Source of the DNA: Thiomicrorhabdus chilensis DSM 12352
Lineage (GTDB): Bacteria; Pseudomonadota; Gammaproteobacteria; Thiomicrospirales; Thiomicrospiraceae
Assembly: GCF_000483485.1 (NCBI RefSeq)
Contig: NZ_KI519609.1
Coordinates: 2,323,460 to 2,387,459 of the forward strand
Length of the DNA stretch: 64,000 nt
Reading direction: 5' to 3'
Positions within the stretch are counted from its first letter, which is position 1. Each line of letters starts with the position of its first letter. Of the stretch, positions 1-64,000 are shown piece by piece. The translations under genes and the position numbers were made by a program. The notes under the pieces are model-generated. The model did no database searches. It was not told the origin of the DNA and saw only the letters and a list, made by a program, of their open reading frames with translations.

Positions 1-839
1 GCGAAGCCGGCAGCGGCAAAAAGCATTTTGCCAAGGCGGTGCATAAAACCAGCGATCGAAAAGAGGCAGGCCTGTTGGTTTTTTATGCATCGGATTTCAA
101 TGATTTAGCTCAAAAAGCCTGGGAGGAGAACAGCACCGAACTTCTGACTCAGCTTCGCCAGATTGATGGCGGCACGCTGGTGATTACCGATGCCGACCTG
201 CTCAGCCCACAAAGCCAGGTGATTCTGGCGGGCATCATGCTTGACCACCGCTATCAAAACGCCCACCAGCAAGAGGCCATGCAGCTTGATATCCGCGTCA
301 TCGCCCTTACCAAAACCGGACTGGAAAACGTGCATCATAAAGGCGAATTTCGCGACGATCTTTACCAGCGTTTTCAGGTCATGCCCATTCACATTCCAGC
401 ACTCAGACAGCATACCGAGGACATTCCCGAATTGATTGGCCATTTCATCAATCAATTTGTAACTCATGATGGCCTGACTTACCGCGATTTCACGGTCTCC
501 GCGCAAAACATCATGCGCCAGTACAGTTGGCCGGGAAACCTACGTGAATTGCAGAACCTGATTCAAAAACTGCTAATCCTCGGAAACGGCGATATTGATG
601 ACGCCGAAGTGAAAGCCGCCCTGACACAATCGGAAGCGGCCGAACTCAGTGCACTGGAAGTGGACACCGGCATCAACCTCAAGCAGGCAAAAGACCAATT
701 TGAAAAAGCCTATTTAAGTCAGCTTCTGAGGGAAACCGGCGGCAATGTCTCGGAAACGGCAAAACGTTCGGGAATTGACCGTACCAACCTTTACCGCAAA
801 CTGAAAACCCTGGGGATAGACCCAAAAAACCCGGTTTAA
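1..839 (+). CDS. ntrX: NtrX-like AAA+ response regulator, 5' end cut by window
   Basis: The reading frame is already open at the window edge, so the receiver domain lies outside. Visible order: Walker A (GEAGSGKK, codons from base 3), a short linker, a Walker B-like strand (GGTLVITDAD), the arginine-finger region (FRDDLYQRF), the sensor II region (SWPGNLREL) and a C-terminal Fis-type helix-turn-helix (GGNVSETAKRSGIDRTNLYR). Two features are odd. The interval between Walker A and Walker B is only about 48 codons and holds no GAFTGA loop, which contacts sigma-54. The usual DE of Walker B reads TD. Position directly before trkA-trkH matches the ntrYX-trkA order known in other proteobacteria. Family membership is clear; the name NtrX rests on context. 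Confidence 0.75.
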   Translation, partial: EAGSGKKHFAKAVHKTSDRKEAGLLVFYASDFNDLAQKAWEENSTELLTQLRQIDGGTLVITDADLLSPQSQVILAGIMLDHRYQNAHQQEAMQLDIRVIALTKTGLENVHHKGEFRDDLYQRFQVMPIHIPALRQHTEDIPELIGHFINQFVTHDGLTYRDFTVSAQNIMRQYSWPGNLRELQNLIQKLLILGNGDIDDAEVKAALTQSEAAELSALEVDTGINLKQAKDQFEKAYLSQLLRETGGNVSETAKRSGIDRTNLYRKLKTLGIDPKNPV

Positions 840-911
840 CCATATTTATTAAGTTGTTTTCAGCGTAGAATACGGTTTGAATATGGCATTACTTAAAGAA
901 CCTTACACACT

Positions 912-2312
912 ATGAATATCGTGATTTTAGGAGCAGGTCAGGTCGGTTCCTCCTTGGCTGAGCTACTGGCAAACGAAAACAACGACGTCACCGTGGTCGA
1001 TTTGGACAGCGCCAGCCTGCAACGTTTACAGGACCGTTTGGACATTCGCACCGTGTGCGGTCACGCCTCTCACCCCGATGTGCTTGAACAGGCCGACCTT
1101 GAAGAGGCGGACATGCTGATCGCCGCGACACAAAACGACGAAACCAATATTCTGGCCTGCCAGATCGCCCATATTCTCTATAAAACCAACACCAAGATTG
1201 CCCGTGTACGCAGCGGCTCCTACCTGGATCACCCGGAGATTTTCAGTCGTAACTATACCTCTGAAGCCTTGCCGATCGACGTGCTCATCAGTCCGGAAAC
1301 CTTGGTCACAAACTACATTCTACAGTTGATCGAATATCCGGGCTCGCTACAGGTCATCGACTTTGCGGAAGGCAAGGTGCGTTTGATTGCGGTGCGTGCC
1401 TTTAAGGGAAGTTTGCTGGTAGACAAACGCATCAGCGAACTCAAAAACTACCTGCCCAAAGAGGTCAAAACCCGCATCGTTGCGATTTACCGCAAGGATG
1501 AAGTGGTCATGCCCAACGGCAATGCCACCATCAAAGCCGAAGATGAAGTGTTCTTTCTGGCCGAACCCAAACACATTCCCGCGATCGTTGAAGAGTTGCG
1601 ACGCCATAAAGAACGTCCTTCGCGTAACATCATGATCGCCGGCGGAGGAAACATCGGCTTTAACCTGGCCAAAGAGTTGGAAAAGGCCCATCAGGTCAAA
1701 CTCATCGACCACAATATTCAACAAGCCAGACAGGTCGCCGAAATTTTGGATCACACCATCATCATTCATGGCGACGTGGCCGACAAAGATCTGCTTCTTG
1801 AGGAAAACATCGATGAGATCGATCTATTTGTGGCGGTCACCAACTCGGATGAGGCCAACATCATCTCCGGCATGCTGGCCAAGAAATTAGGGGTGCGGCG
1901 TGTCATTGCCCTGGTCAACAACCAATCCTACATCGAGCTGATTCAGCTAAACAGCATTGACGTCGCCATTTCCGCCGACCAAATCACCACCAGTAAGTTG
2001 TTGCACTATATGCGACAGGGAGACACGGTACAGGCCGCCACCCTCCGTCGCGGTGCTGCCGAAACCATGGAGGTGATTGCCCACGGCAGTGAAAACAGCT
2101 CCGAGGTCATCGGCAAACGTATCGGCGAAATCCAATGGCCAAAAGACCTCACCGTCGGCTGCATCATTCGTGAAGACCAGGTTTTGATTGCCCATCGCGA
2201 TCTGGAAATCGAAGCTCAGGATCATGTCATCCTGTTCTTGACCGACCCCAATTGCGCCGAAGAGGTCGCCAAACTGTTTTCGCCGACTGAATCCACCGGA
2301 TGGCTCAGTTAA
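912..2312 (+). CDS. trkA: Trk potassium uptake protein TrkA
   Basis: Peripheral NAD(H)-binding regulator of the TrkH potassium channel. It has 466 residues, the family's usual length, with two RCK repeats. The first starts with the Rossmann motif GAGQVGSSLAELL at the N-terminus; the second starts near residue 240 with GGGNIGFNLAKEL. Each is followed by a TrkA-C region. The start is the ATG at 912, which begins the nucleotide-binding fold immediately. It lies 72 bp after the NtrX-like gene and 47 bp before trkH, all on one strand, so the three are probably co-expressed. Confidence 0.96.
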   Translation: MNIVILGAGQVGSSLAELLANENNDVTVVDLDSASLQRLQDRLDIRTVCGHASHPDVLEQADLEEADMLIAATQNDETNILACQIAHILYKTNTKIARVRSGSYLDHPEIFSRNYTSEALPIDVLISPETLVTNYILQLIEYPGSLQVIDFAEGKVRLIAVRAFKGSLLVDKRISELKNYLPKEVKTRIVAIYRKDEVVMPNGNATIKAEDEVFFLAEPKHIPAIVEELRRHKERPSRNIMIAGGGNIGFNLAKELEKAHQVKLIDHNIQQARQVAEILDHTIIIHGDVADKDLLLEENIDEIDLFVAVTNSDEANIISGMLAKKLGVRRVIALVNNQSYIELIQLNSIDVAISADQITTSKLLHYMRQGDTVQAATLRRGAAETMEVIAHGSENSSEVIGKRIGEIQWPKDLTVGCIIREDQVLIAHRDLEIEAQDHVILFLTDPNCAEEVAKLFSPTESTGWLS

Positions 2313-2359
2313 CCCAATGAACCATCAAGCCGATAAAACAAAGCGATACTAGAAACTCC

Positions 2360-3811
2360 ATGCATTCAAAAATCATTACCAAAGTTCTCGGTCTGTTGTT
2401 GATGCTTTACAGCGTAAGCCTAGTGCCGCCGTTACTGGTCTCTTTAGTTTATCGGGACGGCGCTACCTTTGCATTCAGCAGTGTATTGATCGGTGTCTTG
2501 CTGCTAGGATTAGTGCTGTGGTACCCCATTCGCAACCACAAACAGGACTTGAAAATCCGTGATGGTTTTTTGGTGGTGGTGATGTTCTGGAGTGTACTCG
2601 GCCTGGTGGGTGCCTTGCCTCTCTATATCGAAAAAGAAGTGCCCTTAAGCCTCACCGATGCCATTTTTGAATCCTTTTCAGGCCTGACTACAACCGGTGC
2701 CACGGTCATGAGCGGACTGGACAACATGCCACACGCGATTCTGTGGTACCGCCAACAACTGCAGTGGATGGGCGGCATGGGGATCATCGTATTGGCCGTC
2801 GCCATCTTGCCGATGCTCGGTATCGGGGGCATGCAGCTCTACCGCGCGGAAACTCCGGGGCCGATGAAAGATTCTAAAATCGCACCGCGCATTTCGGAAA
2901 CCGCCAAAACCCTCTGGTATCTTTACCTCGGGCTCACAGTCTCCTGCGCGGTCGGCTACTGGTTTGCCGGAATGAACTGGTTTGACGCTTTTGGCCACAG
3001 TTTCTCAACGGTGGCGATTGGCGGCTTTTCAACCCATGACGCCAGCATTGGGCACTTCAACAGCACCGCAGTTGAAACCGTAGCCATTATTTTCATGTTT
3101 TTGTCCGGCATCAACTTCGCTTTGCACTTCACGGCCTTTCATCGACTTAATGTCGCGCCCTATCGTTTTGACCCTGAATTCCGCGCCTACGCCACCCTGC
3201 TGTTTTTGGTGACCGCCATTGTCACCAGCTACCTCTATTTCCATGAAGTGTATCCAACCTGGGAAGAAGCCTTCCGTTATGGGGTCTTCCAAACGGTCTC
3301 CATCGCCACCACCACCGGCTTCGCCAACGCCGACTTTGCCGCTTGGCCAGTGTTTCTGCCTATCCTGCTGATTATGATGAGTTTTATCGGCGGCAGCGCC
3401 GGGTCTACCGCCGGGGGCATGAAAATGATCCGGTTTGTGTTGCTGTTCAAACAGGGGTCGCGCGAAATCCGCAGCCTAATTCATCCCAACGCCATCATGC
3501 CGGTTAAACTGCAAGGCAAGCCCATTCCCGAGAAGGTCATGACCGCCGTTTGGGGTTTCTTCTCGGTTTATGTCTTCACCTTCGCTATCCTGCTGCTGAT
3601 TATCATGGCTCTGGGAGTCGACCAGGTCACAGCATTCTCCGCCATCGCGGCGATGATGAACAATCTGGGGCCCGGCCTGGGAGACGTCGCCAGCAACTAT
3701 GAAACCATGAGCGATCCGGTCAAGTGGGTGCTCACCTTGGCGATGCTGCTGGGACGTTTGGAGATTTTCACTCTGCTGGTTCTGTTCACCGCCGCCTTTT
3801 GGCGCAAATAG
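2360..3811 (+). CDS. trkH: Trk potassium uptake channel TrkH
   Basis: Inner-membrane potassium-translocating subunit of the Trk system, 483 residues, the normal length. It is very hydrophobic, with the four pore-loop/TM repeats expected of TrkH/KtrB. Selectivity-filter-type segments are visible at SFSGLTTTGATVMSG, HSFSTVAIGGFSTHD, VSIATTTGFANADF and AAMMNNLGPGLG. A CAGGCCTG motif copy lies inside the gene at 2679-2686, beside the first filter. Partner TrkA is encoded directly upstream. Confidence 0.96.
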   Translation: MHSKIITKVLGLLLMLYSVSLVPPLLVSLVYRDGATFAFSSVLIGVLLLGLVLWYPIRNHKQDLKIRDGFLVVVMFWSVLGLVGALPLYIEKEVPLSLTDAIFESFSGLTTTGATVMSGLDNMPHAILWYRQQLQWMGGMGIIVLAVAILPMLGIGGMQLYRAETPGPMKDSKIAPRISETAKTLWYLYLGLTVSCAVGYWFAGMNWFDAFGHSFSTVAIGGFSTHDASIGHFNSTAVETVAIIFMFLSGINFALHFTAFHRLNVAPYRFDPEFRAYATLLFLVTAIVTSYLYFHEVYPTWEEAFRYGVFQTVSIATTTGFANADFAAWPVFLPILLIMMSFIGGSAGSTAGGMKMIRFVLLFKQGSREIRSLIHPNAIMPVKLQGKPIPEKVMTAVWGFFSVYVFTFAILLLIIMALGVDQVTAFSAIAAMMNNLGPGLGDVASNYETMSDPVKWVLTLAMLLGRLEIFTLLVLFTAAFWRK

Positions 3812-3828
3812 ACACAGGAGACCTGAAT

Positions 3829-4419
3829 ATGAGTAATAAGGCCGCCCAGAAATGGGATGAGAAATACGCCTCCGCCAGTTTGAAGACCCCGGCCAATCCA
3901 TGTTTTGTGCTCAAGCAGCACAGCCGACTGTTACCCTTTAACGGACGCGCCTTGGAAGTGGCCTGCGGACTGGGTGGAAACGCGCGCTTTCTGGCTTTAT
4001 GCGGCCTCAAGACCGAAGCCTGGGACATCTCCGATACCGCCTTGACCCTGCTCAACAACTGGGCCAGCCTGAATCACCTGCCGATTCAGCCGCTGATAAC
4101 CGATCTGGAGCAGATGCTGCTGCCTTATCAACAGTTTGACGTGATTGTGGTGAGCCGCTATCTGGACCGAAAACTCTTCAGCCAATTGGAAAACGCACTC
4201 AAACCGGGTGGTCTGTTGTTTTACCAAACCTTTTTAGCACCGGTGCAGGACAATGCGCCGAGCAATCCCGATTTTTACATCCAGCCCGGAGAATTCAACC
4301 AGGCCTGCCCAAACCTGCAAACGCTGGTTTATGGCGAAGGCTGGCTGGCGAATGAAAACAGTGTGTCGTCCGCTGAAAAACAGCGTTACGCCTGGTATGT
4401 CGGGCGCAAAAGCCAATAG
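3829..4419 (+). CDS. class I SAM-dependent methyltransferase
   Basis: A 196-residue methyltransferase fold. Motif I is ALEVACGLGGNARFLA near residues 40-55, followed by an acidic position (EAWDIS) and the motif IV region DVIVVSRYLD. The frame runs open further upstream into trkH. ATG 3829 is chosen because it has a clear ribosome site (AGGAG, 3817-3821) and gives a complete domain. It resembles the TehB/YeiR-like small methyltransferases. No substrate can be read from sequence. It starts 17 bp after trkH, so translation may be coupled. Confidence 0.82.
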   Translation: MSNKAAQKWDEKYASASLKTPANPCFVLKQHSRLLPFNGRALEVACGLGGNARFLALCGLKTEAWDISDTALTLLNNWASLNHLPIQPLITDLEQMLLPYQQFDVIVVSRYLDRKLFSQLENALKPGGLLFYQTFLAPVQDNAPSNPDFYIQPGEFNQACPNLQTLVYGEGWLANENSVSSAEKQRYAWYVGRKSQ

Positions 4420-4449
4420 TATGACGCGACTGAACCGCCCCCTTTCAAC

Positions 4450-5385
4450 ATGATTTTTATCAGACACGCCTCGCCGAGGGCAATCGGTTTCTTTCTGGCT
4501 ATTTTCGGCACGGCCCTGTTTTCCATCAAATCGATCTTCATCAAACTCGCCTATGCCGAAGGATTGGATACCGACAGCGTTTTGATGCTCAGAATGGCGA
4601 TCGCGCTGCCGGTCTACCTGCTGATGATGGTCTGGTTGCTACGCGTCAATAAAAGCGTTCCGCTGCTGAGCGGCAAACTTCTCAAGATCACCTTTCTGGG
4701 ATTCATCGGTTACTACCTTTCCTCCTGGCTCGACTTGAAAGGATTGGAAATGATCTCCGCACAACTGGAAAGACTCACGCTCTTCACCTACCCGATCATG
4801 GTCGCTTTACTGGGCGCGCTGTTTTTCAAAACGCCTTTGACCCGAAAAATCATTCTGGCATTGGTCATCACCTACGGCGGGCTTTTGGTCACCTTTTATC
4901 AGGAGCTGCACTTCAGCGGCACCAACACAAGCCTGGGCACCCTGTTGGTCTTTCTGGCGGCGCTGAGCTTTTCATTTTACGTGCTGTTCGGCAAGAAATT
5001 GATTCATCAGGTGGGCAGTCTCTGGTTCACCAGTCTGGCGATGGCGATTTCCAGCGCTTTCGTATTGGTTCACTATCTGCTGTTAAACGATATTTCCAAT
5101 CTCGACGTCAGCGCCATGGCGTGGCTGTGGCTGTTTCTGCTGGCGATTGTCAGTACCGTCATCCCCAGCTTCATGATCAGCGAGGCGATTGCCAAGATCG
5201 GCCCGGCGCAAACCGGCATAATCGGCACCTTGGGGCCCTTAGTGACCATTGTGTTGGCGGTATGGATTCTGAACGAACCCTTTACGATCTGGCATGCGTT
5301 CGGGCTGATTCTGGTCATCGGCGGCGTCACCATTCTGACCCACCAGCCAAAACCGACAACCAACCCGAAAACGCATCAACCCTAA
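4450..5385 (+). CDS. EamA/DMT-family transporter
   Basis: A 311-residue integral membrane protein with about ten hydrophobic segments arranged as two EamA repeats. The first begins at FFLAIFGTALFSIKSIFIKL; the second, around residues 150-295, carries the typical GPAQTGIIGTLGPLVTI segment near its end. Drug/metabolite transporters of this type move small metabolites across the inner membrane; substrate unknown. It follows the methyltransferase by 30 bp. A CAGGCCTG copy (5392-5399) sits just after the stop codon. Confidence 0.88.
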   Translation: MIFIRHASPRAIGFFLAIFGTALFSIKSIFIKLAYAEGLDTDSVLMLRMAIALPVYLLMMVWLLRVNKSVPLLSGKLLKITFLGFIGYYLSSWLDLKGLEMISAQLERLTLFTYPIMVALLGALFFKTPLTRKIILALVITYGGLLVTFYQELHFSGTNTSLGTLLVFLAALSFSFYVLFGKKLIHQVGSLWFTSLAMAISSAFVLVHYLLLNDISNLDVSAMAWLWLFLLAIVSTVIPSFMISEAIAKIGPAQTGIIGTLGPLVTIVLAVWILNEPFTIWHAFGLILVIGGVTILTHQPKPTTNPKTHQP

Positions 5386-5431
5386 AACGGACAGGCCTGC
5401 TCAAAATCGTTTGATTTAGAACAGGAAACGC

Positions 5432-6373
5432 TCATGACTTATAGATGTCTTCCACACCGGCGGGCGGTTTACGGTAACGTTTGTAGGACCATAGATACTG
5501 TTCCGGCGCAATGCGAATACAGGCTTCCACCCCTCGGTTGAGTGCCGCTGCGGCCAAGGTCTCGTCTTCGCTGGCCACCTCGTCTTCCGCCGGCAACACA
5601 TGCAGGCGATAGCCTTGTCCTTTGGGCAGACGCTCCATGACCACAAACAGAAACGCGCAGTCCGATTTTTGAATCAATTTCGACACCAGCGTCATGGTGC
5701 GCGCCGGACGACCGAAAAACGGTGCATAAACGCCACCTTTTTTGCCCGGATCCTGATCCGGCAAAATCGCCGAAAGCTGCTGTGCCTTCAGCGCCTTGAC
5801 CAGATAACGCACACCGCGCATATCGGTCGGTGCCAACTTGGCACCGTAACGGCTGCGCGCCTCAACCATAAACGATTCCACCGAAGGAATATTGGGCGGA
5901 CGGTAAAGAAAGGTCGAGCTTTGCGTCGTCGAGGTGTACATGCCGTTGACTTCCCAAGCGCCGATATGCGGCGCCAGCAGCAATACCCCTTTATGCTGTT
6001 CACGGGCTTGGTCCAATAATTCCTGCCCTTCGACTTCCTTAATCAACGGCAGCAATTTTGATTGCGGCCAACACCACGCCGGTCCCAGTTCGGTCGTCAC
6101 CTGACCGAGATGGATGAGGCTGCGTTTGACCAGTCGGCGCTGCTCTTGCTGGGTTAATTCCGGAAAGGCGACGGCGATGTTCTTTTGCGATACCCGTTTA
6201 TTGCTGTTTGGAATCCACCATAACAGGGTACCGATAAACGTACCCAAAGCCTGATTCCAGCGCAACGGCAACCAACTGAAAAACACAATCAGACCTTTCA
6301 AAACAGCGCCCAACCAGGCCTGCTTATTTTGGTTTTTTGTGCGATTGGCTGTTTGCTTGCCCGGGTTACTCAC
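5432..6373 (-). CDS. lpxL: lipid A biosynthesis acyltransferase (LpxL/HtrB family)
   Basis: Inner-membrane acyltransferase that adds a secondary fatty acid to Kdo2-lipid IVA. It has 313 residues, with an N-terminal membrane anchor (VLKGLIVFFSWLPL) and the catalytic HX4E motif in APHIGAWEVN near residue 135. Later conserved blocks are ILPDQDPGKKGGVYAPFFG and the C-terminal WSYKRYRKPP. The paralogue LpxM cannot be strictly excluded. It is 2 bp from the end of ttcA on the same strand. Confidence 0.88.
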   Translation of the reverse strand: MSNPGKQTANRTKNQNKQAWLGAVLKGLIVFFSWLPLRWNQALGTFIGTLLWWIPNSNKRVSQKNIAVAFPELTQQEQRRLVKRSLIHLGQVTTELGPAWCWPQSKLLPLIKEVEGQELLDQAREQHKGVLLLAPHIGAWEVNGMYTSTTQSSTFLYRPPNIPSVESFMVEARSRYGAKLAPTDMRGVRYLVKALKAQQLSAILPDQDPGKKGGVYAPFFGRPARTMTLVSKLIQKSDCAFLFVVMERLPKGQGYRLHVLPAEDEVASEDETLAAAALNRGVEACIRIAPEQYLWSYKRYRKPPAGVEDIYKS

Positions 6374-6375
6374 GA

Positions 6376-7290
6376 TTACTCCCCAGTCTTTTCGGCGATT
6401 TTATCATCCGAATTCGGTTCGGAAAGCGACAAGGCCGCCTGACCTTCGTGATTATCATCGGCAATCAAAGGCTGCATCGCCGTCCAAAGATTGGCGTACA
6501 GGTGTTTGTTCTTTTTTTCCTGCTCAAGCAGCAGTGCTTTGGTTTCGGCACGCGCCTGCGGTTTGGCGTAGCAAGCCGGGCAGTTGTCCGGAATCACCGG
6601 CAAATGCGCCGCCTCGGCGAAATCGCGCGTCTGGTTTTCACGCACTCGCACCAACGGACGGATAATGCGGATATCGCCGTCGTCGTTCAAATAGTGGGCT
6701 TTCATGGTGCGTAACTGTCCGGCATTGAAGGCCGACATCACAAAACTCTCGGCCAGATCGTCCAGATGCTGCGCCAGCGCCAAAACGTTATAACCTTCGC
6801 GGCGACACACCGTATAAAGTATTCCGCGTTTCTGACGGGCGCAGAAACTGCAGAACGAATCGCCCTTCATGCGCTCATCGGCCAGCCCCACCATGTCTTC
6901 GCTTTCGTAAAAATAAGGTACGTCCATTTTCGCGCACCACGCTTTCAGTGGCGACGGATCAAATCCCGGAATCTCCGGATCGATGGTGCAAGCCGCCAAC
7001 TCAAACTTGATCGGCGCATGACGTTGCAGGTGTTTCAGAATCACCAGCAGACTCAAGGAATCCTTACCTCCGGACAAGCCCAACAACACCCGGTCACCGT
7101 CGCGCAACATCTTGAATTGCGCCATCGCACGCCCCACCGGCTTCATGATCGCCTTGGGCGGCTTGATCCAATCTTTGGTGCGCTCTTTTTTGCTCAATTT
7201 CTTTGGGTGGTCGGCATCGGACTTGAGTGTCTCTGCCTCGGTCTGTTGCTCAGTCTGTTTTTCAGTCATTGGGTCACCATTGTTTTTCAT
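6376..7290 (-). CDS. ttcA: tRNA 2-thiocytidine biosynthesis protein TtcA
   Basis: ATP- and iron-sulfur-dependent enzyme that thiolates cytidine 32 of tRNA. It shows the PP-loop SGGKDS and the two CXXC pairs (FCSFCARQ and NCPACYAK) that hold the cluster. A lysine-rich N-terminal extension of about 60 residues precedes the conserved core. Start choice: the frame is open from a TTG at 7308; ATG 7290 is preferred. ATG 7269, with GGTGA a few bases upstream, is a serious alternative. Confidence 0.93.
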   Translation of the reverse strand: MKNNGDPMTEKQTEQQTEAETLKSDADHPKKLSKKERTKDWIKPPKAIMKPVGRAMAQFKMLRDGDRVLLGLSGGKDSLSLLVILKHLQRHAPIKFELAACTIDPEIPGFDPSPLKAWCAKMDVPYFYESEDMVGLADERMKGDSFCSFCARQKRGILYTVCRREGYNVLALAQHLDDLAESFVMSAFNAGQLRTMKAHYLNDDGDIRIIRPLVRVRENQTRDFAEAAHLPVIPDNCPACYAKPQARAETKALLLEQEKKNKHLYANLWTAMQPLIADDNHEGQAALSLSEPNSDDKIAEKTGE

Positions 7291-7378
7291 AGGGGCTATT
7301 TTACACAATCCGTTATAATCGCGTTTTGAATAAACTTCATTTGCCGCCGATGTGCAAATGGCTTACGAGATCAAAACC

Positions 7379-8407
7379 ATGTCGATTCCCACTCATTCCT
7401 GGCTTCAACTTCTTACCATCCTGGTGATGACCACATTGGCCAGCCTCAGCCAAGCCAATGTTTCTGTACCGAGCGCGCAAAAGCAACAGGCCTGGTCATT
7501 TTCCGGGCCGTTAAATATCGACCCACTCAATATCAGCGGTCTGGTTGTCACCCAACAATTCACGGCCCTGGCCAGCGACGAAGGCCAGAGCATTGAACTG
7601 TTCACATTCCAACAGACTGAGCAAAAAAAATGGAAAAGCCTGGCCACCGTCCCCCTCAGCCAAAAGGACGACGAACTCGACATTGAAGCCCTGGCCTGGC
7701 AAGCGCCCTACCTGTATGCAATCGGTTCGCATGGGGTGAAACGAAAAAAACTCAAAGCCGGACTCTCACAAAAACAGAATGAAAAACGGCTTGAAACGGT
7801 GGTGCGTGAACCGGCCAGGCATCAGTTGTTTCGCATCAAGCTGGATGACCAGCTGAAGGTTATGGAAACACATTCGCTGTCATTGGATTCGATCCTGCAA
7901 CAGGAAGACATTTTGAAGCCTTTCAGCAAACTTCCCAGCAAAGAAAACGGCATTGATATTGAGGCATTGGCGATCGATGAAAAAGGCCGCTTACTGGTGG
8001 GCTTCAGAGGCCCGGTATTACGCGGCAACACCCTACCGGTGCTGCGCCTTAAACTGAACAAGCGTGAATTTGCGGTCAAAAAACACAAGCTGCTGTACCT
8101 GCACACCGACAACGGCGGCGGCCTGCGCGGCATGAGTGAAACCGAAAATGGTTTTTTGATTTTAAGCGGGCCGGTTGGCAACCAGAGCATGCCCTATCAA
8201 GTGGCTTTGTGGAGCGGTGAAAATGCCTTAAAGGGCAAAGACCAACCCTCAGGCGCAGTGAAAACCCTGTGTCATTTACCCACCTCGGCAGGCAAACCCG
8301 AAGGCATTCAATTTATCTCTCAAAGCCACAAACTAATCGAGTTTATGATTGTCCAAGACGGTCTGCCAAATGGCCAGCCTACGCTATTCAGCTGCCCCTC
8401 CCGGTAA
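7379..8407 (+). CDS. exported DUF3616-family protein
   Basis: A 342-residue protein with a clear signal peptide from ATG 7379 (hydrophobic WLQLLTILVMTTLASLSQA, cleavage likely after SQA). The in-frame GTG at 7352 would put a non-signal stretch in front of it, so it was not chosen. The body shows the beta-rich DUF3616 pattern, with two DIEALA-type repeats (DELDIEALAW and GIDIEALAID) each followed by a strand and a glycine turn. Members have no established function; a beta-propeller-like periplasmic protein is inferred. Divergent from ttcA. Confidence 0.72.
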   Translation: MSIPTHSWLQLLTILVMTTLASLSQANVSVPSAQKQQAWSFSGPLNIDPLNISGLVVTQQFTALASDEGQSIELFTFQQTEQKKWKSLATVPLSQKDDELDIEALAWQAPYLYAIGSHGVKRKKLKAGLSQKQNEKRLETVVREPARHQLFRIKLDDQLKVMETHSLSLDSILQQEDILKPFSKLPSKENGIDIEALAIDEKGRLLVGFRGPVLRGNTLPVLRLKLNKREFAVKKHKLLYLHTDNGGGLRGMSETENGFLILSGPVGNQSMPYQVALWSGENALKGKDQPSGAVKTLCHLPTSAGKPEGIQFISQSHKLIEFMIVQDGLPNGQPTLFSCPSR

Positions 8408-8447
8408 GTTTAAGCCGCAAGTCGTGCCGATCTTACTCGTGCCTGTA

Positions 8448-9119
8448 TTAGCTGGCCTGCTGGATCAGTTTGGCAATCGCCTTTCGCCAGGCCTCTGATA
8501 AAGCCGGATGCGCCGCAGCCTGCTTGAGCAAAGCCCAGTCGGCTTCCGAGCGATGATAATGTTTGGCTAAAAACAGGTCATGGATCGTCAGCTTGGGTCT
8601 GGTTATGCCATCTTCTGGTTCAAAAGGTTTCTTTTTGACCTCGTCGCCTTTTTTCAAAAGCCCTTCTTGCAACACCCGGCAATAGAAGCCCACATGGCCG
8701 CTTTGCGAATAGGCGTCCAAAAATTCCGCAGCGGAACTCCAGTCCGAAGTCTCCAACACCTGTTCGGCCAGTTTCCAGCAGGGTGAACGCGGCTGGGTGA
8801 CTTCCAATACAACACTGCCCACCAGCAAACGCTCTCCCAAACAAACCTGTTTCTCATCCAGCCCGGAAATCGTCAGGTTTTCCCCTAAATACCCATAGGG
8901 CGCCTGAATCCGAAAACGTGCATAATTCTCTTCCGGCATCACAAACACCGCCTTGTCAGCACCGCCATGGTTGATCAGGTCGGCCTGCTCATCACCTTCC
9001 AGACCCAAAAACCCAACCTGAACCAGGCCGTGAACATGTCCCTTATGAATCGCCGAAGAGACTCCATCTCGCCAAGCCACTTTCTTGGCCGGGCCGACAT
9101 TGACTGCTTTCAACTGCAT
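8448..9119 (-). CDS. MOSC domain protein, YiiM-like
   Basis: A 223-residue MOSC-domain protein. The conserved core includes GLEGDEQADLINHGGADKAV (residues about 40-60), the YGENL-type segment YLGENLTISG and the cysteine block PRSPCWKLAE. These are signatures of the MOSC fold that binds sulfur-bearing molybdenum cofactor. A C-terminal helical 3-alpha-type tail is present. In E. coli the related YiiM protects against N-hydroxylated bases; that role is only inferred here. Confidence 0.88.
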   Translation of the reverse strand: MQLKAVNVGPAKKVAWRDGVSSAIHKGHVHGLVQVGFLGLEGDEQADLINHGGADKAVFVMPEENYARFRIQAPYGYLGENLTISGLDEKQVCLGERLLVGSVVLEVTQPRSPCWKLAEQVLETSDWSSAAEFLDAYSQSGHVGFYCRVLQEGLLKKGDEVKKKPFEPEDGITRPKLTIHDLFLAKHYHRSEADWALLKQAAAHPALSEAWRKAIAKLIQQAS

Positions 9120-9171
9120 AACACCCTCCTGTCTAGGAAATCTCTGGTTGAATCAGAGCTTCCCGAGAGGA

Positions 9172-9936
9172 TTAAAATAACCCCGGAAGATTTTTGTAGA
9201 GAATGAAAATCCCCATGAGTACAAGAAAAACCGCAAAGCCTTTTTTAAGTAGCTCCTGATTGATTTTACTGCTGATTTTGTGACCCAGCCAGCCCCCGAC
9301 AATACCGATGACGGAAAAGATGCCGATAATCGACCAATCCAGGCTCAAGTCCAAAGCCTCCAAAACCTGCAGGTAACTCACAAAACCGGCCAACGAATTG
9401 ATGGCGATGATCACCAAGCTGGTGCCCACCGCCAGACGCATCGACAAACCACCCAACAGCACCAAAGCCGGAATGATCAGGAAGCCGCCGCCTACCCCGA
9501 CCAGACCGGTAATCGCGCCCACCACAAACCCGTCCAAAGCGATTTTGGACATGGCGCGTTCACTATGTTCGGTGTTGGCGTCGTCGAGTTTCACCGGGCG
9601 GAACATCAAAAAAGACGCGCTCAGCAACAAGACCGCAAACACCAGCATCTGCAAGGCATCGCTGACATAGTGCGCGGCCCAGGCACCGGCCGCCGCCCCC
9701 ATCATTCCCGGCACCCCAAAGAGTACCACGGTTCGCCATTTAACTTGCTTCTGGCGTGCGTAAGGAATGGCTGAAAACAGACTGATGATCCCCACAATGA
9801 CCAAAGAGCCGGCAATCGCCACCTTGGTTTCCTGCCCGACCACATAGGTCAACACCGGAACGGTTAAAATCGAACCGCCGGAACCCAACAAACCTAAGGT
9901 CAAACCAATCAATAAAGCGCCTATCCAAGCCAACAT
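9172..9936 (-). CDS. TauE/SafE-family sulfite/sulfonate permease
   Basis: A 254-residue integral membrane protein with about eight hydrophobic helices in two repeats. Each repeat opens with a glycine-rich turn (LGLLGSGGSILTVPVL and GLVGVGGGFLIIPAL), the TauE/SafE hallmark. The family exports or imports sulfite, organosulfonates and related anions, which suits a sulfur-oxidising host. It lies between the MOSC gene and trmA on the same strand, 31 bp from trmA. Confidence 0.92.
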   Translation of the reverse strand: MLAWIGALLIGLTLGLLGSGGSILTVPVLTYVVGQETKVAIAGSLVIVGIISLFSAIPYARQKQVKWRTVVLFGVPGMMGAAAGAWAAHYVSDALQMLVFAVLLLSASFLMFRPVKLDDANTEHSERAMSKIALDGFVVGAITGLVGVGGGFLIIPALVLLGGLSMRLAVGTSLVIIAINSLAGFVSYLQVLEALDLSLDWSIIGIFSVIGIVGGWLGHKISSKINQELLKKGFAVFLVLMGIFILYKNLPGLF

Positions 9937-9967
9937 TGTCTATTCCTTGCTGTTTACGTTATCTATA

Positions 9968-11059
9968 TTATTTACGTTTTAAAAACACACCGCTTTCAAT
10001 GTGGTGTGTATAGGGAAACTGGTCAAACAGAGCCGATTCCACCACCTCGTGCGTCGCCGAGATAGATTCCAAATCCCGCGCCAGGGTTTCCGGGTTACAC
10101 GAAATGTACAAAATGCTCTCATACTCACAAACCATCTTGCGCGTCAGATCATCCAGTCCGGCACGCGGCGGATCGACCAGAATCGCCTGAAAATCATAAC
10201 TCGGCAAATCCACATCCTTTAGGCGGTTGAAGGTTTGACCCTGCAACGCCAAGGACACCTCTTCGGCGGCCATCTTCACAATGGTCAGGTTCTCCACGCC
10301 ATTGGCGGCGATATTGAACTGCGCCGAGTGCACCGAGGTTTTGGAGATCTCGGTTGCCAACACCTTGCGGAACTTGTCGGCCAGCGCGATCGAGAAATTG
10401 CCGTTGCCGCAATAAAGTTCAATTAAATCGCCCTGACCGTCAAGATAGCGCTCGCACATCTGCCGCGCCCAGCCCAACATCTTTTGCGCCACAAACGCAT
10501 TCGGCTGGGTAAAGCTGTTTTCAATTTGCTGGTAGATGAAAGTCCGCCCGTCAACCTGAAGTTTTTCCACCACGTAATCTTTGTCCAACAGAATTTTCTG
10601 CTTGCGGGCGCGGCCAATGACATGATCAATCGGCAAGCTCTGCTTGAGTTTGGCCACCGATTCCAACCAGGCCTGGTCATTTTCAATCGGACGACGATAG
10701 ATCAAGGTCACCAACATCTCGCCGCTTAAGGTCGCCAGAAAATCCACCTGAAACAACTTCAAACGCAAGACCGGATCGGCCACAATCTGCGCCATCAGTT
10801 TCGGCATCAGCTCGTCAATCGCCTGAATCGCCATCGGGCAGGACTTGATCGCCACCTTCTCGCGGGTTTCGGGGTTGAACATGATGTAATCGCTTTGCTC
10901 GCCCTCGTGCCAAATGCGAAATTCGGCGCGCGCCCGGTAATGCGAGGCAGGCGATTCAAACACCTGCAAATGGGGTAAATCCGGAAGCAAATCCGTTAAA
11001 CGCTGCACCTTTTCGGCCAGCTGAGTTTCATATTGTTGGGGGAAAACTTGGCAGAGCAT
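9968..11059 (-). CDS. trmA: tRNA (uracil-54-C5)-methyltransferase TrmA
   Basis: SAM-dependent enzyme that makes ribothymidine 54 in the T-loop of tRNA. It has 363 residues, as in E. coli TrmA. Visible motifs are the SAM site [16 protein letters not shown], the DPPR block [12 protein letters not shown] and the catalytic cysteine region [13 protein letters not shown] near the C-terminus. ATG 11059 is the natural start. A CAGGCCTG copy with the full CATTTT extension lies inside at 10668-10675. Confidence 0.96.
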
Positions 11060-11366
11060 CGCGTTTCCATGGTGTCATGCTGAAAATTCGAGAACCTTGC
11101 CTAAAAAGGCTTGTAAGATCTCTGTGGATATAAGTGGGCAATTATACTTGATTCATCCCCCGGCTTGAGCATTTTCCCGTGAACAAGCAAGACCTTAACA
11201 ATCCAGTCAGACCATCCGCTGATGGCTCATTTTTATGGACAGCCCTGCACATAACCTTGAATCTCTAGGGTTTAATGCCGTTGATATTCGTTTCTCAAAT
11301 TAGTGATTGGCCTGCAAATCGGTTAAAATACGCCGATTAAATTTTACGCCATCTACGGAAATCCCA
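11060..11366. other. divergent intergenic region trmA / metH (307 bp)
   Basis: No gene is supported here. It must hold promoters for trmA (leftward) and metH (rightward); TTAAAAT at about 11323-11329 is a possible metH -10. I looked for a cobalamin riboswitch (B12-box) and a SAM-type riboswitch upstream of metH and saw neither. Confidence 0.5.
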
Positions 11367-14300
11367 ATGAGTCCAAAAACACAACGCCTAGAACAGCTTA
11401 AATCCCTTCTGCAAGAACGCATTATGGTGCTGGACGGTGCCATGGGTACCATGATTCAGGACAAGAACCTGAGCGAAGAGGATTTCCGTGGCGAACGTTT
11501 TGCCGACTACCACATGGACATCAAGGGCAATAACGACATTCTGGTGATCACCCAGCCTGACATCATCCGCGACATCCACCTGGATTTCCTGCGTAACGGT
11601 GTCGACATTCTGGAAACCAACTCCTTTAACGCCACCACCATCGCCCAAGCCGATTACGACATGCAGGAATATGTCAGCGAAATCAACCTGGCGGCCGCCA
11701 AGGTGGCACGTGAAGCCTGCGACATCGCGCAAGCCGAAGACGGCAAACCGCGATTTGTCACCGGGGTCCTGGGACCAACCAACCGCACGGCGTCGATCTC
11801 GCCGGACGTCAACGATCCGGGCTACCGCAACACCTCCTTCGACGAACTGGTGACCGCCTACAAGCAGGCCACCCATGCGCTGCTGGAAGGCGGTGTGGAC
11901 GCGATTCTGATTGAAACCATTTTCGATACCCTGAATGCCAAAGCCGCGATTTTCGCGGTCAAAGAAGTGGAAGACGAAGTCGGTTACGAAGTGCCGATTA
12001 TGTTGAGCGGTACCATCACCGACGCCTCCGGGCGCACTTTGTCCGGTCAAACCACCGAAGCCTTCTACAACGCCGTCGCGCATGCCGAACCGCTGTCCGT
12101 GGGGCTTAACTGCGCCTTGGGGCCGGAAGAGCTGCGCCCTTATGTGGAAGAATTGAGCCGCGTTTGCGAGACCTTTGTATCCGTTCACCCCAATGCCGGC
12201 CTGCCTAACGAATTCGGTGAATACGACGAAAGTCCCGAACAGATGGCCAAGGAAATCAAAATCTGGGCGGAACGCGGCTGGATCAACATCATCGGCGGCT
12301 GCTGCGGCACCACACCGGATCATGTCAAAGCCATGGCCGAGGCCGCACAAGCGTTCCCGCGCCGCGAAATCCCGCAAGTCAAACCGGCTTGCCGCCTGTC
12401 GGGTCTGGAGCCTTTGAACATCGACGAAAGCTCGCTGTTCGTCAACGTCGGTGAGCGTAACAACGTCACCGGTTCGGCCAAATTCAAGCGTCTGATCATT
12501 GAAGAAAACTACGACGAAGCCATCGAGATCGCGGTCAAGCAGGTGGAAGACGGCGCGCAGATCATCGACGTCAATATGGACGAAGGCATGCTGGACGCCA
12601 AAGCCTGCATGGTTCGATTCCTCAACCTGCTGGCCTCCGAACCGGAAGCCTCGCGCGTACCGATTATGATCGACTCCTCAAAATGGGAAGTCATCGAAGC
12701 CGGTTTGAAATGCATCCAGGGTAAAGGGGTGGTCAACTCCATCTCCCTGAAAGAGGGCGAAGAGGCCTTTATCCAGCACGCCAAACTAGTCAAGAAATAC
12801 GGTGCCGCCGCCATCATCATGGCGTTTGACGAAGACGGTCAGGCCGACACCCTGGAACGTAAAATCGAAATCTGTGAACGCTCCTACCGTGTGCTGGTCG
12901 ATAAAGTCGGTTTCTTGCCGCAGGACATTATTTTCGACCCCAACATTTTCGCGGTGGCCACCGGCATCGAAGAACACAACAACTACGGTCTGGATTTCAT
13001 CAATGCGGTCACCTGGATCAAGGCCAACCTGCCGCACGCCAAAATTTCCGGTGGGGTCTCCAACGTCTCCTTCTCGTTCCGCGGCAACAACCCGGTGCGT
13101 GAGGCGATCCATTCGGTGTTCCTGTATTACGCCATCAAAGAAGGCATGGACATGGGGATCGTCAACGCCGGACAAATGGCGATTTACGACGACCTGCCGG
13201 AAAAACTGCGTTTGGCGGTCGAAGACGTCATTATGAACACCGATCCGGAAGCGGGTGAACGCCTGCTGGAAGTGGCCGAAGAGTTCCGTGGAGACGGCAC
13301 CGCCACCAGCAAGGTGGCCGACACCGCCTGGCGTGAAGCCGAGGTGGAAAAACGTCTGGAACACGCTTTGGTGAAAGGCATCACCGACTACATCGAAGCC
13401 GATACCGAAGAGGCCTATCAAAAATCCGGCTCCGCCCTGCAAGTCATCGAAGGCTCGCTGATGGACGGCATGAACGTGGTCGGCGACCTGTTCGGTTCCG
13501 GAAAGATGTTCCTGCCGCAGGTGGTCAAGTCCGCCCGCGTCATGAAACGTGCGGTCGCCTACTTGGATCCTTACCTGCTGGCGCAAAAAGCCGAAGGCCA
13601 AGCCAACGGTAAAATCGTCATGGCCACGGTCAAAGGCGACGTGCACGACATCGGCAAAAACATCGTCGGCGTGGTGCTGCAATGTAACAATTTCGAGGTC
13701 ATCGACCTCGGCGTGATGGTGCCGGCCGAAAAGATTCTGGACACCGCGGTCGAACAAGGCGCCAATGTCATCGGGCTTTCCGGTCTGATCACCCCCTCTC
13801 TGGAAGAGATGGTCAACGTCGCAAAACTGATGAAAGAGCGCAATATGGATCTGCCGCTGCTGATCGGCGGTGCCACCACCTCCAAAGCGCACACGGCGGT
13901 CAAGATCGAACCGCAATACGACCATCCGGTGGTGTACGTCAAAGACGCCTCGCGTGCCGTGGGCGTTGCGCAAAGCCTGATCTCCAACGACCTTAAAGTC
14001 GATTATGCCGCCAAAATCCGCGCCGAATACGAACAGGTGCGTGAAGAGCGTAAGGCGCGTGCCGCTCAGGTCAAACGCATTCCAATAAACAAGGCGCGTG
14101 AAAACCCCGCGCTAAATGAACAGGCCTGGTCGGATTACATGCCGGTCAAACCGACATTCCTCGGCAGCAAAGTGCTCAACGACTTCCCGCTGGAAAAACT
14201 GGTGGAACGTTTCGACTGGTCGCCGTTTTTCCAGTCTTGGGAACTGCACGGTTTGTACCCGCGCATTCTGGACGACAAGGTCGTCGGTGAAGAAGCCCGC

Positions 14301-15077
14301 AAGGTGTTTGCCGACGCCAAAGAAATGTTGCAACAGATTGTGGACGAGAAATGGCTGACCGCCAAAGCGGTCTACGGATTCTACCCGGCCAACCGCGTGG
14401 GCGACGACATTGAAGTCTATGCCGACGAATCGCGCACTCAGGTGATTCATAAATTCCACCACCTGCGCCAGCAGGCGGAAAAGAAACGTGGCGGCGCCAA
14501 CAACTGCCTGTCGGACTTCATCGCCAGTAAAGACAGCGGCGTGGCCGACTACATCGGTTTCTTTGCGGTCACCGCGGGCATCGGCATCGACGAACACATC
14601 GAACGTTTTGAAAAAGAACATGACGACTACCGTTCGATCATGCTCAAAGCCCTGGCCGACCGTTTTGCCGAAGCCTTTGCCGAAACCCTGCACGAGATCG
14701 TGCGTAAAGAAGACTGGGGCTACGCGCCGGACGAACAGCTGGAAAACGAAGACCTGATTCGCGAACGCTATCAGGGCATCCGCCCCGCCGCCGGTTACCC
14801 GGCCTGTCCGGATCACACCGAAAAAGGCATCCTTTGGGAACTGCTCAAACCGGATCAGGAAATCGGTCTGGAAATCACCGAAAGCTTCGCCATGACCCCA
14901 ACCGCCGCGGTTTCCGGCACCTACTTCGCGCACCCGGATAGCCGTTACTTCGGTGTCGGTTCTCTGGGGCGCGATCAGGTCGAAGACTACGCCCGCCGCA
15001 AAGGCTGGAGCATCGAAAAAGCCGAACAATGGCTGGCGCCGAATCTGGGTTACGACCCGGAAGATTTTGCGCAGTAA
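11367..15077 (+). CDS. metH: cobalamin-dependent methionine synthase MetH
   Basis: Cytosolic enzyme that transfers a methyl group from methyltetrahydrofolate to homocysteine through cobalamin. It has 1236 residues and all four modules in order. The homocysteine module carries zinc ligands in [10 protein letters not shown], about residue 310. The folate module begins near [13 protein letters not shown]. The cobalamin module has the axial-ligand motif [11 protein letters not shown] at about 757. The SAM reactivation domain includes [15 protein letters not shown] and [17 protein letters not shown] 11367 is chosen over the upstream non-ATG extension. A CAGGCCTG copy lies at 14121-14128. It is followed by a strong terminator. 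Confidence 0.97.
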
Positions 15078-15078
15078 T

Positions 15079-15108
15079 AAAAAAGGGCGATTTATTCGCC
15101 TTTTTTAA
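15079..15108 (+). terminator. intrinsic terminator of metH
   Basis: A stem of AAAAGGGCGA paired with TCGCC plus a T-run, loop TTTAT, directly after the metH stop and ending in six T residues. This is a standard Rho-independent terminator. Confidence 0.85.
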
Positions 15109-15267
15109 TGCTCTGAACTTAATTAAAACAACCCACCCTCTCACTCCCCTGAAACCGATTACGTACTTATTCTAGTAAACAAGGTTTTATTAAGGTAGTA
15201 TTTGATAAGAACATTTTTGGCTCGTGGCAATCATGCGGGAAAATGACTTAAAGATGTCTTTAATACT

Positions 15268-15306
15268 GAATAACAAGGCATTAATGCCTCATACTAAATG
15301 TTAGAG
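15268..15306 (+). other. candidate short integron attC site (attC0)
   Basis: Reads GAATAAC, then AAGGC-ATTAAT-GCCT hairpin arms, a spacer, and the core G|TTAGAG with the cut after 15300. The arrangement matches attC3 (AAC, short arm, loop, arm, A/T-rich spacer, G|TT). No cassette ORF precedes it and its own start cannot be paired with confidence, so it could be an attC remnant or the degraded attI end of the array. Confidence 0.5.
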
Positions 15307-15317
15307 TCATAAGGCAA

Positions 15318-15659
15318 ATGGATTACTTAGCAGAACATAAAAATATTCTTGAGCAAGCAGTTCAAAATAAGCTCCCGAAACAAATTGACTCAAAAAGTGA
15401 AGTATCAGTAGACATAGTTCGAGACCTTATTGAAGATGGCTATCTCAAAGCAGTTGATGTTAGTTCATTCAGCGGTATAGGTTATTTAGAACCAAGAATA
15501 ACAATTTTGGGGCGAGAATATTTAAACCAGCTAAATGAACGAGCATTTAATTCCTCTACAGTTGGAAAGCTACATAAAGTAAGTATTAGGCTTCTAGATT
15601 GGGCAGGAGGTATCTTGGCTGGTATTCTTATTGCAATCATCGTAGCAAAACTAATATGA
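15318..15659 (+). CDS. cassette 1 ORF: small protein with C-terminal membrane helix
   Basis: A 113-residue protein I cannot assign. The N-terminal two-thirds is soluble and ends in a strand-turn-strand pattern (DLIEDGYLKAVDVSS, then YLEPRITILGREYLNQL) that resembles a winged-helix wing. A single C-terminal hydrophobic segment (WAGGILAGILIAIIVAKLI) would anchor it in the membrane. AAGG lies upstream of ATG 15318. It starts 17 bp into the cassette and its stop abuts attC1. It is visibly more A/T-rich than metH. Confidence 0.72.
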   Translation: MDYLAEHKNILEQAVQNKLPKQIDSKSEVSVDIVRDLIEDGYLKAVDVSSFSGIGYLEPRITILGREYLNQLNERAFNSSTVGKLHKVSIRLLDWAGGILAGILIAIIVAKLI

Positions 15660-15660
15660 A

Positions 15661-15721
15661 CTCTAACAATTCACTCAACCCGACCGCGCTAATGCGCGGC
15701 TGGTTAGCTTAAACGTTATGT
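15661..15721 (+). other. integron attC1 site
   Basis: Starts with the inverse core CTCTAAC, followed by AATTCACTCAACCCGACCGC, hairpin arms GCGC/GCGC, GGCTGGTTAGCTTAAAC and the core G|TTATG with the cut after 15715. It is strikingly similar to the attC of aadA-type resistance cassettes (TCTAACAATTC...CAA.CCGAC). The first seven bases are the exact complement of the cassette's own start (15300-15306). Confidence 0.88.
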
Positions 15722-15738
15722 GTGTGAATGAGGTGACA

Positions 15739-16125
15739 ATGGAAGTTCCGATTTGGATAACAGTAATATCATCACTGGCCTCTGGGCTCATTACGTTTGC
15801 CATTTCAACATGGTTTTACGTTCGTCATGAGAATAGAAAGCAAAAAATCGAAGTGTTTAGAAAACTCATGGGCAACCGTCACGGGCTAATTGAGAATCCT
15901 GACCCAGATGTAAAAAGACAATTTTTTGTGGCGCTAAATGAAGCATTTGTTGTGTTTGGTAAATCTAGAGATGTCTTAACAGCAGTCATGAATTTCAAAA
16001 CATACCCTAATAGAGCAAGTGATAATTTTACGTTATTGTCTCGTGCAATATGTACTGAGCTAAAAATACCTGATTCAACAATTAAGGATGAATTCTTTAA
16101 TGAACCATTTGTGCCTAAATACTGA
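15739..16125 (+). CDS. cassette 2 ORF: membrane-anchored protein, possibly DUF6680-like
   Basis: A 128-residue protein from ATG 15739, which has AGGTG just upstream. ATG 15718 in the same frame lies inside the recombination core and is less likely. One N-terminal transmembrane helix (WITVISSLASGLITFAISTW) is followed by a basic stretch (RHENRKQKIEVFRKLMGNR) and a helical cytosolic domain. This resembles the uncharacterised DUF6680 layout, an impression from memory only. Low G+C relative to the neighbourhood. Confidence 0.68.
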   Translation: MEVPIWITVISSLASGLITFAISTWFYVRHENRKQKIEVFRKLMGNRHGLIENPDPDVKRQFFVALNEAFVVFGKSRDVLTAVMNFKTYPNRASDNFTLLSRAICTELKIPDSTIKDEFFNEPFVPKY

Positions 16126-16130
16126 AGCCA

Positions 16131-16195
16131 CACATAACCAGCGGCTCAAGAACGACGCGCAAAAGTCGCGCGCGTCTTAGCCGAGTCGTTAAAGG
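16131..16195 (+). other. integron attC2 site
   Basis: Inverse core CACATAAC, then CAGCGGCTCAAG, a GC-rich palindromic arm (GACGCGC...GCGCGTC), CTTAGCCGAGTC and the core G|TTAAAG with the cut after 16188. CACATAAC is the exact complement of the start of cassette 2 (15715-15722). Confidence 0.88.
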
Positions 16196-16229
16196 TTTCA
16201 AGTCAATAAACCAATGAAATTAGGGAACT

Positions 16230-16814
16230 ATGGATCAGTTCGATCGAGTTAAAGATTACATCAGCGTGCGCCTAGAACTTTGGGTTGCCTACCACAACCA
16301 CAAAGAGAATATGGCCAACGCGGGTTTCTTAGTGCAGATCAGCCTTTTTGGTGCGGTGATTACTAAAAACATTTGGCCGCCAGAGTGGGTCGCAAAGCTT
16401 ATAGAGTTACCAGAATTAGCGACATTTCTGGTTTATGGGCTTTTGTGGTTTCTTATTCACTATTACACCAGATGGCAACTAATAAATAAGCGTGTTTCCG
16501 CATTCTATGTGGCGGGGTTTGATCAAGCCTTTCAAGAGCTGGTGACCAGCGATCCTCAGAATCTTGACATGAAGCCTTATCAGAAAGAAGAATTAGCGAC
16601 CAGTAAATGGCGTAATGTCTTAGCGCGAATCATTTATGTTCCAAAAGGGTTCGTGCGAATGGATGCGTCCTTTGTAGGTCTGCCCAATTTTTTGGCCGAA
16701 AAAGTGAAAAAGAAATTCGATGAAGGTAGTGGGGCAGACAGCTTAGAAATTTTGGTGACTTATACAAGCATAGCGCTTCTATTCCTTGTTGGAGTCAAGG
16801 TCTTTTTTGGTTAG
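16230..16814 (+). CDS. cassette 3 ORF: membrane protein of unknown function
   Basis: A 194-residue protein, not recognised. It has a hydrophobic segment around residues 33-45 (FLVQISLFGAVITK), a second at 65-82 (LATFLVYGLLWFLIHYY) and a third at the C-terminus (LEILVTYTSIALLFLVGVKV). The basic cytosolic middle region has the segment KWRNVLARIIYVPKG. AGGGA precedes ATG 16230. It fills cassette 3 between its start and attC3. Confidence 0.68.
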   Translation: MDQFDRVKDYISVRLELWVAYHNHKENMANAGFLVQISLFGAVITKNIWPPEWVAKLIELPELATFLVYGLLWFLIHYYTRWQLINKRVSAFYVAGFDQAFQELVTSDPQNLDMKPYQKEELATSKWRNVLARIIYVPKGFVRMDASFVGLPNFLAEKVKKKFDEGSGADSLEILVTYTSIALLFLVGVKVFFG

Positions 16815-16834
16815 CTTTTTAAGTTCTGGATTCA

Positions 16835-16875
16835 CTTTAACAAGCTGCACAGCCGCTTAGTTTAAACGTTATAGA
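16835..16875 (+). other. integron attC3 site (short)
   Basis: Inverse core CTTTAAC, short arms AAGC...GCTT, spacer AGTTTAAAC and the core G|TTATAG with the cut after 16868. The inverse core is the exact complement of the start of cassette 3. About 40 bp is short for an attC, but the pairing is specific. Confidence 0.78.
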
Positions 16876-16917
16876 CAGGCAACACCTGACAGCTAAAACA
16901 ACATTAAGAGCAAGGCA

Positions 16918-17268
16918 ATGAATGATTCCATACTGAATTACGAAGACAAAATGTGGCAATTGTTTGATTCCACCAAAACGGAAATGCCGGATTTGGCGGA
17001 AGCCTATTACGGTTCTGTGATTGATGCGGTTTACCGGGATGGCGCCATGGACCTCAAAACCAAAAGGTTGATGTCCTTAGCGGTGGCGATTCAAGCGGGA
17101 TGCAAAGACTGCATGATATCTCAAACCTCTAGGGCTTTGGAACTTGGCGCGACGACAGAGGAAATATTCGAAACCTGTTCTGTGGCCGTAAGCATGGGCG
17201 GAACCCTTGCGTGGAGCAAAGCGCTTGTGGTTGCAGACTATTTGAGAGAGAAAGAATTAATCAAATAG
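16918..17268 (+). CDS. carboxymuconolactone decarboxylase / AhpD-like protein
   Basis: A 116-residue protein of the AhpD/CMD family: helical, with the redox CXXC pair in QAGCKDCMISQTSRALELGA and the downstream conserved ATTEEIFE block. Such proteins act as peroxidase-linked thiol oxidoreductases or decarboxylases; the CXXC favours the redox type. It starts 49 bp into cassette 4, after GAGCAAGG. The expected attC is missing after the stop, and it converges on yaeQ 16 bp later. Confidence 0.85.
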   Translation: MNDSILNYEDKMWQLFDSTKTEMPDLAEAYYGSVIDAVYRDGAMDLKTKRLMSLAVAIQAGCKDCMISQTSRALELGATTEEIFETCSVAVSMGGTLAWSKALVVADYLREKELIK

Positions 17269-17284
17269 GCCGTAACACCACTTT

Positions 17285-17830
17285 TTAAACATCATGCTTT
17301 TGTTGTAAAGTCTCCCAACTGACTTCGCATTCCCCTTTCGCGGTGGCGAGATAGGCGGAATTGCCGCTGATGGTGACGGAAAAATCCATGGTGCGTTCGA
17401 GCATTTTGGCGAAGCTTTGTACGTTTGCCCAATCAAAGCGGTACACATCGACATCGAGTCGTTCAAATTGCGCCGCGTTCTGCTCCCACCAAACATCGGA
17501 TTTGGTATTGAAACTATAAACTTTGACCTGTTGGGCTTTGCGGGTGGCTTTCTTGATGCGCTCCGGTTCGGGTTCACCCACATCAATCCACAAGGCAAGT
17601 TGATCGTCGAGGGTTCTGACACTGATGGCGGGATCATCCGCCTCGCTTAAACCTGCGCCGAAGCTCAAAAACTCTTGGGCGTTCAGGCAATAGCCCAGCA
17701 AGCGCACCATCATCCGTTCTTCGTTTTCGGAGGGATGTTTGGCAAGGGTTAAATTGAGTGCATCGAAATAGGCGCGGTCCAAATCGGAAAGCGAAATTTT
17801 GAATTTATAGACGGTTGGTTTGAGTGCCAC
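17285..17830 (-). CDS. yaeQ: YaeQ family protein
   Basis: A 181-residue protein matching YaeQ end to end. Family blocks include FKISLSDLDRAYFDALNLTL, the PSENEERMMVRLLGYCLNA segment, DQLALWIDVGEPEPERIKKA and a C-terminal TISGNSAYL. YaeQ has a PD-(D/E)XK nuclease-like fold, but its role is not established. It starts with GTG at 17830, with AAAGGG upstream. It marks the chromosomal edge of the cassette island. Confidence 0.9.
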   Translation of the reverse strand: MALKPTVYKFKISLSDLDRAYFDALNLTLAKHPSENEERMMVRLLGYCLNAQEFLSFGAGLSEADDPAISVRTLDDQLALWIDVGEPEPERIKKATRKAQQVKVYSFNTKSDVWWEQNAAQFERLDVDVYRFDWANVQSFAKMLERTMDFSVTISGNSAYLATAKGECEVSWETLQQKHDV

Positions 17831-17945
17831 AACAAGCCCTTTAAGGTTACCTTGCCCGAACAGCCGGACAGGCGCACATCATGCCACAAAATGCGTGGGG
17901 GGAACCGAAGATCGTCACAATTAATTCGTTAGGTTTAAACAAAAC

Positions 17946-17959
17946 GAACAGGCCTGTTC
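17946..17959. repeat. perfect 14-bp palindromic copy of the CAGGCCTG motif
   Basis: GAACAGGCCTGTTC, a perfect palindrome in the 242-bp gap between yaeQ and the next gene. It is flanked by AAAAC on one side and AAAAC on the other. One of the intergenic copies of the window-wide motif. Confidence 0.8.
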
Positions 17960-18072
17960 AAAACATTTGTGACCCGGCATTGCGGTCAATAAATTCATTA
18001 ACAAATTCATGATAGCGATTCTTTGACTATTCCTATTCGACTTAGTCGCAACAAATGGGTACACTTTGAGCT

Positions 18073-18369
18073 ATGAAAGAATTCCTACGCAAACTCGCCT
18101 CCCCTATCCTCACTCCCTTGGAAAACTCCGAAGGCTATTATGAATACCGTCCATCGAACCGCAAGGTGCTGAAGATCATGGGCTTTATGTTTATCTCGCT
18201 TGGTTTTGTCGGGGCGTATTTTTCCCTTTTGGCCAATTTGATGGCGGGCTTTTTTCCGGTATTCATTTTCGCAAGCATCGGCCTGTTGAGTCTGGTGGTG
18301 GCCTATTTAGGCAGTGACAAGGCGGTGGCCAAATTGTGGCGCAACCGTAACGAAACTTTGGATCAATAA
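18073..18369 (+). CDS. small two-helix membrane protein
   Basis: A 98-residue protein with two hydrophobic segments (KIMGFMFISLGFVGAYFSLL and FFPVFIFASIGLLSLVVAYL) separated by a short loop, and a charged C-terminus. No family recognised. It precedes the acetyltransferase by 40 bp and is probably co-transcribed with it. Confidence 0.65.
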   Translation: MKEFLRKLASPILTPLENSEGYYEYRPSNRKVLKIMGFMFISLGFVGAYFSLLANLMAGFFPVFIFASIGLLSLVVAYLGSDKAVAKLWRNRNETLDQ

Positions 18370-18409
18370 TGCCAGTGATGATGCAATCACAAAAGCCACT
18401 CCCAACACC

Positions 18410-18949
18410 ATGAAAATCAGCCGTTTCACCCCAAGCCAAATTGCCGAAATCCAATCTTTATTCACTTCAACCTTCAGCGATTCGGAAGGACCGGCCGAGG
18501 GCGAATCCATCGGCCAATTGGCTTTAGAAATGTTAAACACAACCGATTCAGCCGATTTACAGTGTTTTATCGCCAGTGAAGAGAAGCGCATCATCGCCAG
18601 CATTATTTTTTCCAGACTTTCTTTTGCAGAATCCGACATCCAAGCCTTTTTATTGGCGCCGGTTGCCGTCTTGACCGCTTATCAGAAACAAGGCATCGGC
18701 CAGACTATAATCCAGTTTGGCCTGCAGCAGTTGAGAAAACAAGATGTGGAACTGGCGGTAACTTACGGTGATCCGGGCTATTATTCAAAAGTCGGTTTTG
18801 AGCCGGTCAGCACACAACAGGTTCCGGCGCCGATGGCGCTTTCCATGCCACAAGGTTGGCTGGCACAATCGCTCACCGGCGCAAAAATACCGACCATCTC
18901 CGGAAAATCAAAGTGCGTGCCCGCCATCGCCAAACCCGAATATTGGTAA
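18410..18949 (+). CDS. GNAT-family N-acetyltransferase (YhbS-like)
   Basis: A 179-residue acetyltransferase. It has the acetyl-CoA pyrophosphate loop in AYQKQGIGQTIIQFGLQQLR and the YhbS-type GDPGYYSKVGFEP turn after it. The frame is open upstream, overlapping the previous gene. ATG 18410 is chosen because it starts the GNAT fold (MKISRFTPSQIAEI). Substrate unknown. Confidence 0.85.
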   Translation: MKISRFTPSQIAEIQSLFTSTFSDSEGPAEGESIGQLALEMLNTTDSADLQCFIASEEKRIIASIIFSRLSFAESDIQAFLLAPVAVLTAYQKQGIGQTIIQFGLQQLRKQDVELAVTYGDPGYYSKVGFEPVSTQQVPAPMALSMPQGWLAQSLTGAKIPTISGKSKCVPAIAKPEYW

Positions 18950-19010
18950 TTCACCGCCAGCAAAGCATCCTATAACTTTACCTTTAATCATTAACTGCAT
19001 TTTTTACAGC

Positions 19011-20099
19011 ATGACAAAACACTCAGCACCTCAATCCTTATTGGACAGCGTTACAACCATCCTGCCGATCATTGAACAAAACGCGCAGAAATCCGAACAG
19101 CTTGGACATTTAACGGACGAGGTTCTGGACGCTTTGTTTGAGCAGCGTCTGTTTCGCCTGTTTATTCCGCAAGAATACAACGGTGAAGCCACCGATTTAC
19201 CCACCGCATTGAAGGTGTTTGAACGGGTGGCGTCAGCGGATGGGGCCACCGGCTGGCTGGTGATGATTGGCGCCGGAGGCGGATTGTTTTCCGGTTTTTT
19301 GCAGGAAGACGCCGCACGGCAAATCTTTTCTCCGGAACGCGCGGTGATTGCCGGATCGGGCATGCCTTCGGGTATTGCCAGCAGCACCAAGAAGGGCTTT
19401 GAGGTTAGCGGACGCTGGGCCTATGCCAGCGGCGCCTATCATGCCAGTTGGTTTACCGCCAACTGCAAAGTTGATGGCGACGACAATGAGATTACCGCAA
19501 TCGCCGTGCCTGCAGAACAAGTGACCATTCATGACACCTGGTCGGTGTTCGGCATGCAAGCCACCGGCAGTCATGACTTCAGCCTGGATTCGTTTTCGGT
19601 GGCGCCCGCCTATACCCTCTCCCTTTTCGATGAACCGCTATTGGACGAGCCTATTTTCCGCTGCCCGCTGGAAACTCTGGCCAGTCTCTCTTTTGCCAGC
19701 GTGGCAATCGGCATTGCACAGCACGCCTTGAACGAGTTCAACGACTTTGCGCAACACAAGCGCCCAGCGGGTTCCTCGCACACCCTTGCCGAAACCTCGG
19801 AGATTCAGCGGCTCTGCGATCAAAACGAACACCTGATTTCCAACGCACGTGATTCGCTGTACGGCCTGGCGCAACAGGTTTGGGTTACCGCCGAAGCCGG
19901 TGAGGTTCCATGTGAAAACCTGCTGAATCAAGTCCAGCAAATGGGCATTGAAAATGTGCAGGCCTGTCTAAAGGCGGTGGATCAGCTCAAAGCCCATGCA
20001 GGCATGCGTGCGGTGTTCACCGATTCGGCATTGGGTCGTGCCTGGCGAGATCTGCATGTTCTTAGCCAGCATGTCATTGTGACACCCAAAATAAATTAA
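19011..20099 (+). CDS. acyl-CoA dehydrogenase-like flavoprotein
   Basis: A 362-residue protein of the acyl-CoA dehydrogenase / class D flavin monooxygenase superfamily. It has an N-terminal helical domain (LFIPQEYNGEATDLPTALKV), a central beta domain (VSGRWAYASGAYHASWF, WSVFGMQATGSHDF) and a C-terminal helical bundle. The GRW.Y.SG.xH and GMxxTGSxD motifs are those seen in HsaA/DszC-like and SfnB-like proteins, some of which act on organosulfur or aromatic substrates. The frame opens earlier, inside the GNAT gene; ATG 19011 gives the normal domain length. Reaction undetermined. Confidence 0.8.
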   Translation: MTKHSAPQSLLDSVTTILPIIEQNAQKSEQLGHLTDEVLDALFEQRLFRLFIPQEYNGEATDLPTALKVFERVASADGATGWLVMIGAGGGLFSGFLQEDAARQIFSPERAVIAGSGMPSGIASSTKKGFEVSGRWAYASGAYHASWFTANCKVDGDDNEITAIAVPAEQVTIHDTWSVFGMQATGSHDFSLDSFSVAPAYTLSLFDEPLLDEPIFRCPLETLASLSFASVAIGIAQHALNEFNDFAQHKRPAGSSHTLAETSEIQRLCDQNEHLISNARDSLYGLAQQVWVTAEAGEVPCENLLNQVQQMGIENVQACLKAVDQLKAHAGMRAVFTDSALGRAWRDLHVLSQHVIVTPKIN

Positions 20100-20205
20100 T
20101 GGGATCGGAACGCGTTTAATTCAAAAAATCCACGCAGAAAATCCAAGCCCGCCCCTTTTAAAAGACCCTTGTCCTACGCTGAATCTATGTATTTACCCGT
20201 AATAT

Positions 20206-20241
20206 AAACAGGTTTTATACGCCATAAAAAAATACCTGTTT
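20206..20241. promoter_or_regulatory. inverted repeat upstream of the YeeE/YedE pair
   Basis: AAACAGGT (20206-20213) and ACCTGTTT (20234-20241) are exact inverted arms separated by 20 bp of A/T-rich sequence. They lie 65 bp upstream of the first YeeE/YedE gene. A regulator site is possible; a chance hairpin is not excluded. Confidence 0.35.
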
Positions 20242-20305
20242 TAAGCCAAGACCAAAACCAAGCAAAATACCCATAACTATAAAAAATATTTATCAGGAAA
20301 CACTT

Positions 20306-20794
20306 ATGGAAGTTGTTGTTTGGATCGGATGGATCGGGGGCTTGGCCATCGGTCTGTTTGTGATCTTGCACTTTTGGTTAATGGGCAAACCGGCGGGCTG
20401 TTCGACCGGTTATGGCAATGTCTGCGGTTTGCTCAGCAAAAAACTGACCTACTACCGTCAAGGCGAATACAGCAACCCAAACAATACCAAACTTTGGTTT
20501 CTGATCGGCATTCCGCTCGGCGGCCTGCTGAGCGCGCTGGGTTCACCTGACACCTGGCATCTGAGTTTTGACATGGGCATGTATGAAGCCGTTTTGCCGC
20601 AATCCAATGCGGCCAAAGCGCTGTGGTTGATTTTTGGCGGCATGCTATTGGGATTTGGTGCTCGCTTGGCGGGTGCCTGCACCACCGGGCATGCACTGGT
20701 GGGTGGAGCCATGATGAACCCGCCCAGCCTGTTGGCGGGCGCGGTATTTTTCATGAGCGCCATGCTGACCACCCAACTGCTTTTTAATTTCTAA
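20306..20794 (+). CDS. YeeE/YedE-family permease, first half
   Basis: A 162-residue integral membrane protein of the sulfur-transport (YeeE/YedE, DUF395) family. About four hydrophobic helices and the conserved GFGARLAGACTTGHALVGG segment with its essential cysteine are present. Full-length members transport thiosulfate or other sulfur species. Here the protein is split into two genes, as in PmpA/PmpB-type pairs. TATCAGGAAACACTT gives a usable ribosome site. Confidence 0.9.
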   Translation: MEVVVWIGWIGGLAIGLFVILHFWLMGKPAGCSTGYGNVCGLLSKKLTYYRQGEYSNPNNTKLWFLIGIPLGGLLSALGSPDTWHLSFDMGMYEAVLPQSNAAKALWLIFGGMLLGFGARLAGACTTGHALVGGAMMNPPSLLAGAVFFMSAMLTTQLLFNF

Positions 20795-20824
20795 ACAAAA
20801 CACCGGTTTTTAAAGGATTTAACC

Positions 20825-21328
20825 ATGCACCGCTTTCCGATTTTCAAAAGCGCCAAACTGTTTTTAATCTCATTCGGTTTTGTGTATCGCGCCAATTTTC
20901 TCGCCTTGTTGATGGGCGTGATGTTCGGCTTTCTGATGAGCCATGCCGGCGCGACCACTTATGACTATCACGCCAAAATGTTTCTGATGATCGATTTTCA
21001 ATTAATGGAAGTCATTGCCACCGCCGTGGTGGTCTCGATGATTGGGGTATTCTTGTTGAAGAAGTTCCATGTGCATGCGATCAGTACCGGCGACGAAGTC
21101 GACTTTGTGAAAAAACCCTACCAAAAAGGTCTGGTGACCGGCGCCTTTCTGTTCGGTATCGGCTGGGCGATGACCGCTTCTTGCCCGGGAACGGTTCCGG
21201 CGATGATCGGGGAAGGCAAAATCGGGGCGGTGTTTGTGTTGATTGGTTTGCTGTTAGGCACGATGGCGTTTGGAGTCTTGCAGACCTTCATCGCCCACAA
21301 CGGACAGGTAAGCGACACCTTAAAATAG
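20825..21328 (+). CDS. YeeE/YedE-family permease, second half
   Basis: A 167-residue partner of the preceding gene, 30 bp downstream. It carries the second conserved cysteine loop (FGIGWAMTASCPGTVPAMIGEG) and four hydrophobic helices. The two presumably form one sulfur-compound channel in the inner membrane. Confidence 0.9.
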   Translation: MHRFPIFKSAKLFLISFGFVYRANFLALLMGVMFGFLMSHAGATTYDYHAKMFLMIDFQLMEVIATAVVVSMIGVFLLKKFHVHAISTGDEVDFVKKPYQKGLVTGAFLFGIGWAMTASCPGTVPAMIGEGKIGAVFVLIGLLLGTMAFGVLQTFIAHNGQVSDTLK

Positions 21329-21355
21329 GCTTAAAACACATTTCACGCTTTTGGA

Positions 21356-21384
21356 CAGGCCTGCTCATTTTAAAAAAAGCAGGC
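21356..21384 (+). repeat. CAGGCCTG motif copy with hairpin after the YeeE/YedE pair
   Basis: CAGGCCTGCTCATTTT followed by A-rich sequence and GCAGGC. GCCTGC (21359-21364) pairs with GCAGGC (21379-21384), so the copy can fold into a stem-loop 28 bp after the stop codon. Confidence 0.7.
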
Positions 21385-21584
21385 TGAAAACACGCTACTT
21401 TCAAGGCAAAGTCAACCCAATCATAATAAATTCATTTATTTAAGCTATAAATTCCTTTAAATTTCATTATAATACCTCTTTTTCAAATTCTTAGGGCTAA
21501 CCTATTGTTTTGCATTGTTTTACATGCCCTGTCAGACAATTCAGCAGCAATCACGCCTAAGCTAGTATAGAGAGCGCCAGCTTC

Positions 21585-23405
21585 ATGACCACAGAACATA
21601 TTCGTAACATTGCAATCATTGCTCACGTTGACCACGGTAAAACCACCCTGGTTGACCAGCTGCTTAGACAATCCGGAACATTGGATGAGCGTAAAGACAC
21701 CGGTGAACGTGTCATGGACTCCAACGATCTTGAAAAAGAACGTGGGATTACCATCCTGTCTAAAAACACGGCTGTTAAGTGGAATGACTACCGCATCAAC
21801 ATCGTAGACACTCCGGGCCACGCCGACTTTGGTGGAGAAGTGGAACGTATTCTGTCGATGGTGGATTCGGTATTGCTTTTGGTGGATGCCGTTGAAGGCC
21901 CGATGCCGCAGACCCGTTTTGTAACCGAAAAAGCATTGCAGCAAGGGCTTAAGCCAATTGTTGTTATCAACAAAATCGACCGTCCAGGTGCCCGTCCTGA
22001 CTGGGTACTGGATCAGACTTTCGATTTGTTTGACCGCTTGGGTGCAGACGACGAGCAGATGGATTTTGATGTTTTATATGCGTCGGGTCTAAACGGTTTT
22101 GCCGGTTTTGAAGATACCGTTCGCGAAGGCGACATGCAGCCAGTATTCCAGACCATTGTTGATAAGGTCTCTCCTCCGGATGTGGATATTGGCGGTCCTT
22201 TCCAGGTTCAGTGTATCTCTTTGGATTACGACACCTATAAAGGGGTGATCGGTACCGGACGTATCAAACGCGGTTCTTGTCAGGTGGGCATGGCGGTCTC
22301 CATCGTAGATGCAAAAGGCAATATTCGCAAAGGTAAAATGGGCGAGATCTTCGGTTACCATGGCTTGGAGCGTATGAACGTTGATGAAGCGCACGCCGGT
22401 GACATCATCGCGTTTGCAGGTTTTGATCCACTGAACATCTCTGAAACGATTTGTGACCCTAACCACCCGGAAGCCCTGCCTGCCTTGACCATTGATGAGC
22501 CGACTGTGAGCATGACATTCCAGGTCAACGACTCGCCGTTTGTGGGCAAGGAAGGTAAATTGTTAACCTCTCGCCAGATTCGTGAGCGTTTGGACAAAGA
22601 GTTGCTGACCAACGTGGCGTTGCGCGTTGAAGACACCGAAGATGCGAACAAATTCCGTGTCTCCGGCCGTGGTGAACTTCACCTTTCCGTATTGATCGAA
22701 ACCATGCGTCGTGAAGGATTCGAGATGGGAATTTCACGTCCGGAAGTTATCTTCAAGGAAGTGGACGGCGAAATTCAGGAACCTTATGAGAACCTGACCG
22801 TTGACGTACCGGAAGAATCTCAAGGTTCGATCATGGAAAAACTGGGCATGCGTAAAGCCGAGATGGTTGACATGGTTCCGGACGGACACGGTCGTGTGCG
22901 TATCGATTTCGTGATCCCGTCGCGTGGTTTGATCGGCTTCCGTACCGAATTCATGACCGCGACCCAGGGTAACGGTTTGATCTTCTCGAGCTTCTCGCAC
23001 TACGGTCCAAAATTCTCGGGCACCCTGGGTGAGCGTAACAACGGTGTATTGATCTCAATCGGTCAAGGTAAAGCGTTGGCATTCGGTCTATTCGGTCTTC
23101 AGGATCGTGGTCGTTTATACATCGGCCATGGTGATGAAGTGTACGAAGGTATGATCATTGGTCTTCATAGCCGTGCTAACGACTTGACCGTGAACCCATT
23201 GAAAGGGAAACAGCTGACCAACATGCGTGCATCTGGTACGGATGAAGCCTTGACCTTGACGCCACCGATTCGTTTCTCGCTTGAACAGGCGTTGGAATTC
23301 ATCGATGACGATGAATTGGTTGAAGTCACCCCTGAAAGCGTGCGTATCCGTAAGAAGTTGCTGACTGAAAACGAACGTAAGCAAGCGTCACGTAGCAAAA
23401 AATAA
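21585..23405 (+). CDS. typA: translational GTPase TypA/BipA
   Basis: Ribosome-associated GTPase involved in ribosome assembly and stress adaptation. It has 606 residues, the standard length. G1 is [16 protein letters not shown]3 is [13 protein letters not shown] and G4 is [13 protein letters not shown]-like domains and the BipA C-terminal domain follow (e.g. [16 protein letters not shown]). Codon use looks more biased than the neighbours, as in highly expressed genes. Confidence 0.97.
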
Positions 23406-23427
23406 TGCTTTGTTAAAGTGACCATAA

Positions 23428-23457
23428 AGAACCGGCTTTTATGCCGGTTTTTTTATA
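23428..23457 (+). terminator. intrinsic terminator of typA
   Basis: AACCGGC-TTTTAT-GCCGGTT followed by a run of T residues, 22 bp after the typA stop. Confidence 0.85.
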
Positions 23458-23525
23458 CCCAAAATTCGTCAGGTTCGGTAAACTGTAATCATTTTATAAC
23501 ACTCAAAACAGGCAGACACGGCGCA

Positions 23526-24491
23526 ATGATGCAACACGATGCTCTCTACCCACCAACAGAACCCTACGCCCAGCACAGCTTGCAGGTGGACCATCAACAC
23601 AGCCTGCATGTTGAAGAGTGCGGCAATCCCGACGGAGTGCCGATTTTGTTCCTGCACGGTGGACCGGGTGGAGGTTACGCTGCAGCGCATCGTCAGTTCT
23701 TCAACCCCAACGAATACCGCATTGTGCTGTTCGACCAGCGCGGTTGCGGCAAGTCGCGCCCGCATGCCTGCCTGACCAACAACACCACCGCACACCTGAT
23801 TGAAGACATCGAGAAAATCCGCCGCCACCTGAACATTGATAAATGGGCTTTGTTTGGCGGCTCATGGGGCTCCACCTTGGCTTTGCTCTATGCACAAAGC
23901 TACCCTGAAAGGGTTCTGGGTTTGATTCTGAGGGGTATCTTTCTGTGCCGACAGCAGGACGTTGAGTGGTTTTATCATCAGGGCGCCGACCGTTTCTATC
24001 CGGACTACTGGCAAGACTTCATTGCGCCCGTTGCCGAAAACAAACGTGACAACCTGCTGGAAGCCTATCATCAATTGCTCACCAGTGAGGACGAGGTAGC
24101 ACGAATGCGTGCCGCAGAGGCCTGGTCGGTCTGGGAAGGACGCACCTCCACGCTGAAAGCCGACCCTGATTTGGTGAACCACTTTGGCGACCCTTTTCAC
24201 GCTTTGGCGATGGCACGTATCGAATGCCACTATTTTCAGCACCATGCTTTCATTGAGGACAACCAGATCATTAAGGATGCACACATCATCCAACACTTGC
24301 CGATTACGATCGTGCAAGGCCGTTATGACATGGTGTGCCCAATCAACCAAGCGATGGAACTGGCGCAATCCCTGCCCGATGCACAGTTGAATATTTGCGA
24401 CCACGCTGGCCATTCGGCCTATGAGCCGGAGATAATCCAAGCACTGGTGGACGCTACGGACAACTTGCTCACCATACTAAACCCCTTATGA
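23526..24491 (+). CDS. pip: prolyl aminopeptidase (S33 family)
   Basis: Cytosolic alpha/beta hydrolase that removes N-terminal proline. It has 321 residues. The oxyanion HGGPGGG motif, the nucleophile elbow GGSWGS, the acid in GRYDMVCP and the histidine in DHAGHSAYEP are all present. The frame runs back through the typA terminator to 23418; ATG 23526 is the realistic start (ATG 23529 equally possible). It overlaps dtd by 4 bp (ATGA), so translation is coupled. Confidence 0.93.
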   Translation: MMQHDALYPPTEPYAQHSLQVDHQHSLHVEECGNPDGVPILFLHGGPGGGYAAAHRQFFNPNEYRIVLFDQRGCGKSRPHACLTNNTTAHLIEDIEKIRRHLNIDKWALFGGSWGSTLALLYAQSYPERVLGLILRGIFLCRQQDVEWFYHQGADRFYPDYWQDFIAPVAENKRDNLLEAYHQLLTSEDEVARMRAAEAWSVWEGRTSTLKADPDLVNHFGDPFHALAMARIECHYFQHHAFIEDNQIIKDAHIIQHLPITIVQGRYDMVCPINQAMELAQSLPDAQLNICDHAGHSAYEPEIIQALVDATDNLLTILNPL

Positions 24492-24925
24492 TCTGCCTGC
24501 TCCAAAGAGTCACCCAGGGCAAGGTTGAGGTCAAGCAAAACACCATCGGTCAAATCTCAACAGGCCTGGTGGTTTTGTGCGGTTTTCAACCCCAAGACGA
24601 CCGCCAAAGCCTTAGCAAGATGGCTCACAAACTGCTACACTACCGACTGTTTGCCGACGCTCAGGGCAAAATGAACCTGAATGTTCAGCAGGTAAATGGC
24701 GGCCTGCTACTGGTGCCGCAATTCACCCTGGCGGCAGACACCAAAAGCGGCTTGCGCCCGAGTTTTTCAAGCTGCGCGCCACCGGAGACCGCTCAAGCCT
24801 TGTTCAATCAATTTGTCGATGAGATTGCTCAGGCCTACCAAACACCGCAAACCGGAGAGTTTGGTGCGGACATGCAAGTGTCTTTGACCAACGACGGCCC
24901 GGTCACATTTTGGCTTGAAGTGTAA
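24488..24925 (+). CDS. dtd: D-aminoacyl-tRNA deacylase
   Basis: Editing enzyme that removes D-amino acids from tRNA. It has 145 residues. The QFTLAADTKSGLRPSFS block and the C-terminal GPVTFWLEV (the Gly-cisPro type motif of the dimer active site) identify it. Start ATG 24488 overlaps the pip stop. A CAGGCCTG copy lies at 24561-24568. Confidence 0.96.
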   Translation: MICLLQRVTQGKVEVKQNTIGQISTGLVVLCGFQPQDDRQSLSKMAHKLLHYRLFADAQGKMNLNVQQVNGGLLLVPQFTLAADTKSGLRPSFSSCAPPETAQALFNQFVDEIAQAYQTPQTGEFGADMQVSLTNDGPVTFWLEV

Positions 24926-24960
24926 CTCAGCCAAGCAAATTCATCAGGAAACCGATTGCT

Positions 24961-25320
24961 ATGACAGAGCCTTCACAAAATGAGCTCATTGAACAACGTC
25001 TGAATGAACTTTACGAAATCATCGGCGACAAATTAATCGCCACCCTCGCACTCTATATCGAAAACAGCGGCATCAACCTGTCTAACTTAGAAAAAGCCTT
25101 TGAGGCACAGAATTTGCAGCAATTGGCGGACATCAGCCACCAGATGAAAGGCAGCTCAGCCAACCTGGGCGCACAAAACTTCTCAAAACTGTGCGGCCAG
25201 CTTGAGGTTTTGAGCAGACAGACAAGCGATTTTAATGAAATCGACAAGATTCTTTCAATGATTCGAGTCCAAAATTCAGCGATAATAGAGGTTTTGACAA
25301 AATACCTAACCTCCATTTAA
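24961..25320 (+). CDS. stand-alone Hpt (histidine phosphotransfer) domain protein
   Basis: A 119-residue four-helix Hpt domain. The phospho-accepting histidine is in ADISHQMKGSSANLGAQNF, about residue 60. It probably relays phosphate between a hybrid kinase and a response regulator, neither of which is encoded nearby. It is followed 51 bp later by two genes for unknown membrane proteins. Confidence 0.88.
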   Translation: MTEPSQNELIEQRLNELYEIIGDKLIATLALYIENSGINLSNLEKAFEAQNLQQLADISHQMKGSSANLGAQNFSKLCGQLEVLSRQTSDFNEIDKILSMIRVQNSAIIEVLTKYLTSI

Positions 25321-25371
25321 TTCAACCCGTTTTACCCGTGGAGTAAAACCTTTCAAACACGAGAAACCGTT

Positions 25372-25974
25372 ATGCATTATCAGGTTACAGAAGACGAGAA
25401 AAGACGCGCCAAAGTACCGCATCATATTTTCAACATCAATATCATCATCACCCATTTGTTCGCCTCTATGATCATATTGGAAATCGGCGATACACTTGAA
25501 CTGCTATTGATCCCTGTTATTTCCAGCCTGGTCATTGCGTACCTCTATTTCCGACGCAACAAAGCCATTACCGAAGAGAGCTGGTTTGTGGCTTCACACT
25601 GGTTCATGGCTTGGCGCCGTGGCCGCATTTTGCTGATCAGCTATGCCGTTGCCATCGCCATGGTCGCGATTTACGCCTTGATTGACGCGGTTTTTCCGGG
25701 TGGTTTTTCCATGAACGACTTCTCGACCGAAGGTGGGCAAACCAACCTGGGCGAAATCATCACCATTCGTTTTGCTGCCCTGGTTATTTTTGTGGCGGTT
25801 CTGATTACCTTTATGCAGACCGGGATTGCCGTATACGATGCAGGGAACGGCATCTCCAACCCGGCAATTGAAAAATTTCTGCCACGCGATGCATCCGCCA
25901 ATGCCGAGCTCGGCAACGGTTCGGATGAGGCTAAAAAACCTCAAACCGCCAAAAGAGAACACACAAAGACATGA
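25372..25974 (+). CDS. multi-helix membrane protein of unknown function
   Basis: A 200-residue protein with about five hydrophobic segments (e.g. IIITHLFASMIILEIGD, ILLISYAVAIAMVAIYALID, FAALVIFVAVLITFMQTGIA) and a charged C-terminal tail. Not recognised. It overlaps the next gene by 4 bp (ATGA), so the two are translated together. Confidence 0.7.
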   Translation: MHYQVTEDEKRRAKVPHHIFNINIIITHLFASMIILEIGDTLELLLIPVISSLVIAYLYFRRNKAITEESWFVASHWFMAWRRGRILLISYAVAIAMVAIYALIDAVFPGGFSMNDFSTEGGQTNLGEIITIRFAALVIFVAVLITFMQTGIAVYDAGNGISNPAIEKFLPRDASANAELGNGSDEAKKPQTAKREHTKT

Positions 25975-26633
25975 GCCAAGCCGCCAAAAAATCTAAAGAA
26001 ATCCCGCCATTCCTGATTGTTCTGATTGGTGCCTTTGCCCTCTACGCGGTTTTTTTATTGCTGCAGCCGGAGCGTGACCAGGTGGCGGAAGATCGCCTGC
26101 CATGGAACGCCCACTTTGATTCACAAGGCCAGTTGCATGCGTTGGGTTTGACACTTCATCAAACCACTCTGCGTGAGGCGATGAATATTTACGGCAAGGA
26201 TGTTGAGATTCGCCTGTTTACCGACAACGACGGCAGCAATAAATCTGCCGAGGCCTACTTTCCGGTGATCTACATCGGCTCCATCAAGGCCGCTATTGCG
26301 GTTCAGTTGGAGGTTCCCAAAGACGAACTGGAAACGGTCTACAATAGAGGCGCAAAAATCAGCCCGACCGGCTCCGGAGCCAAGGAAGTCAAACTCTCTT
26401 CTCAGGACAACCTCGACTTTCTGGACAAGACCATTGCCAGCGTGACGTTGATTCCAAGGAAAGATTTGAGTGAACGCGCCATTGATTTGCGATTTGGTGC
26501 GCCGGACTTCAAACAGCGACAGTCCGACAAACTTGACCACTGGTTCTTCAAACGAATGGGGCTGGAGATGATTATTGACCCGGAAGGCCCGGAAGCGTTG
26601 CAATATAGTCAAGTGAGCGACCGTCCAGAATAG
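25971..26633 (+). CDS. membrane-anchored protein of unknown function
   Basis: A 220-residue protein with one N-terminal transmembrane helix (FLIVLIGAFALYAVFLLL) and a periplasmic domain. The domain includes GLTLHQTTLREAMNIYGKDV, a spacing reminiscent of small bacterial lipoproteins that couple to membrane partners. No family recognised. It overlaps the previous membrane gene and ends 21 bp before a bidirectional terminator. Confidence 0.7.
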   Translation: MSQAAKKSKEIPPFLIVLIGAFALYAVFLLLQPERDQVAEDRLPWNAHFDSQGQLHALGLTLHQTTLREAMNIYGKDVEIRLFTDNDGSNKSAEAYFPVIYIGSIKAAIAVQLEVPKDELETVYNRGAKISPTGSGAKEVKLSSQDNLDFLDKTIASVTLIPRKDLSERAIDLRFGAPDFKQRQSDKLDHWFFKRMGLEMIIDPEGPEALQYSQVSDRPE

Positions 26634-26653
26634 GATTAATCGACTTCACCAAT

Positions 26654-26693
26654 AAAAAAGCCCCGGTCACCATAACGTGATTCGGGGCTTTTT
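26654..26693. terminator. bidirectional terminator
   Basis: AAAAAAGCCCCG and CGGGGCTTTTT form an 11-bp stem around a 17-nt loop, with A-run and T-run on the two sides. It can stop both the rightward 24961-26633 unit and the leftward cco unit. Confidence 0.85.
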
Positions 26694-26721
26694 GATTAAG
26701 GGCGGTAATGTGCAAAACGGA

Positions 26722-26729
26722 CAGGCCTG
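26722..26729. repeat. CAGGCCTG motif copy after ccoS
   Basis: Lies in AAAACGGACAGGCCTGCC between the terminator and the end of ccoS. The flanks (AAAAC and GTTTT) extend the near-palindrome to about 24 bp. Confidence 0.7.
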
Positions 26730-26760
26730 CCTGTTTTGGCAGAAGTCTTTTTCTGGAAAC

Positions 26761-27036
26761 CTAAGGCTTCGTATTAGCGGAATCCTGAGTGCTTTCTTTT
26801 TCCGCTTCCGTATCAGAAGCTTGGTTTTCTTCCGGCTTATTCTGGCCGTTTGAGCTTTCTGAAGTTTGACGGCCAGCAGGCTGGGTCTCTTCCGGGTATT
26901 CATCGTCCATAAAAATGCGGTTGGCGGCGCCATCCAGATCATCGAAATGCCCGGTCTTGGCCATCCAGATAAACACCACCACCACGAGAAATCCGAAAAA
27001 CAGCATCATTGGAATCAAGCCATAAATCACATCCAT
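26761..27036 (-). CDS. ccoS: cbb3 oxidase assembly protein CcoS
   Basis: A 91-residue small membrane protein needed for cofactor insertion into cbb3 oxidase. One N-terminal helix (MMLFFGFLVVVVFIWMAKTG) is followed by the CcoS signature FDDLDGAANRIFMDD and a disordered acidic tail longer than usual. It overlaps the end of ccoI by 1 base. Confidence 0.93.
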   Translation of the reverse strand: MDVIYGLIPMMLFFGFLVVVVFIWMAKTGHFDDLDGAANRIFMDDEYPEETQPAGRQTSESSNGQNKPEENQASDTEAEKESTQDSANTKP

Positions 27037-29519
27037 CAGTCTTTCTCTCCTTGTCTCGCCGCGATTGCTTTGGGGCTGAAGAAACGACGAATTCTAGCCG
27101 CATTGCCGATCACCACCAGACTGCTCAAAGGCATGGTAATCGCTGCGATGAGCGGTGTTAATGCTCCCCCCATCGCCAAAGGCACCATAATGATATTATA
27201 GGCAATGGAACTGGCGATATTCTGCTTAATGGTTCTCAGTGTACGGGCTGATAACTCGACCGCGGTATCCACTGCTGAAATGTCATTGTTGATCAATACT
27301 ATATCCGCACTTTCCATGGAGACATCGGTACCGGAACCCAGGGCGATGCCGACATTGGCACGAACCAGCGCCGGCGCATCGTTGACACCATCCCCGACCA
27401 TGGCAACCTGTTGACCCTGTGATTGCAACTCGCGGATCACGTTGTTTTTATCTTCCGGCAGCACTTCGGCGATCACCTCCATGCCACCCAACTTAGCGGC
27501 GACACGTTCTGCCACCACCGTTTGGTCACCGCTTAAGAGCGTGACTTTTTTGCCTTTTGCTTTGAGACGCTCAATTAAACGCTGTGCTTCTGCTCGTATT
27601 TCGTCTTCCAAAAACAGAACGCCTTGCACTTCTTGCCCTTTAGCAACCCAAACGGCTGTCTGAGCCAACTGAGCATGCTTTAAAGCCAATTCTTTTAGAT
27701 GCTGCGGTAAATCAATGCCTAACTCCTGAAACCACTTGGCGGTGCCCACTCGTATTTCATCAGAGGAAATCAGCCCATACACGCCCTTTCCGGGATGGGT
27801 TTTGAATTCATCGACCTTAAGCCAGTCCTGAGTACTCAATTGGTATTGGGATTTGATCGATTCCGTCAGTGCGGTCGCCAAACTGTGTTCCGACTGATGT
27901 TCCAGTGAGGCCACCGACTGCATCACTGCCTTTTCATCGAGGCCGGATACCAGCTCAAAATCCATCAGTTTCATTTGACCCTTGGTCAGGGTGCCGGTCT
28001 TATCGAAGACAAAGTGCTCGATGCCATTCAAGGTTTCCAATACGGCACCATTCTTGACCAGAATGCCATGGCGCGCGGAGATGCCGGAGGCCACTGCGAT
28101 GGCCATGGGCGTCGCCAGTCCAAATGCACATGGACAGGTAATGATCAGAACGGCGGTACCTGTCATAATGGCAAACTCAATACCTGCGTTGAAGAACCAG
28201 TAAGTGAAACTGAATACCGCCAACGTGATGGTAACGGTCACAAACCAAGGCATGATTTTGTCCGCCGTACACTGAATAGGCGCTTTGGAGCCTTGTGCTT
28301 CTTCTACCATATGTACAATACGACCGAGACGTGTATCCTGCAGAATAGACTTCACCTCTACGGTCAAGGTGCCATCAACATTCAACGTCCCGGCGGACAC
28401 TTGGGCGCCGACCGACTTACTTATCTCTCGCGATTCTCCACTGAGCATGGATTCGTTGACCATGCTCTGTCCTTCCACGATGATACCGTCAACCGGGAAC
28501 TTGTCCCCAGGCTTGACCAGGATTTGAGTGCCGGGAAGCAGGGTACGCACCGGCACCACTTCCACTTCGCCAGCCGTGACTTTTCGGGCCACACGCGGCT
28601 GAAGATCCATAAGACGCCTTGAGGCATCCACCGCCTTGTTTTTGGATATGGCCTCAAGGTAACGTCCAATCAGCAATAAGAATATAAAGTCGATCAAAGT
28701 GTCGAAATACACATCCCCGACGTTTTCCGGATGCATCGTGACCCAGCAGGAATAAGCATAGGTGGTCAGCATGCCCAAACTGATGGAAACATCCATGCCT
28801 ACGGATTTTGATCTCAAGGAAGTCCAGGCACCTTTAAAAAAAGGCTTACCGGAATAGGCTAAGGTGACGGTCGCGATGACAAACTGCAGCCAGTGAAAAT
28901 AATTCCGGTACTCCTGATCTTCCGCTGCACCGCTGTAGAGTGCTACGGAAAACCACATCACATTCATCATCGCAAAACCGGCAAACCCTAAACGGTAAAG
29001 CAGGTCACGATTGGCCTTACGGTAAGCCGCCTCACTGGCGGAAGGATCATAAGGGGTTGCATCATAGCCGATGCTGTTGAGTTTCTTGATGATCTCGGAG
29101 AGTTTGATCTGGTTGTTGTCCCAGCGAATCTTGATCTGTTTATTAGTGAAGTTGACGGAAGCCAGCAAAATCCCATCCATCTTCGCCATGGTGTGCTCAA
29201 TCAGCCACACGCAGGCTGCACAATGGATCGCTTCTGACATCAAGGTGATTTCACGGCGATCGCCCAAGTCGGACACATATTGTGACTGTACCTCATCGTA
29301 ATCAAAAAAACCGGCGTCTTTATTGGGCGGTGGCGGTGGCGACAATAACTCACCGTCCGGAGTCCGCTGATAAAAACTTTGCATGCCGGCTTCGTATATG
29401 ACTTCACAAACCGAAGCACAGCCATGACAGCAGAATGCGCGCTCTTCTCCTTGAATCGGTTTGAGTATAAGATCACCTTGCGGTATCGCCTGACCGCAAT
29501 GAAAACAGTGTTGTGTCAT
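27036..29519 (-). CDS. ccoI: copper-type P1B ATPase CcoI/FixI
   Basis: Inner-membrane copper-translocating ATPase for cbb3 assembly, 827 residues. Order: N-terminal zinc-ribbon-like cysteines (CFHCGQAIP, CCHGCASVC), an HMA domain (AIHCAACVWLIEHTM), six to eight helices, the CPC ion site (ITCPCAFGLATP), the phosphorylation loop FDKTGTLTKGQ and the hinge MVGDGVNDAPALV. It lies 3 bp downstream of ccoH. Confidence 0.96.
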   Translation of the reverse strand: MTQHCFHCGQAIPQGDLILKPIQGEERAFCCHGCASVCEVIYEAGMQSFYQRTPDGELLSPPPPPNKDAGFFDYDEVQSQYVSDLGDRREITLMSEAIHCAACVWLIEHTMAKMDGILLASVNFTNKQIKIRWDNNQIKLSEIIKKLNSIGYDATPYDPSASEAAYRKANRDLLYRLGFAGFAMMNVMWFSVALYSGAAEDQEYRNYFHWLQFVIATVTLAYSGKPFFKGAWTSLRSKSVGMDVSISLGMLTTYAYSCWVTMHPENVGDVYFDTLIDFIFLLLIGRYLEAISKNKAVDASRRLMDLQPRVARKVTAGEVEVVPVRTLLPGTQILVKPGDKFPVDGIIVEGQSMVNESMLSGESREISKSVGAQVSAGTLNVDGTLTVEVKSILQDTRLGRIVHMVEEAQGSKAPIQCTADKIMPWFVTVTITLAVFSFTYWFFNAGIEFAIMTGTAVLIITCPCAFGLATPMAIAVASGISARHGILVKNGAVLETLNGIEHFVFDKTGTLTKGQMKLMDFELVSGLDEKAVMQSVASLEHQSEHSLATALTESIKSQYQLSTQDWLKVDEFKTHPGKGVYGLISSDEIRVGTAKWFQELGIDLPQHLKELALKHAQLAQTAVWVAKGQEVQGVLFLEDEIRAEAQRLIERLKAKGKKVTLLSGDQTVVAERVAAKLGGMEVIAEVLPEDKNNVIRELQSQGQQVAMVGDGVNDAPALVRANVGIALGSGTDVSMESADIVLINNDISAVDTAVELSARTLRTIKQNIASSIAYNIIMVPLAMGGALTPLIAAITMPLSSLVVIGNAARIRRFFSPKAIAARQGEKD

Positions 29520-29522
29520 TCT

Positions 29523-30044
29523 TTACTCAGGATCCTGTACCATGATTGAACGGCCGATATTGTATCGTTCGCCGTCTTTCTGGACTTCGATCATCAAGTC
29601 CCACTTACCTTTCAAGGGCAAGGTAAATTCGGCTTGATACTGACCAGGCAGGCCTGTTGAATTCAGAGCCAATTCACCGTCAAGATTTTTGTCCGAAGGT
29701 CTATAAAAATAGAGCATGGCAGAATCGACATTCATGGATTGATTTTCTTTGTCCAGCACATTCAGGGTGACGGTGGAAGGTTTTGCTTCGCTTAGAATCG
29801 GTAAATCGACATTTAGCTGCCAACCCAATTGCTCCATGCGCTTACGGTTTGCCAGTACGGCATCCATGTTTTTGCCTTTTTCGTAGAAGTCATCAACGAC
29901 CAAGCCTGGATTGGTGACGATGGCCATGCTCACCATGAAAAAATTGACGCCTAATACAATCGTCAAAATCACAAACCAGGCAATGATGAACGGGTTTTTC
30001 CAGACGTTGCTCCAGTCGCGCTTGTCTTCTACGGGGTGTGACAT
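29523..30044 (-). CDS. ccoH: cbb3 assembly protein FixH/CcoH
   Basis: A 173-residue protein with one N-terminal transmembrane helix ([20 protein letters not shown]). It is followed by the FixH core ([15 protein letters not shown]) and a periplasmic immunoglobulin-like domain with the closing [23 protein letters not shown] precedes ATG 30044. A CAGGCCTG copy is at 29649-29656. Confidence 0.93.
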
Positions 30045-30063
30045 TTATTTTTCTCCTGAAAAT

Positions 30064-30090
30064 AAAAAAGCCCTTAAAAAAAGGGCTTTC
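30064..30090 (-). terminator. terminator-like hairpin between ccoG and ccoH
   Basis: On the minus strand AAAGCCC and GGGCTTT form the stem, followed by a T-run. It lies after the ccoG stop and just upstream of the ccoH ribosome site. It may attenuate read-through from ccoG into ccoHIS. Confidence 0.75.
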
Positions 30091-30153
30091 ATTATAACGC
30101 AAGAAACGCTAATTAATTAATACAACCTGACTATAGAATGACTGATAACCCCA

Positions 30154-31623
30154 TTAGCGAGGACGCGGACCGATAAAGGTCGCCTCATACTCTTCGACGA
30201 TGGCCGGATTGTTCAAATCTGTCACAGTGATGACAATCGGTGTATTCACGTCTTCAAGTTGCTTCCTGGGCATGCGAACGAATAGCGTGGTTGAACCGAC
30301 ATTACCTGGCTGAATGTCGATTACTTTGTCAACATTATAGGCTAAACTTTCAGGCCCCTTGACGGTAATCTCGGCTGCCATCGGCATATTGCCTTTGTTG
30401 ACGACTTTCATGGTCCATTTATTTTGGATGTTGCCATCACTCATTTGCACAAATAAAGGAGCACGTTCATGCAAAGCTTTGACATCCATTGGCGACATGG
30501 TCATGAGGCCCCAAACAATCATCGCGGCCGAAAACAACATAATGGATGAGTAAACGACAACTCGCGGACGTTTCCAGATAGCGGGCAACTGCTTACCGCC
30601 AAATTCGGCCAACGAGGCGTAACGGATCAATCCTTTTGGTTTCTTGATTTTTTCCATGACTGAATCGCATGCATCAATACACAAACCACAGGTGATGCAA
30701 CCAAACTGCTGGCCATAACGGATATCGACGCCGGTCGGACAGACAGCCACACATAAATTACAGTCGATACAATCACCAAGTTCCGGTGCTTCTTCACCGG
30801 GCTTGGTTCGCTTCATACGACCACGCGGCTCACCGCGTTCCTTATCATAGGTCGGCACCACCGTTTCGGTGTCATACATGGCACCTTGAATACGTGCATA
30901 AGGGCAGAAGCCGATACAGACCTGCTCTCGCAGAATACCTGCAAAGAAATAGGTGGCAATACCCAGAATCAAAACCGTAGTCGTTTCCGTTGCACCCCAT
31001 TCAAAGGCGAACAATCTCGACCATAAATCAAAGGCATCCACAAAATAAGCCACAAAACTGAACGATGTTGCAAAACCGATGAGAAGCCAGATCAGATGCT
31101 TTGGCACCTTAACTTTTAGCTTTTCCAAACTCATGGGAGCTTGTTCAAGTTTAATTCGCTTATTTGGCTGCCCTTCAAACTTCTCTTCGATCCATGTAAA
31201 GACATCAGTCCAAACGGTATGGAAACAGAAGTAGCCACACCATAAACGACCGGCAATTGCGGTGGATGCGGCGAGCAACAATGCGAAGAACAAGAGTATC
31301 ATGGCTAGAATCCAGATATCCTGAGGAAGAATCGTCAATCCGAAGATATGGAATTGTCGATTAGGCAGATCGAACAAAATTGCCTGGTGACCATCCCAGC
31401 GTAGATAGGGACCAATAAACAAGATGATCCAAAAGGATGCGATCCACCATTTAAACTTACGGAACATCCCAGGAATACGTTTTGCATGCACGGTTCCGCC
31501 TGTATGAACCGGTAATAACTCGACCCCAATGTTTTGGAGGTTCTTATTACTGGTGTCCATCTCATCCAATACCGATGCTGGCTGTGAATGGTCTTGATGC
31601 CCTGATTTGTTATCTTCTGACAT
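30154..31623 (-). CDS. ccoG: cbb3 oxidase accessory ferredoxin protein CcoG
   Basis: A 489-residue membrane protein (RdxA/FixG/CcoG family) involved in copper reduction for cbb3 assembly. It has several N-terminal helices and two 4Fe-4S motifs in the middle (CIDCNLCVAVCP and CITCGLCIDACD). The C-terminal Ig-like domain is FixG type. ATG 31623 with AAGGA upstream is chosen over the in-frame TTG at 31629. Confidence 0.95.
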   Translation of the reverse strand: MSEDNKSGHQDHSQPASVLDEMDTSNKNLQNIGVELLPVHTGGTVHAKRIPGMFRKFKWWIASFWIILFIGPYLRWDGHQAILFDLPNRQFHIFGLTILPQDIWILAMILLFFALLLAASTAIAGRLWCGYFCFHTVWTDVFTWIEEKFEGQPNKRIKLEQAPMSLEKLKVKVPKHLIWLLIGFATSFSFVAYFVDAFDLWSRLFAFEWGATETTTVLILGIATYFFAGILREQVCIGFCPYARIQGAMYDTETVVPTYDKERGEPRGRMKRTKPGEEAPELGDCIDCNLCVAVCPTGVDIRYGQQFGCITCGLCIDACDSVMEKIKKPKGLIRYASLAEFGGKQLPAIWKRPRVVVYSSIMLFSAAMIVWGLMTMSPMDVKALHERAPLFVQMSDGNIQNKWTMKVVNKGNMPMAAEITVKGPESLAYNVDKVIDIQPGNVGSTTLFVRMPRKQLEDVNTPIVITVTDLNNPAIVEEYEATFIGPRPR

Positions 31624-31708
31624 TTGCAATCCTTGCAGTAGGTGATTGTGTTGCTGCTATTCTATTAAAGAACTCAGGGGATGCCTAAGTTATTATTTTT
31701 ATTCATAC

Positions 31709-31757
31709 TTATAAACAAAAATAGGCCTGTGATTAACAGACCTATTTTTGTTTATAA
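31709..31757. terminator. 49-nt near-perfect inverted repeat, probable bidirectional terminator
   Basis: TTATAAACAAAAATAGG and CCTATTTTTGTTTATAA are exact complementary arms. They are extended by CTGT/ACAG after one mismatch and close on a loop GATTA. The repeat sits between the 46-residue protein gene and ccoG and contains AGGCCTG, one base short of the iterated octamer. Confidence 0.75.
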
Positions 31758-31767
31758 GCAGGTTAAA

Positions 31768-31908
31768 TTACTCTTTATCCTGCTCATCCTTTTCCAAACC
31801 TTCGATTCCACGCGTCGCTTTCCAGGCAAAGCCTACTAAAGCCACAATACTCAGAACCAACGCTCCGATGGACATCCATAGAACAAAATCACTATTTAAA
31901 TCATTCAT
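31768..31908 (-). CDS. 46-residue single-helix membrane protein in the cbb3 locus
   Basis: Begins MNDLNSDFVLWMSIGALV and ends KDEQDKE. A single transmembrane helix spans about residues 11-29, followed by a basic then acidic tail (WKATRGIEGLEKDE). The ribosome site AGGAG lies 8 bases before ATG 31908. It has the layout of small oxidase subunits such as CcoQ or CcoM, but I do not recognise the family. Its place between ccoP and ccoG, and the FNR-type box 25 bp upstream of the start, make a cbb3 role likely. Confidence 0.7.
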   Translation of the reverse strand: MNDLNSDFVLWMSIGALVLSIVALVGFAWKATRGIEGLEKDEQDKE

Positions 31909-31921
31909 AATACCGCTCCTG

Positions 31922-31946
31922 ATTTCTTGATATGAATCAAGTTTAA
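31922..31946. promoter_or_regulatory. FNR/ANR-type box inside a 25-bp repeat (copy 1)
   Basis: TTGATATGAATCAA at 31927-31940 fits the FNR consensus TTGATNNNNATCAA perfectly. The surrounding 25 bp matches, in inverted orientation and at 24 of 25 positions, the sequence at 35613-35637 upstream of ccoN. It lies upstream of the 46-residue protein gene. Confidence 0.75.
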
Positions 31947-31956
31947 GTCACCATAG

Positions 31957-31989
31957 TAAAAAGGGAGAACCTTACGCTCTCCCTTTTTA
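31957..31989 (-). terminator. intrinsic terminator of ccoNOQP
   Basis: AAAAAGGGAGA and TCTCCCTTTTT form an 11-bp stem around a 9- to 10-nt loop, 35 bp after the ccoP stop. On the minus strand it ends in a T-run. Confidence 0.85.
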
Positions 31990-32024
31990 TTTATTATCAA
32001 TCGATTGATTTACCTCAATCCAGC

Positions 32025-32933
32025 TTACTGTCCGCCACCAAGGGCATGGACATAAACTGTTAGTCGCTTGATGTTCACATCGGCATTTGGCAAACGCTCT
32101 TTGAACGACGGCATGACAGCTTGCTTAGTGCCCGCAATGTACTGACCATCTTTCTTAACGTTCACACCATTGGTGATCACATTGATCACTTCAGCACGAT
32201 CTGAACTGAAACGCCAAACCTGATCAGTCAGGTTAGCCGCACCCGCAGGAGCCAATGGCTTACCGGCAGGACCGTGACACGCCATACACATTCCTTTGGT
32301 ATAGACGGCCTTACCAGCAGCATAAGCCGCATCATCGCCTTTACCTTCTGACAATGCAATCACGTAGTCTGCGACATCGCTGATTTCCTGTTCGTTCAGA
32401 TTACCCATCATCCCTTTTGCAGGCATGTTACCGATGCGCCCATTGACCAATGAGGCTTCGATTTGAGCAGGTTTACCACCCCATAGCCAATCATCATCGG
32501 CCAATACAGGGAAGTTTGGATTACCTTGACCACCGGCACCGTGACAGGCTGCACAGTAATCACCAAACAAAACCTTAGAGGTTGCGACCGCATAAGAACG
32601 CAGGTCATCATCCTTGATAATTTCGTCCACAGACAAGGCAGCCAACTTCTCTTCCTTATCCGCAAACTTGGCTTTACGCCAATCTTTCAGGACGGCATAG
32701 TCATCATGGTACTCTTCAACCTGAGTCCATTCAGCCATCCCTTTGGTGAACTCACCGGTTCCATCGGTTAATGGAATCGTTGGGTAATACAGGCTGTAGA
32801 ATACGATCATAATAAAACCTGCGTAGAAAGATAACATCCACCATAGTGGCGGCGGGTTATCCAATTCACGAAGATCCTCATCCCAGATATGACCAGTATT
32901 CCCCTCATCCGGCCATGGATTATGTTGTGCCAT
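32025..32933 (-). CDS. ccoP: cbb3 cytochrome c oxidase subunit CcoP (dihaem)
   Basis: Membrane-anchored dihaem c-type cytochrome that feeds electrons to CcoN. It has 302 residues. The N-terminal helix is WWMLSFYAGFIMIVFYSLYY. Haem-binding CXXCH motifs are at residues 127-131 (CAACH) and 216-220 (CMACH), with downstream methionines as likely sixth ligands. It lies 20 bp after ccoQ. Confidence 0.97.
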   Translation of the reverse strand: MAQHNPWPDEGNTGHIWDEDLRELDNPPPLWWMLSFYAGFIMIVFYSLYYPTIPLTDGTGEFTKGMAEWTQVEEYHDDYAVLKDWRKAKFADKEEKLAALSVDEIIKDDDLRSYAVATSKVLFGDYCAACHGAGGQGNPNFPVLADDDWLWGGKPAQIEASLVNGRIGNMPAKGMMGNLNEQEISDVADYVIALSEGKGDDAAYAAGKAVYTKGMCMACHGPAGKPLAPAGAANLTDQVWRFSSDRAEVINVITNGVNVKKDGQYIAGTKQAVMPSFKERLPNADVNIKRLTVYVHALGGGQ

Positions 32934-32953
32934 AGTTATTCTCCTCAGAATAA

Positions 32954-33136
32954 TTAGTCATCTTTCAGTATTTTATATTTTTCTTCTTCCAACTCTTTAC
33001 GTTTGCTGGGACGCAAGGTCAGCCAAAACGTAATCAGCATTCCAAAGAAAACCAATACTGTGATGATTAATCCAGCCCAGTCCTGGCCAGTCATTGATGA
33101 CCAGTCTGTGCTGAAATATTGTTCAAGATTACTCAC
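32954..33136 (-). CDS. ccoQ: cbb3 oxidase subunit CcoQ
   Basis: A 60-residue protein with one transmembrane helix (WAGLIITVLVFFGMLITFWL) and the C-terminal RPSKRKELEEEKYKIL tail typical of CcoQ/FixQ. It sits between ccoO and ccoP, 5 bp after ccoO. Confidence 0.92.
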   Translation of the reverse strand: MSNLEQYFSTDWSSMTGQDWAGLIITVLVFFGMLITFWLTLRPSKRKELEEEKYKILKDD

Positions 33137-33141
33137 CGGTA

Positions 33142-33969
33142 TTACTCGCGGTATGTTTTGCTATCGTCAAGCTTAACCATGGTTCCTAGAACCTGTAGGT
33201 AAGCAACCAGCGCATCCATTTCTGTATGCCCTTTGACAGCTTCATTTGCGTTTTCAATTTCCTCATCCGTGTATGGAACACCTAGAGTACGCATTACTGA
33301 AAGACGCTTCTGCATATCACGATCTGTACCGAAGAAATCCTTTTCAATACTGTTCTCAGCTAACCATGGATAAGCCGGCATAACCGATTCTGGAACCATG
33401 TCCTGTGGACGCATCAAGTGCATAACATGCCACTCGTCGGAATACTTACCACCAACACGCGCCATATCTGGACCAGTACGCTTAGAACCCCATTGCATCG
33501 GGTGATCGTACATAGATTCGGTTGCCAATGAATAGTGGCCATAACGCTCACGCTCATCACGGAATGGACGAATCATTTGCGAGTGACAGATATAACAACC
33601 TTCACGCAAGTAAATATCACGCCCAGCTAGCTCAAGAGGCGTATAAGGACGAACCCCATCACCCGCTTTCCAGTCAGCGACAACCCACTTACCGTTATTA
33701 TCCTGCTTATATAGCGCCTTATCGGCCACCAACTTACCATCCACCTCAGTGAAGGTACGTTCCCAGACCAATTCCGGGAACTTTTCATTTTTAACGTTAC
33801 CGTATTTATCCGTCTGTTCTGTGTAATCTACTGCGGACTTGAGATAGAACAACGGTACGATTTCAACAATACCAGCGATCGACACTGCCAATGCAGTCGC
33901 CAGGAAAAGCGCAAAGATATTACGCTCCAATCCATCCTGGATATTTTTTGGTTCTTGATTATCTGCCAT
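33142..33969 (-). CDS. ccoO: cbb3 cytochrome c oxidase subunit CcoO (monohaem)
   Basis: Monohaem c-type subunit of cbb3 oxidase. An N-terminal helix is followed by the conserved IVEIVPLF block. The haem motif CYICH is at residues 125-129, in [18 protein letters not shown]. At 275 residues it is longer than the usual ~200-residue CcoO. The excess is an insert at about residues 45-105 between the membrane anchor and [15 protein letters not shown]. Confidence 0.96.
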
Positions 33970-34045
33970 GAGTTTGTGCTCCTCAACTCATTAATTTTCA
34001 ATTAAGCGACAATACATTTCATTGCCGCTCTTATGATCAGGTAAA

Positions 34046-35476
34046 TTAAGCGTGCGCTTCAGCCTGGCTAGTCGCCTTAGCATTCGCCGTGCGGATTGTC
34101 ATCACTACGTTATACAACATAATGGCCGCACCACTGAAGAACAGTAACCCACCTAAAGCACGCATTGCATAGTAAGGATGCATTGCAGCAACAGACTCAG
34201 CAAAAGTATAAGCCAACGTACCGTACTCATCATAAGCACGCCACATCAAACCTTGCATGATCCCTGATACCCACATCGCTACGATATAGAACACAGTACC
34301 AATTGTGGCCAACCAGAAGTGGAAGTTAATCAACTTCATGGAGTACATTTCAGTATTCCATAGCTTCATTACCATGTGATAAATCGCACCGATTGACACC
34401 ATGGCAACCCAACCTAAGGCACCAGAATGAACGTGACCGACTGTCCAGTCAGTATAGTGAGAAAGTGCATTAACGGTTTTCGAAGCCATTACCGGACCTT
34501 CGAACGTCGACATTGCATAGAAAGCCAACGAGATGATTAGGAAACGCAAGATATAATCTGTACGCAATCTATCCCAGGCACCAGACAGTGTCAGCATCCC
34601 GTTCAATGCACCACCCCATGAAGGAATGATCATCGCTAAAGAAATAACCGCACCCAGAGAACCCGTCCAGTCAGGCAGAGCTGTGTATTGCAGGTGGTGA
34701 GCACCCAACCATACGTAACCAAACATCAAAGCCCAGAAGTGGATAACCGACAAACGGTAAGAGTAGATCGGACGTTGCGCCTGCTTAGGCACGAAGTAGT
34801 ACATGATTGCCAGGAAACCAGCCGTCAGGAAGAAACCTACCGCATTATGACCCCACCACCACTGAATCATCGCATCCTGAACCCCTGCAAACATGGAGTA
34901 AGAACGGAACAATGAAACCGGAATAGCCAAACCGTTCACAACATATAGGTAAGTGATGGCAATCATCATCCCCAGGAAGAACCAGTTTGAAACGTAAACG
35001 TTCGGGTGAGTTTCTTTGTTACGTGACGCAATGGTCATAACAAAGTTGAAAGTATATAGCGTCCATACAATGGCAATTGCGATAGCCAAAGGCCATTCTT
35101 GTTCGTGATACTCTTTACCGGTAGTCATCCCCAAAGAAATGGTGACCACTACGGCCAAAAGCCCGATCGTGAACAAAATCGCTGTCCACCAAGCCATCTT
35201 ATTGCTCCACAACTTCACACCATTGGTTCTTTGAACCGTATAGAATGCAGTTGCCATTAACGTCATACCACCAAATGCAAAGATTACCGTATTGGTATGC
35301 ATCACACGTAAACGTGCAAAAGTGATTTCAGCGATATCAAAATTTAACGCAGGCCATGCTAACTGAGCGGCTGCAAATGTACCCATGAAAGTACCTAGCA
35401 CCAGAAAAGCAACAGCACCTACCGTCAAATACTGAACCACACCATTGTCATATTGTGGTTTTGCTGTAGTATCCAT
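34046..35476 (-). CDS. ccoN: cbb3 cytochrome c oxidase catalytic subunit CcoN
   Basis: Catalytic haem-copper subunit, 476 residues with about twelve helices. Haem and copper histidine regions are visible (RVMHTNTVIFAFGG, WWWGHNAVGFFLTAGFL, WLGAHHLQYTA, TVGHVHSGALGW). It opens the ccoNOQP operon and has a long 5' region with an FNR-type box. Confidence 0.98.
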   Translation of the reverse strand: MDTTAKPQYDNGVVQYLTVGAVAFLVLGTFMGTFAAAQLAWPALNFDIAEITFARLRVMHTNTVIFAFGGMTLMATAFYTVQRTNGVKLWSNKMAWWTAILFTIGLLAVVVTISLGMTTGKEYHEQEWPLAIAIAIVWTLYTFNFVMTIASRNKETHPNVYVSNWFFLGMMIAITYLYVVNGLAIPVSLFRSYSMFAGVQDAMIQWWWGHNAVGFFLTAGFLAIMYYFVPKQAQRPIYSYRLSVIHFWALMFGYVWLGAHHLQYTALPDWTGSLGAVISLAMIIPSWGGALNGMLTLSGAWDRLRTDYILRFLIISLAFYAMSTFEGPVMASKTVNALSHYTDWTVGHVHSGALGWVAMVSIGAIYHMVMKLWNTEMYSMKLINFHFWLATIGTVFYIVAMWVSGIMQGLMWRAYDEYGTLAYTFAESVAAMHPYYAMRALGGLLFFSGAAIMLYNVVMTIRTANAKATSQAEAHA

Positions 35477-35928
35477 CAGTCGGATTCCCCTTTATAGTCT
35501 TTAAGTTTTACCCTTTTCCGCGTTGAAAATTGCATTCCATTAACGAAAGAGGCTCCTCAATCACGTGCCATTATACAATGACACGCCTCAGCCATCCGTT
35601 TAAAAATCTAAATTAAACTTAATTCATATCAAGAAATTAATAAGATTTCATGGTCTGCAACCCTTTATCTTCGCAATGGGTTCTCACAATCAAATCTAAG
35701 GGATTATCCCAAACACAGGACTTATTAGGTACTAAAAATAATTTATGAGGCCATATCATTTTCATTGCCTGAACGGAAACACCGACTTAACCCCTTCGAT
35801 ATTCAGCCAACCGATCTCAACTTTTATAAGTCTAATCAAGTTATTAACGCCACTCTAATCGATAAGATGTCAAACCCAAGCCGTTTCAGTTATCATATTG
35901 TGCAAAATGATTTATCTAGGACAGACAG
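35477..35928. other. 452-bp divergent region ccoN / hisB
   Basis: No convincing gene; the 65-codon plus-strand ORF here has a non-ATG start and no domain. It holds the ccoN promoter (see separate entry) and presumably the hisB promoter. The stretch 35641-35900 shows nothing else I can name. Confidence 0.6.
35570..35637 (-). promoter_or_regulatory. ccoN promoter with FNR-type box (repeat copy 2)
   Basis: On the minus strand TATAAT at 35575-35570 is a good -10. TTGATATGAATTAA (35632-35619), one base from the FNR/ANR consensus, is centred about 61-62 bp upstream of the predicted start, the class I activator spacing. The 25-bp block 35613-35637 is the inverted near-copy of 31922-31946. Confidence 0.65.
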
Positions 35929-36516
35929 ATGCGCACAGCCAATATTGAACGCAACACTTTAGAGACGCAAATTAAAGTATCCGTTAATCTGGACGGACAA
36001 GGCGAAGCCAGACTCGAGACTGGCGTGCCTTTTTTTGAACACATGCTCGACCAGATCGCCCGTCACGGCATGATTGACTTGGACATCCAGGCGAACGGCG
36101 ACACCCATATCGACGACCACCATACGGTTGAGGACGTGGGAATTTCTTTTGGCCAGGCGATTTCTGAAGCCGTTGGCGACAAAAAAGGCATCACACGTTA
36201 CGGCCATGCCTATGTGCCGCTAGACGAAGCACTGTCGCGAGTAGTCATCGATCTTTCCGGCCGCCCGGGATTGACCTTTAACGCCGATTTCACACGTGAG
36301 AAAATCGGCCAATTCGAAACCGAATTGGTATTCGAATTTTTCCAAGGATTCGTCAACCACGCGCAAGCAACGGTTCACATCGATTGCATCAGAGGCCACA
36401 ATGCACACCACCAGGCCGAAACCATCTTCAAAGCTTTCGGTAGAGCATTGCGCATGGCGTTGAGTGCGGATGAACGCATGACCGGGAAAATGCCTTCAAC
36501 CAAAGGAAGTTTGTAA
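35929..36516 (+). CDS. hisB: imidazoleglycerol-phosphate dehydratase HisB
   Basis: Histidine pathway dehydratase, 195 residues, the monofunctional form without a phosphatase domain. Metal-binding histidine clusters are [12 protein letters not shown] and [12 protein letters not shown]. Its stop overlaps the hisH start. Confidence 0.97.
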
Positions 36517-37154
36517 TGGATCAGAAACTTGTCGCCGTCGTGGATTACGGCATGGGCAACCTCAGATCCGTCTCCAAGGCCGCCGAGCACATGGCCGACA
36601 GCAATACGCGCATTGTCGTCACCAGCCATCCGGATGAGATCGAAGCCGCCGATGCCATTATCTTTCCCGGACAAGGTGCCGCCAAGGCGTGCATGAAGGC
36701 CTTATTGGACACTGGAATGATTCATCCGATCCAAAAGGCCGCCAAAGAAAAACCGTTTCTGGGTATTTGCATGGGATTACAAGTTCTGATGTCACACAGT
36801 GACGAGAACGAAGGCATAGAGTGTCTGAATGTCATTAAAGGCAACGTCTCTCATTTTGATCTTGACTCGACACCGGAACTAAAAGTACCACACATGGGCT
36901 GGAATCAAATCCACCAGTCCAATGAACATCCTTTGTGGCATCAAATCCCACAAGACAGCCGCTTTTACTTTGTGCACAGTTACTTCGTTGAACCTGACGA
37001 TGCACATTTAATCGCGGGCGAGACTACGCATGGACAAACCTTCGCGTCAGCGTTGAGTTCAAACAACCTGTTTGCAATTCAAGCACACCCAGAAAAAAGC
37101 GCCGAACACGGCCTACAACTTTTTAAAAACTTCCTGCAGTGGAATGGAAAATAA
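36516..37154 (+). CDS. hisH: imidazole glycerol-phosphate synthase glutaminase subunit HisH
   Basis: Class I glutamine amidotransferase, 212 residues. The nucleophile is in FLGICMGLQVL and the His-Glu pair in AIQAHPEKS. It supplies ammonia to HisF. It overlaps hisB by 1 base. Confidence 0.97.
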   Translation: MDQKLVAVVDYGMGNLRSVSKAAEHMADSNTRIVVTSHPDEIEAADAIIFPGQGAAKACMKALLDTGMIHPIQKAAKEKPFLGICMGLQVLMSHSDENEGIECLNVIKGNVSHFDLDSTPELKVPHMGWNQIHQSNEHPLWHQIPQDSRFYFVHSYFVEPDDAHLIAGETTHGQTFASALSSNNLFAIQAHPEKSAEHGLQLFKNFLQWNGK

Positions 37155-37166
37155 TAAGGAAAAACT

Positions 37167-37910
37167 ATGCTACTGATTCCAGCAATTGATTTGAAAGACG
37201 GTCAATGCGTCCGCTTGCGCCAAGGCATTATGGAAGACGCCACTGTATTTTCCGGAGATATCGTTGCCATGGCTGAACGCTGGGTGGACCAAGGAGCTCG
37301 CCGTCTTCACATGGTAGACTTGAACGGAGCCTTTGAAGGAAAACCCGTGAACGGCGAAGCGGTTTACCAAGTCCGAGAAGCTTACCCTGACCTGCCGATT
37401 CAGATCGGTGGAGGCATACGCGACCTGCAAACCATCGAGGCTTACTTGAATGCAGGCGTCAGTTACTGCATCATCGGAACCAAAGCAGTCCACAACCCAG
37501 AGTTTGTTGCAGAAGCCTGCCAAGCTTTCCCCGGGCACATCATGGTTGGACTGGATGCCAAGGAAGGCATGGTGGCCATCAACGGCTGGGCGGAAGTCAC
37601 CGACCACGAAGTCACCCAACTCGGCAAGCAGTTTGAAAACGACGGGGTAGAGGCGATCATCTATACCGACATCGGTCGCGACGGCATGATGCAAGGCGTC
37701 AATATCGAAGCCACTCAAGCCCTGGCAAAAGCCTTGAACATTCCGATCATCGCCTCCGGTGGAATTACCAACCTGGACGATATTCGCCGCCTGGCAAGCA
37801 TTGAAGCCGACGGAGTAAGCGGTGCGATTACGGGACGTGCAATCTATGAAGGTTCGCTGGACTTCAAAGAAGGACAGGCTCTTTCAGACGAACTTTCTCC
37901 AAACAAATAA
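37167..37910 (+). CDS. hisA: ProFAR isomerase HisA
   Basis: TIM-barrel isomerase, 247 residues. Catalytic aspartates are in [13 protein letters not shown] (N-terminal) and [12 protein letters not shown] (middle). AAGGAAAAACT precedes ATG 37167. Third gene of the his cluster. Confidence 0.97.
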
Positions 37911-37937
37911 CACCACCCGGTCATTAGGATTACCATT

Positions 37938-38711
37938 ATGAGTTTAGCAAAACGAATCATTCCTTGCCTGGATGTGGACGACGGACGTGTCGTTAAGGGT
38001 GTTCAATTTGTCGACATCCGCGATGCAGGCGACCCGGTGGAAGTGGCCAAACGTTACGACCAGCAAGGCGCGGATGAAATTACCTTCTTGGACATTACCG
38101 CCACCGCCCACGAACGTGACACCACCGTTCACATGGTGGAAGAAGTTGCCAGCCAAGTTTTCATCCCCCTTACCGTCGGAGGCGGCATCCGCAGTGTAGA
38201 AGACATCCGCACCATGCTCAATGCAGGTGCCGACAAAGTCGCCATCAACTCGGCAGCAATATTCAATCCGGGCTTTGTAAAAGAAGTGTGCAACGCATTT
38301 GGCTCGCAATGCATCGTAGTGGCGATTGATGCCAAAAAAGTCAGCACTGATGGCGAGCCCGACAAATGGGAAATCTTCACCCACGGTGGCCGCAAAGAGA
38401 CCGGAATCGATGCCATTGAATGGGCAATCAAAATGGAATCGCTGGGTGCCGGAGAGCTTTTGGTCACGAGCATGGATCGCGACGGAACCAAAAGCGGGTT
38501 TGACATCGAACTGACTCGCACCATCGCCGACAGCGTTAAAATTCCAGTCATCGCCTCGGGCGGTGTCGGTGAACTTTCCCATCTATCAAAAGGCATCACC
38601 GATGGGCATGCAGAAGCGGTGTTGGCCGCCAGCATTTTCCACTTCGGAGAACACACGATTGAAGAGGCAAAAACAGCCATGCAGCAAGACGGTATTGAGG
38701 TGCGACTATGA
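37938..38711 (+). CDS. hisF: imidazole glycerol-phosphate synthase cyclase subunit HisF
   Basis: TIM-barrel cyclase, 257 residues. Catalytic aspartates are in [14 protein letters not shown] and [13 protein letters not shown]. It partners HisH. It overlaps hisE by 4 bp. Confidence 0.97.
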
Positions 38712-39037
38712 ACGACATTCTGTCCCAATTGGATCAGGTTCTGGAATCCAGAAAACAGGATGACCCGAGTCAATCCTATGTTGCCAGCCTTTACGACAAA
38801 GGACTGGAGAAGATACTAAAGAAAATCGCTGAAGAGTCGGCGGAAATCGTCATGGCCGCGAAAGACATCGAGCACAACGGCGATAAAGAACATTTGATTT
38901 ATGAAGTGGCGGATCTCTGGTTTCACACCCTGGTATTACTCGCTTCACAAAACCTTTCCAGTCAGGACGTCACCGCGGAGCTTCAGCGCCGTTTCGGCCT
39001 GTCCGGACACGAAGAAAAAGCCAACCGCTCACTATAA
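38708..39037 (+). CDS. hisE: phosphoribosyl-ATP pyrophosphatase HisE
   Basis: MazG-like all-alpha pyrophosphatase, 109 residues, with the metal-binding [12 protein letters not shown] helix and the later [13 protein letters not shown] helix. It follows hisF directly; the usual hisI (cyclohydrolase) is not between them and no HisI domain is fused. Confidence 0.95.
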
Positions 39038-39048
39038 GGAGCCCGTTA

Positions 39049-39369
39049 ATGAATACCGAAAAAACCATTTTCAGCAAAATCATTGAGCGAGATATTCCGG
39101 CTGATATCGTTTACGAAGACGATAAATGCATCGTTATTAATGACATCAACCCCAAAGCCAGGGTTCACCTGCTCGTCATTCCCAAGAAACCCATTCCTAC
39201 CCTATTCGATCTCTCCCCCGAGGACAAAGACTTGATGGGGCACATGATGCTGCTTTTGCCTCAATTGGCACAGGCTCAGAAATTAGATGGCTTTAAAACC
39301 CAAATCAACACCGGAGAATCCGGCGGACAAGAAGTGTTTCACATTCATATCCACCTAATCGGTGAGTGA
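39049..39369 (+). CDS. HIT-family (HinT-like) nucleotide hydrolase
   Basis: A 106-residue histidine-triad protein. The C-terminal triad HIHIHLIGE, the FKTQINTGESGGQEVFH block and the N-terminal IFSKIIERDIPADIVYEDD are the HinT/PKCI pattern, for purine nucleoside phosphoramidase activity. AAGGAG precedes the ATG. It is commonly linked to hisE and tat genes. Confidence 0.93.
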   Translation: MNTEKTIFSKIIERDIPADIVYEDDKCIVINDINPKARVHLLVIPKKPIPTLFDLSPEDKDLMGHMMLLLPQLAQAQKLDGFKTQINTGESGGQEVFHIHIHLIGE

Positions 39370-39609
39370 CGCCTTTAAAACCCCTTCACCCCATCAAAAC
39401 TGAACACAAACAACAACGGGAATGACAACCAAGCCATTAATAAAACGGATTGATCCACAAGTTTTTTTGTGTAAAGCGATTCAGTTATTTGCTATTATTA
39501 GCGGTCATTAATATTTGTCCGAGTTTCATGGTGTTATAAACACGGAACTGGACACACAACAAACAGTACCCGCCGTCACTCTGGATGGCACTTAAAATTG
39601 GAGCACAAC

Positions 39610-39867
39610 ATGGGCATCAGCATTTGGCAATTACTCATCATTTTGGCAATCGTATTGGTTTTATTTGGTGCAAAGCGCTTGAGAAACGTCGGTAGCGACC
39701 TAGGTGGCGCCATCAAAGGCTTTAAAAACGCCGTAAAAGAAGAAGACAAAAAACAAGACGCCGAAGAACAAGACAAGCAGCTAGAGAAAAAAGAAGGCGA
39801 CAATGTCTTTGATGTGGCAGCAGAAGAGAAACAACCTGCTGAAAACAAAGATAAAGACAAAGTTTAA
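39610..39867 (+). CDS. tatA: Sec-independent translocase subunit TatA
   Basis: An 85-residue TatA: N-terminal helix [20 protein letters not shown], the hinge [20 protein letters not shown], an amphipathic helix and an acidic/basic tail. ATG 39610 is preferred to the upstream in-frame TTG at 39598. The preceding 240 bp (39370-39609) hold only promoter-like sequence. Confidence 0.95.
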
Positions 39868-39926
39868 GCTCGCTGCTTTGACTGTTCGCTATCATTCAAC
39901 ATTTACTAAGCTAGGTTGTCACTGCG

Positions 39927-40451
39927 ATGTTTGACATCGGTTTCTTAGAACTTCTGGTTATACTGGTTATCGCTCTGTTGGTAATCGGTCCGGAACGCAT
40001 GCCTGAGGTTGCCCGCAAACTGGGATCGTTCATGGGCAAAACCAAACGCTTCATCAACTCTGTCAAGGAGGAAGGCGAGTGGCAGGAAACTGTGCGTGAC
40101 CTCAAGCAGAGCATGGATTTGCAGGAAGAACGCAAAGAGTTGCAAAAACTCGAGCAGGACCTGCAGGGAAACCTGTCGCAGTCGGCTGAGGAGCTGGACC
40201 TGGACAGCCTGACACGCCCAACTTTTGGCGGTAGCGAGCAATCACTTGACGCGCCGGTAAGCAGCCAGTTTTCGAAAGCGCCCGCACAACCCGTTCTGCC
40301 CAAACAGGAGACGGCGCCATCCGAAACCCCAACAGAACAGAGCGCCCACACCGCTGATGCGGCAGCAGATGTAAAAACCGACAAGGCGGATGCGCCTGAT
40401 AGCAAACCAACGGCCAATAAAACCGCCGATACAACTGATCAGAAAAGTTAG
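39927..40451 (+). CDS. tatB: Sec-independent translocase subunit TatB
   Basis: A 174-residue TatB with the signature N-terminus MFDIGFLELLVILVIALLVI and GPERMPEVARKLGSF, then a long amphipathic helix and a disordered Ala/Pro/Thr-rich tail. It forms the twin-arginine signal receptor with TatC, which starts 3 bp downstream. Confidence 0.95.
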   Translation: MFDIGFLELLVILVIALLVIGPERMPEVARKLGSFMGKTKRFINSVKEEGEWQETVRDLKQSMDLQEERKELQKLEQDLQGNLSQSAEELDLDSLTRPTFGGSEQSLDAPVSSQFSKAPAQPVLPKQETAPSETPTEQSAHTADAAADVKTDKADAPDSKPTANKTADTTDQKS

Positions 40452-40454
40452 ACC

Positions 40455-41546
40455 ATGAGCAAAACTGCGCTGCCGCCACAAGACCAGGAAATGACATTGG
40501 TCCAGCACCTGTTGGATCTCAAAACCAGTCTGACAAGAGCTGTTCTGGCCATACTGCTTTTTTTCTTGATTCTGTTTCCGTTCGCCAACGAAATTTACAC
40601 CTACATTTCGGAGCCTTTAACCCGCTTCTTGCCGACCGGAACCAGCATGATTGCGACCGGTGTCGCCTCGCCTTTCTTGACACCATTCAAGTTGAGTTTG
40701 GTGCTGGCGGTTTATCTGGCTATGCCGGTGTTGCTCTATCAGCTGTGGCGTTTTATCGCCCCCGCGCTTTACACTCATGAGCGCCAGCTGGTCGGACCCA
40801 TTCTGTTTTTCAGCTCGTTTTTGTTTTACGCCGGTGGCGCCTTTGCCTACTTTGTGGTTTTTCCTTTGGTGTTCGGCTTCCTGTCCACAACCGCACCGGA
40901 AGGTGTGACCATTGCCACCGACATCTCCCTGTATCTGGATTTTGTCATCAAGATGTTCTTTGCATTCGGCATGGCGTTTGAAGTGCCGATTGTCACGGTC
41001 TTACTGATTTTGACCGGCATGGCTTCGCCGAAAAAGCTGGCACACGCACGCCCTTACATCATTGTCGGCGCCTTTGTGATCGGCATGTTGCTGACGCCTC
41101 CGGACATCATTTCACAGACCCTGCTCGCCATCCCCATGTGGCTGCTCTACGAGATCGGGGTGATTGTCGGCGCGTCTGTACTGAAACGCCGCGGAATCGA
41201 CCAGAACGACACTGAAAACGAAACGGCACCATCAAGTGACAGCGGTCAATCCGAGGGGACGAAGGCCACACAAACACGCCAATCTGAACCCGAATACGAG
41301 TTTGATGATCGTTACGCAGATCAAGTGGATGATGATTTGGATTGGGACTCAGAATTCGATAAAATCGATTCCGAGATGAGTATTCTTGAACAAGAGTACA
41401 ACAAACGCCAACAAGCGGAGAAGCAAGACAATGACAAACCTGCTGGCACCGAATCCGCTGATAAAGCTACTGAAGACTCTGCCGCGAAGTCTGATTCTGC
41501 TGAAGAGCATTCAGAAAATAAACCTGACGACAAGCCTTCTAAATAA
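40455..41546 (+). CDS. tatC: Sec-independent translocase subunit TatC, extended C-terminus
   Basis: A 363-residue TatC. The usual six-helix core occupies about residues 1-250 (QHLLDLKTSLTRAVLAILLF at the start; FAFGMAFEVPIVTVLL near the core end). A further ~110-residue tail is acidic and then Lys/Asp/Glu/Ser-rich (e.g. FDDRYADQVDDDLDWDSEFD), with no counterpart in standard TatC. The tail is probably cytosolic. Confidence 0.95.
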   Translation: MSKTALPPQDQEMTLVQHLLDLKTSLTRAVLAILLFFLILFPFANEIYTYISEPLTRFLPTGTSMIATGVASPFLTPFKLSLVLAVYLAMPVLLYQLWRFIAPALYTHERQLVGPILFFSSFLFYAGGAFAYFVVFPLVFGFLSTTAPEGVTIATDISLYLDFVIKMFFAFGMAFEVPIVTVLLILTGMASPKKLAHARPYIIVGAFVIGMLLTPPDIISQTLLAIPMWLLYEIGVIVGASVLKRRGIDQNDTENETAPSSDSGQSEGTKATQTRQSEPEYEFDDRYADQVDDDLDWDSEFDKIDSEMSILEQEYNKRQQAEKQDNDKPAGTESADKATEDSAAKSDSAEEHSENKPDDKPSK

Positions 41547-41547
41547 G

Positions 41548-41555
41548 CAGGCCTG
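41548..41555. repeat. CAGGCCTG motif copy abutting tatC stop
   Basis: Two bases after the tatC stop codon, 20 bp ahead of a second, palindromically extended copy. Confidence 0.75.
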
Positions 41556-41564
41556 TTACCGGCC

Positions 41565-41594
41565 GGCAAAATGGACAGGCCTGTTCATTTTGCC
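41565..41594. repeat. 30-bp extended palindrome centred on CAGGCCTG
   Basis: Arms GGCAAAATG and CATTTTGCC flank the CAGGCCTG core (41576-41583). The only mismatch (G74/T85) would be a G-U pair in RNA, so the entire 30 bp is self-complementary. It lies at the tatC 3' end, and the candidate start of the next gene falls in its right arm. Confidence 0.8.
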
Positions 41595-43371
41595 AAAATC
41601 ATTTTGGCACACCATATTGACCTTAATCGGCTTCCTTCCGTTCTTGGCACAAAGTGCCCAAAACACAGCAAATACCACTTCAAACAACAGCCTAAAAAAC
41701 CACCCCAGCGCCTATCTGGCGATGCACGCTCAAGATCCGGTTCACTGGCAGGACTGGTCAGGCAAGGTGCTGCAACTGGCACAACGACACCAAAAACCCA
41801 TCCTCATCTCCAGCGGCTACTTTGCCTGCCATTGGTGCCATGTGATGCAACACGAGAACTACCAGGACAGCGAAGCCGCCAGACTGATGAATCGTCTGTT
41901 CATCAACGTCAAACTCGACCGCGAACTGCATCCCGATTTGGACGACTACCTGATCGACTTTTCAAGAGATGTCAGCGGCAAAGCGGGCTGGCCTCAACAT
42001 GTGCTCCTGACTCCTCAGGGCTACCCTTTTGCTGCGTTCGGCTATCTCGAAAACCAGACCTACAAACAACGCCTGAGACAAATCGGACAACTGTGGAGTG
42101 ATCGAAAACAGACGCTGCAAAAGCTGGCCAAAACCGAATCTGTAAACACGCGAGTGCGCAGCCAGTCAGACGTGTCCCAATCGGAGATGCAGACACGCCT
42201 TAAGCAGCAATTGGCAGGTGTCATGGATGATTTCAGTGGTGGCCTTAAGGGCACTCTCAAATTTCCAATGGCGCCTTTACTGCTGAGCTTGCTGCAAAAC
42301 GAACGACTGTCTGAAAACCAGCAGGCCTGGTTACAACTGACACTTGACCAGATGCAAAGCCAGCATCTTATTGACCATGTACATGGTGGATTTTACCGCT
42401 ATACGGTTGACCCAGAATGGCAGGTGCCGCACTTTGAAAAAATGGCTTATGACAATGCCCTCTTGGCTCAGATCTACTTTCTGGCCGCCGAAAGATGGCA
42501 AAATCCGCTTTACCTAGAGACAGCGATCACAACATTGGATTATTTACACCACCAGCTTTGGGAACCGAAGATAGGGCTATTCAAAAGCAGCCAGTCTGCG
42601 CTTGACCTGCAAGGCCGGGAAGGCGGTGCCTATTTATTCACCCGATCACAACTTAAACAAAGGCTTTCCAAAGCCGCCTATGCCCAAGTCGAACAGGAAT
42701 GGAAGCTAAAACAAACACCCCCCTATGCGCTCGGTTGGCACCCGCGGCCGACACAAAATCTGTGGCCCGAGATTCAATCGGCTTTGCGGACGCCCAAAAA
42801 AGACATTCCAAGTGACCACAAATACATTCTAAGCTGGAACGCTTTGATTCTATCCGCCTATGTCACCACCTATGAACAGGCCTCAAACACCAAGTATTTA
42901 CAAATGGCTGAGTCCCTGGGTGCACGACTGCAAACACTGTTGTCGCAAACCCCACCTCCAAGAGCACTCGACCAAAATGGCCAAAGCATAGGCCAAGCCA
43001 CCTTGGAAGATTACGCCTATACATTGCAGGCGCTAAAAGCTTTACAAAAAGTGGCACCAAACGGCCAACGCCAAGCCGCCATTAAGCAATTGAATCAGCT
43101 CGCTTTAGACACTTTCTATAACGCCAATGGCTGGCGAACCAATGTGCACTCCCTGCTGCCCGGCCTGAGTCGCAAACCCGCTCTGGCGGATACCGCCATC
43201 CCTAGCGCTACCGCCATTATGAGCTGCCTCAACCCAGCCTTACTAAACGAACAGAACCGGTTTTTTGCCGATTCTTTACGCCAAGATCCAATCCGCTTTG
43301 CAAGCTACCTCAGCGCCTTAGAGTGCAAAGACGCAGCGCCAACAGGCTTTTTGGGGAAAAGCCAAAACTGA
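41590..43371 (+). CDS. thioredoxin-fold DUF255 (YyaL/SSP411-like) protein, secreted form
   Basis: About 593 residues. The N-terminal thioredoxin-like DUF255 domain has the diagnostic SSGYFACHWCHVMQHENYQD region (CHWCH). It is followed by an alpha/alpha-barrel half (GGFYRYTVDPEWQVPHFEKM, SWNALILSAYV). The start is uncertain. The frame is open back to 41386 inside tatC. The only in-frame ATG before the domain is 41431, which overlaps tatC. TTG 41590 would start a plausible signal peptide (FWHTILTLIGFLPFLAQSAQ). Family known; function unproven. Confidence 0.78.
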   Translation: MPKSFWHTILTLIGFLPFLAQSAQNTANTTSNNSLKNHPSAYLAMHAQDPVHWQDWSGKVLQLAQRHQKPILISSGYFACHWCHVMQHENYQDSEAARLMNRLFINVKLDRELHPDLDDYLIDFSRDVSGKAGWPQHVLLTPQGYPFAAFGYLENQTYKQRLRQIGQLWSDRKQTLQKLAKTESVNTRVRSQSDVSQSEMQTRLKQQLAGVMDDFSGGLKGTLKFPMAPLLLSLLQNERLSENQQAWLQLTLDQMQSQHLIDHVHGGFYRYTVDPEWQVPHFEKMAYDNALLAQIYFLAAERWQNPLYLETAITTLDYLHHQLWEPKIGLFKSSQSALDLQGREGGAYLFTRSQLKQRLSKAAYAQVEQEWKLKQTPPYALGWHPRPTQNLWPEIQSALRTPKKDIPSDHKYILSWNALILSAYVTTYEQASNTKYLQMAESLGARLQTLLSQTPPPRALDQNGQSIGQATLEDYAYTLQALKALQKVAPNGQRQAAIKQLNQLALDTFYNANGWRTNVHSLLPGLSRKPALADTAIPSATAIMSCLNPALLNEQNRFFADSLRQDPIRFASYLSALECKDAAPTGFLGKSQN

Positions 43372-43459
43372 ATTCGGTAAAATAGCATTCAACCGGCGCT
43401 CAAACTGACACTCAATCTGGGCCGTCAATTGACTCTCCAGCAACAGAAAAGGAAATTAT

Positions 43460-44146
43460 GTGGGATTTGTAATTATCGGTTTTGTGATTTTGTTTGTATT
43501 AACGACCTTGCCTAGCCTGTGGACCAAACATATCCTCAACAAACACCGTCAGCCTCATCCAGACATTCCCGGCAACGGACTTCAGTTTGCGGAACACCTT
43601 GTCAAAAAATACCAGCTCAAAGGCGTGCGAGTGGAGGAAACCGAGGCCGGCGACCATTACGACCCCATTGAAAAAGTGGTGCGCATCTCAAGCGACAACG
43701 CGCACTCCAACAGCTTGACGGCCATCACCACCGTAGCCCATGAAATTGGGCATGCCTTGCAGGACAAAAGCAACTACCCGGAACTGAAACAACGAACCCT
43801 ATTGGTAGAGCGTGCCGCAATGATGCAGAAGTTTGCCGGAGTCGCGCTGATGGCTACCCCTTTTTTGATTCCGTTAAGCCATACCCCGGCGGTCGCCTTT
43901 ATCACATTCGGTGCCGGGTTCATTGCCATGGGAGTGCCGGTCATCATCCACCTAAGCACCTTGCCGGTGGAGTTTGACGCCAGCTTTAAACGCGCCTTGC
44001 CTTTACTTGAAGAAGGCGGCTACGTCAGCAAAAAAGACCAAAAAACCGCAAAAAAGATTCTGTTCGCCTGTGCCATGACCTATGTCGCGGCCTCCTTGTC
44101 GAGTCTTTTCAATCTTTGGAAATGGCTCAAGGCATTGAAACGCTAA
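43460..44146 (+). CDS. YugP-like neutral zinc metallopeptidase
   Basis: A 228-residue membrane protease. Zinc motif AHEIGHALQD is near residue 96, with two to three hydrophobic segments (N-terminal VIIGFVILFVLTTLP; middle VAFITFGAGFIAMGVPVIIH) and the conserved LPVEFDASFKRALP block. It starts with GTG 43460 after GGAAA; the overlapping ATG at 43458 is out of frame and stops after four codons. Its end overlaps the convergent cyclase gene by 4 bp. Confidence 0.88.
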   Translation: MGFVIIGFVILFVLTTLPSLWTKHILNKHRQPHPDIPGNGLQFAEHLVKKYQLKGVRVEETEAGDHYDPIEKVVRISSDNAHSNSLTAITTVAHEIGHALQDKSNYPELKQRTLLVERAAMMQKFAGVALMATPFLIPLSHTPAVAFITFGAGFIAMGVPVIIHLSTLPVEFDASFKRALPLLEEGGYVSKKDQKTAKKILFACAMTYVAASLSSLFNLWKWLKALKR

Positions 44147-45417
44147 GCCGAAAAGCACTCATCCTTGGTCTGTATGGAGCGATTGACCACTTGGTTACGT
44201 CCGTTTTCTTTGGCGGCATAAAGCGCCTCATCCGCCAAGAAAATGGCGTTCTCCAAGTCAACACCACCAAAATTCAGACCCACACTGACGGTAAACGCCA
44301 CACCGGTTTCGGCCAACGCTTTTTGTTCAACCACCTGACGAAACGATTCACACAGTGCCAATATCTGCTCAGCCGAACTCAACTCACCAATCACACAATA
44401 TTCTTCACCACCAAACCGCGCCACCAAATAAGGCTTGAACACCTGTTTAAGCTGATTGGCGACAAACACAATCGCTTCATCGCCTTTTTGGTGGCCGTGT
44501 GTATCGTTGACCTTTTTAAAATGATCGATATCAGCCATCACTACAAAAAAGGGAGTTTGTTGTTTTTGCCACTCATCGAGCCGCTTTGAAGCGGTTTCGA
44601 AAAAGTAACCACGATTATAAAGCTGCGTCAGTGCATCGGTTTGCGAAATGCGTTCAATCTTCTGGTAAGCCTCCGCCTGTTCCAAGTTCTGATTGAGGCG
44701 CACATAAAACTCTTCTGCAGAAGAGTCGACGTGATAAAAATCGTTCACCCCATATTTCATCAACTTGATTGCAGACGGCAAATCCTCACCACCGCCGCAC
44801 ACCATGATCGGCAACTGATTGACTGAATACTCAGAACGCAAACTGCTGACGAAGCTGAATATCTCAGCGCCACGGATATTATTGACGTCTTCCATCAACA
44901 GAATATCCGGCAATTTTTTTTGCAAAGATTTTTGCAGGCTTTTACAGTCTTCAAATACTCTGACCGGATAACGATGAATTTTTAACAGGCCCACCAGTTT
45001 ATTGGTATAACCGTTAGGAGAGGCGAGAACCCAAACCATTTTCAAGGCATTGTTCACCAGTTTGACAACGGTATTGACCGCATAATCAATGGAGGCCTTG
45101 CCGTCCTTTATTACGTAATCCGCAACATGGGCCTTAAACATCTCCTGTCGAGTCTGCTCGCTGTAGTTTGCAGTCAAAACAACCGTGGTAATATGATGTT
45201 TTTGCAGCAGTCCGACAACTTCTCCATGCATCGCATCCGGCAAATGCAAATCACTCAAACATACAAGAATCTGCTGACCCGAATCGATTACCTGCTGGGC
45301 TTCTGATAAAGAGTGTGCAATAAGAATGGGCAAATCACATATCTGACTCAAGCTCTGCTGAAGCAGTAACGCCATCGATTTTTGATCTTCAATCACTAAA
45401 ACAATTTTGTCAGACAT
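44143..45417 (-). CDS. response-regulator diguanylate cyclase
   Basis: A 424-residue protein: N-terminal receiver domain (LVIEDQKSMALL; phospho-acceptor Asp in LVCLSDLHLPD), a second receiver-like domain (ILLMEDVNNIRGAEIFSF; less canonical) and a C-terminal GGDEF domain with active loop GGEEY in VARFGGEEYCVIG. The substrate region is ADIDHFKKVNDTHGHQKGD. It makes c-di-GMP under phosphorelay control. The GGEEY variant keeps the key acidic residues. Confidence 0.92.
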   Translation of the reverse strand: MSDKIVLVIEDQKSMALLLQQSLSQICDLPILIAHSLSEAQQVIDSGQQILVCLSDLHLPDAMHGEVVGLLQKHHITTVVLTANYSEQTRQEMFKAHVADYVIKDGKASIDYAVNTVVKLVNNALKMVWVLASPNGYTNKLVGLLKIHRYPVRVFEDCKSLQKSLQKKLPDILLMEDVNNIRGAEIFSFVSSLRSEYSVNQLPIMVCGGGEDLPSAIKLMKYGVNDFYHVDSSAEEFYVRLNQNLEQAEAYQKIERISQTDALTQLYNRGYFFETASKRLDEWQKQQTPFFVVMADIDHFKKVNDTHGHQKGDEAIVFVANQLKQVFKPYLVARFGGEEYCVIGELSSAEQILALCESFRQVVEQKALAETGVAFTVSVGLNFGGVDLENAIFLADEALYAAKENGRNQVVNRSIQTKDECFSA

Positions 45418-45453
45418 AAAATAACAAACACCTTTACCCTAAATTGAAATGCT

Positions 45454-45490
45454 CAAACCCATTCAAACCCATTCAAACCCATTCAAATCC
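45454..45490. repeat. tandem 10-bp repeat
   Basis: CAAACCCATT-type unit repeated about three and a half times (the last unit reads CAAATCC) between the CDF transporter stop and the cyclase start. Confidence 0.8.
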
Positions 45491-45492
45491 AA

Positions 45493-46404
45493 TCATGATT
45501 CCTGTAACTCGACCACCCAATCGGTCTCCAGCTGTAAAGTGACATGGTGCACCTTATGCTCTTCCAGCAGATAACGTTTGATCTCGCCCAAAGTCTGATC
45601 GTTAATATGCGCCAAATCGGTTTTAGCATGCAACGTCATCATCACTTGATCCTCGGCAATCGCCCACAGGTGAATATGGTGAACAGCCGTCAGATAATCG
45701 AAGTGGCATTCCAGATCTTCGGCAATATCCCGGATTTCATAACCAGCAGGCACCCCTTCGAGCAGCACATGAGCCGATTCGCGGGTCAAACGGTAGGCCC
45801 CAACGCCAATAATCACCGCCATAATCAATGACAGAATCGGGTCGATGGGGGTCCAGTTTGTATAGTAGATAATGATGGCGCCAGCGATAACGGCCACCGA
45901 CCCCAACGTATCACCCAGAAAGTGCAAGGTGGCGCCGCGCATATTCATATTGTGCTGATCGCCCGAATGCAGAATCCAAAAAACCAACAAATTGTTCAGC
46001 AAGCCAATCACGGCAATGATGAACATCTCTTTGCCCAATATCTCTTGTGGCTCCAGAAAACGCTGGATCGCCATCACCACAATCCCACCAACAATCAGAA
46101 GCAGGGTAAAACCATTAATAAAGGCGGTCAGGATCTGCACCCGCTGGTAACCAAAAGTCATGCGTTCATTGGCCGGCTTTTGACTGATATGAAAGCCCCA
46201 CCACGCCAGCGCAAGCGCCATTGCATCGGTCAACATGTGCACGCCGTCCGCAACCAGCGCGATGGAATTGACCCACAAGCCGCCGATGATTTCTACCAGC
46301 ATATAACTGGCGGTAATGACCGCGGCGATCAACACCTTTTTCTGGTTTGCGGCATTGGCCGAACCCACATGGTTATGATGATGCGAAATGGATTCTTCTG
46401 CCAT
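45493..46404 (-). CDS. cation diffusion facilitator (CDF) metal transporter
   Basis: A 303-residue CDF exporter, probably for zinc. It has six helices and metal sites in ALVADGVHMLTDAMAL and HFLGDTLGSVAV. The C-terminal cytosolic domain has HHIHLWAIAEDQVMMTLHA. ATG 46404 with GAGGGGAAG upstream is chosen; a longer non-typical start at 46467 exists. The N-terminal His-rich HHHNH stretch fits metal binding. Confidence 0.92.
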   Translation of the reverse strand: MAEESISHHHNHVGSANAANQKKVLIAAVITASYMLVEIIGGLWVNSIALVADGVHMLTDAMALALAWWGFHISQKPANERMTFGYQRVQILTAFINGFTLLLIVGGIVVMAIQRFLEPQEILGKEMFIIAVIGLLNNLLVFWILHSGDQHNMNMRGATLHFLGDTLGSVAVIAGAIIIYYTNWTPIDPILSLIMAVIIGVGAYRLTRESAHVLLEGVPAGYEIRDIAEDLECHFDYLTAVHHIHLWAIAEDQVMMTLHAKTDLAHINDQTLGEIKRYLLEEHKVHHVTLQLETDWVVELQES

Positions 46405-46481
46405 CTTCCCCTCGTTTAAAAATGGATGACCACCAGACACAATATACTTAAAGTCGCGTAGTTTCAAACTTTTTTATTGCA

Positions 46482-47174
46482 TCACTTTGTTTTACAAACC
46501 GCCCAGGCCTGTATAGTCTTAATTTGCGTGTTCGTTTTAATCGATTTCGCCAACTGCTGCATGGTGGCGCCCGTCGTAATCACGTCATCAATCAAAGCGA
46601 TTTGATTCAGGCCTTCGAAAGACCCGTTATCCACCAGGAAAGCACCCTTTAAGTTGCGACGTCGCTGTTGGGCATCCAGATGGGTTTGCGAAGGTGTATC
46701 TTTTATCCTCTGCACGGCATGAGCGGGCAGCAATGGAATCTGTAACTTTTTGGATAAGGCTTGGGCGATGAGTTCGGCCTGGTTGTAACCACGATTGCGC
46801 CTTCTTTTTGCATATAGAGGAACGGCCAACAACGCTTCAACCGATTCAGTCTGAAGTCTTTCGGCTAACACATCCGCCAAGATTCGACCATAAGCAAGCT
46901 GACGTTGATATTTCAGCCCATGCACCAAATCGACCAGTTCTTTATCAAAATAAAAGCCGGCCTGGGTTCGGTCAAATGCGGGAGGATCCGTCAGACAGGC
47001 TCCGCACAGCAGCCCCAGAGAACTTGGCTCGCAGCAACATGGACAAACGTTCAACGGCACTTGCCATCCCTCAACTAAAGGTTGTGAAAGGTCGAGATAT
47101 TCACTTGCCCGACCCGTAATCACGCAAGTCGGCGGCATAATCCATTTTTCCAGCCAATGCATGACACTCTCCAT
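46482..47174 (-). CDS. comF: ComF-family phosphoribosyltransferase-like competence protein
   Basis: A 230-residue ComF: N-terminal cysteine cluster (CPCCCEPSSLGLLCGAC), the PLYAKRRRNRGYNQAELIAQ block and the PRPP loop ALIDDVITTGATM. ComF is needed for natural transformation in several bacteria. It is divergent from bioB, a common gammaproteobacterial order. A CAGGCCTG copy lies in its 3' end (46504-46511). Confidence 0.94.
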   Translation of the reverse strand: MESVMHWLEKWIMPPTCVITGRASEYLDLSQPLVEGWQVPLNVCPCCCEPSSLGLLCGACLTDPPAFDRTQAGFYFDKELVDLVHGLKYQRQLAYGRILADVLAERLQTESVEALLAVPLYAKRRRNRGYNQAELIAQALSKKLQIPLLPAHAVQRIKDTPSQTHLDAQQRRRNLKGAFLVDNGSFEGLNQIALIDDVITTGATMQQLAKSIKTNTQIKTIQAWAVCKTK

Positions 47175-47218
47175 TTGATCAGCAAAGCGTGCGGGAATCT
47201 CTGATTTACTCAGAATTG

Positions 47219-47239
47219 TATGAGCTATAATAACTCATA
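47219..47239 (+). promoter_or_regulatory. bioB promoter with inverted repeat over the -10
   Basis: TATAAT (47226-47231) is a clear -10. TATGAG and CTCATA flank it as exact inverted arms (47219-47224 and 47234-47239), as an operator would. It does not match the BirA consensus well. Confidence 0.45.
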
Positions 47240-47286
47240 AAGAATTAACAAAAACGACGTTACACGGGCAAACAACAGATTGGAAT

Positions 47287-48318
47287 ATGGCTATGAACAT
47301 GCAAAACCTTGGACAAATTCGACACGACTGGACACTGGAGGAAATCCGCGCCATTATGGATCAACCTTTCAATGACCTGATGTTTCAGGCGCAGAGCGTG
47401 CATCGTCAATATTTCAATCCGAACGAAGTGCAGACCAGCACCTTGGTCAACATCAAGTCGGGCGGATGCGCGGAAGACTGCGCCTACTGTTCACAAAGCG
47501 CGCGCAACCAGACCGAAATCGAAAAAGAACAGATGATGGAAGTCCAAGAAGTCATCGAACAAGCGTTGGTGGCCAAAGAGCGAGGGGCAACCCGTTTGTG
47601 CATGGGTGCGGCCTGGCGCAACCCAACCAAAAAAGATTTCCCACGCGTGCTGGAAATGGTGAAGGTCGTCAAAGATTTGGGACTGGAAACTTGCCTGACA
47701 CTGGGCATGCTCAATGATGACCAAGTGGCGCAACTCAAGGAAGCCGGACTGGATTACTATAATCACAACCTCGACACCTCCGAAGCTTTCTATCCAAAAA
47801 TCATCACCACCCGTAATTATCAAGACCGCCTCGATACCATCGACAAAGTTCAACAGGCCGGCATCAATGTCTGCTCCGGTGGAATCATCGGCATGGGTGA
47901 GCAGCATAAAGACCGCGCTGAACTGTTGCGTACTTTCGCCACCATGCGTGTTCATCCAAATTCCGTGCCCATCAATCTGCTGGTCGCGGTTGAAGGCACC
48001 CCTTTGGCACACATGAAAGACCAAACTGATTCTTTCGAGTTCATCCGCATCATCGCCACCGCACGCATTTTGATGCCGCAGACCTATGTACGTCTGTCTG
48101 CCGGACGCATGAGCCTAACCGATGAAGCCCAGGCGCTATGTTTTTTTGCAGGTGCCAACTCGATTTTCTATGGCGATAAACTCTTGACCACGGACAACCC
48201 GGAATCGGATCATGACATGCAACTGTTTGCCAAGCTAGGCATTCAAATGCAGCAGAACGTCAAAGCCGAAACGGCTGCTAAAAAACTGGCGGAACAAGCC
48301 ACCGAGCTCACCGCCTAA
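47287..48318 (+). CDS. bioB: biotin synthase BioB
   Basis: Radical SAM enzyme that inserts sulfur into dethiobiotin. It has 343 residues, with the CX3CX2C cluster in [16 protein letters not shown] and later blocks [12 protein letters not shown] and [14 protein letters not shown] 47287 and ATG 47293 are both possible starts. First gene of the biotin cluster. Confidence 0.97.
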
Positions 48319-48361
48319 ACCTCAAGCGCAGTGATTCCACTGCGTTTTTCGGGAGCACGTC

Positions 48362-49540
48362 ATGTCCATTCAAGCTCGCTTTGAACCGCTTCTCAGGCAA
48401 CGCCGCCAAGCGCACCTGTATCGACAGCGTCCTTTGAGTCTAAGCGCCCAACAGGCACAGATGCAAATCAATGGGCTACCGGTCGTCAACTTCAGCTCCA
48501 ATGACTATCTGGGACTGGCCAACCATCCTCAGATCAAACAAAGCCTGATTGACGCCTTGCAACATGACGACCTCAGCTATGGATCCGGCGCTGCCCATCT
48601 GGTGACCGGGCACTCAATCCAGCACCACCTGCTGGAAGACGAACTAGCCGACTGGCTCGGGGTTGAACGTGCCCTGTTGTTTTCAACCGGCTACATGGCC
48701 AATCTGGCAGTTCAACAAGTCCTGATGCAACCGGGCGACACCATTCTCGCCGACAAGCTCAACCACGCCTCTTTGATCGACGGTGCACTGAACAGCGATG
48801 CCACTCTTAAACGCTATCCACACCTGGATATGTCCGCGCTTAATAGGCGCTTGCAGAAGATCCACACTGGACAGGCCTTGATTGCCACCGACGGAGTGTT
48901 CAGTATGGATGGAGACATCGCGCCACTGGCCGAAATCCAGAAACTGGCGCAAAATGAGCAGGCCTGGTTGCTGGTGGATGACGCCCATGGTTTTGGCATG
49001 CTTGGCGAGCAAGGGCGCGGCAGTTTCGATTTTCTAGGCGTCCAACCCGATGCGGACACCATATTGGTCGGCACCTTGGGAAAAGCCTTTGGCACCTCTG
49101 GCGCTTTTGTCGCTGGCAGCCAAATCCTGATTGAAAGTCTGATCCAGTTTGCGCGCCCTTACATCTACACCACCGCCATGTCGCCTCTCAACGCCTTGGC
49201 TACCCGAACGGCACTGAAACTAGTCCAATCGGGCGACGCGGAACGCACCCGATTACAACAACACATCCAACATTTTCGCCAAGGCGCGCAACAGATTGGC
49301 CTGACCTTGTGGGAATCGAATACCGCGATTCAACCCATCCTATTGGGTGACAGTGAGCTTGCGATACAATGGAGTGAAGCCTTAAAGCAAAAAGGGTTCT
49401 GGGTCACGGCGATCCGCCCACCTACGGTGCCAAGCGGTCAGGCACGCCTGCGCGTGACCCTGTCTGCTGGACACAGCCAACAACAAATTGACGCACTGCT
49501 ACAAGCATTGCACACTATACATAACCTTCACCCTCGTTAA
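48362..49540 (+). CDS. bioF: 8-amino-7-oxononanoate synthase BioF
   Basis: PLP enzyme joining pimeloyl-ACP and alanine. It has 392 residues. The PLP lysine is in VGTLGKAFGTSGAFV, with DDAHGFGMLGEQGRG before it and the GSGAAHLVTGHS segment near residue 80. It contains a CAGGCCTG copy at 48959-48966. Confidence 0.96.
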   Translation: MSIQARFEPLLRQRRQAHLYRQRPLSLSAQQAQMQINGLPVVNFSSNDYLGLANHPQIKQSLIDALQHDDLSYGSGAAHLVTGHSIQHHLLEDELADWLGVERALLFSTGYMANLAVQQVLMQPGDTILADKLNHASLIDGALNSDATLKRYPHLDMSALNRRLQKIHTGQALIATDGVFSMDGDIAPLAEIQKLAQNEQAWLLVDDAHGFGMLGEQGRGSFDFLGVQPDADTILVGTLGKAFGTSGAFVAGSQILIESLIQFARPYIYTTAMSPLNALATRTALKLVQSGDAERTRLQQHIQHFRQGAQQIGLTLWESNTAIQPILLGDSELAIQWSEALKQKGFWVTAIRPPTVPSGQARLRVTLSAGHSQQQIDALLQALHTIHNLHPR

Positions 49541-49558
49541 CCGATTTAAGGATAGAAA

Positions 49559-52486
49559 ATGGCACGGTCTTTACCTTCTCTGATAACGCACTATAAAAAG
49601 ACCACAGGCCTGTTCATTTTTATTGGCCTATTGATTCTGGTTCTCCCATTCGCCATCCAATTCGGCATTCAAAAAGCGTTTCTCAGCCAAGGCGCGGATG
49701 AAGTGCAGCTGGAAGATGTGGACTTCAATCCGTTTAGCGGGCAACTGGTCATCAAAAACCTGCAGGTCGTCCAGAATTCAGACCGCGTTTTGTCTGTTCA
49801 AAAAATGCTCGTCAAGATTAGATGGCGTGCCTTATGGCAGCAACACCTATTGCTCAACACCCTGAACATACAGCATGCCAAACTGCAAATCACCCAGCTT
49901 GACCCACAGCACTTGAAAGTCGCAGGAATAGAGGTACCACTCAACCCGCAACAAAGCGAAGACAAAGGGCAGGCGCCCTTTTTCATGCTGGGTATCGGCG
50001 CGCTGACGGTTGAGGATTTTTCGGTGACTCTGCTACGCCCCAACCAGAACGTTGAACGCACCACCTATACACTGAACCATTTGGCACTCGACAACCTCTA
50101 TATGTGGGATAAAAACCCGGCCCAGTTGGTTTTCAACAGCCATCTCAACGATTCACGAATCGCCAGCCATTTCAGGCTCTTTCTGTTCAGCGAACACCCC
50201 AAGGTGGTCGGCACCGTCAAAATCGACGGTTTGAACCTGGCACAACTGCCGGTTGTCGCCGAACTCTCAGAGCTCAATGCAGAAGGCCTACTTTCAACGG
50301 ATCTGACCTTTACCGCCCAACTTTTCCCGCAAGGTCTGAACTTCCAACAGCAGGGAGATATCCAACTTAAAGCGGTTGCACTTTCAACCGCCACGCAACA
50401 AGCCAGCTGGCAAGCTTTTAACTGGTCTGGAAGCATGAGTTATATTGAAGGCCACACCTATCCAGAGTTGGCACTCAACGGCACGGCAAAAATGCAGAAC
50501 TTGCAATTGGACGACTCCGCCAGCCAGATGCACTTGCAACAATCCATGAACGCGCAATGGGAGCTGATTGGGCAACTTAAACCTGAAGGCATCCAACTGG
50601 AACACAAAGGCCGCACTACACTCAATGGTTTTGTACTGGATCTCCCCAACCAGCATGCCTCTGCCGATCAGGTTCAATGGCAAGGTTCGGTCAACTTTAC
50701 TCAAGCGGACATCCCCGAAATGAGTGCATCAGGCCTAATGACCCTTCAAGCCGGGGTGCTTGATGACAGTCAGAACCAACTTCACCTCAAACAGAATGCT
50801 GAAGCGCAAGTTGATATGCAATTACAACTGCACCCTCAAGGCATTCAGCTGGCGCAAACAGGCGGTCTGAAGATTAGTGATCTCAATGCTTCCCTTCCAA
50901 AGTTTCAGATCCAACTGCAAAGCCTCAATTGGCAAGGCGACTTGGCACTCAAGCAAACCGACAGCCTCAAAATCGACAGCCAAGGCCAACTCAAGCTGAA
51001 GACCCTACAAACCCATCAAAAAACCGATACCAAGGGTCGTACCCGGCCTTTGGCGGAAATCGCGGGCTTGTCGATCGATACAATCGCCGTTCAGCAACCC
51101 GAGTCGATCAAACTCAAAACACTTAGCCTTGACGGCTTGAACATCGCCAAACAGGAAAACGGGGCCTTTGTGACGCTCAAGCAAGCGCAAGTCGATCATA
51201 TGACTCTGCATGACCTGTCCAAACTGACTTTGGGCAGCCTTAAGCTGTCTGACAGCCAAACCCAAATCACCCTCAACAAAGAGGGTAAAATCGAACAATT
51301 GACGGCTTTACTTGAAGGCTTCACCTCGCCAGACCAAGCAACCGAGCCTACCCAAAACAAAACCGACCAGCAAACCGGCCAAGCTAGCACAGAACAGACA
51401 CCCGGTTTCCAAGTCCAATGGAAAGCCATCGAAATGCGGGGGAACAACCAGATTGACTTCAGCAGTCACCAATTCGCCTCACCGATTCAAAAAACCATCA
51501 CCGTCCAGACCCTCAAAATCGGAAGTCTAAACAGCCAAAAACCCGCGGCCGACACGCCTTACGAGCTGAAACTCAAACTGGATGAATTCGCCCATTTCAA
51601 CAGTCGCGGCAGCCTTCAACCCTTTAACCCGAAACTGACCGCCCAACTTTCCAGTCAGCTAGAAGGCTTGAACTTGGTGGAGATCAGTCCGGCTTCTGCC
51701 CAGTTCACTGGATATGACATCAGCAGCGGACAGCTCTCGGCCGACATGGAAACCAAAATCACCGCCAATAAAATAGACGCCGAAAACACCCTGCGACTGC
51801 ATAAACTGAAACTCAAGGCCGCCGACACCAGCAAAAGTGCAGAGTTCGAACAGGGCTTGAGTATGCCGATCGACGCGGCTTTATCGCTGCTGAGGGACAA
51901 GCAGGACAATATCAGATTGAAACTTCCCATCCAGGGTGACCTCACCAATCCTGAGTTCGACCTGAATGACGTCATCAACACCGCTTTGAGCGGTGCCATT
52001 AAGACCGCCAGCAAAACCTATTTACTGCTGGCGCTGCAACCTTTCGGCGCGATTGCCTTGGCGGGAGACTTCTTGAGTGGTCAAATGCAAGCGGTTAAAT
52101 TGCAATCAATCGACTTTGAAGCGGGACAAACCGAACTTTCACCGACTATGCAGACCTATCTGCAAAAAATCCATGCACTGCTTCAGGAACGTAAAGGGGT
52201 GCAGATCAAGGTCTGCGGCTTGGCCAATGAAGCCGACCGCAATGCGCTGTTGAAAGCGCTTGCACAACAAAACAAACAGGAAAGCCAACAAAATGCTGAA
52301 AAAGCGGCTGCAAAAGGCGTCAAGGACCTGGTCAGCGACACACAATTGCTGGAGCTTGCGCAACAACGTGCCTCAACCATTAAACGCTACCTTCTGAACC
52401 AAGGCAGCTCAACCAGCCAGGTCATTCTTTGCCAGCCAAAGCTCAGTCAAAAGACCGATTCACCAAAAGTTGAAATGGGAATTTAA
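49559..52486 (+). CDS. large DUF748 (AsmA-like) protein with OmpA-like C-terminus
   Basis: A 975-residue protein with an N-terminal transmembrane anchor (TGLFIFIGLLILVLPFAIQF). Long periplasmic beta-rich repeats of the DUF748/AsmA kind follow (e.g. LNTLNIQHAKLQITQLDP, and several SLDGLNIAK-type strands). The C-terminal region, from about residue 865, resembles an OmpA-type segment (FEAGQTELSPTMQTYLQKI). Such proteins are thought to work in envelope lipid transport; not proven. It begins 18 bp after bioF, inside the biotin cluster. A CAGGCCTG copy with the full extension lies in the signal-anchor codons (49605-49612). Confidence 0.82.
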   Translation: MARSLPSLITHYKKTTGLFIFIGLLILVLPFAIQFGIQKAFLSQGADEVQLEDVDFNPFSGQLVIKNLQVVQNSDRVLSVQKMLVKIRWRALWQQHLLLNTLNIQHAKLQITQLDPQHLKVAGIEVPLNPQQSEDKGQAPFFMLGIGALTVEDFSVTLLRPNQNVERTTYTLNHLALDNLYMWDKNPAQLVFNSHLNDSRIASHFRLFLFSEHPKVVGTVKIDGLNLAQLPVVAELSELNAEGLLSTDLTFTAQLFPQGLNFQQQGDIQLKAVALSTATQQASWQAFNWSGSMSYIEGHTYPELALNGTAKMQNLQLDDSASQMHLQQSMNAQWELIGQLKPEGIQLEHKGRTTLNGFVLDLPNQHASADQVQWQGSVNFTQADIPEMSASGLMTLQAGVLDDSQNQLHLKQNAEAQVDMQLQLHPQGIQLAQTGGLKISDLNASLPKFQIQLQSLNWQGDLALKQTDSLKIDSQGQLKLKTLQTHQKTDTKGRTRPLAEIAGLSIDTIAVQQPESIKLKTLSLDGLNIAKQENGAFVTLKQAQVDHMTLHDLSKLTLGSLKLSDSQTQITLNKEGKIEQLTALLEGFTSPDQATEPTQNKTDQQTGQASTEQTPGFQVQWKAIEMRGNNQIDFSSHQFASPIQKTITVQTLKIGSLNSQKPAADTPYELKLKLDEFAHFNSRGSLQPFNPKLTAQLSSQLEGLNLVEISPASAQFTGYDISSGQLSADMETKITANKIDAENTLRLHKLKLKAADTSKSAEFEQGLSMPIDAALSLLRDKQDNIRLKLPIQGDLTNPEFDLNDVINTALSGAIKTASKTYLLLALQPFGAIALAGDFLSGQMQAVKLQSIDFEAGQTELSPTMQTYLQKIHALLQERKGVQIKVCGLANEADRNALLKALAQQNKQESQQNAEKAAAKGVKDLVSDTQLLELAQQRASTIKRYLLNQGSSTSQVILCQPKLSQKTDSPKVEMGI

Positions 52487-52501
52487 TCTCCTTAGCGGTG
52501 C

Positions 52502-52533
52502 TTGCCCGGACACTAAGCCTTATGTTCGGGCAA
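52502..52533 (+). other. hairpin after the DUF748 gene
   Basis: TTGCCCGGAC and GTTCGGGCAA form a 10-bp stem (one G-U) around a 12-nt loop, 15 bp after the stop. No T-run follows, so it is a 3'-end stabiliser rather than a classical terminator. A CAGGCCTG copy (52551-52558) lies just beyond. Confidence 0.6.
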
Positions 52534-52637
52534 ACCCATCATTGAACCAGCAGGCCTGTCCATTTTCAAAGACTCTCTTTAAAAGAAAGGCAACTGACAG
52601 AGCGCCTTGAAAACAGAAAAACTTAAATCGCAGGTAT

Positions 52638-52665
52638 AAAAAAAGCAGGGATAAACCCTGCTTTC
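52638..52665 (-). terminator. intrinsic terminator of the cold-shock gene
   Basis: On the minus strand AAAGCAGGG-TTTAT-CCCTGCTTT followed by T residues, 57 bp after the stop. Confidence 0.85.
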
Positions 52666-52721
52666 TTATGCAACGAGAAGGTGACAGCTAGTCAGAATAT
52701 ACCAACGGCCGTCCCAAACCT

Positions 52722-52931
52722 TTATAACGGCTGAACGTTAGCCGCTTGTAAGCCTTTTTCACCTTCAACAATTTCGAATGATACGGCTTGACCTTCTGCT
52801 AAGGTACGACGGCCCGTACCGTTAATTGCGCGGAAGTGAACGAAAACATCTGGACCACTTTCTTGTGCTAAAAAACCAAAACCTTTTTCGTCGTTAAACC
52901 ACTTAACGGTACCTGTAACTACATCTGACAT
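52722..52931 (-). CDS. cold-shock-domain protein (CspA family)
   Basis: A 69-residue OB-fold RNA chaperone. RNP1 (KGFGFLA) and RNP2 (DVFVHF) are intact. GAGG precedes ATG 52931; the extra N-terminal codons to 52952 are ignored. It sits on the opposite strand inside the biotin cluster. The 271-bp gap to bioH leaves room for a long 5' leader, as in other cold-shock genes. Confidence 0.94.
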
Positions 52932-53202
52932 GATAAACCTCAAATTAAACAATCATCATACCTTCCCCTCTTCAAAAGGATCTTGAAAAAGAGGTATGAT
53001 TAAATTCATAGTAACAGGTTGATCTTTAAAAAGATAGTGAAAAATCCTTATCCACAATGAAACTTTTATGACGCTTTTATAAGTGCACAACTCTTCTTTT
53101 TTAGCGACTTTAAAACCGCTAAAATATGGCCTTATCACTCCACCTCCCTACTGACTCAGACAAAACCAGACGGTCATCTGATTCAAAGCACAAGGATTTT
53201 TA

Positions 53203-53985
53203 ATGCGCACACTTCACTATGAACAGTTCGGTGACGGCCCCAATCTGACCTTTATTCACGGCTGGGGTGCACAGAACAGTGTTTGGCATGACTGGATAAA
53301 AAACCATTTCGCAGAGCATTTTCGGGTAACCTTGATCGAGTTGCCGGGATGCGGCAACAGCCACGAAATCGGTAAAACCGAAAACCTTCAACAGGCCTGG
53401 GTAGAAGCGCTAATGAAGGTGTTACCGGAACCGACCCACCTGGTCGGCTGGTCGCTGGGTGGGCTGCTGTCGCAATCAATCACTATCCAGCACCCCGAAA
53501 AAGTAGTTAGCCTGACCTGCCTGGCCTCGACGCCACGTTTCATACAAACCGATGATTGGCACTGGGCGATGAATCCCAAACTCATGAATGACTTCATTCA
53601 AGCGCTGGGCAAAGACACTCTGGCCACCCTGCAGCACTTTTGGAAATTGCAGATTCAAGGCTCGGATGGCGCTCGCCAACTGATCAAACACTTTCTCAAA
53701 CAGATGCAAACCCGAAAAATTCCTAAGCTCAGCAGCCTATCGCAAGGCTTGCAACTGCTTAAGGAGATGGACAACCGTCAGGCTTTACAAACCTCCTCCA
53801 CGCCAGTGCTCTGGCTATTGGGCGAAAATGATCCCCTTATTCCAAAGGAATTCGTCGCGGATTTCAGTACAATACAGCCTCTTGCTCAGGTCAGTTTGAT
53901 TGCCGGGGCGGCGCACATGCCGTTTTATTCCCACCCCGAAGAGACCGCTCAGGCCTTGCAGACGTTTTTAAACTCAGTCAAATAA
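53203..53985 (+). CDS. bioH: pimeloyl-ACP methyl ester carboxylesterase BioH
   Basis: An alpha/beta hydrolase of 260 residues. Nucleophile elbow VGWSLGGLLSQ, acid in LLGENDPLIP and histidine in AGAAHMPFYSHP are present. The N-terminal HGWGAQNSVW fits BioH. It cleaves the methyl ester made by BioC. It is 11 bp before bioC. Confidence 0.92.
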   Translation: MRTLHYEQFGDGPNLTFIHGWGAQNSVWHDWIKNHFAEHFRVTLIELPGCGNSHEIGKTENLQQAWVEALMKVLPEPTHLVGWSLGGLLSQSITIQHPEKVVSLTCLASTPRFIQTDDWHWAMNPKLMNDFIQALGKDTLATLQHFWKLQIQGSDGARQLIKHFLKQMQTRKIPKLSSLSQGLQLLKEMDNRQALQTSSTPVLWLLGENDPLIPKEFVADFSTIQPLAQVSLIAGAAHMPFYSHPEETAQALQTFLNSVK

Positions 53986-53996
53986 CACGGAACAGC

Positions 53997-54956
53997 ATGT
54001 CGGATCACGCCCCCTTATCGTCGCCCCCGGTCAACCGGGCCCACATCAAACAGCACTTCAGCCATGCCGCACCGAGCTATGACGAAGCGGCGGTGCTGCA
54101 GAAGGCGGTCGCCGAACATGTGGACGAAAGACTGGCACTGACGACCTTGTCCCCGCAGATGATTCTCGACATCGGAGCGGGAACCGGCCTGCTCACCGAA
54201 AAAGTTATCCATCGTTATCCACAGGCCAGAACTTTCGCGATCGACCTGTCTGCAGACATGCTCAAACGTGCGCAACAACGCCTGCAAGGCCCCAGATTCA
54301 AATGGCTGCCGCAGAGTCTCTTCGCTAAAGACGGAGCGAATCTTGTGAACGCCGACGCTTACGCCTTGCCGATTGCAGATCACAGTGTGGATCTGATTGT
54401 CAGTAACCTTATGTTGCAATGGTGTGATGATCTGGATCGGGTGTTTCAGGAGTTCCGCCGAGTCTTACGCCCCGAAGGCCTGTTGATGTTCACCACCTTC
54501 GGCCCGGACACTCTCAAGGAACTCAAACAGGCCTGGGCGGTCGCTGATGCCGACAACCCGCATGTCAACCATTTTGTGGACATGCACGACATTGGCGATG
54601 CGCTGATCCGCAATGGTTTCGGACAACCGGTCATGGACGTGGAAACTTTTACGCTGACCTATGACAAACCGATTGGCGTGCTCAAGGATCTCAAGGCCAT
54701 CGGTGCCACCAACGCCGGTCTGAACCGTAAACGCGGACTGATGGGCAAGCAGACTTTTCAAACCATGCTCGAAGCCTATGAAAGCCAGCGTGACCCGCAA
54801 CGCCACGATGGAAAACTTCCCGCTACTTACGAAGTGGTTCACGGCCATGCCTGGGCGGCGCAGGAAGTCATAAAAGGCCCCAACCGGGATCGGGCAGGCC
54901 TGGTGGAAATCAGTCTGGACGAATTCTCCAAACAGACCAAAAACCGTCAAACCTAA
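53997..54956 (+). CDS. bioC: malonyl-ACP O-methyltransferase BioC
   Basis: SAM methyltransferase that starts pimeloyl-ACP synthesis. It has 319 residues, with motif I ILDIGAGTGLLTEKV and the DLIVSNLMLQWCDD segment typical of BioC. It carries CAGGCCTG copies at 54528-54535 and 54895-54902, and another lies 7 bp after its stop (54963-54970). Confidence 0.94.
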   Translation: MSDHAPLSSPPVNRAHIKQHFSHAAPSYDEAAVLQKAVAEHVDERLALTTLSPQMILDIGAGTGLLTEKVIHRYPQARTFAIDLSADMLKRAQQRLQGPRFKWLPQSLFAKDGANLVNADAYALPIADHSVDLIVSNLMLQWCDDLDRVFQEFRRVLRPEGLLMFTTFGPDTLKELKQAWAVADADNPHVNHFVDMHDIGDALIRNGFGQPVMDVETFTLTYDKPIGVLKDLKAIGATNAGLNRKRGLMGKQTFQTMLEAYESQRDPQRHDGKLPATYEVVHGHAWAAQEVIKGPNRDRAGLVEISLDEFSKQTKNRQT

Positions 54957-55022
54957 AACCAACAGGCCTGGTGCTTCCAAGCCTTAACTCAACGGGCCCT
55001 TAGCTCAACTCCGAACAGTCGC

Positions 55023-57269
55023 TCAAAACATCTCTTGTGGATCAACATCGATGCTCCAGCGAACTTTACGGCTCAGCGGACTTTTATAGATATGAGGTTC
55101 CACCTGCCCCAAAACCGCATGCAAGTCAGATCGTTGTGCCGACTGCAACAACAACTGATAACGGTAACGTCCTTGCCGACGCTCCATCGGAGCGGAAACC
55201 GGCCCCCATACATCCAGATCACGGACTTCGGCAGAAGAGCCGCCCGATTTGGTTTGTGCTAATTGGGCTTGAGCCAGCAAGGCGTGTTTCAATTCACTTA
55301 AAAAACGCAAACCATCCTGTGGTTGCATGGCTTCGGCCCGAATCATAATTTGATAACGGAACGGCGGCAATCGTGCTTGCTGACGCTCCAGCAACGCTTT
55401 CTCGGCGAAAGCGCCGTAGCCCTCTTTAATAAGGGTGATCAGAAGCGGATGATCGGGATGATGCGTCTGGATCAGAACTTCTCCGGCTTTTTCGGCGCGC
55501 CCGGCGCGTCCGGCCACCTGAAGAACGAGTTGAGCCATGCGTTCCGACGCGCGAAAATCGACTCCGAACAACCCTTGGTCAATATCCAACAGCGCCACCA
55601 GCGTCACATTGGGGAAATGATGCCCTTTGGCCAGCATTTGCGTGCCGATCAGAATATCGGCTTCACCGCTGCGAGCCTGCTCGGTCAATTCCGCCATCTT
55701 GCCTTTTTGTCGTGTGGTGTCGCGGTCGATGCGAACCACCTTTTGCTCGGGAAACCACTCCTGAATGGTTTCAGTCAAACGCTCCGTCCCCTGCCCGACC
55801 TTGACAAACTCCTCACTCTGACAGCTTGGACACGCCTTGGGCGCGGCACATTGGTAACCGCAATGGTGACAGCGCAAATGTCCGTGGACCGTTCCGGATT
55901 GGTGAAACGTCATATTGGCGTCACAACTTGGACATTGCGCCTGCCAGCCACATTGATGACACATCAATACCGGTGCAAACCCACGGCGATTCAAAAACAA
56001 CAACACCTGACCCTGTTTTTGAAGATGTTGCTGCATAGCGGTTCGCAGTGGGCGCGATACGCCTTCCTGAATTTTTTCGCCGCGCACATCCAGCAGTTTG
56101 ATGGATGGCAACTGGGCATTGGCAGCACGTTGATGCAGTTGCAGATGGTGATAACGTCCGATTTCAACATTATGCAGGCTTTCTAAAGAGGGCGTGGCCG
56201 AGCCCAGCACCACCGGGACTTTGCTATCGAATGCCCGACGGATCAACAGGTCACGTGCCGAATAGCGAAAGCCTTCCTGTTGCTTGAAAGAGAGGTCGTG
56301 CTCTTCGTCAATAATGCAGATTCCCAGATCGGCAAAAGGCGCAAAAATCGCCGAACGTGTGCCCAGCAACACCTTGACTTGGCCGGTACGCACCAACTGC
56401 CAGGCACACAGTCGTTCGGCATCGTTCAAACCGGAGTGCAATGCCGCAACCGGCTGTTGCAGATAAGCCGTGAAACGCGACACCATCTGCGGCGTCAGGC
56501 CGATTTCCGGCACCAGTACCAAAGCCTGCTTGCCACGTTTTAGCACGGCATCGATCATGCCCAGATAGACCTCGGTTTTACCGCTACCAGTGACCCCTTC
56601 CAGCAAAAATGCCTGGAACGACTGCACCGGCAAAGCCGCGACCGCATCCACCGCCTGTTGCTGATCTGCATTGAGTTCATGCTCAGGCTTGGCAGCATAA
56701 GCCATTTCCGGCAGACAGAGGCCTCGGCTCTCTTTGATCCAGCCTAAATCCATGAACTTTTTCAGGCTCGGGCGCCAAGATTCCAGCACGCAAGACAATT
56801 GACTGGCGGATTGGGCCATGCCCACCGACTTGAGATGGGTCAACAGCGCCAATTGATGTTTGGCGTTTTTGGGAATCGCATCGGCTTGAATTTCCAAGCC
56901 TTTTTCACTCAACTCCCAAACGGGCAGGCCTGTTATATTGACGGCCTCACCGGCACGCAGTTTTTTAGGCAAGGCGGCCTGCATCACTTCTCCAATCGGC
57001 TCATGATAGTAATGGGCCGACCAACTCAAAAACTCCAGATGTGCTTGAGTAAACAAGGCCTCTTCATCAATGACCGCCAGCACGCTTTTAAGTTTGTCGG
57101 ACTGGTAATCGCTCTCTTCGGCCAAGCCCATCACCAGACCCACCTGCTGCTTATTACGAAACGGCACCCAAACCCGACCGCCCACAACCGGCAAGGCTCC
57201 TTCCGACAGATCAAAACGGTAATCCAATGGGAACAGAAACGGTCCCGGCACAGCAACTTTAACAATCAT
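55023..57269 (-). CDS. priA: primosomal helicase PriA
   Basis: Replication-restart helicase, 748 residues. Walker A GVTGSGKTEVYLG, the DEEH box (CIIDEEHDLSFKQ) and the zinc-binding cysteines (CHQCGWQAQCPSC, CHHCG) are present. The C-terminal helicase motif VALLDIDQGLFGVDF is clear. A CAGGCCTG copy lies at 56925-56932. Confidence 0.97.
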   Translation of the reverse strand: MIVKVAVPGPFLFPLDYRFDLSEGALPVVGGRVWVPFRNKQQVGLVMGLAEESDYQSDKLKSVLAVIDEEALFTQAHLEFLSWSAHYYHEPIGEVMQAALPKKLRAGEAVNITGLPVWELSEKGLEIQADAIPKNAKHQLALLTHLKSVGMAQSASQLSCVLESWRPSLKKFMDLGWIKESRGLCLPEMAYAAKPEHELNADQQQAVDAVAALPVQSFQAFLLEGVTGSGKTEVYLGMIDAVLKRGKQALVLVPEIGLTPQMVSRFTAYLQQPVAALHSGLNDAERLCAWQLVRTGQVKVLLGTRSAIFAPFADLGICIIDEEHDLSFKQQEGFRYSARDLLIRRAFDSKVPVVLGSATPSLESLHNVEIGRYHHLQLHQRAANAQLPSIKLLDVRGEKIQEGVSRPLRTAMQQHLQKQGQVLLFLNRRGFAPVLMCHQCGWQAQCPSCDANMTFHQSGTVHGHLRCHHCGYQCAAPKACPSCQSEEFVKVGQGTERLTETIQEWFPEQKVVRIDRDTTRQKGKMAELTEQARSGEADILIGTQMLAKGHHFPNVTLVALLDIDQGLFGVDFRASERMAQLVLQVAGRAGRAEKAGEVLIQTHHPDHPLLITLIKEGYGAFAEKALLERQQARLPPFRYQIMIRAEAMQPQDGLRFLSELKHALLAQAQLAQTKSGGSSAEVRDLDVWGPVSAPMERRQGRYRYQLLLQSAQRSDLHAVLGQVEPHIYKSPLSRKVRWSIDVDPQEMF

Positions 57270-57550
57270 TCTGGTTTGATTCAGCTTACATAATTAAAAG
57301 CGAATCTTAACACGCCTGAACCTCGACCAAGAGTTGGGAAGCACAATTATTAAACAGGTTTCACCCCCTTTTGGCGTTTTAATACTTTGTTGTTTCCTGT
57401 TCAGAGTCTTTTCATGCTTTGCCTCTTCAAACATGCTAAAGTGTTGATAACACTCTTTTAAAGTGACGTTTAAGAGATAGAGCTGGATTGATTCGGCCTT
57501 AAAGGCTTTTCACCCCTTCTTGAACAAGCCCCGTAGGAAAGGAGGCCCCT

Positions 57551-57946
57551 ATGTTTAAACCCCTCACCTTGCTCACCTTGATTGCATCATTTTTATTGCT
57601 GAACGCGTGCAGCGTTTACCCGACCGCGACCAGCGGCTCACTGCAAACCCGTTCGGACAATGTGTATCTGAAGATCGGGTTCAGCAATTATGACCGCAAC
57701 CGTATCTTCCGTTATTACGGCTATCCGCACAAACGCCACGGCCACATTCCACCGGGTTATTACAAACGTTATCACCGCCACAAACCTCTGCCCCACAGTT
57801 TTCAACCACGTCCACTGCCATGGGAGCTTGAAAGGCATTTGACCCCATTACCCAGCGGTTACATCCGGGTAATGATTGGTAACGACATCGCCATCATGAA
57901 CACTCGGACTCGGGTCGTTTATGATGTGCTTTGGTCGATTCGCTGA
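57551..57946 (+). CDS. small lipoprotein, His/Arg/Tyr-rich
   Basis: A 131-residue protein with a signal peptide and lipobox (LLNACSV, Cys about residue 19). A basic His/Tyr/Arg/Pro-rich mature part follows (YYGYPHKRHGHIPPGYYKRY). The tail segment IAIMNTRTRVVYDVLW is conserved-looking. No family recognised. AAGGAGG precedes the ATG. The 281 bp upstream hold no gene. Confidence 0.75.
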   Translation: MFKPLTLLTLIASFLLLNACSVYPTATSGSLQTRSDNVYLKIGFSNYDRNRIFRYYGYPHKRHGHIPPGYYKRYHRHKPLPHSFQPRPLPWELERHLTPLPSGYIRVMIGNDIAIMNTRTRVVYDVLWSIR

Positions 57947-57964
57947 CAAATCACAACCAAACCA

Positions 57965-57989
57965 GCAGGCCTGTTCATTTTGGGCCTGC
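57965..57989 (+). repeat. CAGGCCTG motif copy folded into a stem-loop
   Basis: GCAGGCC (57965-57971) and GGCCTGC (57983-57989) pair around an 11-nt loop, followed by eight A residues. It carries the CATTTT extension in the loop and lies about 20 bp after the lipoprotein stop. Confidence 0.75.
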
Positions 57990-58101
57990 AAAAAAACCAG
58001 TTCTGGCTTTGTCTGCCCAAAGCAATCGACAGATAAAACCTGCAAAAACTCGCATAACACCGTAAAATACAAGGCAAATTAAGTTAAAAACCAAAATATT
58101 T

Positions 58102-58662
58102 ATGCAATTTGCCAACACTTTAAATCGTTTCATCTCTCTGCAAAACCAACTTCAAATCCGACTGGGGCATTTCATCGCCTGGGGTAGCCTGACTCTGGTT
58201 CTGCTAATGGCCTTGATTGTGGTACTGCGCTACGGCTTCAATATCGGCGAAGTCTCGTTGCAGGAAGCGGCCATGTACAACCATGCGATTTTGTTCATGC
58301 TGGGGATTGCCTACACCTACCAGCAGGATCAACATGTACGTGTCGATGTGTTTTACACCCACGCCAGCCCCAAACGCAAAGCCTGGATCAACCTGCTGGG
58401 CACAATGATACTGGTCTTACCGAGCATGCTCTTCATTCTTTGGGTTGGCTGGGATTATGTATCCGCCAGCTGGGCCATCCAGGAAAGCTCGGCGGAGGCC
58501 GGGGGGTTGGCTTATCTCTATCTTCTGAAAAGTTTGATTCTGATCATGGCGTGTTTGGTGATTCTGCAATCCTTGTCCATTGCCGCAAACTCTTGGCTGG
58601 AAATTTTTGACCCCAATGCGCCCAAAATTGAAAACAGCGTTGAAACGGAGGGCAAACTTTAA
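58102..58662 (+). CDS. dctQ: TRAP transporter small permease DctQ
   Basis: A 186-residue four-helix membrane protein of the DctQ family. Conserved stretch EVSLQEAAMYNHAILFMLG and AYTYQQDQHVRVDVFY identify it. It pairs with the large permease directly downstream (1-base overlap). No solute-binding protein gene lies next to it in this window. Confidence 0.92.
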   Translation: MQFANTLNRFISLQNQLQIRLGHFIAWGSLTLVLLMALIVVLRYGFNIGEVSLQEAAMYNHAILFMLGIAYTYQQDQHVRVDVFYTHASPKRKAWINLLGTMILVLPSMLFILWVGWDYVSASWAIQESSAEAGGLAYLYLLKSLILIMACLVILQSLSIAANSWLEIFDPNAPKIENSVETEGKL

Positions 58663-60032
58663 TGGAATGGTTAGCTCTACTGCTTTTCGCAGTCATCTTC
58701 ATCGCCCTTTTGGTTGGATTTCCTGTCGCCTTCACACTGGCCGGGATCTCATTGATTTTCGCCTTGGTCGCCAACCTGTTCGGCGCGTTCGATATGGCAT
58801 TCCTGCAAAGCATCCCCAATCGAATCTACAGCATCATGAGCAATGAAATCCTGATTGCCGTGCCGCTGTTTGTCTTCATGGGCATCATGCTCGAACAGTC
58901 TAAAATCGCCGAGCAGCTGCTCAACACCATGGATGAGGTCATGCGTGGCGTCAAGGGCGGTTTGGGCATCTCCGTGATTGTGGTGGGCATGCTGCTCGCT
59001 GCCAGTACCGGCATTGTCGGAGCCACGGTGGTCACCATGGGTTTATTGGCCCTGCCGACGATGATCAAACAGGGCTATTGTCCCAAACTGGCGAGCGGCA
59101 CCATCTGTGCATCCGGCACTTTGGGGCAGATCATTCCGCCCTCTATCGTATTGATCCTGCTTGGCGACGTTCTGTCATCCGCCTATCAGCAAGCCCAGCT
59201 CAGTCAAGGCATCTTCTCGCCTGAAACGCTCTCGGTCGGAGACCTGTTTATTGGCGCACTGTTCCCGGGCATGTTGCTGGTGCTTCTTTATATGCTTTAC
59301 ATCCTATTCAAGGCCATCACTCAACCCGATAGCGTACCCAACCATGTCGGCCAACCGGTTCAACCCGGCCTGCTCAAACGCGTTCTGGGCAGCCTATTGC
59401 CGCCACTGTTACTAATCTTACTGGTACTGGGATCGATTTTAGGCGGTTACGCCACCCCAACCGAAGCGGCGGCTTTAGGTGCCTTGGGGGCGACCTTGTT
59501 AGCCTTGAGCAAACAAAAACTGAATCTAAACACCCTAAACACCGTCATGCGCAACACCCTGCAAGTAACCAGCATGATTTTCATGATTTTCATCGGTGCC
59601 GCCTTCTTCTCCCTGGTGTTCCGCGGCCTAGGCGGCGATGATTTAATGACCGAACTGCTTTCCGACCTCCCCGGCGGCGTGTTTACCGCCATGTTGATCG
59701 TGATGGCACTGATGTTTGTTTTAGGCTTCTTTCTGGACTTTATTGAAATCACCTATGTCGTAGTGCCGGTGGTAGCGCCCATCCTGCTGATGATGGGGGT
59801 CGACCCGATCTGGCTCGGCATTATGATCGCCATTAACCTGCAAACGGCATTCCTCACCCCCCCTTTCGGTTTTGCGCTCTTCTATCTGCGAGGCGTGGCC
59901 CCAAAAAGCCTGACCACTGCCGATCTCTATCGCGGAACTCTGCCGTTTATTGCGATTCAACTTGGGGTATTGGCCATGATTGCCATCTGGCCGGAATTGG
60001 TGACTTGGCTACCTAAGCAAATATACGCATAA
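58662..60032 (+). CDS. dctM: TRAP transporter large permease DctM
   Basis: A 456-residue membrane protein with about twelve helices. Family blocks VPLFVFMGIMLEQSKIAEQL, the ASGTLGQIIPPSIVLILLG turn and GYATPTEAAALGALGATLLA are present. It uses a sodium or proton gradient for C4-dicarboxylate-like substrates; the substrate is set by the missing binding protein. Confidence 0.95.
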   Translation: MEWLALLLFAVIFIALLVGFPVAFTLAGISLIFALVANLFGAFDMAFLQSIPNRIYSIMSNEILIAVPLFVFMGIMLEQSKIAEQLLNTMDEVMRGVKGGLGISVIVVGMLLAASTGIVGATVVTMGLLALPTMIKQGYCPKLASGTICASGTLGQIIPPSIVLILLGDVLSSAYQQAQLSQGIFSPETLSVGDLFIGALFPGMLLVLLYMLYILFKAITQPDSVPNHVGQPVQPGLLKRVLGSLLPPLLLILLVLGSILGGYATPTEAAALGALGATLLALSKQKLNLNTLNTVMRNTLQVTSMIFMIFIGAAFFSLVFRGLGGDDLMTELLSDLPGGVFTAMLIVMALMFVLGFFLDFIEITYVVVPVVAPILLMMGVDPIWLGIMIAINLQTAFLTPPFGFALFYLRGVAPKSLTTADLYRGTLPFIAIQLGVLAMIAIWPELVTWLPKQIYA

Positions 60033-60163
60033 ATAGCGATAATGTGAGCTTTTTCCATAAATTTATTCAAATAAGGCCTAATTTAGCCGTTAATTAATTG
60101 GCAAGGCCTATTTTCTTGGTTAGAATCGAAGTAACTAATGATTGCTAATACGGCTCACACTGA

Positions 60164-62305
60164 ATGAATGCAGTAAGAATCCCTTCACAACTTGAAAACT
60201 CGGTGGCACGGTTACGTGAAGAGCGAGAGAACAAGTTGGAAATCATCTGCGCATTCCATGAAGCCGTCATTGTATTCAAACCAGATCTGACGCCGCAAAT
60301 CATCAACCAACAAGCCAAACTCTTGCTGGGCGAACACATCGACATTGACCAGCCCATTGAAAGCTTACCGCTTTACAAAAACAAAAAAGCCAGCCTGAGG
60401 TTTGACCTGCATGACTGCCTTCAGCAACTCATCGAAGAGGTTGAGCACACCCCAAAAGACAGTCAGCCCAAAGAGATTTCGGTTTGGCTCAAAGACGTGG
60501 AAACCCTCAAAACCACCCCGCTGCTGCTGTCCGGAAAGGCCCTGAAAACGGCTGAAGGTGGGCTAAAAAACCTGCTGCTGGTCATCTACGATCGTACCAT
60601 TTACGCTCAGGCTGACGAACAAAAGCGCCTTATGGAAGCCGCTTTCAACAGTTACGACGGCCAGTTCATCACCAATGAAAAGGGATACATCACCCACCCC
60701 AATGACGCCTTCTGCGCTCTGACCGGACTGCCAACCTCCACTCTGAAAAAAATGACCTTAACCGGCTGGCTGGAGCAGCAGGTCACCCTTAAAACCAACA
60801 CCAATGAAGTGCTGAAGACCCTACTGACCTCACGTTACTGGAGTGGAGAGGTGGAACTGCACCCCATGCCCAACACCACGTTTTATGCAGTATTAAGCAT
60901 ATCCATGCTGGCTGATGAACAGTTCAATATCGAACATTATGTGGTGACCATCCAGAACATTACCGACATCCACGAAGCGCAAATGGCCATCGAACAAATG
61001 GCCTATTACGATGACCTGACAGGCCTGGCCAATCGCCGTCTGGCTTACGAGCATCTGGATGTGGCATTAAAACACCATAAGCGCCACAATTCCTTTGCCT
61101 CGCTGTTTTTCATCAACCTGGACCGTTTCAAAAGCATTAATGACGCCTTTGGGCGCAACACGGGCGATGCGCTGCTCAAGCAGGTGGCGAGCAACCTCAG
61201 AAATCTGTTGCGTGAAGAAGATACCATTGCGCGCATCGGCGGTGACGAATTCCTGATCCTGACCCAGGACAAGGCCTTTTCCACCACCCAGGCGACCCAA
61301 AACGCCTACCATTTGGCCAACAAAATCGCCAAAGCACTGAACAAGAACTACCACATCAACGAAACCACCTTGCACAGCACCATCTGCATCGGCATCACCG
61401 TATTCCCATTCAAAGACGGGGACAGTGCGGAAGACTTGATGGACTATGCCGATTTGGCGATGTCGGCCGCCAAAAAACGCACCAACCAGAAAATTTACTT
61501 TTATGAACCGTCATTGTCCGAAGTGGTGATTGAACGTCGCGAACTCGAACACGCCTTGACCACAGCGGATCTGGACCAACAGTTTGAACTGCATTATCAA
61601 GCGCAAATCGGTCGCGATGACCAGGTTCATGGCGCGGAAGCCTTGCTGCGCTGGGATCACCCCGAACTCGGTTCGGTGACGCCGAATAAATTCATTCCTA
61701 TCGCTGAAGAAGGCCGTCAGATATTAAGGCTGGGTGACTGGGTCATGGCCACCGCCTTTATGCAGGCTAAAAAGTGGAGTCAGATTGACCCGCACTTTAA
61801 TCTGTCCATCAACATCAGCCCCATACAATTTCACGAGGCCGATTTTGTCGAACAGACCATGCAAGTGATGCAGACGACACAAGTCAACTCGCGCAACATC
61901 ACTTTGGAACTCACAGAAGGGGTTTTGATTTCCGATACCCAGTCGGCCCTCAAGAAGATCGGGCGTTTGAGCCAACTGGGCTTTAAAATCTCAATCGATG
62001 ATTTCGGAACCGGGTATTCATCTTTGAGTTATTTGCAAAAATTGCCGATACACGAACTGAAAATTGACAAAAGCTTCATCCATCGGGTGCCCGAAAGTGA
62101 AGATGATATGGCGATAGTCGAATCCATCATCAGCCTAGCCAGAACCAAAAAACTCGTCATAGTGGCTGAAGGCGTTGAAAACCATCAGCAAGTGGCCTTT
62201 TTAAGAGCTCAACCGGACGACATCATCATCCAAGGCTTCCTCTATGGCAAACCCTGCCGTAACAAAGAGTTTGAACAAACTTTCCTGAATGTTTCATCCG
62301 ATTAA
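60164..62305 (+). CDS. PAS-GGDEF-EAL c-di-GMP enzyme
   Basis: A 713-residue protein. N-terminal domain (about 1-150) unknown, then a PAS-like domain (160-270). GGDEF domain with intact GGDEF at residues 359-363, and EAL domain with EALLR at about 492-496. Cyclase and phosphodiesterase motifs are both canonical, so it may be bifunctional. Followed 110 bp later by a paralogue. Confidence 0.92.
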   Translation: MNAVRIPSQLENSVARLREERENKLEIICAFHEAVIVFKPDLTPQIINQQAKLLLGEHIDIDQPIESLPLYKNKKASLRFDLHDCLQQLIEEVEHTPKDSQPKEISVWLKDVETLKTTPLLLSGKALKTAEGGLKNLLLVIYDRTIYAQADEQKRLMEAAFNSYDGQFITNEKGYITHPNDAFCALTGLPTSTLKKMTLTGWLEQQVTLKTNTNEVLKTLLTSRYWSGEVELHPMPNTTFYAVLSISMLADEQFNIEHYVVTIQNITDIHEAQMAIEQMAYYDDLTGLANRRLAYEHLDVALKHHKRHNSFASLFFINLDRFKSINDAFGRNTGDALLKQVASNLRNLLREEDTIARIGGDEFLILTQDKAFSTTQATQNAYHLANKIAKALNKNYHINETTLHSTICIGITVFPFKDGDSAEDLMDYADLAMSAAKKRTNQKIYFYEPSLSEVVIERRELEHALTTADLDQQFELHYQAQIGRDDQVHGAEALLRWDHPELGSVTPNKFIPIAEEGRQILRLGDWVMATAFMQAKKWSQIDPHFNLSINISPIQFHEADFVEQTMQVMQTTQVNSRNITLELTEGVLISDTQSALKKIGRLSQLGFKISIDDFGTGYSSLSYLQKLPIHELKIDKSFIHRVPESEDDMAIVESIISLARTKKLVIVAEGVENHQQVAFLRAQPDDIIIQGFLYGKPCRNKEFEQTFLNVSSD

Positions 62306-62415
62306 TTCCGCCATAAAAATTTTATTCCATCAAGTTCTGTTTTCGTTAAAACACTCATTAACACTTAGTGTATTATGCTAAGTATTAACTTATTTACTTG
62401 AATTATCAAAGTGGT

Positions 62416-64000
62416 ATGGACGCTCCCAAGCACAGCACTGAAATCACCAAGCTGATCGCCAAACTCCATCAGGCGCACAGCTTTCAACGCCAGCAAATTG
62501 CCGATTCTTTTCAGCAAGGGTTGATCCTCTTTACGCCACAGCTTTCGCCAAGACTGGTCAACGCCAAAGTGCGCTATGTCATTGGTGAAACCACCGATAC
62601 CGACACACTCTTTTCCCAACTCAAACTCTACACCCAAAAAAGAAGCAACACTGAATTTGACCTTAAGGAATGGTTGCAAGAGTGCATCAACAGTCCGAAA
62701 TTAAAGTTGCAAGAAACCATGGTCTGGCTCAAGGACTGCGGTGAGGTCGCGGTCCACGCTACCACGCCGATTCAGCTGCAGGCTTTTCCCATTTTAAATG
62801 CCGACCAATCACTTGAAAGCATCCTGCTTCATCTAAAAGACCTGACCCTGGAAATTCAGGCCGAAGCCCAACAGAGACTGATGAATGCGAGCTATGCGGG
62901 ACAGTTCATCACCAATGCTCAAGGACTGATCACTCAACCCAACTATGCGTTCTCGGCCTACACCGGTCTTAAACCGGAAATACTGGAGACCATGACCTAT
63001 GTGGACTGGCTGAAAAAGCAGGTGACTCTTAAGGTGCCATTCGGTACGGTTATGGAATCCCTGTTAGAGGAAGGCTCCTGGAGTGGCGAGGTTCAGATTA
63101 CCGCCTCAACCGAAGCGCAGTTTTACGCGGTATTAAGTCTGTCGATGCTGATGGACGAGAATCGCAATATTGAACATTTTATCGGCGTGCTTCAAGACAT
63201 TACCGACATTCACGAAGCCCGGTCAAAAATTGAACAGCTGGCTTATTTTGACAAGCTCACCGGACTCGCTAACCGCAGTTTACTGCAAAACCAAATCGAA
63301 GCGGCCATCGAAGAAATTACCGTCAGTCAAAGCCATGCCGCCTTGCTTCTTATCGACCTGGACGGTTTCAAGATTCTGAATGACACCTTGGGGCATATGA
63401 TCGGCGACCAACTGCTGATCCTGGTGGCTCAAAAACTCCAGGCGGTGGTTGGCAGTGAAGGTCTGGTTGCCAGACTGGACGGCGACGAATTTGCAATTCT
63501 GCTCAAGGAACTCAGTCAAGATCATTACGAAGCCCTGCAAAACACCCTCGCTCTGGCGCATCGTATACAAGAAGACCTGGATGATCGCTATGAGATCAGC
63601 AACCGCTCCCTGCATTGTTCAGCGAGCATTGGCGTGCACCTTTTCGCCCCGACCCTGGAAGACAATCAATCCGACCAGCTCATAGGGTTCGCCAACCTTG
63701 CCATGCACGAAGCCAAAAACCTCGGTGGCAATCAGGTTCACCTGTTCGAAAACAATTTATGCGCCGTCGCCAAACAACGTCTGGAAATGTTGCAGGCTCT
63801 CAATCATTCTGAACTGGATGACGAATTCCAGCTTTACTTTCAGGCGCAAATTGATCAAAACGGCAAAGCGGTGGCTGCGGAGACCCTGTTGCGCTGGTTC
63901 CATCCAAGTCTGGGGTTTGTACCGCCTTGCGATTTCATCCCCGTGGCCGAAGAAGGACGGCAGATCATCAAGATCGGTCTGTGGGTCATGCACAAGGCGT
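62416..64000 (+). CDS. second PAS-GGDEF-EAL protein, 3' end cut by window
   Basis: Open from ATG 62416 to the window end (over 525 codons). It repeats the architecture of the preceding gene, with similar segments throughout (e.g. GQFITNAQGLITQPN against GQFITNEKGYITHPN, and DITDIHEA). Two signature changes are visible. The GGDEF loop reads DGDEF (about 63478-63492). The EAL motif reads ETL (63880-63888), keeping the metal-binding Glu. It may be a divergent or partly inactive copy. Confidence 0.88.
   Translation, partial: MDAPKHSTEITKLIAKLHQAHSFQRQQIADSFQQGLILFTPQLSPRLVNAKVRYVIGETTDTDTLFSQLKLYTQKRSNTEFDLKEWLQECINSPKLKLQETMVWLKDCGEVAVHATTPIQLQAFPILNADQSLESILLHLKDLTLEIQAEAQQRLMNASYAGQFITNAQGLITQPNYAFSAYTGLKPEILETMTYVDWLKKQVTLKVPFGTVMESLLEEGSWSGEVQITASTEAQFYAVLSLSMLMDENRNIEHFIGVLQDITDIHEARSKIEQLAYFDKLTGLANRSLLQNQIEAAIEEITVSQSHAALLLIDLDGFKILNDTLGHMIGDQLLILVAQKLQAVVGSEGLVARLDGDEFAILLKELSQDHYEALQNTLALAHRIQEDLDDRYEISNRSLHCSASIGVHLFAPTLEDNQSDQLIGFANLAMHEAKNLGGNQVHLFENNLCAVAKQRLEMLQALNHSELDDEFQLYFQAQIDQNGKAVAAETLLRWFHPSLGFVPPCDFIPVAEEGRQIIKIGLWVMHKA

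Follow-up and report, generated by a model that had tools for sequence, protein, structure and literature searches.

A palindromic octamer with AT-rich arms as a candidate DNA uptake signal in the Thiomicrorhabdus family

Introduction

The available parts of a 2025 paper (PMC12616744) name the Neisseriaceae and the Pasteurellaceae as the only families known to select DNA of their own by means of an enriched short motif. The USS of Pasteurellaceae (Hin AAAGTGCGGTCAATTTT and Apl AACAAGCGGTCAAATTT) are present in many copies, with a core of 8-9 bases and AT-rich segments about one helical turn apart; their consensus is strong with few single mismatches, they prefer non-coding sequence and they exist as two subclade dialects (PMC1626085 and PMC12616744, both available in part). 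The DUS of Neisseriaceae also present dialects, inverted pairs at terminators and a permissive intergenic placement (PMC3630211, available in part), and the available part of PMC1626085 describes them as lacking conserved flanking arms. The receptor of DUS, ComP, is known. To our knowledge, none of the known DUS is a palindrome.

KOPS and Chi are short polar words enriched across a chromosome. In cyanobacteria, HIP1 is a dense GC-rich palindromic octamer that other palindromes (alternate HIPs) replace in some relatives (PMC4390886, available in part).

The motif described here, CAGGCCTG, resembles each of these systems in some of the respects just listed but differs from all of them. USS are non-palindromic with AT segments on one side, whereas this motif has a palindromic core flanked by arms on either side; its core sequence differs, and it belongs to another family and is known from sequence alone. 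It has the flanking arms that DUS lack, and its receptor is only postulated. Unlike HIP1, it presents arms and an asymmetric dialect, and two main methylase families are absent from several motif-rich genomes. Finally, it is enriched across the chromosome as KOPS and Chi are, but a palindrome has no polarity. The Thiomicrorhabdus group in which we found it consists of sulfur oxidisers.

Results and Discussion

Abundance and consensus of the octamer

The window, i.e. the whole stretch of 64,000 nucleotides of Thiomicrorhabdus chilensis DSM 12352 that we analysed, contains 28 copies of CAGGCCTG (Table 1), against a mean of 0.92 in 100 dinucleotide shuffles (maximum 4). A first-pass annotation made from the letters alone had placed every one of them correctly, and had also read correctly the seven sites followed by NNCATTTT (7487, 10668, 21356, 41576, 49605, 52551 and 57966) and the four with AAAA-rich sequence before the core (5392, 17949, 26722 and 41576). 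The abundance extends well beyond the window: the whole genome holds 900 copies, against 26 of the reversed word used as control, and a sample of 464 kb holds 184 where 12-13 were expected. Hundreds to thousands of chromosome-wide copies far above chance are typical of uptake sequences.

Perfect cores were in large excess (184 vs 11.7 expected) and singly mismatched cores were not (215 vs 225.6 expected); both observations also held in the related genomes G005 and G018. Some forms did exceed expectation, namely AAGGCCTG in this genome (45 vs 25.6) and, as an exception, all single mismatches pooled in G009 (33 vs 19.9), and we counted these against an uptake function. A strong consensus of this kind is common to USS and DUS and unlike that of regulator sites (Redfield et al. 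2006; PMC1626085, available in part).

Flanking arms

In this genome, either flank of the core bears the pattern N-Y-N-R-W-T-T-T, independently of the other flank. Calling an arm when T occupied at least 3 of 4 arm places, we found arms on 45% of half-sites against 7% for the background. Both sides were armed at 40 of the 184 sites, one side at 87 and neither at 57, which is the expectation for independent sides at a 45% rate (left-right correlation of 0.11). Coding sites were armed as well (31%), and the arm rate of singly mismatched cores was mostly near background (0-25%, small counts). The same architecture, a palindromic core with independent arms on either side, was found in G005, G009, G018 and G024, and the form of G021 is asymmetric.

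The extension had initially been described as asymmetric and used as an argument for uptake. Because the tail occurs independently on either side, this argument fails in the present genome. The motif lacks the asymmetry of known uptake sequences, which we consider a property of the known cases and not a logical requirement; a palindrome with AT-rich arms on either side would be read in both directions.

Placement along the chromosome

Site density is 4.9-fold higher in non-coding sequence (1.204 per kb) than in coding sequence (0.246 per kb), the latter holding 96 of the 184 sites. Convergent gaps are the densest, with 34 sites in 7.1 kb, and the enrichment near gene 3' ends proposed earlier is real. 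Divergent gaps hold 5 sites in 14.5 kb (0.35 per kb), still above the coding density, an observation that we counted against an uptake function. Regulator or nucleoid-protein sites typically present a relaxed consensus with many near-matches and, for regulators, a location near promoters; the scarcity of sites in divergent relative to convergent gaps and the lack of an overall near-match excess do not fit this pattern.

Close pairs were in excess, with 11 of 163 intervals of at most 60 bases against 3.8 expected. The non-coding preference and these pairs, together with the hairpins of the G021 dialect (see below), recall the inverted pairs that uptake sequences form at terminators. In the first 266 kb of the chromosome, the sites showed no significant tendency to even spacing compared with random placement (P = 0.17), which we also counted against an uptake function. 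The site-free stretch at about 29.7-41.5 kb (ccoNOQP), singled out by the first-pass annotation, is unremarkable: at 0.37 sites per kb, we estimate that the window should contain about 0.3 such gaps. The motif is almost absent from a sampled conjugative plasmid (1 site in 40 kb).

Table 1. Copies of the octamer and the comF-like gene in the window. G numbers denote genomes compared; "intact" refers to the core at the orthologous position.
Feature	Position	Strand	Context and state in relatives
CAGGCCTG	67..74		in CDS, T-arms both sides; intact in G005
CAGGCCTG	2679..2686		in trkH-like CDS, without T-arms; not intact in G009, G005, G018
CAGGCCTG	4300..4307		in CDS; intact in G009, G005, G018
CAGGCCTG	5392..5399		convergent gap, left arm AAAA; intact in G005, GAGGCCTG in G009
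CAGGCCTG	6315..6322		in CDS, right arm TTTT; intact in G005, G018
CAGGCCTG then GTCATTTT	7487..7494		in CDS, both arms; CAGACCTG in G018
CAGGCCTG then GTCATTTT	10668..10675		tRNA-uracil methyltransferase CDS; intact in G009, G005, G018; new dialect CAGGCCGG in G021
CAGGCCTG	14121..14128		in CDS; intact in G009, G005, G018; ATCGACTG in G021
CAGGCCTG	17949..17956		intergenic, left arm AAAA
CAGGCCTG	19959..19966		in CDS, left arm AAAA; CAGGATTG in G005, CGGGATTG in G018
CAGGCCTG then CTCATTTT	21356..21363		upstream of bipA; intact in G005, G018; TAAGCCTG in G009; CAGGCCGA in G021
CAGGCCTG	24561..24568		in CDS, right arm TTTT; intact in G009, G005; AAGGCATG in G018; new dialect CCGGCCTG in G021
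CAGGCCTG	26722..26729		convergent gap, both arms
CAGGCCTG	29649..29656		in CDS; intact in 0 of 4 aligned relatives
CAGGCCTG	41548..41555		in gap; first of close pair, 28 bases apart
CAGGCCTG	41576..41583		second of pair with 41548; AAAATGGA before, TTCATTTT after
CAGGCCTG	42322..42329		in CDS, left arm AAAA; intact in G005, G018
CAGGCCTG	46504..46511		within comF-like gene; CAAGCCTC in G018, CAAGCCTG in G021
CAGGCCTG	48959..48966		aminotransferase CDS, left arm AAAA; intact in G009, G018; CAAACTTG in G005; CGGGCCTG in G021
CAGGCCTG then TTCATTTT	49605..49612		near start of ORF 49559-52486; in gap if later start
CAGGCCTG then TCCATTTT	52551..52558		downstream of ORF 49559-52486
CAGGCCTG	53392..53399		in CDS; intact in G005, G018; G021 also reads CAGGCCTG
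CAGGCCTG	54528..54535		in CDS; intact in G009, G005, G018; CAGGCGTG in G021
CAGGCCTG	54895..54902		in CDS; intact in G018; not in G009, G005, G021
CAGGCCTG	54963..54970		convergent gap, left arm AAAA; not intact in G005, G018, G021
CAGGCCTG	56925..56932		in priA CDS; not intact in G018, G021
CAGGCCTG then TTCATTTT	57966..57973		gap after ORF 57551-57946; intact in G018; new dialect CCGGCCTG in G021
CAGGCCTG	61020..61027		GGDEF-EAL CDS; CCGGTCTC in G018; new dialect CCGGCCTG in G021
comF-like gene (competence-associated protein)	46482..47174	-	TIGR00201 E 3e-31, GntX model E 1e-39, both below curated cut-off

Spread and maintenance in the family

We surveyed 62 genomes of the order, all in one family (the Thiomicrorhabdus family). 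The counts of CAGGCCTG were bimodal: 32 genomes hold at least 236 copies (236-1173), 30 hold 0-74 and none holds 75-235. Three of the 30 low-count genomes possess another known dialect. In 21 genomes from other families of the class, counts were 0-222 (controls 0-91). Relatedness was taken from a tree of one gene, BipA, and the presence of the motif is patchy within genera.

At equal divergence, orthologous sites were intact in 39 of 65 comparisons with motif-using relatives and in 0 of 36 with motif-free relatives (Fisher test, 7e-11, the pairs not being independent), which shows that the sites are kept by a trans-acting system. Given the same 0 of 36, codon pairs, one of the alternatives named in the first-pass annotation, cannot explain the motif. 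In motif-free genomes, no replacement motif of comparable strength was found in samples of 50-140 kb from G003, G013, G014, G020, G025, G026, G031, G028, G011 and G032, nor in 79 kb pooled from G029, G012, G023 and G017; the search covered these genomes and 22 kb of G034.

Dialects

An asymmetric dialect, CAGGCCGG, is present in 1111 copies in G021 and 633 in its sister G004. In G021 the asymmetry extends over about 20 bases, and G004 shares the word CAGGCCGG by count. The word shows no strand bias in G021 (533 vs 578 copies, leading and lagging strands not being separated), unlike the strand polarity of KOPS and Chi. The new word stands in G021 in 13 of the 47 comparisons of aligned sites, but in only 1 of 83 controls; the 47 represent four views of overlapping G021 positions and hence are not independent. 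Five of the new-word positions of G021 carry the new word in old-dialect relatives as well, so that part of the in-place match may be due to shared words and not to conversion. These comparisons clearly point to a switch of dialect in G021 and its sister G004, partly in place. Of six close pairs in G021, four point toward each other, and three of these four are clean hairpins.

The genome G024 carries a further dialect, TTTACCGGCCGGTAAA, with 29 cores in 64.8 kb. The centre GGCC is common to CAGGCCTG, CAGGCCGG and CCGGCCGG (the G024 form being taken from sampled stretches only). As in the known uptake systems, the dialects are clade-specific and share an inner core.

Nature of the recognising system

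Taken together, the genome comparisons indicate that CAGGCCTG with its flanking T-runs is probably a self-DNA tag of the uptake-sequence type (probability of roughly 0.7). The uptake-type reading of the first-pass annotation thus stands as the best supported, owing to the all-or-none consensus, the density in non-coding sequence and at gene 3' ends, the close pairs, the spread in the family with losses, the dialects, the maintenance of sites only where the system is present and the scarcity on the plasmid; its appeal to an asymmetric tail does not carry over, the asymmetric form being that of the relative G021. Somewhat more cautiously, we favor a third, independently evolved system of self-recognition in transformation, proper to the Thiomicrorhabdus family. 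Its tag would be the first palindromic uptake signal, with AT-rich arms on either side. Losses of this tag would have occurred repeatedly, and one lineage would have altered a single half-site and so converted the tag, partly in place, to an asymmetric dialect.

Such a system would rely on a surface DNA-binding receptor, most likely on the type IV pilus, recognizing the palindromic core and an AT-rich arm one helical turn to either side, so that competent cells would favor DNA from their own kind. Uptake and recombination would be more frequent for tagged than for untagged alleles; the tag would thereby accumulate, transformation would restore it, and forms without the tag or with a single mutation in it would be replaced. 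Lineages losing the system would lose their tags through mutation, and a change in receptor specificity would lead a lineage to rewrite its tags, partly in place, as may have happened in G021 (CAGGCCTG to AAAACTCAACAGGCCGGGTA). We infer that the trans-acting system is DNA uptake and that biased recombination drives the accumulation of the tag. If this is true, the family would be the third one with such a tag, here palindromic, and would comprise related species having, lacking or rewriting it. It would allow asking how tags start, spread and change, it would offer natural genome pairs for finding the receptor, and genetic exchange in this group would be species-biased. Should the uptake reading be mistaken, it would be equally surprising for a family to keep, lose and rewrite a binding site spread over the whole chromosome.

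A much less likely explanation is that the sites bind a dimeric nucleoid or chromosome-organizing protein, whose subunits would read the two CAGG halves and the AT-rich arms one turn away, some 900 sites per chromosome helping to fold, segregate or police it. A dimeric DNA-binding protein would be expected to select a palindrome with two-sided arms, which we counted against the uptake reading, and the independence of the arms fits a homodimer. The sites are also sparse in divergent gaps and numerous where a bound protein would do the least harm, they are chromosomal and scarce on the sampled plasmid, and they depend on a trans-acting system. However, the word is missing or at background level in 30 of the 62 family genomes (three of them with another dialect), which would be odd for a core chromosomal function; a homodimer would not favor the asymmetric G021 form, and the overall excess of singly mismatched cores seen with regulator-type sites is lacking.

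The motif could also represent a self/non-self mark for a defense unrelated to transformation, e.g. a DNA-modification or nuclease system sparing tagged DNA, but this appears improbable. Backbone sulfur modification at GGCC is one candidate, and the GGCC centre common to the three dialects, the patchy presence within genera typical of defense and the near absence from the sampled plasmid are consistent with a mark of this kind. Defense recognition, however, normally neither enriches nor moves sites, and it does not predict the preference for convergent gaps.

We consider it very unlikely that a methylase acting on AGGCCT or GGCC, together with methylation-directed mismatch repair, ratchets the sites up as proposed in cyanobacteria, although the density of this GC-rich palindromic octamer, about 0.4 per kb, and the occurrence of a different palindrome in a relative recall HIP1 and the alternate HIPs (PMC4390886, available in part). 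The two methylase families searched, PF00145 (C5-cytosine) and PF01555 (N4/N6), were detected in 16 and 12 of 37 genomes, respectively, and neither follows the motif. Both are absent from this genome and from six other motif-rich genomes (G010, which is 86% complete, G015, G018, G022, G027 and G033), where an HIP-type palindrome would come with its core methylase, and this contradicts the methylase alternative raised in the first-pass annotation. Moreover, no enrichment of AGGCCT is seen outside the octamer (228 vs 242), and the long arms and the asymmetric dialect would be left unexplained. There is similarly little to recommend an RNA-level element, i.e. a family of bidirectional intrinsic terminators made of the palindrome with AAAA/TTTT arms and spread by selection for termination: the sites are strongly enriched between converging genes, the arms could pair into a stem that has GGCC as its loop and is followed by a U-run, the flanks of non-coding sites show, at several places, somewhat more complementarity than expected and inverted pairs give longer hairpins, but the coding sites (96 of 184) are armed as well (31% vs 7% for the background), their flanks are not consistently complementary beyond expectation, and termination neither requires a fixed octamer nor would lead to a switch to an asymmetric word.

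Competence genes and receptor candidates

Among the components of competence machinery that DNA uptake would require, the genome shows a ComEC match in an open frame of 862 residues, ComF and 11 prepilin signals. The comF-like gene lies in the window, as the first-pass annotation had stated, and itself carries a site (Table 1); its product has no Pfam match at E 1e-3. ComEC did not separate the groups of genomes, which we counted against the uptake reading: it was present in 17 of the 18 genomes rich in the motif, in 2 of the 3 with a dialect and in 14 of the 16 motif-free ones (33 of 37 in total), and the match in the dialect genome G021 lies in a shorter frame of 594 residues. In a narrow search of open-licence PMC papers, we found no account of natural transformation for any member of the family, which likewise counts against the uptake reading, and neither "competence" nor "natural transformation" occurs in a Hydrogenovibrio genome paper (PMC6501319). 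Among the matches listed in a search of the open-licence PMC literature for the octamer, no paper was on bacterial genome signals by its title, and no description of the motif was found by title or shown abstract.

Two pilin candidates were examined and neither follows the motif, so that no motif-specific receptor was found among them; this too was counted against the uptake reading. Of the 37 genomes, 10 match the lone pilin a173 (G000:C1:598154, G000 being the present genome) at 56% identity or more, namely the motif-free G003 and nine that carry the motif or the G021/G004 dialect; G013 has a 44% match. The pilin was rejected as receptor since it lacks a close match in seven motif-rich genomes that are at least 99% complete; the matches in motif-rich G009, G018, G019, G027, G033, G035 and G036 are weaker (E 2e-20 or worse). 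The minor-pilin cluster adjoining the window was rejected because it is found in motif-free genomes too and not at the pilin locus of motif-rich G015. Queries from this cluster match in 35 of 37 genomes. Across the 20 genomes with pilin loci compared, it is present in motif-free G003, G013, G025, G023, G029 and G017, and absent at the pilin locus of motif-free G014 and G031 as well as of G015. Stops inside the matches had suggested broken minor-pilin genes in motif-free G013, G025 and G029, but these genes were intact on inspection. Stops inside minor-pilin matches were also observed in G031 and in contig 3 of G005.

Abundance and distribution of the octamer

The first-pass annotation described a palindromic, GGCC-centred octamer, CAGGCCTG, iterated about 28 times in the window. 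Our count gave 28 copies, against a mean of 0.92 and a maximum of 4 in dinucleotide-shuffled sequences. The enrichment extends to the whole genome (G000; 2.44 Mb in two contigs), with 900 copies relative to 26 for a control word, the octamer read backwards. The closest named relatives of this genome carry Thiomicrorhabdus labels, with one Hydrogenovibrio, and we infer that the window comes from a bacterium of the Thiomicrorhabdus group.

Among 62 genomes of the single family that represents the order here, CAGGCCTG was found 236-1173 times in 32 (motif-rich) and 0-74 times in 30 (motif-free). Motif-rich genomes accounted for 15/32 of genus label g1, 7/11 of g6, 9/9 of g5 and 1/1 of g3, and for none of g2 (0/4), g28 (0/4; 35-67 copies) and g4 (0/1). 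In 21 genomes from other families of the class, 0-222 copies were counted (control words: 0-91). When genomes are labeled by whether they hold fewer than 200 copies, a class that takes in the dialect genomes, the best BipA tree (37 genomes) requires six changes of label, and well-supported branches force at least two of these. This single-gene tree suggests that the motif is an old family trait that was lost or changed several times. The signal is real, strong and family-wide, and it is undescribed as far as limited literature searching shows.

Several genomes present a dialect of the motif. In G021 and its sister G004, CAGGCCTG is scarce (74 and 62 copies) and CAGGCCGG occurs 1111 and 633 times, both strands combined; the highest count in the other 35 genomes was 241 (G036, control 127). 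The G021 profile, AAAACTCAACAGGCCGGGTA, joins the old half-motif on the left to a new right half. A 155-kb sample of G021 yielded 65 dialect cores, of which 22 agree with the profile at 18 or more of its 20 letters. Among six close pairs, four face each other, and three of these four make clean hairpins. G024 presents the dialect TTTACCGGCCGGTAAA (29 cores in 64.8 kb sampled), and ACCAGGCCTGGT is favored around the same core in G009, G019, G035 and G036. No replacement motif of comparable strength was seen in the samples taken from other motif-free genomes.

Structure and placement of the sites

We analyzed 184 perfect copies with full flanks in 464 kb of G000 (20 evenly spaced 20-kb stretches and the window). 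With both orientations pooled, the bases beyond the core conform to the consensus not-A, Y, N, R, W, T, T, T; past the eighth base, information returns to background. Because the core is a palindrome, two-way averaging alone is blind to whether the tail is one- or two-sided, and the sides were therefore compared site by site. T-runs were present on both sides of 40 sites (37.9 expected under independence), on one side of 87 and on neither side of 57, with a left-right correlation of 0.11; the arms were also near independence in G005, G018, G009 and G024. The asymmetric extension originally proposed is thus not borne out in G000, where each side carries its T-run independently. The T-run is centered about 10.5 bases from the palindrome center, i.e., one helical turn. 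At least three of the four arm places are T in 45% of half-sites (background, 7%), and arms occur in coding sites (31%) and, more strongly, in non-coding ones (61%).

Expected numbers were computed with perfect sites masked. Perfect cores were in large excess (184 vs. 11.7 expected) and singly mismatched cores were not (215 vs. 225.6); the latter reach 0.463 per kb, relative to 0.385 in motif-free relatives of similar base composition, and their arms are mostly near background (0-25%, small counts). One singly mismatched word, AAGGCCTG, exceeded expectation (45 vs. 25.6). Pooled single mismatches were in excess in G009 (33 vs. 19.9), with no such excess in G005 and G018.

Based on our own simple gene caller (386 genes, 84% coding), 96 sites lie wholly within genes and 88 do not (respectively, 0.246 and 1.204 per kb). 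Of the non-coding sites, 34 lie in convergent gaps (7.1 kb in all), 24 and 21 in the two kinds of tandem gap (20.9 and 28.4 kb, respectively) and 5 in divergent gaps (14.5 kb); the remaining four lack a neighboring gene on one side. Within genes, 53 sites are read as xGL and 40 as QA followed by W or C, and only 3 use the third frame (xRP). Intervals of at most 60 bases are over-represented (11/163 vs. 3.8 expected), and several close pairs could form hairpins. Evenness of spacing across the first 266 kb was not significant.

Maintenance of the motif and dialect change in place

G000 sites aligned to 12 motif-bearing relatives were intact in 39/65 cases (control octamers of equal GC-content: 10.1%), and those aligned to 16 relatives without the motif or a known dialect in 0/36 (control: 6.8%), at equal overall identity (71-77%) in both groups (P = 7e-11; Fisher test, on site-genome pairs that are not independent). 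These results indicate that the octamer is kept by neither protein constraint nor codon usage. Its upkeep depends on something that is present in the motif-bearing group and acts in trans.

At aligned G000 sites, G021 retains the old word in 1/14 cases, and in 4/14 the corresponding position reads the new dialect. Across four reference genomes, the new dialect occupied old-word positions in 13/47 comparisons, relative to 1/83 for control octamers with a like change. Conversely, of the 16 distinct new-dialect sites of G021 that were aligned, seven correspond to the old word in one or more relatives. At five positions, two of which belong to these seven, the new word is also present in a relative.

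A candidate uptake sequence

We estimate at roughly 0.7 the probability that CAGGCCTG works as an uptake sequence; the motif most likely represents a third system of this kind, and the first to be based on a palindrome. This reading is suggested by an enriched self word, a sharp consensus, an AT arm one turn away, the density in non-coding and convergent regions, clade dialects, decay without the system and scarcity on a plasmid. Biased uptake followed by recombination would prevent singly mutated sites from accumulating and could spread a dialect in place. However, the known USS of Pasteurellaceae and DUS of Neisseriaceae are unlike this palindromic core, which counts against the uptake reading.

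The plasmid evidence comes from contig 2 (96.8 kb) of the motif-rich G019, which carries the conjugation genes TraI_2, TraU, TrbI, TraK and TraG/D. The 40 kb read (42-43% GC) contain one CAGGCCTG, relative to about 18 expected from 1106 copies in about 2.5 Mb. On the same contig, two genes for DUF285-repeat proteins are flanked by genes for T2SSF-, secretin- and T2SSE-type proteins.

Binding sites of a nucleoid protein would account for the symmetry of the site, but this reading is doubtful given the patchy distribution, the asymmetric dialect and the lack of near-matches. Polar chromosome motifs are unlikely, since the asymmetric dialect is equally frequent on both strands, and a role as a defense mark appears improbable. 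Terminators would fit the placement in gaps but not the sites within coding sequences, and a methylation-driven palindrome of the HIP type conflicts with the asymmetric dialect and with the lack of both PF00145 and PF01555 in G000, G010, G015, G018, G022, G027 and G033; we give very little credence to either.

Regarding uptake machinery, G000 encodes a ComEC match (862-residue frame) and 11 prepilin signals, and the ComF gene previously noted in the window was recovered. Also weighing against uptake, ComEC is present in 14/16 motif-free genomes as well as in 17/18 motif-rich ones. The G021 match lies in a 594-aa open frame (about 830-957 aa in most relatives), and G031 (9 contigs, 99% complete) presents neither ComEC match nor motif. 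Neither receptor candidate tracks the motif across genomes, a further point against uptake: the lone pilin lacks a close match in seven motif-rich genomes, and the minor-pilin cluster adjoining the window is present in motif-free genomes and missing at the pilin locus of the motif-rich G015. We also observed two clusters, related to each other, that encode large prepilin-like proteins (257-477 aa); most of these have no Pfam match past the N-terminal methylation signal, and several have a common CPDxDxDGxEN-like motif.

Locations of features in the window and in the compared genomes (C1, contig 1; L, sampled stretch)
Feature	Location
ComF gene	window 46482-47174
Lone pilin	G000:C1:598154
ComEC match of G021	G021:C1:88273-89076
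Prepilin-like clusters	L226:3477-8089; L225:12616-15835
DUF285-repeat proteins of G019	L303:1917-9726
AGGCTTTAGCCT repeats of G033	G033:C1:2279001-2294000 (L177)

Other repeats in the relatives

Members of a low-GC motif-free clade (G029, G012, G023 and G017, L199-L202; G028, L194-L198) contain abundant G/C runs of at least 8 nt, often TTTTCTCCCCCC-like. GGGGGGGG occurs 42 times in 79 kb of the first four (1.05 expected) and 17 times in 100 kb of G028, raising the question of whether these runs are phase-variable tracts or another genome-wide element. In 15 kb of G033, AGGCTTTAGCCT occurs nine times and, among other words, AGCCTGCGCCCC six times, apparently as a local repeat. The 12-mer TTCCGTTGCTTT occurs eight times in 140 kb sampled from G025 (L207-L209 / L038-L041), with shifted words seven times, apparently as a local tandem repeat. 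Finally, TTTCACGTGAAA-type words that resemble parS lie near the beginning of contig 1 in both G003 and G020 (L022-L025, L034-L037).
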